Positions 1-32,709 of a stretch of 32,709 nt of DNA are shown in pieces. The DNA comes from Chitinophagaceae bacterium. GTDB taxonomy: Bacteria; Bacteroidota; Bacteroidia; Chitinophagales; Chitinophagaceae. The stretch is taken from the NCBI GenBank assembly GCA_947381435.1, contig CANCVE010000043.1, positions 1-32,709 of the forward strand. Direction: 5' to 3'. A program made the translations under genes and the position numbers. The notes under the pieces were generated by a model. That model was not told where the DNA came from and searched no databases. It was given only the letters and a program-made list of their open reading frames with translations. Positions within the stretch are counted from its first letter, which is position 1, and every line of letters starts with the position of its first letter.

Positions 1-98
1 ACCTTTATATCTATCCTTTTAAGATGCTCTTCAAAAACAACTTCCTTAATCTCCCAATCAGTTCCCAAGGGCAATAAATGCTGTAATACCGCTGACAT
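1..98 (-). CDS. Partial CDS, probable IS transposase N-terminus (runs off left edge)
   Basis: A reading frame opens with ATG at 98 on the minus strand and stays open for 32 codons to the edge of the window. The peptide begins MSAVLQHLLPLGTDWEIKEV and continues with an acidic stretch and RIDIK. From memory, a LLPLG-DWEI start followed by an 'RIDI' strand resembles the N-terminus of ISL3-type transposases of Bacteroidota, just before their zinc-finger region; this is recollection, not a search. The first codons sit in an alternative frame of another open stretch (to about 270), which is less protein-like. No terminal inverted repeat could be recognised between this start and the stop of the gene at 134. 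The function is uncertain, because only the first tenth or less of a transposase would be visible. Confidence 0.42.
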   Translation of the reverse strand, partial: MSAVLQHLLPLGTDWEIKEVVFEEHLKRIDIK

Positions 99-133
99 TT
101 CCATATGCAAATCTCAATATTCTCACACAAAAT

Positions 134-610
134 TTAGAATAACCAAAAATATTTATTCTTTGCACTATTCCATAGGTAAGACAGTTTATTATAACCACGG
201 TGGAAACTGTGAATAATCGATAACTCATTTGAATGAACTCCAATCTGAGGACCTCTTCCGTCAACTTCATATTCTGCTGAACTGTCTATGATTTCAAGCC
301 GATTTTGTATTATTTTAAAAACATAAATTTTTGTAGAAGGATCATCAGTTGAACCCAGTTTAGTCGTATCAGAAACAGAAACTATTATCTCTTTTTGCCC
401 ATCTTTATCAATATCTATGGAATTATATGAAGAATATGCGCGGTCTTCTTTCAACAAAACATAACTTGGGCTAACTAACCTATTTATCTGATTTGCCCAT
501 CTGTAAATTTTAGTAGAGTGTTGGATTACACTTTTCCAATAAACCTTTGTTTGGGCTAATCCAACAAAGGAAATCAGTATAAAAGTCAGGCAAAGGATTG
601 ATTTGTTCAT
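134..610 (-). CDS. Small secreted protein of unknown function
   Basis: A 158-residue protein with a clear Sec signal peptide: MNKS, a hydrophobic run, then cleavage probably after GLAQ at about residue 20. There is no lipobox cysteine, so a periplasmic or secreted location is inferred. Around residues 67-80 it reads DIDKDGQKEIIVSV, which resembles the D-x-D-x-D-G calcium-loop motif of FG-GAP/VCBS-type repeats, but only one copy is seen. The family is not recognised. The protein ends 35 bp before the start of the possible transposase at 98, so the C-terminus (ending in KYFWLF) could be native or could have been cut by an insertion. It is transcribed away from the tRNA-Gln gene and from the palindromic repeat array upstream. 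Confidence 0.62.
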   Translation of the reverse strand: MNKSILCLTFILISFVGLAQTKVYWKSVIQHSTKIYRWANQINRLVSPSYVLLKEDRAYSSYNSIDIDKDGQKEIIVSVSDTTKLGSTDDPSTKIYVFKIIQNRLEIIDSSAEYEVDGRGPQIGVHSNELSIIHSFHRGYNKLSYLWNSAKNKYFWLF

Positions 611-622
611 AACAGCTATTCT

Positions 623-651
623 TAAAAGTAAAAATAAGCACCTGCATTCAA
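623..651 (-). promoter_or_regulatory. Weak candidate promoter of the secreted-protein gene at 134-610
   Basis: On the minus strand TACTTTTA (623-630) differs by one base from the Bacteroidota -7 consensus TAnnTTTG, and a TTG (649-651) lies 18 nt upstream. The match is imperfect and the region is AT-rich, so chance is possible. Confidence 0.28.
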
Positions 652-755
652 TAATTGTTCTACCATCTGAAATAGGCGTAAGGATTATGGCTTTATAACA
701 CTTTTATTACTTGTAAAAATCAATAAAACTAAACTTCAAGCTGCCATTACTACAT

Positions 756-881
756 TTAGGAGGGCTCCTATAAAAATTAGGAGGGCTCCTAAAACAATTA
801 GTTACGCACCAAGAACAATTAGGTGGCTACCTAAATGAATTAGTCGCAGGACTAAAACTGTTTGTACTCGTAAAACAAGGA
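756..881. repeat. Tandem array 1: six 21-bp units, each a small palindrome, arms covarying
   Basis: Units begin at 756, 777, 798, 819, 840 and 861, each exactly 21 bp. The first, second, fourth and fifth contain clean palindromes of the form TTAGxx...xxCTAA: TTAGGAG/CTCCTA(A) twice, TTAGGT/ACCTAA and TTAGTC/GACTAA, each with a 2-4 nt centre followed by an A-rich linker that is often AAACAA-like. The third and sixth are decayed. The arm sequence differs between units but pairing is kept, which suggests selection on, or copying of, a structure. The array fills most of the gap between the divergently transcribed gene at 134-610 and the tRNA-Gln promoter. Nothing else was recognised in 611-949. 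Confidence 0.8.
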
Positions 882-949
882 AGCCTACAGTTATTTCCTA
901 TTTCATTTTGCAGCATTATTAGACTGTTTATCAATTAGTAGAAAAAAAA

Positions 950-981
950 TTTGTTACAAAACATCGACTCCCCTATTTTTG
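950..981 (+). promoter_or_regulatory. Promoter of tRNA-Gln (perfect Bacteroidota consensus)
   Basis: TTTG at 950-953 and TATTTTTG at 974-981 match the -33 TTTG and -7 TAnnTTTG elements of the Bacteroidota primary sigma factor without mismatch. The 20-nt spacing is typical. Transcription should begin near 988, about 25 nt before the mature tRNA. This is the best promoter match in the window and supports assignment of the DNA to this phylum. Confidence 0.8.
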
Positions 982-1012
982 CACTCCGCTTTTGAAAAAA
1001 GGCAATAAGGAT

Positions 1013-1083
1013 TGGGTTATTGTGTAATGGTAGCACTACAGTTTTTGGTTCTGTCTGTCTAGGTTCGAATCCTGGTAACCCAA
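1013..1083 (+). tRNA. tRNA-Gln (anticodon TTG)
   Basis: A 71-nt cloverleaf. The acceptor stem TGGGTTA (1013-1019) pairs perfectly with TAACCCA (1076-1082), the discriminator base is A1083, and CCA is encoded in the DNA at 1084-1086. The T arm contains the GGTTCGAATCC core. The anticodon arm is ACAGT / TCTGT around the loop TTTTGGT, which puts TTG at positions 34-36 and so reads CAA and CAG glutamine codons. The terminal T-A acceptor pair is also typical of bacterial tRNA-Gln. The gene has its own promoter (950-981) and terminator (1093-1121), so it is a single-gene unit. Confidence 0.95.
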
Positions 1084-1092
1084 CCAACAAAG

Positions 1093-1121
1093 AGCCGTGA
1101 TTTAATTATCACGGCTTTTTT
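1093..1121 (+). terminator. Rho-independent terminator of tRNA-Gln
   Basis: AGCCGTGAT (1093-1101) pairs perfectly with ATCACGGCT (1108-1116) around a 6-nt loop and runs directly into a T tract (1116-1121). It lies 7 nt after the encoded CCA end. Confidence 0.92.
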
Positions 1122-1275
1122 GTTTCTATAATTTTTCGCTATCCAATTCTCTATAAGGCTGTTATTTAGCCAATATTATCACAAATGACAACGATATACT
1201 TAGTCTAAAAAAACTTCACTGCCTACGGGTAATATCATTTCCGATTAACAACTTAATAATCGCTAACATTGCAGA

Positions 1276-2139
1276 ATGGCAATTTATATAGAGGATGTCG
1301 CACTAAAAAAGAAGCTCACAGAAATTTATGATCAAAAGGAAGCTAACAAGATTACAGAGTTGGTTTTTGAGCATATAACAAAAATGACTAAAATAGAACT
1401 GGTTTCTGGACGCTATCGAACCATGACGGAACCAGAAAAGTTACAGCTAGTAGAAATTACGGAAAAGTTATTGGCACATTACCCTATTCAATACGTTATT
1501 GAAGAAGCTTGGTTTGGTGGACTGAAATTTTATGTAGATAAAAACGTGCTAATACCGAGGCCAGAAACGGAAGAACTTATAGATTTAATAACAAAGGATA
1601 AGGCATCATTGGTAGAGAATGCAGAATCGTTCAAAATAATTGATATTGGTACAGGAAGCGGTTGTATACCTGTATTGCTTAAAAAGAAGATGTTTAGAGC
1701 CAAAATAACGGCAGTAGATATTAGTGAGAAGGCATTAGAAGTTGCAAAGAGAAACACGGATGCCTATCGTGCATTTATTGAGTTTAAAAAGGTTGATATA
1801 CTCGATGAAAAAAAGTGGGATACACTTGATGTTTATGATGTAATAGTAAGTAATCCTCCTTATGTAATGGAAAAGGAAAAGGAGGCAATGCAAAAGAATG
1901 TGCTTGATTATGAACCTGGTATAGCACTCTTTGTTCCAGATAATGATCCTTTGATATTTTACAAAAAGATTGCCGCCTTCGGTTTAAACCATCTAGCCGC
2001 TAATGGACATATTTATGTAGAAATAAATGAAGCCCTAGGCAAAGAAACAAGCAATGTATTTAAAGCGGCAGGCTATATTACCGAAATTAAAAAAGACATG
2101 CAAGGAAAGGAACGGATGATTAAAGCAAGAAAAGGATAG
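1276..2139 (+). CDS. prmC: PrmC/HemK, peptide chain release factor glutamine methyltransferase
   Basis: This 287-residue protein methylates the glutamine of the GGQ motif in release factors RF1 and RF2, using S-adenosylmethionine, in the cytoplasm. An N-terminal helical domain (about 1-75) leads to PIQYV (70-74) and the family signature IPRPETEEL (93-101). The SAM-binding motif DIGTGSG follows at 123-129 and the catalytic NPPY at 193-196, which together are diagnostic for this enzyme rather than for other NPPY methyltransferases. The length is normal for the family. The ATG at 1276 follows an A-rich stretch without a Shine-Dalgarno sequence, as is common in this phylum. The gene is not beside prfA here; it stands alone between the tRNA-Gln unit and a convergent gene. 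No clear terminator was seen after the stop. Confidence 0.95.
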   Translation: MAIYIEDVALKKKLTEIYDQKEANKITELVFEHITKMTKIELVSGRYRTMTEPEKLQLVEITEKLLAHYPIQYVIEEAWFGGLKFYVDKNVLIPRPETEELIDLITKDKASLVENAESFKIIDIGTGSGCIPVLLKKKMFRAKITAVDISEKALEVAKRNTDAYRAFIEFKKVDILDEKKWDTLDVYDVIVSNPPYVMEKEKEAMQKNVLDYEPGIALFVPDNDPLIFYKKIAAFGLNHLAANGHIYVEINEALGKETSNVFKAAGYITEIKKDMQGKERMIKARKG

Positions 2140-2226
2140 GGGGTGGCTAGTTGTTTAAAGTATATCCCGGGTTATTAAGAAGATTGAAGATATTAATTAG
2201 GTACTAAGTTGAATTTATATTGACTC

Positions 2227-2958
2227 TTACTTAGAAATATTATTCTTATAATTTTCATTAAGCCTAAATAAAAGCAATTTTAACCCAATATAAATTTCAA
2301 ACTTAATATTTTCAGGGTCATCATTGCGGTAGGTTTGATTCAAATATTTTTCTAATTCTCTAGCATCTTCCTCAAATGATTTTAATAATTCTGGTTGAGC
2401 ACTTAAACTCTTTTTTATATCAGAAGCATGTGGTCCTTTAATGAATTTTCCTTCGTCAGTAATTATACACAAAGAATAATCCCTTGAAGAGTAAGGTGTA
2501 GAAGCTGTGGCTATAGCACCTCCAGCTGTTGCAGCAGCAACAACTGCACCGACCAATCCCAAACCGGGTAATAAGACTACAGGAGAGGAACTTCTATCCC
2601 TGTAAGAAAAGAAAGAACAACGACCTATATGAAGTTTCAAAAAGGTGCTTGTTACAGTTGTGTTATTGTGTTTTACATAAACATCTTTTCCGTCGCAAAA
2701 ACCCCAAACACGACCTGTGTGCTTTGAAGAATCTAGCAAAGTGTAGTCAACTCTAGTGTCGAGTGTATCATTCGTATCTTTACTTAGATTGGTAATAGTA
2801 AAGTCGTAAGTAATAGATGGTGAATTGGTGATAAACTCATTATAGTTTTTGTAGAACCCTTTTTTATACTCTTTACAGTTGTAGATTTTAATTGTATCAA
2901 TTTGGGCGAAAGACGAAAAGGAAATTGAGAAGATTAATAGGGAAAGAAGATATTTCAT
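2227..2958 (-). CDS. Secreted protein of unknown function
   Basis: A 243-residue protein whose N-terminus MKYLLSLLIFSISFSSFAQ is a typical signal peptide cleaved after FAQ, with no lipobox cysteine. A Gly/Ala/Val-rich hydrophobic segment around residues 128-155 could be a membrane segment or a glycine-zipper-like region. The C-terminal part (about 195-243) is charged and probably helical, ending in NNISK. The family is not recognised. It faces prmC (convergent) and lies downstream of uvrA on the same strand, separated from it by a strong hairpin, so it is probably transcribed on its own. Codon use looks like that of its neighbours. Confidence 0.65.
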   Translation of the reverse strand: MKYLLSLLIFSISFSSFAQIDTIKIYNCKEYKKGFYKNYNEFITNSPSITYDFTITNLSKDTNDTLDTRVDYTLLDSSKHTGRVWGFCDGKDVYVKHNNTTVTSTFLKLHIGRCSFFSYRDRSSSPVVLLPGLGLVGAVVAAATAGGAIATASTPYSSRDYSLCIITDEGKFIKGPHASDIKKSLSAQPELLKSFEEDARELEKYLNQTYRNDDPENIKFEIYIGLKLLLFRLNENYKNNISK

Positions 2959-3083
2959 TTTAATATTTTTTCAATGAGAATGACCTGATAAAAATAAGTG
3001 AATATTTCCGAACCTAATATTCTTAAAGAGAAGTCTATATACAAAAGACACCTTCCCAGCCTTCACAATATTTTTAAGTTCAT

Positions 3084-3118
3084 CTTGATAAATCCTTTTA
3101 GGCAAAGGATTTATCAAG
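3084..3118 (-). terminator. Perfect 15-bp hairpin downstream of uvrA
   Basis: Positions 3084-3098 pair with 3104-3118 without mismatch around the 5-nt loop TAGGC; the inner part is TAAATCCTTT / AAAGGATTTA. It begins 43 nt after the uvrA stop on the minus strand. There is no U tract on the uvrA side, so it may be an mRNA 3'-end stabiliser or an imperfect terminator rather than a classical intrinsic terminator. It lies inside a 60-codon open frame (2971-3153), which is one reason that frame is not called a gene. Confidence 0.6.
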
Positions 3119-3160
3119 CGAAGACTAATTGTTAACCCATACTCATAACTCATAACTACC

Positions 3161-6043
3161 TTAAAGGTACCTCCCTGTATAACTCTCTTTAACCTTCTTT
3201 ATCCCTTCGGGGATGCCTGCATAAACTAGGTTACCACCTGCATCACCTGCTTCCGGGCCTAGATCTATCAACCAATCAGCACATTTTATTACGTCTGTAT
3301 TATGTTCTATCACCAATAGCGAATGTCCTTGCTCTATCAGTTTATTAAAAGATGCCAATAGCTTTTTAATATCATGAAAGTGAAGCCCCGTAGTCGGTTC
3401 ATCGAATATAAAAAGAATATGCCCAGCTCCTTTCCCCTTACCTAGGAACGAAGCAAGCTTTACCCGTTGGGCTTCACCACCACTAAGTGTATTGGACGAT
3501 TGCCCTAGTTTTACATAACCCAAACCAACATCCTGCAAAGGCTGAATGGCTTTGGTTAGGTTCTTTTCATCCTCGAAAAAAGCAATAGATTCATCCACAC
3601 TCATCTCCAAAATATCATGAATACTCTTGCCCTTATACATTACCTCTATCACCTCTTCTTTAAATCTTTTACCTCCACAAACTTCGCAGGTAAGGTGCAC
3701 ATCAGCCAAGAATTGCATCTCTACTATTTGTTCGCCTTCACCCTTGCAGGCATCACATCGCCCACCATCCACGTTAAAAGAAAAGTGTTTAGGCAAGAAG
3801 CCACGTATTTTACTAAGCGGTTGTTTGGCATATAAATCCCTTATCTCATCATAAGCTTTTATATAAGTAATGGGGTTGCTTCGCGATGATTTGCCGATTG
3901 GGTTTTGGTCAATCATCTCTATTTGAGAAATATAATCTGCATCTCCTGTAATGGCTTTATGCAGACCTACTTTCTCCGAAAACTCTCCTTTCATCTTTTG
4001 CAATGCAGGGTATAGAATCTGTTTTACCAATGTTGTCTTTCCACTACCACTCACGCCGGTAACTACACAAAGAATGTTTAAGGGGAACGCTACTGTAATA
4101 TCTTTTAGGTTATTTTGCCTAGCACCTTCTACTGTTATACTCCTGTTCCACTTTCTAATAGCCTTCGGTACATCAATGGTCAATTCTCCTTTTAAGTATC
4201 TTCCCGTAAGGCTTTTGGGATTATCTATCAGTTGCTGATAATTGCCTGCTGCCACTACTTCACCGCCTAAATGCGATGCCAATGGACCCATATCAATTAC
4301 ATAATCAGCTTCGCGCATCATCATCTCGTCGTGTTCCACCACCACAACCGTATTGCCCAAAGCTTTTAATGACTTTAATACGCCAATCAGCTTCTCCGTA
4401 TCTCTACTATGCAAACCAATAGAGGGTTCATCTAGAATGTACAAGGAATTAGTCAGGTTACTTCCTAGGCTACGAGTAAGCTGTATTCGTTGACTCTCGC
4501 CTCCACTCAAGCTATTTGCCAAACGATTGAGGGTTAGATATCCTAAGCCAACATCAATTAAAGTCTGTAAGCGTTGATGAACCTCTATCAATATACGTTT
4601 AGCCACTTGTCTGTCATGTTCGCTTATATTCATTTTGTCGAACCAAACCTTTAAATCCTTTACTTGCATTTCGCATAGTTCACCAATATGTTTGGTGTCT
4701 ACTTTTACAAAAAGAGCCTCTTGTCTCAAACGATAGCCCTCGCACACAGGGCATTTTGTTTTGCCACGATACCTGCTAAGCATCACCCTGTATTGAACCT
4801 TATACAGATTGGCTTCTACTTCCTTAAAGAAATCATCTATGCCTTGAAGGTATTTCGCTCCCTTCCATAGCAACTGATATTGTTCCTTGGTCAGATCCAT
4901 AATAGGTTTATGTATCGGGAAGTTTGCTGCACCTGCACCACGCATAAAAGCCTCCTTCCATTCGCCCATCTTTTCTCCACGCCAGCAAGCAACAGCCCCT
5001 TCATACACACTCAATCTCTTATCAGGAATAACCAAATCCTCATCTATTCCCAACACCAAACTAAACCCTTCGCAGGTTGGACAAGCACCATAAGGATTGT
5101 TGAATGAAAATAGATTGGGCACAGGCTCTTCGAACTGTATTCCGTCCAATTCAAACTTATTACTGTAATGAAAGAACTCTTTCCCATCCAATTCTAAATA
5201 CATCTCACCTTCGCCCTCATAAAAAGCAATCCCAATTGAATCACTCAATCGGTGCAAATCATCTTCATCAAATTCTTTGGTAACTATACGGTCTACCAAT
5301 GTATAAACCCCTACACCCCCTGAATGGGGTTTTGGGGTCGCCTTAGGAGTAAACTTTTTCTTTAATTCTGCATCAGTCAGTTCTAATAATTCTTCTATTC
5401 GCACAGGTTCCAGTGCGCCACCTTTCACAGTATTTGGGGTCGCCATCCTACTAAAACCTTTTGCCATCAATATGTTGAGTTCTTCCCTTATCTCCCTGTT
5501 GGCATGTTGTTTAAACTTTACGATGATAAAAACGCGTCTTCCTAGTTCTAATGCCTTTATCGCTTCCACTACATCTTGCACATCATCTTTCTTCACTTCC
5601 CTTCCACTTATTGGCGAAATCGTCTTGCCTACACGTGCATACAACAAGCGCAAGTAATCATAAATCTCGGTCATACTACCTACTGTACTTCGTGGCGTAC
5701 GTGTAATAACTTTCTGCTCTATGGCTATTGCAGGACATAATCCTTTTATATAATCTACATCAGGTTTTACCATCCTCGCCATAAACTGACGGGCATAAGA
5801 GCTGAGGCTTTCTGCATATCTGCGTTGACCTTCAGCAAATAAAGTATCAATGGTTAAAGAAGACTTTCCACTACCACTCACTCCCGTAACAACAATAAAT
5901 TGATTACGGGGAAACTCTACTGTAACGTTTTTAAGATTGTGTGTTCTGGCACCTTTTACCAATATGTTATTGTTAGTCACCAAAGCTTGAGTATTGTTCT
6001 CTTGTTGGATACTTTTCTTCTTTTTTTCTACGCTCTTTTCCAT
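3161..6043 (-). CDS. uvrA: UvrA, excinuclease ABC subunit A
   Basis: A 960-residue ATPase that finds bulky DNA lesions and loads UvrB in nucleotide excision repair. It has the full tandem ABC layout. The first Walker A is GVSGSGKS at 54-61, and the first half carries CPTCEGF and CPVCEGYRL cysteine pairs, with the signature LSGGESQR and Walker B LYILDEPSIGLH in the middle. The second Walker A, VTGVSGSGKTTL, is followed by the C-terminal zinc finger (CDACKGEG...CEVCGGKRF), LSGGEAQR and FIFDEPTTGLH. The length is slightly above the usual 940 because of a charged N-terminal tail rich in lysine. It is divergent from the sigma-factor gene across a 316-bp gap. No LexA-type box was recognised. Bacteroidota often carry uvrA paralogues; this one keeps all motifs and should be active. 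Confidence 0.97.
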   Translation of the reverse strand: MEKSVEKKKKSIQQENNTQALVTNNNILVKGARTHNLKNVTVEFPRNQFIVVTGVSGSGKSSLTIDTLFAEGQRRYAESLSSYARQFMARMVKPDVDYIKGLCPAIAIEQKVITRTPRSTVGSMTEIYDYLRLLYARVGKTISPISGREVKKDDVQDVVEAIKALELGRRVFIIVKFKQHANREIREELNILMAKGFSRMATPNTVKGGALEPVRIEELLELTDAELKKKFTPKATPKPHSGGVGVYTLVDRIVTKEFDEDDLHRLSDSIGIAFYEGEGEMYLELDGKEFFHYSNKFELDGIQFEEPVPNLFSFNNPYGACPTCEGFSLVLGIDEDLVIPDKRLSVYEGAVACWRGEKMGEWKEAFMRGAGAANFPIHKPIMDLTKEQYQLLWKGAKYLQGIDDFFKEVEANLYKVQYRVMLSRYRGKTKCPVCEGYRLRQEALFVKVDTKHIGELCEMQVKDLKVWFDKMNISEHDRQVAKRILIEVHQRLQTLIDVGLGYLTLNRLANSLSGGESQRIQLTRSLGSNLTNSLYILDEPSIGLHSRDTEKLIGVLKSLKALGNTVVVVEHDEMMMREADYVIDMGPLASHLGGEVVAAGNYQQLIDNPKSLTGRYLKGELTIDVPKAIRKWNRSITVEGARQNNLKDITVAFPLNILCVVTGVSGSGKTTLVKQILYPALQKMKGEFSEKVGLHKAITGDADYISQIEMIDQNPIGKSSRSNPITYIKAYDEIRDLYAKQPLSKIRGFLPKHFSFNVDGGRCDACKGEGEQIVEMQFLADVHLTCEVCGGKRFKEEVIEVMYKGKSIHDILEMSVDESIAFFEDEKNLTKAIQPLQDVGLGYVKLGQSSNTLSGGEAQRVKLASFLGKGKGAGHILFIFDEPTTGLHFHDIKKLLASFNKLIEQGHSLLVIEHNTDVIKCADWLIDLGPEAGDAGGNLVYAGIPEGIKKVKESYTGRYL

Positions 6044-6359
6044 ATTTGAAGCAATATAAACAGAACCTTTAAACTAATGTTTATAAAATTCAAATTACTC
6101 AAAATAAAATAGTTTTTTTGAAGGATACTAATACCCTACAATGTAGTATAGTAGTACATTCTAGCTAATTTCCCCTTTGTTTTTGTGAATAACCATAAAT
6201 TCCTGAAAATACTTTTTAACAATTCAGTTAAAAGTATTATGTGTAGGAGAAATATTTCTAACATTACATCCGAATACTTATGTCGATTCATATTGTCGTA
6301 TGTATGTTTATTCAATATCCTCGTTTTTTTGTACTTGAATTATACATAAACCCATTGTT
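6044..6359. other. Divergent intergenic region between uvrA and the sigma-factor gene
   Basis: There is no gene in these 316 bp. The only clear structure is an imperfect hairpin: AATACTTTTTAAC (6208-6220) against GTTAAAAGTATT (6227-6238), 12 pairs with one bulged T and a 6-nt centre. It lies roughly midway between the two start codons and could be an operator or an RNA hairpin in a leader. No exact TAnnTTTG box was found for either gene, so promoters are not assigned. Confidence 0.4.
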
Positions 6360-6938
6360 ATGAAGTCATTTGTTGATGCAACAGATACGCAGTTAATTAG
6401 CGTATTTCAGAAGGGAGATAATCAGGCGTTGGAGGAGTTAATCCGACGTCATAAAGATTCTGTGTACACTACCATACTTTTTATGGTTAGGGATATGCAC
6501 CTTGCTGAGGATTTGTTTCAAGAAGTGTTTATTAAAATCATTGATACAATACGCACCAATAGATATAACGACGAGGGTAAATTTCTTAGTTGGGCTTTAC
6601 GAGTGGCGCACAACCTTTGCGTAGACCACTTTAGAAAGGTTAAATACATTCATGACATTGGAAACAATGATAAAGATATTTTTGAAGGTCTAGGTGAGGT
6701 TGGCGATTTTGCCGATGCTAAAATTATGAGGACTCAAAGCCATGATAAAGTAAGAAGACTGCTAGATCATCTACCTGAAGAACAAAGAGAAGTAATTGTG
6801 CTTAGACACTTTGCCGATATGAGTTTTAAAGAAATTGCGAGCATTACGGGTACAAGCATCAACACTGCTCTCGGAAGAATGCGTTATGCATTATTAAATC
6901 TTCGCAAAATGATTGAAGAAAAGGAAATAGTATTATAG
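6360..6938 (+). CDS. ECF-type sigma-70 family RNA polymerase sigma factor
   Basis: A 192-residue group IV (ECF) sigma factor that would redirect RNA polymerase to a small regulon. Region 2 is at about residues 25-100 (ALEELIRRHKDSVY, then AEDLFQEVFIKI and the promoter-melting stretch SWALRVAHNLCVDHFRK). Region 4 is at about 130-190, with LPEEQREVIVLRH and the helix-turn-helix FKEIASITGTSINTALGRMR. There is a linker of about 30 residues and no extra C-terminal domain. No FecR-like or zinc-finger anti-sigma gene follows: the next gene is the convergent typA. The sus-like operon lies 5 kb away, and nothing links the two directly. The target promoters cannot be told from the sequence. Confidence 0.92.
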   Translation: MKSFVDATDTQLISVFQKGDNQALEELIRRHKDSVYTTILFMVRDMHLAEDLFQEVFIKIIDTIRTNRYNDEGKFLSWALRVAHNLCVDHFRKVKYIHDIGNNDKDIFEGLGEVGDFADAKIMRTQSHDKVRRLLDHLPEEQREVIVLRHFADMSFKEIASITGTSINTALGRMRYALLNLRKMIEEKEIVL

Positions 6939-6942
6939 AGAG

Positions 6943-6980
6943 ATGGTTATTGTCTATAAAATTAGGCTATAACCATTTCT
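6943..6980 (+). terminator. Possible terminator after the sigma-factor gene
   Basis: ATGGTTAT (6943-6950) pairs with ATAACCAT (6969-6976) around an 18-nt loop, followed by the T-rich TTCTTATT. It starts 5 nt after the stop codon. The stem is weak and the loop long, so the call is tentative. The rest of the gap to 7200 is AT-rich with no recognised feature. Confidence 0.4.
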
Positions 6981-7200
6981 TATTATGTAGCTTTTGTTTC
7001 ACTAAGCTATTAAATATAAAACCAAAATTAAATCACTTTATACGACTAATAGCCAATCTTTCTAGAAAACTAGACTTACCTTAATGTTCTAATTCCACAA
7101 TTTTATCATATTCTTGTTAGCTTATTAATTCAATACGGCAGACTGTGAAGCCTTATATATAAGGGTTCGAACGCTTATATAGGGTTATTGTTGATCCCCA

Positions 7201-7236
7201 AACAAAAACGCCTGACTCAATTACTTGAATCAGGCG
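7201..7236 (-). terminator. Rho-independent terminator of typA
   Basis: Read on the minus strand, CGCCTGA (7236-7230) pairs with TCAGGCG (7215-7209), extended after one mismatch by TTGA/TCAA with a 4-nt loop, and is followed by TTTTTGTT. It lies about 20 nt after the typA stop codon. Confidence 0.85.
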
Positions 7237-7255
7237 CTAATAGTTTATTTAATAA

Positions 7256-9070
7256 CTATCCTACAGCTTCACTAGCCATGCTCTTAGATGTTTTCTTACG
7301 TTCATCTTCATTCAATATTACCTTACGCATACGAATGTTTTTCGGAGTTACCTCTATACACTCATCAAATTGAATGTACTCCATGCACTCTTCTAGTGTC
7401 ATCAATATCTTCGGAGTAATACGTGTAGCATCATCACTTCCGCTTGCACGGTGGTTAGTCAATTTTTTAGCTTCTGTAGCATTCACCACCAAATCTCCTG
7501 GTTTAATATGCTCAGCAATTACTTGGCCAACGTATACTTCTTCATTTGGATCAACGAAGAAACGACCTCTGTCTTGTAATTTGTCTATCGAATATCCTGT
7601 TGTTCGTTCAGTACTCTTAGCTATCAATACACCATTACTACGTCCAGGTATTGGGCCTTTCCATGGTTTGTATTCCAAGAAACGGTGTGCCATTACAGCT
7701 TCACCAGCAGTACCTGTAAGCATTTGAGAACGCAAGCCAATCAACCCACGAGAAGGGATTTCAAATTCTAAGTGTTGCATTTCACCCTTACTTTCCATAA
7801 TAAGCATTTCCCCTTTACGTTGTGTAACAAGGTCAATTACTTTACCACTAAATTCTGAAGGCACATCAACAACCAAGTTTTCAAAAGGCTCATGTTTCTT
7901 GCCATCTATTTGTTTTACCAAAACCTGAGGGTTACCAACCGTAAGTTCATAACCTTCTCTACGCATTGTTTCAACCAATATACCCAAGTGCAATATACCA
8001 CGACCATAAACTAGGAAGCAATCCGCACTATCCGTATCTTCTACCTTCAAGGCAAGATTCTTTTCTGTTTCTTTCATCAAACGATCACGCAAGTGACGAG
8101 AAGTAACAAACTTACCATCCTTACCAAAGAAAGGTGAGTTATTGATGCTAAACATCATACTCATAGTTGGCTCATCAACGCTGATGATTGGCAATGCTTC
8201 AGGATTTTCAATATCGGCAATCGTATCTCCAATAGTAAAATCTTCAATACCTACCACTGCACATATATCTCCTGCTACAACTTCTGTAACTTTCTTCTTG
8301 CCTAATGATTCGAAGATGTACAACTCCTTAACGCGAGATTTTTGGATACGACCATCAGTACGCATCAAAGCAAAAGGTTGGTTTTCGCTTATTTTACCAC
8401 GAGCCACACGTCCTACTGCAATACGACCTAAGAAAGCAGAATAATCTAAAGAGGTAATTTGCATTTGTAATGTTCCATCTTCAATCTTTGGCGCAGGAAC
8501 ATATTGGAGGATACCATCCAATAAAGGAGTAATATCATCGCATTGTTCGTTTTTACTATTAAACCAACCATTTTTACCACTACCATAGAAAGTAGGGAAA
8601 TCTAGTTGTTCATCTGTTGCATCAAGGGTAAAGAACAATTCAAATACTGCATCATGCACTTCATCAGGGCGGCAGTTTGGTTTATCTACTTTATTGATAA
8701 CAACAATAGGTTTCAAATTTAATTGTAATGCTTTTTGCAATACAAAACGTGTTTGAGGCATTGGTCCTTCAAAGGCATCCACAAGCAGGATAACGCTATC
8801 CGCCATTTTCAATACACGCTCTACTTCACCACCAAAGTCACTGTGACCTGGGGTGTCAATAACATTAATCTTTACGCCTTTGTACATTACAGAAGCGTTT
8901 TTAGAGAAAATAGTGATACCGCGTTCTCTTTCAAGATCGTTACTATCCATAATCAATTCTCCTGTTTCCTGATTAGCACGGAAAACGTTGGTTTGATGTA
9001 AAATTTTGTCTACCAAAGTTGTTTTACCATGGTCAACGTGTGCAATAATTGCGATGTTTCTAATGTCCAT
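7256..9070 (-). CDS. typA: TypA/BipA, ribosome-associated translational GTPase
   Basis: This 604-residue GTPase acts on the ribosome, in 50S assembly and in adaptation to stress or cold. G1 AHVDHGKT is at 10-17, the switch I motif ERGITI near 50, G3 DTPGHSDF near 73 and G4 NKVDKP near 127. Domain II follows, then the EF-G-like domain with SRGLIGLRSQMLTGTAGEAVM, which is specific to BipA, and the C-terminal domain with ERTTGYSIDKLQDRGRFFV. The frame is open a further 19 codons upstream to 9127, but the start at 9070 (MDIRNIAIIAHVDHGKT) is chosen because the family begins this way and because a promoter lies just upstream. The length is normal. It has its own promoter and terminator. Confidence 0.96.
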   Translation of the reverse strand: MDIRNIAIIAHVDHGKTTLVDKILHQTNVFRANQETGELIMDSNDLERERGITIFSKNASVMYKGVKINVIDTPGHSDFGGEVERVLKMADSVILLVDAFEGPMPQTRFVLQKALQLNLKPIVVINKVDKPNCRPDEVHDAVFELFFTLDATDEQLDFPTFYGSGKNGWFNSKNEQCDDITPLLDGILQYVPAPKIEDGTLQMQITSLDYSAFLGRIAVGRVARGKISENQPFALMRTDGRIQKSRVKELYIFESLGKKKVTEVVAGDICAVVGIEDFTIGDTIADIENPEALPIISVDEPTMSMMFSINNSPFFGKDGKFVTSRHLRDRLMKETEKNLALKVEDTDSADCFLVYGRGILHLGILVETMRREGYELTVGNPQVLVKQIDGKKHEPFENLVVDVPSEFSGKVIDLVTQRKGEMLIMESKGEMQHLEFEIPSRGLIGLRSQMLTGTAGEAVMAHRFLEYKPWKGPIPGRSNGVLIAKSTERTTGYSIDKLQDRGRFFVDPNEEVYVGQVIAEHIKPGDLVVNATEAKKLTNHRASGSDDATRITPKILMTLEECMEYIQFDECIEVTPKNIRMRKVILNEDERKKTSKSMASEAVG

Positions 9071-9163
9071 TATTAAATTTTTTGCTAAGAAAGTGTGCTT
9101 GTAATTCAATCCTACAAAGGATTTCAATAAAAAGATGACTTTCCTCAGCTTTTTTTTAGGCTG

Positions 9164-9196
9164 CGAAAGTAAGGTATTGCCTCCTAGGGAACAAAA
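9164..9196 (-). promoter_or_regulatory. Candidate promoter of typA
   Basis: On the minus strand TTTTG (9196-9192) is followed after 20 nt by TACTTTCG (9171-9164), one base from TAnnTTTG, with the common downstream GCAGCC context. Transcription would begin near 9157, giving a leader of about 85 nt before the ATG at 9070 and supporting the shorter start. Confidence 0.6.
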
Positions 9197-9410
9197 TAAA
9201 AGCCAATGTTTATAATTAGTTAATGGGTTTGGCGATGGGTTTCAGACATTTTCTTACTGTTTAGTATATAAATAGCGGTAAGACTACCAGCTATTGAGCA
9301 ATTTACTGACATCTTCTACATAATCTTTGCGTCTTTGTAATATAAGGAGAAATCTAACCAACTAAAATCAGCATTATCATAATACAAGGCCTCCTATCTT
9401 TACGTGAACC

Positions 9411-9490
9411 TGTAGAGACGGATGATAATCCGTCTTATTTGCAAGGCAAATTCATTATGCACTTTAGACGGATTATCATCCGTCTCTACA
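9411..9490. repeat. REP-like inverted pair (BIME-like), 25-bp perfect arms
   Basis: Positions 9411-9435 and 9466-9490 are perfect reverse complements, 25 bp each, around a 30-bp centre. Each arm is itself a hairpin: AGACGGAT, loop GATA, ATCCGTCT, with a 5' GTAG foot on the outside. A GTAG foot beside a short imperfect or perfect hairpin is the known hallmark of REP sequences moved by REP-associated tyrosine transposases (RAYT), and two REPs in opposite orientation form a BIME. It lies between the typA promoter and the hydrolase gene; the rest of 9197-9667 shows nothing recognisable. A solo relative is at 11294-11320. Confidence 0.75.
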
Positions 9491-9667
9491 GCGATTTGGG
9501 AAAGTTTGCTTTTTCTAAGATAAATCATTCCTGTTTTTTTCTGGTGTGACAGATGAGACAATAGAAAGGACTTTCACTTATACAAAAGCGTTTAAAGATA
9601 AATTCTGAACTTTGTGGTAAAAACGCCCCCGAGCAACTTTTCTTTTTAGTTTTACGAAAATTTTCAC

Positions 9668-10669
9668 ATGAATAGATTCTCTAAAATTGTTATTGCTATA
9701 GTTCTGTTTTTTGCGTTTTTATACTTCCTCGGCCCACATCCTTCTACTCCTATATATAATAAGGTACTCCCTTCTATTCCTTTATGTTCAGACAGTTTAG
9801 AAAAATATATTAATAGTGTAGAAAGTAAACACAAATTAAAGTACGATAATCAGGCTAGGGTAGTTTGGATTGATGATAGTACAAAACAAAAAACAGACTA
9901 TGCCATTGTCTATTTACATGGGTTTAGTTCTAGTCAGGGAGAAGGTGCACCAACACATCGCACCATTGCCAAAGAGTTTGGGTGTAATCTATATCTTTCT
10001 CGTTTGGCTGAACACGGAATTGATACCTCAGAACAATTAATGAATCTAACCGCCGATAATTATTGGGAGAGTGCAAAAGAGGCACTAGCCATTGGCAAAC
10101 AAATAGGCAAAAAAGTGATATTGATGGGTACCTCTTCGGGTGGTGCATTGGCACTACAGTTGGCAGCAGCCTTTCCTGATGATGTAGCTGGCACCATATT
10201 ATATTCTCCTAACATTGCCATCAACGATAAAAGTGCTTGGTTATTAAACCAACCATGGGGTTTGCAGATTGCCAGAATGGTAATGGGGGATAAGTACTTA
10301 AAAGGCACACACAATGATTCGCTGAATAACCGCTATTGGAACACGACATACAGAATTGAAGCAGCCGTTGCCTTACAAGAAATAGTTGCTACTACGATGA
10401 ATGAAACAACTTTCAAATCAGTTCACCAGCCAACACTTGCTCTTTATTATTATAATGATGAAGAACAACAGGATAAAGTAGTAAAAGTATCGGCTATAAA
10501 ATCAATGCTCAATAGTATTGCTACACCAGATAGTTTGAAAAGGGGGATTGCCATGCCCAACGTAGGCAATCATGTAATGTGTTCGTCTATAAGGTCTAAT
10601 GATGTGGCGGGCGTTATTACTGAAACAGAGAAGTTTTTAGTAGAGATTATGCATTTAAATAAGTTGTAA
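9668..10669 (+). CDS. Membrane-anchored alpha/beta hydrolase
   Basis: A 333-residue serine hydrolase, probably an esterase or lipase-like enzyme. Residues 5-22 form a hydrophobic N-terminal anchor or uncleaved signal peptide, so the catalytic domain is probably periplasmic. The oxyanion-hole motif HG is at 84-85 (VYLHGFSSSQGEG). The nucleophile elbow is GTSSG at 154-158 with Ser156 as nucleophile. An acidic site is likely in YYNDEEQQD (about 260-268), and His302 in GNHVMCS completes the triad. The substrate cannot be told. The gene stands alone, without adjacent genes on its strand for more than 1.3 kb, and no convincing promoter or terminator was found. The call to the fold is firm, the specificity unknown. 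Confidence 0.85.
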   Translation: MNRFSKIVIAIVLFFAFLYFLGPHPSTPIYNKVLPSIPLCSDSLEKYINSVESKHKLKYDNQARVVWIDDSTKQKTDYAIVYLHGFSSSQGEGAPTHRTIAKEFGCNLYLSRLAEHGIDTSEQLMNLTADNYWESAKEALAIGKQIGKKVILMGTSSGGALALQLAAAFPDDVAGTILYSPNIAINDKSAWLLNQPWGLQIARMVMGDKYLKGTHNDSLNNRYWNTTYRIEAAVALQEIVATTMNETTFKSVHQPTLALYYYNDEEQQDKVVKVSAIKSMLNSIATPDSLKRGIAMPNVGNHVMCSSIRSNDVAGVITETEKFLVEIMHLNKL

Positions 10670-10762
10670 AATTATGACTTTGATTGCAGAGTAGGTTTTT
10701 AATAAGAAATAGTAATCTGTGTTAAACTTTGTACTAAAACTTCTCGTAACAAAGCTACAAAA

Positions 10763-11077
10763 GTCTAAAACTTAGCAAATATTGCCTTAAGCTAAGCATG
10801 TAAAGTCTTCTGCAAGGCTTTAATAGTCTTAAGTTGTGCCTAAAAAGTCTTCTACTTCACAGATAATGCCCTCAGCAAGGCTTGATAAGCCCTCAGCTAA
10901 ACCTGAAAAGTCAAGCAAGGGGCTTGTTTTGTCTTGCTAAAAGCTATTTTAGCTATACAGTAAACTAATTTACCCTAGCTGAAAGCTTTTCCAGCCAAGC
11001 CGAACACTTGGTTGCCCAAGCTGAGCACTTTTCTAGCCAAGCTGAAAACTAATTTAACTATGTTTAAGGCTTCGCAA
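10763..11077. repeat. Tandem array 2: fifteen degenerate 21-bp units
   Basis: Units start every 21 bp from 10763 to 11057 without a single insertion or deletion. Thirteen of fifteen begin with GTC, GCC or CCC (the others GCT and ACT), commonly followed by TT, AA or CT, and several share the sequence AGCTGA, AGTCTT or AAGGCTT. Local dyads occur, for example GGCTT-GAT-AAGCC near 10881-10893, CAAGC/GCTTG near 10912-10926 and CCAAG/CTTGG near 10995-11011. The spacing is far more conserved than the sequence. Weak 21-bp phasing may extend to either side (from about 10721 and to about 11130). The array lies between the hydrolase stop and the sus-like promoter region, with no open frame likely to be a gene. 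Confidence 0.72.
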
Positions 11078-11169
11078 CCCTTATAATAACCATATAATGG
11101 TTTCAAAAGCCCTATATAGGCCACTTAATCCCATAAAAAAGGTATCACAACACATTTTATATTCCTTTA

Positions 11170-11194
11170 AATTATTAATTGTCAATTAATAATT
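11170..11194. repeat. AT-rich perfect palindrome
   Basis: AATTATTAATTG (11170-11181) and CAATTAATAATT (11183-11194) are perfect reverse complements around a single T. It is composed only of A/T apart from the innermost G-C pair. It may be an intergenic AT-rich repeat or a weak structure at the end of array 2. Confidence 0.6.
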
Positions 11195-11293
11195 ATCAAT
11201 TACGTTACTACTCAGAGGGTATTTAAACACTAAGAACACTATGCATTTCACCAGTCGAATAAAAGTTTTTCGCTTTATAAATTATGTTGCGAA

Positions 11294-11320
11294 TGTAGAG
11301 ACGCATATCAATGCGTCTTA
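11294..11320. repeat. Solo REP-like hairpin, same family as 9411-9490
   Basis: TGTAG foot, then AGACGCAT, loop ATCA, ATGCGTCT, TTA: the same layout as each arm at 9411-9490. One base pair in the stem is swapped on both sides (GGAT/ATCC there, GCAT/ATGC here). About 17 bp downstream the sequence TTATGCAC is shared with the centre of the inverted pair, so this may be a half-element that lost its partner. The stretches 11078-11293 and 11321-11710 hold no other recognisable feature. Confidence 0.68.
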
Positions 11321-11717
11321 AAAGCGAAAATCTGTTATGCACCCTTTCACCAAGACACAAGGATTGAGGTGTATTATTGTTGTACAATTACTAATTGGGG
11401 ACATGAAACATTTAGATCCATTGTTTTTCTTGATGAACTAAATAGTAAAGTTTCTGGGAAGCAATAAGTAAAAAACTTAACTTATTAATATGACCTTTTT
11501 AAAATATTTTGGAGGTAAATAAAGTTCTTCTAAATCAAAGTTCAAGCATGTCAAATAAAACCAACTTTACATTTGTACTCTATTTAAGCCACAACCATAA
11601 GACTAAAACACTTAAGTGCTTCTAATTCAATTGCGCCATTACTTTAGGCAAAAATTGCAATAATTCTCAATAATTATTCGGTTGTTAACATTGTTATAAA
11701 AAGAAATTATAAAAAAG

Positions 11718-11774
11718 TTTTTTTATTGTGTAAAAAATACACATCTTTGTATTCGAATGTGTAGATGATACACA
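11718..11774 (+). promoter_or_regulatory. Candidate sus operon promoter with two TGTGTA-N5-TACACA palindromes
   Basis: TGTGTA-N5-TACACA occurs twice, at 11727-11743 (centre AAAAA) and at 11758-11774 (centre GATGA). The arms are identical and the centres lie 31 bp apart, close to three helical turns. Between them CATCTTTG (11742-11749) is one base from the -7 consensus TAnnTTTG, and TTTT at 11718-11721 sits at the expected -33 spacing of 20 nt. The first palindrome would occupy the promoter spacer and the second the transcription start region, the usual arrangement for repressor operators. Transcription from here would leave a leader of about 230 nt before susC. The promoter is inferred; the palindromes are plain in the sequence. 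Confidence 0.55.
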
Positions 11775-11986
11775 ATCAAAAACGCGATTGCACAGAAAAA
11801 AGCTTTTATGAAAATTAGATTGATGCTAGATTGTTATCTGCCCCGTTTGCATTTAGATCATTTAGGTAATTCGCCTACAATAACTTCCTCAACATATTAT
11901 AATACAGATACGTAGCATATCTATTTAGAAATTTAAATCTACAATTATTATTAAACTTTTTTACATTAACCAGTAAATTTTCTATT

Positions 11987-14962
11987 ATGAATTTTAAGCG
12001 ATTAATTGCCTTGCTGTTTATGATGAACTTCGTGTTTGGCATAGCAGCATTTGCACAAGAAAGGGTTGTTACCGGAAAAGTAACCGACTCCAAAGATGGA
12101 ACACCTTTAGCCAACATCACCGTACAAGTTAAAGGGAGTAAAAATGCCACACAAACAGCGGCAGATGGTACTTTTAAAGTAAAGGTTTCTGGCGATGACG
12201 CCACTCTAATTGTAACTTCTATAGGTTATTCCAAACAAGAAGTTTCGGCAAGTGGAACACCTATTTCAGTGAGCTTAGTACAATCAAACTTTACATTAAA
12301 TGAGATCGTAGTTGTAGGGTATGGAACCGTAAAAAAGAAAGATTTGACTGGTGCGGTAACAACTGTATCAGCTAAAGACTTTCAGAAAGGCGCAATTTCA
12401 ACTCCAGAGCAAATGATTTCAGGTAAAGTTGCGGGAGTTTCTATTATTTCAAACAGCGGACAGCCTGGGGCTGGTAGTACAATTCGCATCCGTGGTGGCG
12501 CTTCTTTAAGAGCTAGTAACGATCCTTTGATAGTGATTGATGGTGTTCCATTAGATAACGATGCAATTAAAGGTGCAGGTAATCCATTAAGCTTTATAAA
12601 TGCTAATGACATAGAATCTTTCACTGTATTAAAGGATGCTTCTGCAGCTGCAATTTATGGTACTAGGGCTGCAAATGGGGTTATAATTATCACAACAAAG
12701 AAAGGTAAATCTGGCGCATTGAAAGTAAGCTTTAGTTCTGTAAATTCACTTTCAAGCTTAAAGAAAGAGTTGCCTGTATTAAATGGTAATCAAATTCGTT
12801 CTATTGTAACTGCAAATGGGACTGCAGCCCAAAAAGCCATGTTAGGAAATGCAAACACTGATTGGCAAAAGGAAATCTTTCAAAATGCTTTCTCAACAGA
12901 TAACAACCTTACAATTAGTGGGGGATTTAAGAAATTTCCTTACAGAATTTCATTAGGTTTTCAAAACCAAGATGGAATACTAAAAACTGACAACCTTCAA
13001 AAAACAAGTGTTGGAATTGCAGTAAACCCTACATTTTTTGACAATCATTTGAAAGTAGATTTAAACTTAAAAGGTAGTACTCAAAGTACTCGATTCGCAA
13101 ATACAGGTGCTATAGGTGCTGCTGCAGGTTTCGATCCAACTCAAAATGTTTATTCGAATAGTAAAAGATTTGGAGGGTATTATGAATGGTTAGATCCAAG
13201 TACACCAACAGGTTTAAATTTGAATGCGGGTAGAAATCCTGTTGGGCTATTAAATCAACAACTAGATAAGAGTACTCCACAAAGAAGTATTGGAAATTTG
13301 CAACTTGATTATAAGTTTCATTTTTTACCAGACTTACATGCCAACTTAAATGCAGGATATGATATATCTAAGGGTGAGGGTAATAAATATATCTCAGATA
13401 GTGCGGCATCTAACTACATTGCAGGAGGTAAGGGTGGTCAAAATAATTACTATAAATCTACAAAGCAGAATACCCTTTTTGAATTCTATCTTAATTATGT
13501 AAAAGAGTTTAAAAAGTATAAGACTCGTATTGATGCGACTGCAGGATATTCTTACAATAATTATTTGACCAAAAATTATAATTATGCAGAGTACTACGCA
13601 AAAGGAACTGTTTCAAAGGCTGCTTCTAAGTTCGCTTATGATGAACCTGAACATAGCTTAATATCATATTTCGGAAGAGTTAACTTGGGCTACGATGATA
13701 AGTATTTATTAACTGCAACAATTCGTCGTGATGGATCTTCAAGGTTTTCTCCAAATAATAGGTGGGGAATGTTCCCATCCGCTGCATTTGCTTGGAAAGT
13801 AATAAATGAACCATTCATTAATAACAGTAAAATTATTTCTGATTTAAAACTTCGAGTTGGATATGGGATAACTGGTCAACAAGATGGTGTAGGTAATTAT
13901 GATTATTTATCATACTACAATTATAGTGATGTAAACGCGTCTTATCAATTTGGGAATGTTTTTTATCAAATGTATAGACCAGGGGGCTTCTATGCCAATC
14001 GTAAATGGGAGCAAACTGCAACTACAAACATTGCTGTAGACTTTGGCTTATTGAAAAATAGAATTACAGGTAGTGTTGATTTATACATGAAGAAAACTAG
14101 TGATTTATTAAATGAAGTTGCTCAGCCAGCTGGCACCAATTTCTCTGCATATACTATTGCAAATGTTGGTAACATGGAAAATAAAGGGATAGAAGTAACT
14201 TTAAATACGATTCCAATTAAAGAGAAAGATTTAACATGGGACGTTGCATTTAATGTTACTTATAACAAAAATGAAATCACAAACTTGACAGTAATCCCTA
14301 ACGATCCCAATTATCCAGGTTTTTATAGTACAAATATTTCGGGTGTTCAGGGGTTTGCTTACTTAAATGCAGTTGGCAGTAGCAAGAATACATTTAACCT
14401 ATACAAACAAGTGTTTGATTATAAGACAGGTGCACCTATTGAAGGTATGTTTCAAGACAGAAACAGAGATGGCATTATTAATGAAAGTGACAAGTATAAA
14501 GGTAAGAGTGCTGACCCTAAAGTTTTCTTAGGCTTCTCTACTAATCTGAGTTACAAGAATTGGAATGCTGGATGTATTCTCAGAGCTAGTTTTGACAATT
14601 ATGTCTACAATAATGTATACAGTAACAATGGTAGATTAAATCAAATAATTGGTGGGGCTACAATTAGTAATGCATCGATAAATTATCTTACAACACATTT
14701 TGTTGGTTCTACAGATAAGCAATTACTAAGTGATTATTATATTGAAAATGCTTCTTTTTTAAGAATGGACAATCTTAATATTGGTTATAACTTTGGAAAA
14801 GTGTTGAAAAGTATAAATTCTCTAAGAGCTAATTTTAGTGTCCAGAATGTGTTTACAATAACAAAATATTCTGGACTAGACCCTGAAATTAGTAATGGAG
14901 TAGACAACAATAACTATCCAAGACCAGTAGTTTATACTCTTGGAATAAACTTAGATCTGTAA
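11987..14962 (+). CDS. susC: SusC/RagA-type TonB-linked outer-membrane transporter
   Basis: A 991-residue outer-membrane beta-barrel that imports oligosaccharides with energy from TonB-ExbBD. The signal peptide is cleaved after AAFAQ (about residue 24). A carboxypeptidase-regulatory-like beta domain (GKVTDSKDGTPLANITVQVKG, about 28-105) precedes the SusC signature NEIVVVGYGTVKKKDLTGAV, which includes the TonB-box region. The plug follows (about 120-240) with QMISGKVAGVSI, IRIRGGASL, PLIVIDGVPL and the SusC-type LKDASAAAIYGTRAANGVIIITTKKG, then the barrel, ending in an aromatic-poor YTLGINLDL strand. There is no N-terminal STN domain, so it is not of the kind that signals to a FecR/ECF pair. 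It is 8 bp from susD and first in a four-gene operon. Confidence 0.96.
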   Translation: MNFKRLIALLFMMNFVFGIAAFAQERVVTGKVTDSKDGTPLANITVQVKGSKNATQTAADGTFKVKVSGDDATLIVTSIGYSKQEVSASGTPISVSLVQSNFTLNEIVVVGYGTVKKKDLTGAVTTVSAKDFQKGAISTPEQMISGKVAGVSIISNSGQPGAGSTIRIRGGASLRASNDPLIVIDGVPLDNDAIKGAGNPLSFINANDIESFTVLKDASAAAIYGTRAANGVIIITTKKGKSGALKVSFSSVNSLSSLKKELPVLNGNQIRSIVTANGTAAQKAMLGNANTDWQKEIFQNAFSTDNNLTISGGFKKFPYRISLGFQNQDGILKTDNLQKTSVGIAVNPTFFDNHLKVDLNLKGSTQSTRFANTGAIGAAAGFDPTQNVYSNSKRFGGYYEWLDPSTPTGLNLNAGRNPVGLLNQQLDKSTPQRSIGNLQLDYKFHFLPDLHANLNAGYDISKGEGNKYISDSAASNYIAGGKGGQNNYYKSTKQNTLFEFYLNYVKEFKKYKTRIDATAGYSYNNYLTKNYNYAEYYAKGTVSKAASKFAYDEPEHSLISYFGRVNLGYDDKYLLTATIRRDGSSRFSPNNRWGMFPSAAFAWKVINEPFINNSKIISDLKLRVGYGITGQQDGVGNYDYLSYYNYSDVNASYQFGNVFYQMYRPGGFYANRKWEQTATTNIAVDFGLLKNRITGSVDLYMKKTSDLLNEVAQPAGTNFSAYTIANVGNMENKGIEVTLNTIPIKEKDLTWDVAFNVTYNKNEITNLTVIPNDPNYPGFYSTNISGVQGFAYLNAVGSSKNTFNLYKQVFDYKTGAPIEGMFQDRNRDGIINESDKYKGKSADPKVFLGFSTNLSYKNWNAGCILRASFDNYVYNNVYSNNGRLNQIIGGATISNASINYLTTHFVGSTDKQLLSDYYIENASFLRMDNLNIGYNFGKVLKSINSLRANFSVQNVFTITKYSGLDPEISNGVDNNNYPRPVVYTLGINLDL

Positions 14963-14970
14963 TAAATTAA

Positions 14971-16575
14971 ATGAATAATATTATGAATAAGATTAAAAAT
15001 TTTCTTCCGATACTTTTTTCCTCATTAGTTTTTGTAGGATGTAGTAAGAAGCTTGATTTAACCCCAACTAATGATCTTACAGCTTCAAGCGTTTACAGTT
15101 CGCCGTTAGGTTATAAACAAGGACTTGCTAAAGTGTACGGTTCGATGGCGTTAACAGGAAATACAGGTGGAACTGGTAATGCTGATATTCCTTCGCAAAT
15201 CATTTCAGATGAAGGTAATTCAGACTTTTTAAGGCTATTTTGGGATCTGCAATGCATTTCTACTGATGAAGCTGGTTGGACTTATTTTGGGAACACAGAT
15301 CCAGTAGGAATTCATCAAATGCAATGGTCTTCTGTTAATCAAACCGTTGCAGGGTTATATTATAGGTCCTATTTTCAAATTACTTTGTGTAATGAGTTTA
15401 TAAATCAATCATCAGATGCCAAATTAGGCAGTCGTGGAATTACCGGCAAAAGTGCTGATAGTATCAGAGTTTATCGTGCAGAGGCTCGTTTTCTTCGCGC
15501 CTATCAATATGCGATATTGATGGATTTATTCGGAAATCCTCCTTTTGTTACTGAAGCGTCACCAATTGGTTCTGGCATACCTCCACAAATAAAAAGAGCA
15601 GATTTATTTAAATACATAGAGTCAGAATTAAAAGCAATAGACCCATTGTTAGTAGCCCCAAGAACAAATGAATATGGTAGGGCTGATAGAGCGGCTGCAT
15701 GGTCATTATTGGCAAGAATATATTTAAATGCTCAAGTGTATACTGGTACATCCAAGTATACAGAAGCAATTACTTATGCCAACAAGGTCATCTCATCTGG
15801 GTTTACTTTGCATCCAAATTATAGTGAACTAATGTTAGCTGATAATAACCTTAATACTGATGAATTTATTCTAACAATTCCTTATGATGGCACACATACT
15901 CAAAATTGGGGTGGCACAACTACATTAGTTCATGGTCCAGCCGGAGTTCCTGCGAGTGTTTCTGGAACAAGTGGGAGTTGGGGTTGTATTAGGGTTACAC
16001 AACAGTTTGTTGGTCTTTTTGCTAATTCAGATCCAAGAGGTCAATTTTGGACAACAGGTCAAAGTCTTAATATGGATACTTTGTTAGGAACTTCTACAAG
16101 CGGATATTCTTCTACTAAATTTAGGAATGTGACAAGAACAGGTGCTCCTGCACCACATGCTGATCCAGCTGGAAATTGGGCAGATGTTGATTTTCCTATT
16201 TTCAGACTTGGAGAGATATACCTAATTTATGCTGAAGCTGTATTACGTGGCGGCTCTGGTGGTGATGCCAATACTGCACTTGGGTATATAAATCTATTAA
16301 GAAAAAGAGGGTTTGGTAATAACTCTGGTGATATCAATGCAGACCAATTAACTACTAGTTTCATTTTGGATGAAAGGGGAAGAGAATTGTTTTGGGAGTG
16401 CTTTAGAAGAACTGATTTGATTAGATTCGGAAAGTTTACCACTTCTGATTACTTATGGGCTTGGAAAGGTGGAGTTCAATCTGGTACATCAGTTGGAAGT
16501 TACTTAAATTTATTTCCTATACCATCCACTGATTTATCTGCTAATCCTAATTTAAAACAAAATCCTGGATATTAA
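14971..16575 (+). CDS. susD: SusD-like surface glycan-binding lipoprotein
   Basis: A 534-residue lipoprotein that caps the SusC barrel and binds glycan at the cell surface. The lipobox FVGC places the lipidated cysteine at residue 24 (start at 14971) and is followed by SKK. An in-frame ATG at 14983 (residue 5) is an equally good start and gives a more usual signal-peptide length. The SusD helical TPR core is visible (ADSIRVYRAEARFLRAYQYAILMDLFGNPPFVTE at about 163-196; RADRAAAWSLLARIYLNAQVYTG), with the C-terminal family motif LDERGRELFWECFRRTDLIRFGKF. Glycine- and tryptophan-rich loops lie between these parts. The gene is coupled to susC (8 bp) and followed 24 bp later by the SusE-like gene. 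Confidence 0.95.
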   Translation: MNNIMNKIKNFLPILFSSLVFVGCSKKLDLTPTNDLTASSVYSSPLGYKQGLAKVYGSMALTGNTGGTGNADIPSQIISDEGNSDFLRLFWDLQCISTDEAGWTYFGNTDPVGIHQMQWSSVNQTVAGLYYRSYFQITLCNEFINQSSDAKLGSRGITGKSADSIRVYRAEARFLRAYQYAILMDLFGNPPFVTEASPIGSGIPPQIKRADLFKYIESELKAIDPLLVAPRTNEYGRADRAAAWSLLARIYLNAQVYTGTSKYTEAITYANKVISSGFTLHPNYSELMLADNNLNTDEFILTIPYDGTHTQNWGGTTTLVHGPAGVPASVSGTSGSWGCIRVTQQFVGLFANSDPRGQFWTTGQSLNMDTLLGTSTSGYSSTKFRNVTRTGAPAPHADPAGNWADVDFPIFRLGEIYLIYAEAVLRGGSGGDANTALGYINLLRKRGFGNNSGDINADQLTTSFILDERGRELFWECFRRTDLIRFGKFTTSDYLWAWKGGVQSGTSVGSYLNLFPIPSTDLSANPNLKQNPGY

Positions 16576-16599
16576 TCTCTAACAATTAAATAAATTTTT

Positions 16600-17445
16600 A
16601 TGAAAAAATATTTGAATAAATTATTAATAACAGTTGGTTTGGGGATGTTCATCCTTACATCTTGTAAAAAGCAGGTTGCTGAGGTTTATTATCAGGGAGG
16701 TATAAATCCAATTTTAACGGCAAACTTACAGGATACCATACCTCTTATTGCCAATGACTCAAGTAAAGTAGCAATAACTTTTAATTACACTAATCCTAAT
16801 TACATATTTAGTGATGGAATAAGTTCTCAGAATGTTGTTTACACGTTACAAGTTGACACTTTTGGGGCAAACTTTACTAACCCTGCAATGCAAACAATTA
16901 CTGGTGATTTGAGTTTAAGTAAATCGATAACTGGTAATTTTTTAAATCAACTATTAGCAAGTAAACTTGGCTTGTCGCTTGGTCAAAATCATAAAATCCA
17001 AGTTCGGTTAATAACTTCAATTGGTACTAATAATCAAGCTCAGTTAATTTCGAATGTCTTAACATTTAATGTAACTCCATTTGCTCCTCCGCCACTAATT
17101 ACTCCGCCCTCTACTGGTACGCTTTTTATAGTTGGTAGTGCAGTTGCAGGAGGTTGGAGTAATCCAATTGACGTTTCCAACGTAACTTCCCAGCAATTTA
17201 CACAAATTAGTAATACAGAATTTAAAATAACTATTTCCCTAATTGGTGCTGGAGAGTACAAATTAATTGGTAAAAATGGTGGTTGGGGTGAACAATGGAG
17301 CGTTGCTATCGCTGATGATCCTGCTGCAATTTTTGGAGGTGCTTTTGTGTCCAATGGAAATAATACACTCGCTCCTCCTAAAAGTGGGATTTATGATATA
17401 GTTGTAAACTTTCAAACTGGTAAATTCACAGTTACCCTACATTAA
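16600..17445 (+). CDS. susE: SusE-like surface lipoprotein with one starch-binding-type module
   Basis: A 281-residue lipoprotein: the signal peptide ends with the lipobox LTSC at Cys22, followed by KK. Residues about 35-160 form a SusE-type N-terminal Ig-like domain (VVYTLQVDTFGANF...IQVRLITSI). A proline-rich hinge (FAPPPLITPPSTG) leads to one C-terminal module at about 173-281, with GTLFIVGSAVAGGWSNP, WGEQWSVAI and a final GIYDIVVNFQTGKFTVTL strand pair. SusE and SusF of Bacteroides use comparable modules to hold starch at the surface; the aromatic residues seen here fit, but the glycan bound in this organism is inferred. It lies 24 bp after susD and 25 bp before the SusF-like gene. Confidence 0.85.
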   Translation: MKKYLNKLLITVGLGMFILTSCKKQVAEVYYQGGINPILTANLQDTIPLIANDSSKVAITFNYTNPNYIFSDGISSQNVVYTLQVDTFGANFTNPAMQTITGDLSLSKSITGNFLNQLLASKLGLSLGQNHKIQVRLITSIGTNNQAQLISNVLTFNVTPFAPPPLITPPSTGTLFIVGSAVAGGWSNPIDVSNVTSQQFTQISNTEFKITISLIGAGEYKLIGKNGGWGEQWSVAIADDPAAIFGGAFVSNGNNTLAPPKSGIYDIVVNFQTGKFTVTLH

Positions 17446-17470
17446 TTTTTAACATAATTAAATTATATTT

Positions 17471-18610
17471 ATGAAACATATAATAAAACACCTGATTTTA
17501 TCAGCAATTCTTATCGGGTTGATAACTAGTTGTGATAAAAAAGATACTATAACTTTTGCTTCCGCAGGTACTGCAAGTATATTAAGCTCGTCTGCAACTA
17601 AAATTGCTCCTGTAGCTGCAGATTCTTTAAAACCTGCGCTTATTTTAAAATGGACTAGCCCGTCTTATGCTACGGATTCCAGCTCCGTAAAGTACTTAAT
17701 ACAAATAGACTCATCTGGACGGAATTTCTCAAAAGCAGCTTCGTTTATCGTAACCGGTGCATTAAATGATACTCTCACTGCAAAACAATTAAATGATGTT
17801 CTATTGAGCTTTGGCTTCCAATTTAAGGTAGCTTACAATGTTGATATTCGTTTAGTTTCTTCTTATGCAAATAATAATGTATCACTTAAGTCAAATACTA
17901 TTACTGTAAACATGACACCTTATGTTATCCCTCCTGTAATTGCTCCACCAACTTCTGGAACACTGTTTTTGGTTGGAGATGCCACACAAGGTGGATGGAA
18001 TAATCCAGTGCCAGTTCCAACTCAGCAATTTGCCAAGATTGATTCTGTTACCTATGTTGGAGTATTTAATTTGATAGGTGGTAATGGCTACTTAATCTTA
18101 CCAGTAAATAGTAGTTGGGATCAAAAGTATGCTATAGCAGATGCTACAGTATCAGGTGTTGCAAATGGAGGAAGTTTTCAATATTACACTTCTGGTGGTT
18201 CCAATTTTGTAGCCCCTTCAACATCAGGTTGGTATTCAATAACTATTGACTTTCAACATGGTAAATATAAAGTTACTCCTTACACAAGTACCTTCCCTAC
18301 CAACTTATATATTGTAGGAGATGCTACAGCTGATGGGTGGAATAATTCAAACCCGCCAGTAAACCCTACATTTACACAACTTAATGCAGCTCAATTTCAG
18401 TTAACAGTACCATTAATTGGTGGTAAAAGTTTCTTGATGTTACCTGTTGCAGGAAGTTGGACAAACAAATATGCTGTTGCAAATAGTAATGTTCCAAGTT
18501 CTGGTGGTAGTTTTGGCTATAATCTAAGTACTAATTTCAATGCACCAGCTACTAGTGGTACTTACACAATTACTGCTAACTTTTATGATTTTACATTTAC
18601 TGTAAAATAG
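17471..18610 (+). CDS. susF: SusF-like surface lipoprotein with two starch-binding-type modules
   Basis: A 379-residue paralogue of the preceding protein with one extra C-terminal module. The lipobox ITSC gives Cys21, followed by DKKD, an acidic stretch of the kind linked to surface export of lipoproteins in this phylum. The N-terminal SusE-type domain spans about 25-150. Module 1 (about 158-275) has GTLFLVGDATQGGWNNP and SSWDQKYAIAD; module 2 (about 277-379) has NLYIVGDATADGWNN and GSWTNKYAVAN. Both modules share the GG(S)F-Y-(T/L)S tail and the TSG-Y-I strand, so they arose by duplication. The aromatic WxxKYA positions are the best candidates for sugar contacts. It is the last gene of the operon; a terminator follows 27 bp later. 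Confidence 0.85.
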   Translation: MKHIIKHLILSAILIGLITSCDKKDTITFASAGTASILSSSATKIAPVAADSLKPALILKWTSPSYATDSSSVKYLIQIDSSGRNFSKAASFIVTGALNDTLTAKQLNDVLLSFGFQFKVAYNVDIRLVSSYANNNVSLKSNTITVNMTPYVIPPVIAPPTSGTLFLVGDATQGGWNNPVPVPTQQFAKIDSVTYVGVFNLIGGNGYLILPVNSSWDQKYAIADATVSGVANGGSFQYYTSGGSNFVAPSTSGWYSITIDFQHGKYKVTPYTSTFPTNLYIVGDATADGWNNSNPPVNPTFTQLNAAQFQLTVPLIGGKSFLMLPVAGSWTNKYAVANSNVPSSGGSFGYNLSTNFNAPATSGTYTITANFYDFTFTVK

Positions 18611-18637
18611 AAAATAAAACATTAATTCACACCCTAC

Positions 18638-18673
18638 AATCGGCTTTGCTTATGCAAGGCCGATTTTGTTTTA
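18638..18673 (+). terminator. Rho-independent terminator of the susCDEF operon
   Basis: AATCGGCTTTGC (18638-18649) pairs with GCAAGGCCGATT (18654-18665), 12 pairs including one G-U wobble, with loop TTAT, followed by TTTTGTTTT. It marks the operon end after susF and shows that no hydrolase gene belongs to this transcript. Confidence 0.9.
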
Positions 18674-18773
18674 TATCTTATTGCCATTTCATCTATTTTT
18701 ACCCACTTTATTAAAACATAAGTACTAATAGTGCTTCGCTATTTTGTGATAGAACTTAAGAAACAATTGTAAA

Positions 18774-19649
18774 ATGCTTTATTCAATGACAGGTTATGGT
18801 CGCGCTGAACAATCAATAGGCGACAAGGTTTTTCTAATAGAGTTACGTTCACTAAATGGAAAACAATTCGATTTGCGTATGCAGTTGCCTGCCTTATTGA
18901 AGCCTTACGAATTCGACTTAAGATCCATTATCAATGAAGGTTTAGAACGAGGAAGTGTTGAATGTTTTATTACTATAAAACAAAATGGTATTGCCAAGCC
19001 TGTAAGTATAAACAGTGATTTATTAAAGGCTTATTATAATTCTGTTGTACAAATAGCCGATGAATTGAATGCAGATAAACAACAGATACTTGCATCAATA
19101 TTAAGACTTCCTGAAATAGTGGTTTCATCGGCTGAAGTGATGGACGAAGTAGAATGGAACCAGTTTAAAATTGTTTTATCAGCAGCTATTGCAGATTTGA
19201 ATGTTCATCGTTTGGACGAAGGGAAATCTATAGAAAAGGATATGCTGATCAGACTTTCAAATATTGAAATACAGAGTGCTACAATTGTTACTCTTGAACC
19301 CAATAGACGCCAAAAAACTAAAGATAACCTTACTAAACTATTGGAGGAAAGAGTAGGAAAGGAGAACTATGATACCAATAGGTTAGAACAAGAGTTGATT
19401 TATTATATAGAAAAAATTGATATCAGCGAAGAGCAGGTTCGTTTAAAAAATCACATAAGCTACTTTAAAACAATATTAGAAGAAAAGGACAAAAGCAAAG
19501 GAAAGCGTCTTTCTTTCTTGTTGCAAGAGTTTGGTAGAGAAATAAATACTACGGGATCTAAGGCTTACGATTCTGAAATTCAGAAGTGCGTTGTACTAAT
19601 GAAGGATGAATTAGAAAAAGCAAAGGAACAAGTGCTAAATGTACTTTAA
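18774..19649 (+). CDS. yicC: YicC family endoribonuclease
   Basis: A 291-residue cytoplasmic protein of the YicC family. The N-terminus MLYSMTGYGRAEQ is the family signature, with the conserved ELRSLNGKQFDLRMQLP just after. The C-terminal DUF1732 half has YDTNRLEQELIYYIEKIDISEEQVRLKNHISYF and KGKRLSFLLQEFGREINTTGSKA, with glutamates and histidine conserved in the family. E. coli YicC has been reported to act as an RNase taking part in small-RNA turnover; that activity is inferred here. The length is standard. The usual neighbour gmk (guanylate kinase) is not beside it. It lies 100 bp after the sus terminator and is convergent with the aminotransferase gene across an AT-rich inverted repeat. 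Confidence 0.93.
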   Translation: MLYSMTGYGRAEQSIGDKVFLIELRSLNGKQFDLRMQLPALLKPYEFDLRSIINEGLERGSVECFITIKQNGIAKPVSINSDLLKAYYNSVVQIADELNADKQQILASILRLPEIVVSSAEVMDEVEWNQFKIVLSAAIADLNVHRLDEGKSIEKDMLIRLSNIEIQSATIVTLEPNRRQKTKDNLTKLLEERVGKENYDTNRLEQELIYYIEKIDISEEQVRLKNHISYFKTILEEKDKSKGKRLSFLLQEFGREINTTGSKAYDSEIQKCVVLMKDELEKAKEQVLNVL

Positions 19650-19656
19650 GCAAGTC

Positions 19657-19728
19657 ATGAATTATGAGTTATAAATTATAAACAAAAAGAACAATCCACA
19701 AATTGATAACTTATAATTTATAATTCAT
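19657..19728. repeat. AT-rich inverted repeat between convergent genes
   Basis: ATGAATTAT at 19657 begins a 25-bp arm that pairs imperfectly (20 of 23) with 19705-19728. The right arm forms the last codons of the aminotransferase gene: its C-terminus MNYKL and stop are encoded by the repeat, and the left arm in the opposite orientation would encode the near-identical MNYEL and stop. A related ATGAGTTATGAGT stretch begins near 3135-3153. The loop holds no T tract; a bidirectional terminator role is possible. Confidence 0.6.
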
Positions 19729-20910
19729 ATCTACTTCCTCAATGCTTTCCACAATTAAACTACACATTTTGCGTAGTTCATCTTTTGTAATGATAAGTGG
19801 CGGTGCAATTCGCATACTTTTATCATTAAATAGAAACCAATCGGATATTAATCCCTTTTCAATACACTTTTTAATAACTGAATGATTGGTATTGAAACTA
19901 TCAAATTCAATTGCCATCCATAAACCACAACTTCTTTTTGCAACAATTGCTTTATGATGAATTAAATTATTCATTAACTCCTCTTTTTCCTTTATTTCCT
20001 GAATATATTCTCCTTCTAGCAATACTGCCAGTCCTGCTTTGCCCGCTGCACAGCTTACAGGATGCCCACCAAAAGTTGTTATATGCCCAAGTACAGGATT
20101 GTTGGTAAAACAATCCATCAGTTTTTTATCAGCTATAAACGCCCCAATAGGCATTCCTCCTCCCAAAGCCTTGCCCAACAGTAATATTTCGGGTATTACA
20201 CCAAATTGTTCAAAGGCCCAAAGGCTTCCCGTTCTTCCAAAACCCGCTTGTATTTCATCTAATATCAGTAAAACACAATGTTCATCACATTTCTTTCTGA
20301 TAGCCTTTATCCACTCGGCATTGGGTTTAATAATTCCAGCTTCTGCCTGCACTGTTTCCATAATTACACAGGCAGTTGTACTATCAATTGCTTCAATTAC
20401 CTCATTGCTGTTATAATCGAAATGAAAAACATCAGGCAATAATGGTCTATAAGCATTTCGGAAGTATTCGTCGCCCATAACACTCAAAGCGCCATGTGTA
20501 CTGCCATGATATGATTTATTAAAACTAATAATCTTACTTCTATTGGTTATTCTTTTAGCCAATTTTAAAGCACCCTCAGTCGCTTCGGTGCCACTATTTG
20601 TAAAATAAACGCAGTTTAATGACGGTGGAAGTAATTCTGTTAGCAGTTTGGCATAAGATACTTGTGGTTGCTGAATATATTCTCCATAAACTATCAAGTG
20701 CATATACTTTGCCGCCTGTTCTTGAACTGCTTTTACAATCTTAGGATTGCTATGGCCAATGTTTGCCACACTAAAGCCGCTAATCATATCAATATACTCC
20801 TTCCCGTCGGTATCATAAATGTAAATACCCTCGGCTCTTTCCATTTCTAAGCCAATAGGAGCGGGGGATGTTTGTGCAATATGCTGTAAAAATTGATTAC
20901 GAAGCGACAA
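19711..20910 (-). CDS. Class III PLP-dependent aminotransferase (acetylornithine/ornithine/4-aminobutyrate type)
   Basis: A 399-residue fold-type I aminotransferase. The PLP phosphate-binding SGTEA is at 106-110, the ring-stacking SYHGSTHG at 133-140, the pyridine-nitrogen aspartate D218 in LILDEIQAGFGRTG, and the Schiff-base lysine K247 in LLLGKALGGGMP. All catalytic residues are present. Class III members of this size act on omega-amino groups (acetylornithine, ornithine, 4-aminobutyrate); motifs alone do not separate these. It lies 133 bp downstream of the arginase-fold gene on the same strand, which would fit ornithine chemistry if that partner were an active arginase, but the partner looks altered. 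The C-terminus runs into an AT-rich repeat. No argCBJ genes are nearby, so a biosynthetic ArgD role has no context support. Confidence 0.88.
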   Translation of the reverse strand: MSLRNQFLQHIAQTSPAPIGLEMERAEGIYIYDTDGKEYIDMISGFSVANIGHSNPKIVKAVQEQAAKYMHLIVYGEYIQQPQVSYAKLLTELLPPSLNCVYFTNSGTEATEGALKLAKRITNRSKIISFNKSYHGSTHGALSVMGDEYFRNAYRPLLPDVFHFDYNSNEVIEAIDSTTACVIMETVQAEAGIIKPNAEWIKAIRKKCDEHCVLLILDEIQAGFGRTGSLWAFEQFGVIPEILLLGKALGGGMPIGAFIADKKLMDCFTNNPVLGHITTFGGHPVSCAAGKAGLAVLLEGEYIQEIKEKEELMNNLIHHKAIVAKRSCGLWMAIEFDSFNTNHSVIKKCIEKGLISDWFLFNDKSMRIAPPLIITKDELRKMCSLIVESIEEVDMNYKL

Positions 20911-20920
20911 GTCTTTAGAT

Positions 20921-21029
20921 ATTAGTTATAAGTGATTAGTTGTTAGTGGTTAGTGGTTAGTGGGAGTTCGGTTGGGTAAATGACTTACTATTTTCATTAA
21001 CCACTAATAACTAACCACTTATAACTAAC
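20921..21029. repeat. Inverted repeat of TTAGTGG/TTAGTTAT-type heptamers
   Basis: Positions 20921-20952 pair with 20998-21029 at 29 of 32 positions. Both arms are made of short near-repeats such as TTAGTGG and TTAGTTATAAGTG. It fills most of the 133-bp space between the arginase-fold gene and the aminotransferase gene on the minus strand. If both are on one transcript it would form a large hairpin between them, affecting processing or partial termination; no T tract follows. Confidence 0.7.
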
Positions 21030-21043
21030 CACTAATCATTGTG

Positions 21044-22174
21044 TTAAGCTCTTTCCATTGCTCTCAACCAGCGTTCGGGTATCTCGTTATTACAGGCTAT
21101 TAGGTAATCTTGCTTGCTACAAGCCACAAAATGACCATCATTTACCTGCATCCACCATCTTCCGGTCTTTTTACTTTGTAAAAAAACAGTTTCTATCTCG
21201 GCAAAGGCCATAGTAAATTCAAAAAAGTCGTCCCTATTTTCCAAAAGAGCCTCTTGTTTTCCTTTATGAATGCCATCCATAATATACCAAAGCATGTGGC
21301 TTATTTGTTTGGCAGTTAAAGCATCAGTATCAAGGGAGGTATTGTAACCATAAATACCAATGCTGCTAACATTGTTACTCATACCGGCATATTGCATTAA
21401 AGTACAAGCTTCTTCTCCCGTAAAACCATTGGGACTCAACTTATTTGCAGGGGCATGAGCGTGCTGAATGGCAGCAATATCAAAGCTTAACAGGTGGCTA
21501 TTACGCATTGGTGGCTCCATCTCCTCAATATTTTCTTTAACCTTCCCCACCCTAAAACAATCAAAACGCAAACTATCTATCACTTCCAGCATCTGAGGGT
21601 GAACAAAGTAGCTTTGAAAACCAATGTGGTTATAATGCTTGATAAAGTTGGGAACACCTGTTAAAAATTCCATCAAAAAGTTATCCGATGGCAGCACACT
21701 ATCCATATTTAGGTCTATACGGGCATCAACACAAGTGGCTTCAATTATTTTTTCCAGAGAAATATACGCGCCATATTGCGCCATCGTAACATCGTGGCTG
21801 CCTCCCAAAATAACTACGCGCTTACCAAGTTCTAATAGTTCGCTTACCGTAGTTTTTAATGCCGCATACGTGTCTTGTATGCTCGCCCCCATCTTTACGT
21901 TGCCAATATCTGCTACAATTACGTTTTTGTGCCAATGAAAAAGGTTATAAAATTCTGAACGCACGGCATTAGGGCCATCCGTATTGTTAATACCTCCTTC
22001 GCCACGCATTTCACCGCAACCTACAAGCACTAAATCGGCATTTGATATGTCTGGAAACTCATCTTCATACGCATTAATGTGTCGGCCAAGCTGAGTATCT
22101 TTATAACCTATATCATTACTCAGTTCATAACGGTTAATAGGCTCTAAAAAATCGATAATACTGTCTAAACTCAT
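21044..22174 (-). CDS. Arginase/formimidoylglutamase-fold protein with altered metal site
   Basis: A 376-residue member of the ureohydrolase (arginase, agmatinase, formimidoylglutamase) superfamily. The three metal-binding landmarks are in the right order but changed. GGSHD at 124-128 stands where GGDHS is usual. DARID at 150-154 stands where DAHxD is usual, so a metal-binding histidine is replaced by arginine. SFDIAAIQ at 230-237 stands where SxDxDxxDP is usual, so the second aspartate is alanine. Related Bacteroidota proteins are often annotated formimidoylglutamase. With these changes a normal binuclear manganese centre looks unlikely, so catalysis is doubtful. The fold otherwise looks intact, with VGCGEMRGEGG and NTDGPNAVR near the start. 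It is upstream of the aminotransferase gene on the same strand. Confidence 0.82.
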   Translation of the reverse strand: MSLDSIIDFLEPINRYELSNDIGYKDTQLGRHINAYEDEFPDISNADLVLVGCGEMRGEGGINNTDGPNAVRSEFYNLFHWHKNVIVADIGNVKMGASIQDTYAALKTTVSELLELGKRVVILGGSHDVTMAQYGAYISLEKIIEATCVDARIDLNMDSVLPSDNFLMEFLTGVPNFIKHYNHIGFQSYFVHPQMLEVIDSLRFDCFRVGKVKENIEEMEPPMRNSHLLSFDIAAIQHAHAPANKLSPNGFTGEEACTLMQYAGMSNNVSSIGIYGYNTSLDTDALTAKQISHMLWYIMDGIHKGKQEALLENRDDFFEFTMAFAEIETVFLQSKKTGRWWMQVNDGHFVACSKQDYLIACNNEIPERWLRAMERA

Positions 22175-22191
22175 ATAAAGTTGTTAGGAAA

Positions 22192-22199
22192 CAAACATA
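22192..22199 (-). promoter_or_regulatory. Possible -7 element of the arginase-fold gene
   Basis: TATGTTTG on the minus strand matches TAnnTTTG exactly, 17 bp upstream of the ATG at 22174. No -33 TTTG is found at 17-22 nt spacing, and the leader would be only about 12 nt, so the call is weak. Confidence 0.3.
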
Positions 22200-22417
22200 C
22201 TTTAATACTTTATTAAATTTAGTAATTGTGTGTAAATAGTAATTTAACGACTGGTTATACCACAATTGGGATTCTACCCAATTTTCATGTTTAAGGATTT
22301 CGAGATTATTAAAATTTTACGCTGATAAAATCCCATTCCCTTTTTATTCAATTTAAATTGTACGATAATTGTTTTCTTGTGATTGCTTTTGGCAATGTGA
22401 AAGGTAAAAGTGTTCAA

Positions 22418-22795
22418 AACATACTTAATTCTTGCTTAAATATCAAGACTTTTTGCTTGAATGTCTTTAAGTCTTGCTAAAACATCTAGACTTCTGAGTC
22501 GAATGTCTTTAAGTCTTCGTTAAACATCAAGACATTTGTCTCAAAAGTCTTGATGTCTGAGCCAAACATCGAGAGATTCGACTTAAAAGTCATTAAGTCT
22601 GAGTCAAACATCGAGACGTTTGTCTTAAAAGTCTTGAAGTCTGAGCCAAACATCGAGAGATTCGACTTAAAAGTCATTAAGTCTGAGTCAAACATCGAGA
22701 CATTCGTCTCAAAAGTCTTGAAGTTTGATGAAGACTTAAAGACTTTTAAACAAGATGTAACCATGTTTTAATGAGAAGTAGAGATGTTTTGCGCT
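22418..22795. repeat. Tandem array 3: eighteen 21-bp units with 42-bp and 84-bp higher order
   Basis: Units start every 21 bp from 22418 (22418, 22439 and so on to 22775) with no phase slip. Starts alternate between AACATC and AA(A/T)GTC, giving a 42-bp pair. The 84 bp at 22544-22627 are repeated at 22628-22711 with 80 of 84 positions identical, so at least one recent duplication took place. The 12-bp palindrome GACTTAAAAGTC recurs in both copies. Because 21 is a multiple of 3, both strands stay open and read as heptad-like peptides (for example TFKSNLSMFGS), but no start signal supports a gene. The array fills the gap between the arginase-fold gene and the permease gene. Nothing else was recognised in 22200-22417 or 22796-22971. 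Confidence 0.82.
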
Positions 22796-22971
22796 AATTT
22801 GGGTAAATTTTGAACTAAAACACAACCAAGAAAGTAAATTTATGGAGAAAAGATGATGCTACTTTCCCTAATAAATTTATCTAATAACGATCAATAAAAA
22901 GGGTAGGGGTGGATATTACTATTTAAGCAAACCTTTTTTAAAATTTAGTACTGATGAAACGCCATCTTCTA

Positions 22972-24207
22972 CTACCTAAACTGTATTGCTTTAATGGGAG
23001 ATAATTTTTTTACGGTTAATGTAGGGATAATCAACGCCAAAAAACAAACTAAGGCCGTACCAACACAAAGCAATGCCACTTGCCAACCAACAATTTGGAT
23101 GGGAGCATAGGAGATGTAGTACGAACTTTCGTCGAGGTGAATAAAATGAGTGGATTGTTGTAGCCAACAAAGTGATAGCCCAGAAATTAAGCCTATCCCT
23201 ACGCCAATTATGGTAATTACGCAGGCATGAAAAAGGAATATTTGCTGAATTTGCCAGTTAGGCGTGCCAATTGCCTTTAAAATACCTACCATTCTTGTTC
23301 TTTCTAATACCAAAACCAGTAAACTAGTGATGAGATTAATAACAGCCACGATACCCATGATGATAAAAACTACATTTCGGTTTACATCTTGAATATTTAG
23401 CCAATCAAAAATGTTGGGATAGCTTTCTTTGGTGGTTTTACTAACCCAATCCGTTGGCAATTGATCAACTAATTTGTTATTAAAGTCGTCTATGTTTTTA
23501 TAGTCGTCAATATATATTTCATATCCACCTATTTGATTAGGTTGCCAATTATTTAAATGTTGCAATAAGCGTATATCGCTAATCACAAATAGTTTATCAT
23601 ACTCTTCAATCCCAGTTTTATAGATTCCAGCAATAACAAGCTTTCGATAAGTACTATTTTCTCCTTGTTTAGTGCTAATAAAATGCATTCTAACGGTGTC
23701 CTTAACTTTCAATTTGAGAGAATTTGCAATAGGTTCAGGAACAAGTATCTCTTTGCTATAACTAATATCGTTGAAGTTAATGTTTCGTCCTTGTTTTAAA
23801 AATGATTTAAAGCGAGAGAAGTCATTTTGCTTACTAATACCCTTAATCAATATGCCTTCTATGGCATTGTTTTTTTCAATCACAGCACTTTTGGTGGCAT
23901 AAGTGTAAGCGTTTAGCAATCCTTTCTGTTTATGGATAGTTTGTAGAATGGTATCGGTTTCTAAAATGGGGGTTTCTTCAGTAACTAAAGATTTACTGGC
24001 CGAAAAATGCTGTACATGCACGTGACCCCAAAAGCTAAATATCTTATTACTAATTTCTTCCTGAAAACCATTCACAAATGCAAGGGTAGCAATCATAGCA
24101 AGCACACTTAGTGAAGTGGCAACAATAGAAAGCCGTATTATGAACTTAGAAAATGAATTTTGCTTGTTTAAAAGAATACGTTGCGCTATGATCCAACTGA
24201 TGTTCAA
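22972..24207 (-). CDS. LolC/LolE-type ABC transporter permease (FtsX superfamily)
   Basis: A 411-residue inner-membrane protein with the layout of lipoprotein-release permeases: one N-terminal membrane helix (about residues 22-45, FIIRLSIVATSLSVLAMIATLAFVNGF), a large periplasmic domain (about 46-270), and three C-terminal helices near 283-305, 330-350 and 372-395. GFQEEI after the first helix and ERTRMVGILKAIG before the third match LolC/LolE. The expected role is moving outer-membrane lipoproteins out of the inner membrane together with the ATPase LolD and the carrier LolA; neither is adjacent. The many Sus-type and Wza-type lipoproteins nearby would be clients of such a system, but this is general and not a specific link. 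MacB-like permeases carry a fused or adjacent ATPase and are less likely. Confidence 0.88.
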   Translation of the reverse strand: MNISWIIAQRILLNKQNSFSKFIIRLSIVATSLSVLAMIATLAFVNGFQEEISNKIFSFWGHVHVQHFSASKSLVTEETPILETDTILQTIHKQKGLLNAYTYATKSAVIEKNNAIEGILIKGISKQNDFSRFKSFLKQGRNINFNDISYSKEILVPEPIANSLKLKVKDTVRMHFISTKQGENSTYRKLVIAGIYKTGIEEYDKLFVISDIRLLQHLNNWQPNQIGGYEIYIDDYKNIDDFNNKLVDQLPTDWVSKTTKESYPNIFDWLNIQDVNRNVVFIIMGIVAVINLITSLLVLVLERTRMVGILKAIGTPNWQIQQIFLFHACVITIIGVGIGLISGLSLCWLQQSTHFIHLDESSYYISYAPIQIVGWQVALLCVGTALVCFLALIIPTLTVKKLSPIKAIQFR

Positions 24208-24634
24208 AATGAAAAAAATTAATATTCGTCAAAGTAAAGGCAAATCAAAGAGGATATTGAAAGTTTACTAAAAATGGGAATAAAAAATACCTATTTCTGT
24301 TCTGAATTTACCTAACATTTAGTAAATTTTTAATTTACATTTTTCATTTAGTGCCGTTAAAGGATGAGCAGTTTTTTACATATTCTTTTGTTATTTGGGT
24401 TGAAACCCCTATTTTCGAGGCTAATTTCAGTGGTTAATTGTGTTTAAAATTCTACATTTCAGGGTATAATAATAGAGAAGAGCTTAAGCATTAATTTTTT
24501 GTTTACCCATTATACTTAAAGTCAAATAATTAATATTGTTACATTTAGTAAGAGTAGTTTTTTATAAGTTAGTGTGACTTACTAAGCGAAGCTATTTTTA
24601 ACAGTGATTAAATAGAGGTAATTAAAAATTTTTT
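24208..24634. other. Divergent intergenic region and leader of the exopolysaccharide locus
   Basis: These 427 bp have no gene. Two structures are visible: GTAAATT-TTT-AATTTAC (24322-24338), a perfect 7-bp stem, and TTAGTAAG (24545-24552) against CTTACTAA (24578-24585), an 8-bp stem with a 25-nt loop about 50 nt before the first ATG of the locus. A one-mismatch -7 (TACATTTA, 24540-24547) overlaps the second stem but lacks a good -33. No UpxY-type antiterminator gene precedes the locus within the window. Confidence 0.4.
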
Positions 24635-25477
24635 ATGAAAAAAAACAATTATGGTCAAGTCTTTCAGATTTTTTTTTCAGTTATAATTCTTACACTATTT
24701 ATGGATTCTTGTGTTTCTTACAAGAATATCCCATATTTTAAAGATGTACCAGATTCTCTTTCAACAAATACGACTATACAAACTTTCACTGAACCTTTAA
24801 TACAGTATGATGACATACTTTCAATTTCAATAAACACATTGGATTTACAAAGTAATCCAGCACTAAATATGCCTACTCCCGTAAACGCTTCAACTGGTGG
24901 GAGTGTTTCATCCGCCTTAGGCTCTTCCACTTCGGGACTAAGTAGTTTGTTACTTATTCCTGCATCTTCAACATATCGGGTAGACAAAAGTGGAGAAATT
25001 GAAATTGCATTAATTGGTAAATTTTCAGTAGGTAGCTTGACTACTAGTCAAGCTAAAGATTTAATTCAAAAAAAGTTGTCCCAATATTACAAAATGCCAA
25101 CAGTTGATGTGCGATTTATTAATTTTAGAATAACAGTATTGGGTGAAGTACTTAAGCCAGGAACATTTGCTATTGCAAATGAAAAAGTAACTATTTTAGA
25201 CGCATTAGGTTTATCAGGAGATTTAACAATTTTTGGAAGAAGGGATAATATAATGTTGATACGTGATTCTGCCGAAAAAAAGCAAATGGTGCGGCTTAAT
25301 TTGAATTCTAAAAATTTAATAGCATCGCCTTACTATTATTTAAAGCAAAATGATGTACTATACGTTGAACCTACAAAAGCAAAAATTGCCAATCTTGATG
25401 CCGTTCAAAATAGATACATAGCCGTAGCCTCATCTGTATTGTCTATTCTTATAATATTAGCAACCCGTTTAAGATAA
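24635..25477 (+). CDS. wza: Wza-like polysaccharide export lipoprotein
   Basis: A 280-residue outer-membrane export protein for exopolysaccharide or capsule. The lipobox MDSC puts the lipidated cysteine at 26. The Poly_export domain is at about 45-160, with YDDILSISINTLD and a final stretch SLTTSQAKDLIQKKLSQYYKMPTVDVRFINF. One SLBB domain (about 163-240, ITVLGEVLKPGTFAIANEKVTILDALGLSGDLTIFGRRDNIMLIRD) follows. The C-terminus ends with a hydrophobic segment (about 260-277) close to a charged tail, as in many Bacteroidota homologues. A serine-rich insert at about 85-105 is specific to this protein. It starts the locus, with the Wzc-like kinase 17 bp after. Confidence 0.93.
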   Translation: MKKNNYGQVFQIFFSVIILTLFMDSCVSYKNIPYFKDVPDSLSTNTTIQTFTEPLIQYDDILSISINTLDLQSNPALNMPTPVNASTGGSVSSALGSSTSGLSSLLLIPASSTYRVDKSGEIEIALIGKFSVGSLTTSQAKDLIQKKLSQYYKMPTVDVRFINFRITVLGEVLKPGTFAIANEKVTILDALGLSGDLTIFGRRDNIMLIRDSAEKKQMVRLNLNSKNLIASPYYYLKQNDVLYVEPTKAKIANLDAVQNRYIAVASSVLSILIILATRLR

Positions 25478-25494
25478 AATTTAATTATAGTTTA

Positions 25495-27873
25495 ATGGAA
25501 TCGAATAAAGTGAAAAATACTTTAGGTGACGAAGGGCTTGAATTGAAGAGAATAGTTTCTATTTTCATAGAAAATTGGCCATTATTCTTTGTTACAATAT
25601 TAATAAGCCTATTTAGTGCATACATGTATCTTAGGTACACTATTCCAATGTATAAAGTTAATGCAGAGATTTTAGTTGCTGATGCAGATAAAGGAAGCTC
25701 GCTATTTGGATCAGCAGGTGGTAGTATGATGAAGGATTTTGGGGATTTATTAGGCACTAAAAGTAGTGTAGATAATGAAGCTGAAATTTTGAAGACACAT
25801 GATTTAATGGATCAAGTGGTTAGATACATGAATTTAAATATTGAATATACTAAAAAGGGGAGGCTTCATGATTTGCCATTGTATGAAAAGAATGCTCCAT
25901 TTAAAGTTAATATAATATCATATCCAGATACTCTGGAGAAAAGAATAAGAATTGATGTTGACTCAACAAGCTACAAAAGTCTTCGACTATCATACAAAAA
26001 AAGTGGTTTTTTTAAGAATGATTCTACTTTTACAATTAAGTATGGGGATACCGTTTTATTAGCAGGTACTCGATTTTTTATTTCCAAAACTATTTATCCT
26101 TTTGCGTACAATAAATTTAATTTTTCCATTTCTTCAATTGACGGAACAGTTGAACAGTACATGAAAAGTATTGATATTTCAGTTACCAGTAAATTGGTAA
26201 CTACAATAAGTTTAGTTTTAAAAACAAACTTGCCTCAAAAGGGGGAGGAAATTCTACAACAACTTATAAATAAATATATACATTTTAATGTTGAAGACAA
26301 GAATAGAACTGCCGATAGTACAATTACATTTATTAATGATCGGATAGAAATAGTTGGGAAAGAGCTTTCAGAAATTGAGCAAAAAATACAGGAGTTCAAA
26401 CAAGGAAACAAGCTAACAGATATTTCTGAACAGAATAAAGTATTAGTAAATAATTACTCCGAGGTAAGAAAGGAAGGCGATAAGGTTGAGTTAGAAATAA
26501 ATGTAGTTGAAAGCATGGAAAGTTATTTGAGGAACCCAAAGAATAACAATAGACTGGTTCCTACAATGGTTTCTGATGATCCTACATTTTTAGTATTAGC
26601 TGAAAAGTATAATTCACTACAGAGCCAAAAAGATAGATTAGCAATTTCAAGTACTGATAATAATCCAATTTATGAAAATATAACTTTTCAAATTAATAAT
26701 TTGAGAAATGATTTAATCACCAATTTACAAAACCAAAAGAAATCACTTTCTATTGCGAAAGATAAAAACGAAGTTCAAACCTCATTATTTAATAGTTTAA
26801 GCAAAAAAATTCCTGATCAGGAACGATCTTTCCTTAATTTGTCTAGAGCTCAACAATTGAAGCAAGCTTTGTATCTTTTTCTTCTCCAAAAGAGAGAGGA
26901 GTTGGCTGTATCAAAAGCATCAACTATCTCAAGTGCTCGAATGATTGATAGTCCTAAATCAATGGTTAAACCATATAGTCCACAAGGGATAGTTATTTTT
27001 ATTACAGTTTTTGGATTTGGTTTAATATTTCCTTTCCTTGTAATTAGTGTTAAGGATTTGCTTAACACTAAAGTGAAAAACAGAAAGGATATTGAAGATA
27101 ACACTTCTTGCTCTATACTTTCCGATATTTCACACAATAATACTGGAGAATCAATTGTAATAAATGAATCTAGTAGGTCAATCATAGCTGAACAATTTAG
27201 ATCATTGAGGACAAACATTCAATTTATTGTGGGCACTAAACCCAATTCCACAATATTAATTACTTCTGGAGTAAGTGGAGAAGGAAAATCCTTTATTGCT
27301 CTAAATTTAGCAACTGTTTATGCTGTATCAGGCAAGAAAGTACTTCTCATGGAACTTGATTTGAGGAAGCCAAAAATATCAAGTAGTTTGGGTATGGAAA
27401 ATGTACAAGGATTTTCTAATTATATCAGTTCTAATATCAACGTTGAAGAATTTTTAAGACCATCTGGAATAAATGAGAATTTAAATATTTTCCAATCTGG
27501 TCCAATACCTCCCAATCCGGCGGAATTATTAATGAGTGAAAAAGCGAAAAAGTTATTTATCGAATTAAAAGAAAAATTTGATATAATAATTTTAGACTTA
27601 CCTCCCATTGGTTTGGTAGCTGATGCTCAAATATTATCTTACATTGCTGATGTATCATTGTATGTAGTTAGACAATCATATACATACAAAAATCAACTAC
27701 TAACTTTAAATGAATTGATTGACAATAAGAAACTAAATGCACTTTACTTGATTGTAAACGACGTAGAAAAGAAAAGTGGTTATGGTTATGGTTATGGTTA
27801 TGGTTATGGTTATGGTTACTATACCAACGAAGACAAAAAAGGGGTAAAGAAGAATGTTAGAAAGAAAAAATAA
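25495..27873 (+). CDS. wzc: Wzc-like polysaccharide co-polymerase and tyrosine autokinase
   Basis: A 792-residue inner-membrane protein controlling chain length and export of the polysaccharide. The Wzz domain has membrane helices near residues 29-47 and 499-520. Between them are a periplasmic part with coiled-coil stretches (about 270-330) and the GNVR-type region (LSRAQQLKQALYLFLLQKREE). The cytoplasmic bacterial tyrosine kinase carries Walker A GVSGEGKS (592-599), Walker A' LLMELDLRKP (near 617-626) and Walker B IIILDLPPIG. The tail at 762-777 is a run of alternating Gly-Tyr, eight tyrosines in all, then a lysine-rich end; clustered C-terminal tyrosines are the trans-phosphorylation sites in this family. 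It partners with the Wza-like protein just upstream. Confidence 0.95.
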   Translation: MESNKVKNTLGDEGLELKRIVSIFIENWPLFFVTILISLFSAYMYLRYTIPMYKVNAEILVADADKGSSLFGSAGGSMMKDFGDLLGTKSSVDNEAEILKTHDLMDQVVRYMNLNIEYTKKGRLHDLPLYEKNAPFKVNIISYPDTLEKRIRIDVDSTSYKSLRLSYKKSGFFKNDSTFTIKYGDTVLLAGTRFFISKTIYPFAYNKFNFSISSIDGTVEQYMKSIDISVTSKLVTTISLVLKTNLPQKGEEILQQLINKYIHFNVEDKNRTADSTITFINDRIEIVGKELSEIEQKIQEFKQGNKLTDISEQNKVLVNNYSEVRKEGDKVELEINVVESMESYLRNPKNNNRLVPTMVSDDPTFLVLAEKYNSLQSQKDRLAISSTDNNPIYENITFQINNLRNDLITNLQNQKKSLSIAKDKNEVQTSLFNSLSKKIPDQERSFLNLSRAQQLKQALYLFLLQKREELAVSKASTISSARMIDSPKSMVKPYSPQGIVIFITVFGFGLIFPFLVISVKDLLNTKVKNRKDIEDNTSCSILSDISHNNTGESIVINESSRSIIAEQFRSLRTNIQFIVGTKPNSTILITSGVSGEGKSFIALNLATVYAVSGKKVLLMELDLRKPKISSSLGMENVQGFSNYISSNINVEEFLRPSGINENLNIFQSGPIPPNPAELLMSEKAKKLFIELKEKFDIIILDLPPIGLVADAQILSYIADVSLYVVRQSYTYKNQLLTLNELIDNKKLNALYLIVNDVEKKSGYGYGYGYGYGYGYYTNEDKKGVKKNVRKKK
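27778..27819 (+). repeat. Hexanucleotide tandem repeat (GGTTAT) encoding the kinase tyrosine tail
   Basis: Six exact copies of GGTTAT (27778-27813) and a seventh ending in C (GGTTAC, to 27819) encode the Gly-Tyr run of the Wzc-like kinase. Because the unit is 6 bp, slippage would add or remove Gly-Tyr pairs without a frameshift. Confidence 0.95.
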
Positions 27874-27914
27874 GAAAACATACATAGTCAGAACTACAGT
27901 AATTAATATTTAAA

Positions 27915-29576
27915 ATGTTTAGGTTAGTCGTAGTAATTTTTGTTTTCTGCTCGTTCAGCAGTTATTCACAGAATAATTGGTTCGAGTTAGGAAACTTTAA
28001 TGGAGGGATTAAAGCAATTTATACTGATAGATTGGGAAACTTATATGCTGCAGGCTATTTTACAAATGATAGTGGTTATTACTTTGTGGCTAAGTGGGAT
28101 GGAATAAAGTGGTTTGAACTTGGAGGTATAAATAGTCTTGCAGCAAACAGTTTAATTCTATCAATTACTGGGGATAATTTGGGGAATATATACGCAGCTG
28201 GGAATTTTACAAATAGTAGCAGAAAAAATTATGTCGCGCAATGGAATGGTAAAAATTGGTTAGAACTAGGCGGTACAAATTCAATGTCTGCCGATTGGAA
28301 TATTAAAAGTATTTGTAGCGATTCAATCGGTAATTTGTTTGCAGTTGGTGGGTTTTCAAATGGGAATGGCAAACCGTATGTTGCCAAATGGAACAAAGCA
28401 AGTAATAAGTGGGTTGTGTTAAAAAAGAATAGTGGAATTGATTTTAATGCAAATAATACTATCAATACGATTATCACGGATAACACTGGAAGCGTATTCG
28501 CTTCTGGTTCATTTAATGATTCAGGGGGAAATTATTCGATATCAAAGTGGAATAATTTAGGCACTTGGGATCTTAATGGAGTTAGTGGATGGACTGCAAA
28601 TGCTCCAATTAATCAAATTTGCAAGGATAAAAGTGGAAATACATACGTTTGTGGAAGATTTACAAATGGTCTTGATTCTGTAAATGGAAAGTTTTATGTT
28701 GCAATTTGGAATGGTAAGAATTGGAATGAATTGGGTGGAATTAATGCTCTGGCAGCAAATGCTTCAATAAACTCAATTTATTACGATGAACATTCTCATA
28801 GTTTAATCGCTGCTGGAGATTTCACCAAGAAAACTGATTCTACTACATATAATTATGTTGCTAAATGGGATGGTGCAAAATGGAGTCAATTGGGAGATAG
28901 TGTTAGGCTGAATGGAGTTGTAGAAACTATTTGTGGAGATTCGGTTGGAAACATTTATGTGTCAGGTTGGATTAAGAATAGTTCAGGAAAATATTATGTA
29001 GGAATATACAGGTCTAACATTGTTTTGCCCGTAAAATTATCATCTTTTATTGCAGTTGAAAATGAGAGAAATCAAATATTCGGTAGTTTTCAAGCAACTA
29101 ATGAATTTAATGTCCTTTCTTATACAATTGAAAGAAGCTATGATAGTAATCATTTTGAACCAATTTCAACATTTAGTGTAAAAAATGAAGGTGAAATGAG
29201 TAAATATTTATTTGTTGATAATAGTTTTGATAATTCAACAAATGTTATTTACTATCGTGTCGCCTCGCTTCATAGTAATTATATAATACATTACACTTCT
29301 TTGGTTAAAGTTGTTAGAAATAAAATTGAAAGTTGTCAAATAGTCCCTAATTGTATTACAAACAATAATCTGAGGTTAAGAATATTTTCTAATACAAATA
29401 AGTATGCTTCTGTTGCAATATTTAATGAAAATGGGAAGCTTATTTTTAATAAAAGGCTTACCGTATCCTCAGGAATTAATTTTATTAATATTGTTTTGCC
29501 CAATATTTCAGTTGGATCTTATTTTCTTACATTAGATGGTACAAACAAAATAAGTAGGTTCAACATTTTAAAATAG
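27915..29576 (+). CDS. T9SS-secreted seven-repeat beta-propeller protein
   Basis: A 553-residue protein with a signal peptide (to about residue 19, SYSQ). About seven repeats of 50-60 residues follow (20-370), each with a GNIYAAGNFTN-like strand, (Y/F)VAKWDG and KW-ELGG; seven such units suggest a seven-bladed propeller. Next comes a linker beginning LPVKLSSFIA, which is common before sorting domains, with an Ig-like part (IERSYDSNHFEPI), and a C-terminal type A sorting domain of about 80 residues ending in KISRFNILK. Proteins with this tail are secreted by the type IX system and often attached to the surface. It lies 41 bp after the kinase gene and 9 bp before the next gene. The ligand is unknown; a surface role in exopolysaccharide binding is inference. 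Confidence 0.83.
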   Translation: MFRLVVVIFVFCSFSSYSQNNWFELGNFNGGIKAIYTDRLGNLYAAGYFTNDSGYYFVAKWDGIKWFELGGINSLAANSLILSITGDNLGNIYAAGNFTNSSRKNYVAQWNGKNWLELGGTNSMSADWNIKSICSDSIGNLFAVGGFSNGNGKPYVAKWNKASNKWVVLKKNSGIDFNANNTINTIITDNTGSVFASGSFNDSGGNYSISKWNNLGTWDLNGVSGWTANAPINQICKDKSGNTYVCGRFTNGLDSVNGKFYVAIWNGKNWNELGGINALAANASINSIYYDEHSHSLIAAGDFTKKTDSTTYNYVAKWDGAKWSQLGDSVRLNGVVETICGDSVGNIYVSGWIKNSSGKYYVGIYRSNIVLPVKLSSFIAVENERNQIFGSFQATNEFNVLSYTIERSYDSNHFEPISTFSVKNEGEMSKYLFVDNSFDNSTNVIYYRVASLHSNYIIHYTSLVKVVRNKIESCQIVPNCITNNNLRLRIFSNTNKYASVAIFNENGKLIFNKRLTVSSGINFINIVLPNISVGSYFLTLDGTNKISRFNILK

Positions 29577-29585
29577 TCAATCGAA

Positions 29586-30848
29586 ATGAAAAAAAGCATA
29601 TTTATTTTTTTCTTATTTTGCTTTAATTTGTCCATTATAGGTCAATCTGTAAGTGTAAAACAATTGGATAATATTAATAATGAACTATGGAATCGTTTCA
29701 TTAAGAAATGGGGGGTAATTGATGATTTTACAGACAAATATGGAAATATTAGTTGGCCAACAACGGAAGATATAAAATTAGGCAAACCAAATGCATTAGG
29801 GTGGTGGACTCCAATTGAAAACGGCTCAATGTTCGGTGGGATATACATGGATGGCTTAATAAAGCGTTGGCAACATACAAAATCTCCCAATGATTCTATA
29901 AAGATTAAAAAACTTGCCGAAGGATTAATGTTATTGGCTAATGTAAGTTCTATAGAAGGATTCTTTGCAAGGGGTGTCAGTAGTGATGGAATATCACATT
30001 ATCCAATGAGTTCTGATGATCAAGCAGGTGGGTGGTTATTCGGAATGTGGCGTTATTTGCAAACTACACTTCCCTCGGATGCTGAAAGACTTTCAATTCG
30101 TAATAAATTTATCAATACTTCAAAAGTCTTTGTTAAATTAAAGTGGGTTTTACCAGCCGAAATTCCTTTTAAACATCATACATCATTAGCATTATTTGAT
30201 CACAGAGCTGCAAGCTTATTATTTATCTGTAAAGCTTGTTTTTTGCTTACAAATGACATTTATTGGGATAGCCTTTACAAATATTCATTATTCGAATTAG
30301 GTGGTTCATCAAATTTATCAAGATTGGAAACTTTGAAAAAAGGGTTTTTGCCTGGATTTAAAAATTATACAACTTGGCACGAAGCTCCAGCAGAGGGTTG
30401 TTTGAGATTGTTATGGGAGTTGGAGACAGATAGTTTATTAAAAGAAGCTTACAGGAAAGGGCTAGAAATTAATGCTAACAATGCAATGATTAGCATTTTG
30501 CAATATAGTAGAAAAATGAATTATAATGATACTTCATTGTATTATTCAGATTGGCGGTTTTTAAATACACTTTGGCGTCCGCAAAATTATGATACTATTA
30601 GTGAGAATGTTGGTTATGCTCAATGGAAGCTCTTAGATAAAGCTATTCCTAGATGGGGTAATGAAGCAAAGTTTGTGAGAGAGCCTTGTTTTGCGGCTTG
30701 GTATGTTTCTCTAGCGCCCGACAAGTTGATTTTTAGGCATAGAGCCGCTGATTTACAGCAATTAGTAGATTATTATAACGTCAAAAATTTATGCCAGGTT
30801 TGGTTTTTCCCTTTAGAAGCAGTTGGTTGGTCTTTGCAAGATTTGTAA
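29586..30848 (+). CDS. Secreted helical protein of unknown family, possible glycan-active enzyme
   Basis: A 420-residue protein with a signal peptide ending IIGQ (about residue 20) and no lipobox. The rest is dominated by amphipathic helices with tryptophan- and aspartate-rich loops: WWTPIENGSMFGG (73-85), HYPMSSDDQAGGWLFGMWRY (about 137-156), FKHHTSL, TTWHEAPAEGCLRL. Alternation of helices and such aromatic or acidic loops is typical of (alpha/alpha) toroid glycoside hydrolases and polysaccharide lyases, but no family signature is recognised. Position between export genes and the flippase suggests action on the exported polysaccharide, such as trimming or release. The T9SS-tailed propeller gene is 9 bp upstream, so the two are probably co-translated. 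The enzyme role is a hypothesis only. Confidence 0.7.
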   Translation: MKKSIFIFFLFCFNLSIIGQSVSVKQLDNINNELWNRFIKKWGVIDDFTDKYGNISWPTTEDIKLGKPNALGWWTPIENGSMFGGIYMDGLIKRWQHTKSPNDSIKIKKLAEGLMLLANVSSIEGFFARGVSSDGISHYPMSSDDQAGGWLFGMWRYLQTTLPSDAERLSIRNKFINTSKVFVKLKWVLPAEIPFKHHTSLALFDHRAASLLFICKACFLLTNDIYWDSLYKYSLFELGGSSNLSRLETLKKGFLPGFKNYTTWHEAPAEGCLRLLWELETDSLLKEAYRKGLEINANNAMISILQYSRKMNYNDTSLYYSDWRFLNTLWRPQNYDTISENVGYAQWKLLDKAIPRWGNEAKFVREPCFAAWYVSLAPDKLIFRHRAADLQQLVDYYNVKNLCQVWFFPLEAVGWSLQDL

Positions 30849-30960
30849 ATAATTTTAGTTATATAAGTAAATTTGAAGATATAGGTATATCCTTCTAATT
30901 TTTTCTCTCTTTAACTTCATTGATATAATAGGTTTTCAATAGTTCATTTAAAAGTAGTGT

Positions 30961-32505
30961 ATGCAAGCTGTAAACAGAGTAGTATTTAATACTATTGTTA
31001 CTTATGTAAGAGCAATTTTCACGGCTGTTGTGTCATTATATACTACTAGGATAGTTTTAAATGCCCTTGGTGCAGAGGATTTTGGTCTATACAATGTAAT
31101 AGGTGGGGTAATTGTAATGCTTTCTTTTCTAAATTCAGTAATGACAACTTCTACACAAAGGTTTATTTCTCATAGTTTAGGTGCTGGTAAACAAGACTTA
31201 CTAAAGAAGATATTTGCAAATAGTGTGATAACTCATTTTTTAATTGGTATTATTGTCTTAATTTGTATTGAACTAGTTGGTGTTTATTTTCTTAAAAAGA
31301 AGTTAACAATAAATCCTAATAGAGTTTCTGCCGGTTTATTTTTGCTGCATTGTGTTGCCTTATCTACTTTTATTACTATTATTTCTGTTCCTTATGATGC
31401 TGTAATTGTTGCACATGAGAATATGGTATTTATAGCAATAGTTAATGTTATTGAATCTTTTTTAAAATTGGCAATTGCTGTTAGTTTAACCTATTCCCAT
31501 GTTGATAAATTGATGCTATACGGTTTTTTAATTATGCTTTGTACCATTATAATTCGCATAATTAAACGGGTTTATACCAAGCGGAGGTATAAGGAATGTG
31601 ATGTTAATTTAAAAAGCGAATTTGATAAAAAACAAATAAAAGAACTGAGCTCTTTTGCAGGTTGGCAACTTTTTGGAAATTTGGCTGCATTAGGTAGAAA
31701 TGAAGGAATTGCCATAGTATTAAATTTATTTTTTGCTACAATCGTCAATGCAGCTTATGGAGTTGCCAATCAGCTGAATGGACAAATGATGTTTTTTTCA
31801 GAATCAATGCTTAGTGCTACGCGCCCTCAAATAATGAAAAGTGAGGGGGCAAGCGATAGGGAAAGAACAATTCGTTTGGCATTAACAGCCAATAAATTTG
31901 CTTTTTATTTGTTTACTTTTTTTGCTGTGCCTCTTTTCTTTGAAATGCCATTTATCTTAAAACTATGGCTAAAAAGTGTTCCTACTTATTCTGTTGAGTT
32001 TTGTCGGTCAATAATATTATTAACTATGATAAGTCAAATTAATCAAGGGGTAATAACTGCTGTCCAAGCGATAGGGAAAATTAAAAATTATCAAATGGTT
32101 GTTGGTGGAATTTTGCTTCTAACCATTCCAATTGGTTACGTTTTTTTAAAGAACGGGTATCCACCTTATTCTATAATTATTGTAGCTTTTATTTTAGAAT
32201 GTATTTCAACTCTGTTTAGAATTTTTTATTTTAACCATTTAACAGGTTACCCAATAGTAAGTTATTTTAAAAATGTTATTTTAAATGCTTTTATATGTCT
32301 TTTATTGACATTAATACTCGTTTTATATGTAAAAACACATTTGGAAGAGGGTTGGTTAAGTCTAATAACAATTTTATTTGTTTCATCAGTTTCGTATTTG
32401 TTTTCAATTTATTTTATTGGATTAAATGATAGCGATAGAAAAATTGTTAAGGATTTGTTTCAATCCCTGCGAAATAAAGTTGGTAAAAAAGGCAAAATTT
32501 ACTAA
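30961..32505 (+). CDS. wzx: Wzx-like flippase of lipid-linked oligosaccharides
   Basis: A 514-residue polytopic inner-membrane protein of the MATE/MurJ-like polysaccharide transporter superfamily, with about 12-14 membrane segments. The N-terminus NTIVTYVRAIFTAVVSLYTTRIVLNALGAEDFGLYNVIGG is typical: two helices joined by the conserved LG-x-x-(D/E)-(F/Y)-G-LY turn. It would flip undecaprenyl-linked repeat units to the periplasm for assembly. A Wzx in the same cluster as Wza and Wzc indicates a Wzx/Wzy-type pathway; the Wzy polymerase is not in the window. A 112-bp AT-rich gap precedes it. The cytoplasmic tail ends in KGKIY. Confidence 0.92.
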   Translation: MQAVNRVVFNTIVTYVRAIFTAVVSLYTTRIVLNALGAEDFGLYNVIGGVIVMLSFLNSVMTTSTQRFISHSLGAGKQDLLKKIFANSVITHFLIGIIVLICIELVGVYFLKKKLTINPNRVSAGLFLLHCVALSTFITIISVPYDAVIVAHENMVFIAIVNVIESFLKLAIAVSLTYSHVDKLMLYGFLIMLCTIIIRIIKRVYTKRRYKECDVNLKSEFDKKQIKELSSFAGWQLFGNLAALGRNEGIAIVLNLFFATIVNAAYGVANQLNGQMMFFSESMLSATRPQIMKSEGASDRERTIRLALTANKFAFYLFTFFAVPLFFEMPFILKLWLKSVPTYSVEFCRSIILLTMISQINQGVITAVQAIGKIKNYQMVVGGILLLTIPIGYVFLKNGYPPYSIIIVAFILECISTLFRIFYFNHLTGYPIVSYFKNVILNAFICLLLTLILVLYVKTHLEEGWLSLITILFVSSVSYLFSIYFIGLNDSDRKIVKDLFQSLRNKVGKKGKIY

Positions 32506-32603
32506 AATTATTTTAAACATATTGTTGTGTTTGTTATAGTTTAATATACACATGTAATATTTATAATCTTCTAAATTAAAATATAATAATATAAAATATT
32601 AAT

Positions 32604-32709
32604 ATGAAAATTGGGTTGTTGACATTACCATTTAATAATAACTATGGTGGGTTTTTGCAAGAATTTGCATTGAAAACTGCGCTGAATAATTTAGGTCATG
32701 AGGTTTGGT
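32604..32709 (+). CDS. Partial CDS, polysaccharide pyruvyl transferase family (runs off right edge)
   Basis: The ATG at 32604 starts a frame open to the edge, reading MKIGLLTLPFNNNYGGFLQE and then an alanine-leucine helix ending LGHEVW. The KIG-LTLP-x-NYGG-LQ-(F/Y)AL start is characteristic of the WcaK/CsaB-like pyruvyl transferase family, which adds ketal-linked pyruvate to exopolysaccharide sugars. Only 35 codons are visible. Its place after the flippase gene fits an exopolysaccharide decoration role. The 98-bp gap before it is AT-rich and shows no clear promoter. Confidence 0.78.
   Translation, partial: MKIGLLTLPFNNNYGGFLQEFALKTALNNLGHEVW

Follow-up and report, generated by a model that had tools for sequence, protein, structure and literature searches.

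Intergenic tandem arrays of fixed 21-bp step and free sequence in one genus of Chitinophagaceae

What keeps the step of tandem repeats constant when their sequence is not? In most tandem repeats either the sequence is shared or the length varies, and 21 bp is about two helical turns of DNA. The question is raised by a 32,709-nt contig of a Chitinophagaceae bacterium (the window, that is, the whole stretch of DNA analysed), in which three intergenic arrays of dissimilar sequence had been predicted to share a 21-bp period and to belong to a wider genomic system. We here follow these arrays through the window, the genome, the genus and its relatives.

Results

Three 21-bp arrays in the window

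The repeats and their settings are as follows.

756..855, no strand: array 1, five 21-bp steps starting at 756, 777, 798, 819 and 840; divergent gap between an ORF (134-610, minus strand) and tRNA-Gln (1013-1086, plus strand)
10750..11069, no strand: array 2, degenerate 21-bp steps with lags of 21, 42, 63 and 84, ends approximate; tandem gap from an ORF at 9668-10669 (plus) to an ORF at 11987-14962 (plus)
about 20920..21038, no strand: heptamer array (7/14 bp) found by lag analysis, outside the 21-bp class
22427..22775, no strand: array 3, 21-bp steps grouped into higher-order repeats of 42 bp and 84 bp, ends approximate; tandem gap, upstream of an ORF at 21044-22174 (minus)
22486..22764, minus strand: 92-aa open frame within array 3, judged spurious because open frames occur over arrays only at chance frequency

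The common period was confirmed: lag 21 reached z 7.8 in interval 756-881, 10.6 in 10763-11077 and 10.0 in 22418-22795, where lag 42 reached z 18.3, and for each array none of 500 dinucleotide shuffles gave, at any lag, a strength equal to the observed lag 21. That the window holds no other period proved wrong, since the heptamer array repeats at 7 and 14 bp.

Array 1 had also been called palindromic, and it is dyad-symmetric (p 0.003). Its unit consists of a 16-nt core and a 5-nt linker; the cores start with TTAG (5/5) and end with CTAA or CTAT (4/5) around differing middles, and the third core lacks pairing. As single-stranded DNA it folds far better than its own shuffles (z -4.8, 0/200 as good). 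Array 3 resembles its own reverse complement, with dyad p-values of 0.003 and 0.030 and fold z-scores of -3.4 (0/200 shuffles as good) and -1.35 (19/200) for its two stretches. For array 2, a significant dyad was not found (p 0.58 and 0.22), and 17/200 and 12/200 shuffles folded as well (z -1.4 and -1.6). Arrays 2 and 3 do have short words in common, as had been noted, but an all-against-all comparison yielded no link at E 1e-4; across the whole genome, array 3 has three relatives (C104, C115 and C121). An RNA family search of the window returned the tRNA as sole match at the gathering threshold.

A quantised step throughout the genus

How far does the rule extend? Sampling 400 kb, or 9%, of the same genome added 29 intergenic clusters whose fundamental lag is 21, 22, 41-44 or 66, which extrapolates to about 300 array places in one genome. 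Arrays were found in all six genus genomes sampled. Intergenic clusters whose fundamental lag is 15-69 bp number 105, and 99 of them lie at most 2 bp from 21, 42 or 63; lags 15-20, 23-36 and 45-62 are empty; one genome (G102) has a 66/67-bp array. A period of 31-32 bp, or three turns, was never found among the genus clusters. Within lags 15-69, then, other periods are not equally frequent. Beyond that range the evidence goes against the prediction: heptamer arrays are frequent in the genus too (36 intergenic clusters in the same scan) and occur in relatives outside it, although 21-bp arrays rarely show a lag of 7.

When loci of 76 more distant relatives (131.7 kb of intergenic DNA) were scanned in the same way, no cluster at 21, 42 or 63 bp was detected; no array was present in 9.5 kb of intergenic DNA of two further family genomes or seen in 40 kb of G004, a family genome of another genus. 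Near-exact two-copy repeats in intergenic DNA behave likewise: the genus has 117 of 21 bp and 59 of 42 bp, the relatives 5 and 1. The genus also has 107 two-copy repeats at 14 bp, 21 at 28 bp and 21 at 35 bp, consistent with the heptamer arrays, and in relatives' intergenic DNA lag 21 reaches z 6.7, below lags 8, 9, 7, 6, 14, 12 and 15. The predicted genome-wide class of constant step and variable sequence is thus upheld (6/6 genus genomes vs 0 in 76 relatives' loci). Repeat length seems to be held near 21 bp and its multiples while sequence is free, because sequence differs from place to place and, heptamers aside, length is nearly always a multiple of 21.

Sequence families, location and coding

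Among 92 sampled arrays, 16 fall into seven clusters of two or three, and the others are single within the sample. Members of dispersed families are 72-92% identical and occur in both orientations. In five of six families compared (best six pieces per pair), similarity stops no more than about 30 bp from the array and MITE-type ends (leader, tail, inverted ends) were not found; likeness extends past the array in the pair L107/L109, and C115 and C121 have one flank in common. No common tag emerged among 120 arrays, the top words being GGCA/TGCC-like and present in at most 53/120 (this count treated N as self-complementary, which affects one or two arrays).

None of the three arrays lies in a convergent gap, as had been stated, but the rule does not generalise: in four genomes, 8/60 array gaps are convergent, a share equal to that among all gaps (54/387; gaps of 150 bp or more, flanked by ORFs of 70 aa or longer), and arrays favoured none of the three gap types (tandem, divergent, convergent).

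Could the arrays be coding? For a heptad-repeat protein gene, the number of open frames is that expected by chance (75/102 vs 75.8, for arrays with a 21- or 42-bp period and three or more units), and 14/96 intergenic periods are not divisible by 3, so that we rejected this candidate. Where an open frame covers an array, it is mostly an ORF of about 110-170 aa that consists almost wholly of array; in one E2-like gene region (L260 of G103), 21-bp repeats lie within the reading frames. The suggested curvature element was likewise dismissed, A/T phasing being absent at both 10.5 bp (relative power 1.09) and 21 bp (0.87; 82 arrays). A-tracts make up 10.6% of array DNA vs 18.8% of other intergenic DNA, in part because arrays are richer in G+C. 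A column test covered 41 arrays of period 21 that have six or more units and 15 or more mismatches; conservation was uneven in 19 of them, a pattern that a binding site would give and that shared descent of units gives too.

Dyads and hairpins

Dyad tests were run on 92 and then 118 clusters, some of them under spurious ORFs and some halves of one array; p was at most 0.01 in 36/118 and at most 0.05 in 49/118 (about 40%), leaving 69/118 above 0.05. G102 has arrays nearly devoid of dyads (1/20), and palindromes are therefore not required. Units are hairpin-like with a less paired centre, 5-bp stems number 263 vs 132 in shuffles (repeats multiply any chance stem), and hairpin centres within arrays lie 32 apart 16 times. 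Compensatory change within arrays is, taken over all, weak: variable pairs were present in 62 of the 92 arrays, and in these the excess z was 2.0 and the mean rank 0.59; a first value of z 9.1 was biased, the dyad having been picked on the same pairs, and we discarded such change as a general proof of structure. G-T and A-C mismatches are unevenly represented in some arrays (chi2 57.8, 33 df, cells not independent), a strand asymmetry that is suggestive only.

Comparison between species at single sites

At one tRNA site, a 20-bp palindrome is present in five copies in G047, one in G108 and two in G104, and by eye in none in G107, G100 and G099. Across its seven distinct units, 5/10 pairs are altered on both sides, a number reached in 1/500 shuffles. 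Pairing holds in 94.3% of cells, with a covariation score of 0.329 (0/500 shuffles for each); covariation vanishes on sliding the partners. In one unit both sides changed at a central pair, columns 9/12, that is impossible in a hairpin.

Of the orthologous gaps listed, only two distinct ones had an array called on either side of the comparison; the others had none. In one gap, G000 and G100 have 42-bp arrays unrelated to each other, and G099 has no array. At the only locus where two species have array sequence in common (G047/G108), the array is 83.3% kept vs 69.4% and 60.3% for its intergenic flanks, in stretches picked after viewing the alignment, and shows no gap over 227 columns; better kept than its flanks and ungapped, it suggests constraint rather than free turnover. 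L010, a candidate very close relative for comparing recent gains, was set aside: its TypA-like protein is 98% identical, but synteny stops beside the gene.

Candidate builder proteins

A protein gene whose presence follows that of the arrays had been anticipated. None was found among the three families looked for (RAYT-like/Y1 transposases, reverse transcriptases and Cas1), nor did these supply the enzyme or step that sets 21 bp. Of six RAYT-like places read in G000, three have a 21/42/43-bp array in the surrounding stretch of about 3 kb. RAYT-like transposases are present but not specific to the genus: Y1 transposases match in 30/39 family genomes of other genera (31/40 including G000). The matches include G004 with its array-less 40 kb, so that these transposases leave the genus limit unexplained. 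Cas1 as builder, and with it a CRISPR array, was discarded on the lack of a profile match in array-bearing G000, G047, G102 and G106 (matches in 5/13 genus genomes), and a reverse transcriptase on the lack of an RVT_1 match in array-bearing G000, G047, G102 and G107 (again 5/13). Both are unlikely as general causes.

Discussion

What, then, makes these arrays? Our tentative choice is a genus-specific, hairpin-prone class of minisatellites whose step near two helical turns probably stems from length-defined local duplication. Its support comprises the quantised period, presence in all six genus genomes sampled, a sequence that is free, a place between genes irrespective of gap type and frequent dyads, together with copy-number differences at one site and unit sequences common to distant places without their flanks. 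We infer that arrays would arise and turn over by duplication of defined length, the candidate steps being an enzyme that gauges about 21 nt, or else slippage or template switching where units are prone to form hairpins. Such duplication would act on any sequence present, and since it is proposed to pass through fold-back intermediates, units would be driven towards perfect palindromes. Arrays would remain chiefly where no gene gets broken, and selection may later preserve some of them. Against this reading count the failure to find an enzyme or step that sets 21 bp, the constraint suggested by the G047/G108 array, the weak compensatory change within arrays, the near lack of dyads in G102, the uneven columns of 19/41 arrays and the small number (two) of orthologous gaps with arrays called on either side. 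More specifically, though we hold this to be rather doubtful, a genus-specific activity could gauge about 21 nt and turn whatever sequence is local into tandem arrays, many of them palindromic, or maintain such arrays; this would be a satellite system of a bacterial chromosome, programmed for length and indifferent to sequence.

In the main rival reading, a putative genus-specific dimeric DNA-binding or bridging protein would occupy one site per two turns, always on the same face of the DNA, and selection would keep the 21-bp spacing for chromosome organisation or local regulation. We consider this possible yet doubtful. It would account for the fixed two-turn spacing and the dyads, for the uneven columns of 19/41 arrays and for the G047/G108 array, ungapped and better kept than its flanks. 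Against it, the arrays have no motif in common, unrelated ones occupy one orthologous gap, 69/118 clusters lack a significant dyad and a 31-32 bp period, equally suited to an array on one face, is absent, albeit hairpin centres do lie 32 apart in 16 cases. It is improbable that the arrays are mobile palindromic elements of REP/REPIN or minisatellite-MITE type, moved by RAYT-like tyrosine transposases and then expanded in place. Dispersed families in both orientations (72-92% identity), the arrays in three of six stretches around RAYT-like genes of G000, the common flank of C115/C121 and the extended likeness of L107/L109 would fit such movement; the missing shared tag, the end of likeness near the array in 5/6 families (best six pieces per pair) and a genus limit unexplained by transposases found in 30/39 genomes of other genera do not.

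Still less probable are RNA hairpin arrays at work in untranslated regions, as determinants of mRNA stability, attenuators or decoys. The hairpin-like form of the units, less paired at the centre, the excess of 5-bp stems (263 vs 132, with repeats multiplying chance stems) and the uneven G-T vs A-C mismatches of some arrays would suit them, whereas tandem, divergent and convergent gaps are used without preference and one tRNA-site unit changed on both sides at the hairpin-incompatible pair, columns 9/12. Finally, the arrays might be ordinary minisatellites under no special length rule, the 21-bp peak reflecting chance or detection bias. Repeats of this kind are common in bacteria, heptamer arrays exist in genus and relatives alike, and relatives' intergenic DNA has its own lag-21 signal (z 6.7) and five two-copy 21-bp repeats. 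Yet the absence of clusters at 21/42/63 from 76 relatives' loci, the near-empty ranges between multiples in the genus and the two-copy counts (117 and 59 vs 5 and 1 at 21 and 42 bp) render this very improbable.

The genus, the only one as far as sampled, reverses the usual pattern of tandem repeats: length is fixed, sequence free. Length-setting and sequence-setting thereby become separable and each testable. The consequence would be either that bacteria have a two-turn duplication step or that a chromosome protein imposes this spacing, and the arrays offer sites at which palindrome evolution can be tracked arm by arm between species.

Comparison with known systems

Our literature search found nothing on 21-bp arrays in Chitinophagaceae. 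Plasmid iterons are direct repeats about two helical turns apart, of one sequence at an origin; the genus arrays are many, and of different sequence, within 9% of one genome. Heptamer repeats, known from cyanobacteria, are likewise intergenic, tandem and present in the genus, but have a 7-bp step and are found outside the genus too. With bacterial minisatellites and VNTRs the arrays share head-to-tail units, higher-order repeats and a copy number that varies between species (tRNA site), and differ in being quantised to multiples of 21 over about 100 mostly unrelated clusters.

REP sequences and REPINs, linked to RAYTs, are short palindromes between genes that at times form evenly spaced arrays (PMC3733652, PMC3116915). 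The likeness lies in the intergenic palindromes and in RAYT-like genes, present in this genus as well; the genus arrays differ in lacking a GTAG/CGTC-like common tag, in unit sequences that are not shared throughout the genome and in a step fixed near 21 bp. From the same phylum, Bacteroidota, come the minisatellite MITEs of Porphyromonas gingivalis, BrickBuilt and 464/PgRS, with tandem arrays of 23 nt and 41 nt scattered over the genome (PMC4596501), again near two and four helical turns. BrickBuilt, which occurs 19 times in ATCC 33277, forms one family of sequences bounded by a leader, a tail and small inverted ends (PMC4596501), whereas most of the genus arrays sampled have a sequence of their own, with shared ends not seen in 5/6 families compared.

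Results

All three intergenic arrays of the window, which is contig C43 of the source genome G000 (4.88 Mb in 231 contigs), proved to have the 21-bp period ascribed to them. Matching the DNA against itself at increasing spacings (lags) gave lag-21 z values against dinucleotide shuffles of 7.8, 10.6 and 10.0 for arrays 1, 2 and 3; lag 42 reaches z 18.3 in array 3, and for each array none of 500 shuffles reached its lag-21 value at any lag. The original prediction had also stated that no other period occurs, which is wrong, because the lag scan places a 7/14-bp array next to the gene downstream of array 3.

Arrays and neighbouring gene in the window
756-881, intergenic: array 1
10763-11077, intergenic: array 2
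20920-21038: heptamer array (7/14 bp), directly downstream of the next ORF
21044-22174 (-): ORF, neighbour gene of array 3
22418-22795, intergenic: array 3, upstream of that ORF

Elsewhere in the window, seven perfect copies of TGGTTA (27777-27818) near the end of a 792-aa ORF encode a Gly-Tyr run. The protein at 7256-9070 (-), judged by eye to be TypA, shares 98% identity with its counterpart in L010 and 93-94% with those in L011-L013, all four loci coming from Chitinophagaceae metagenome-assembled genomes. L010 is the nearest public relative, and its positions 106-251 match window positions 5-150, outside the TypA region, at 84% identity. A further array lies in a public record:

JAIXOJ010000197.1, about 16896-17147 (= L011:1451-1702): 42-bp array

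Array 1 consists of five 16-nt cores with a 5-nt linker; every core starts with TTAG and four of the five end with CTAA or CTAT, their middles differing. It folds far better than shuffles (z -4.8), as does, less strongly, one of two stretches of array 3 (z -3.4; the other -1.35), while the two stretches of array 2 (z -1.4 and -1.6) are not far better than shuffles. Array 3 is 66% identical to its own reverse complement across 339 bp. Two arrays adjoin tRNA genes (L180:4947-5310 in G047 and window 756-1086).

Such arrays are abundant in the genus. In the first 20 kb of contigs C1-C20 of G000 (20 stretches, 61.6 kb intergenic), we found 29 intergenic clusters with a fundamental lag of 21, 22, 41, 42, 43, 44 or 66 and nine with 7 or 14; scaling up, we extrapolate to roughly 300 arrays in the whole genome, some clusters being halves of one array. 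Arrays also occur in five other genomes of the genus (G107, G047, G102, G106 and G103). Over these six genomes and the window, 99 of 105 intergenic clusters with fundamental lags of 15-69 lie at most 2 bp from 21, 42 or 63, the remaining six having lags of 37, 38 (two), 66 (two) and 67, and no cluster occurs at lags 15-20, 23-36 or 45-62. The expectation that 21 bp would stand out genome-wide thus holds for lags 15-69, but the heptamer period is also frequent: lag 7 accounts for 36 clusters, and a further six have lags of 8, 9 or 14. In G103 heptamer arrays dominate (17 of 31 intergenic clusters at lag 7). Intergenic lag spectra peak at 21 and 42 in G000, G107, G047 and G102, with lags 7 and 14 also high save lag 7 in G102, and with 63, 84, 105 and 126 likewise high in G000, G107 and G102. 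The highest lags are 21, 42, 7 and 14 in G106 and 14, 21 and 7 in G103. In samples of G000, G107, G047 and G106, arrays are richer in G+C (38%) than other intergenic DNA (30.5%), their value being close to that of G000 coding sequence (37%). Five G102 loci (L190, L194, L197, L199 and L208) have arrays at contig ends; arrays may therefore have broken this assembly and be undercounted there.

As a control, 76 TypA neighbourhoods (131.7 kb intergenic) from more distant relatives (Chitinophagaceae, Chitinophagales, Sphingobacteriales, plain Bacteroidetes and some named genera) were scanned in the same way; since they lie round one gene, this is not a whole-genome control. Clusters there had lags of 7, 8, 9, 28 and 37 only, none at 21, 42 or 63, and no clusters turned up in five stretches from G018 and G004 with 9.5 kb of intergenic DNA. 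A weak trace is present in the relatives, at lag-21 z 6.7 in the intergenic spectrum with seven other lags ahead, and near-exact two-copy 21-bp repeats number 5, versus 117 in the genus samples.

Comparison of the region upstream of the array-3 neighbour gene across 11 genomes revealed 21-bp arrays in G000, G047, G108 and G104, one sequence being common to G047 and G108 and the others differing; the next gene upstream does not look alike in all compared genomes. G102 carries an array of another length beside this gene:

L207:343-648: 66/67-bp array of G102 (loci overlap on contig C128)

Heptamer or 14-bp arrays lie downstream of the orthologues in G099, G047, G108, G104 and G106, and upstream of that in G103. 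Array-3 family members occupy four places in G000, and in five of six small array families compared the array is common to the members and the flanks are not. Another orthologous gap contains 42-bp arrays in G000 and in G100 that are unrelated to each other in sequence, and no array in G099. Among 31 rows of orthologous gaps, in which some comparisons are repeated and heptamer arrays included, only two distinct gaps have a called array on both sides (G047/G108 and G000/G100).

Discussion

How might such arrays arise? Since repeat length is constant but sequence is free, a length-setting process is the first thing to consider, and our tentative choice is that hairpin-prone DNA is duplicated, or undergoes a template switch, in steps of roughly two helical turns, after which unit sequences would drift and spread. 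Such a process acting wherever tolerated would fit G103 L260:15403-17680, where two overlapping ORFs, which from their translation look like one acyltransferase (E2) gene together, contain a masked stretch and 7-residue (21-bp) repeats.

A putative phased binding array maintained by selection, which we hold to be the less likely reading but the main rival, draws on two observations: a gapless array kept between two species, and dyads. The G047 and G108 arrays are 83.3% identical over 227 columns without a gap, whereas the intergenic stretches flanking them reach 69.4% and 60.3%; conservation is as high as in the array at the end of the gene and in the part nearest the promoter (89.5% and 83.7%). 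When tested against column permutations, 36 of the 118 clusters show significant dyad symmetry at the 0.01 level and 49 at the 0.05 level, unevenly between genomes (at 0.05, G047 8/10, G107 14/26, G000 18/36, G106 6/16, G103 2/10 and G102 1/20). 

Perfect palindromes of at least 12 bp occur in 26 of 120 arrays, versus 5.6% once columns are permuted and 9.6% among the remaining intergenic windows; 8-bp palindromes are not enriched in these arrays. In strong-dyad arrays complementarity is lower at the two central pairs (0.33-0.49) than in the arms, a contrast inflated because the arms served for selection. By a tRNA gene (identified by eye), a 20-bp palindrome is present in five copies at 41-42 bp spacing in G047, one in G108 and two in G104, with different arms, and by eye in none of G107, G100 and G099. 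Among its seven distinct units both sides changed in 5 of 10 pairs (as many in 1 of 500 shuffles) and pairing holds in 94.3% of cells (0 of 500), counts that are not probabilities because the units are related; sliding the partner abolishes the pairing signal.

Other readings were set aside. The arrays are not curved DNA, contrary to one suggestion of the original prediction, and the protein gene expected to follow their presence did not emerge among the three families looked for. A coding function was rejected, as was restriction to one gap type (33 tandem, 19 divergent and 8 convergent among 60 array-bearing gaps, versus 230, 103 and 54 among all 387). CRISPR or reverse-transcriptase products are unlikely as a general origin, a REP family is rejected for want of a common tag, and RAYT-like transposases alone are insufficient. 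RAYTs are described as single-copy in PMC3116915, whereas G000 has three pairs of RAYT-like genes, near-identical by eye (L288-L293; contigs C81, C137, C142, C40, C28 and C86).

A literature search, with subscription papers mostly outside it, returned no account of the 21-bp array phenomenon. The nearest published cases found are the minisatellite MITEs of Porphyromonas gingivalis, BrickBuilt (23 nt) and 464/PgRS (41 nt); going by their description (PMC4596501), BrickBuilt is one sequence family with defined ends, and the 21-bp arrays differ from it in both respects.
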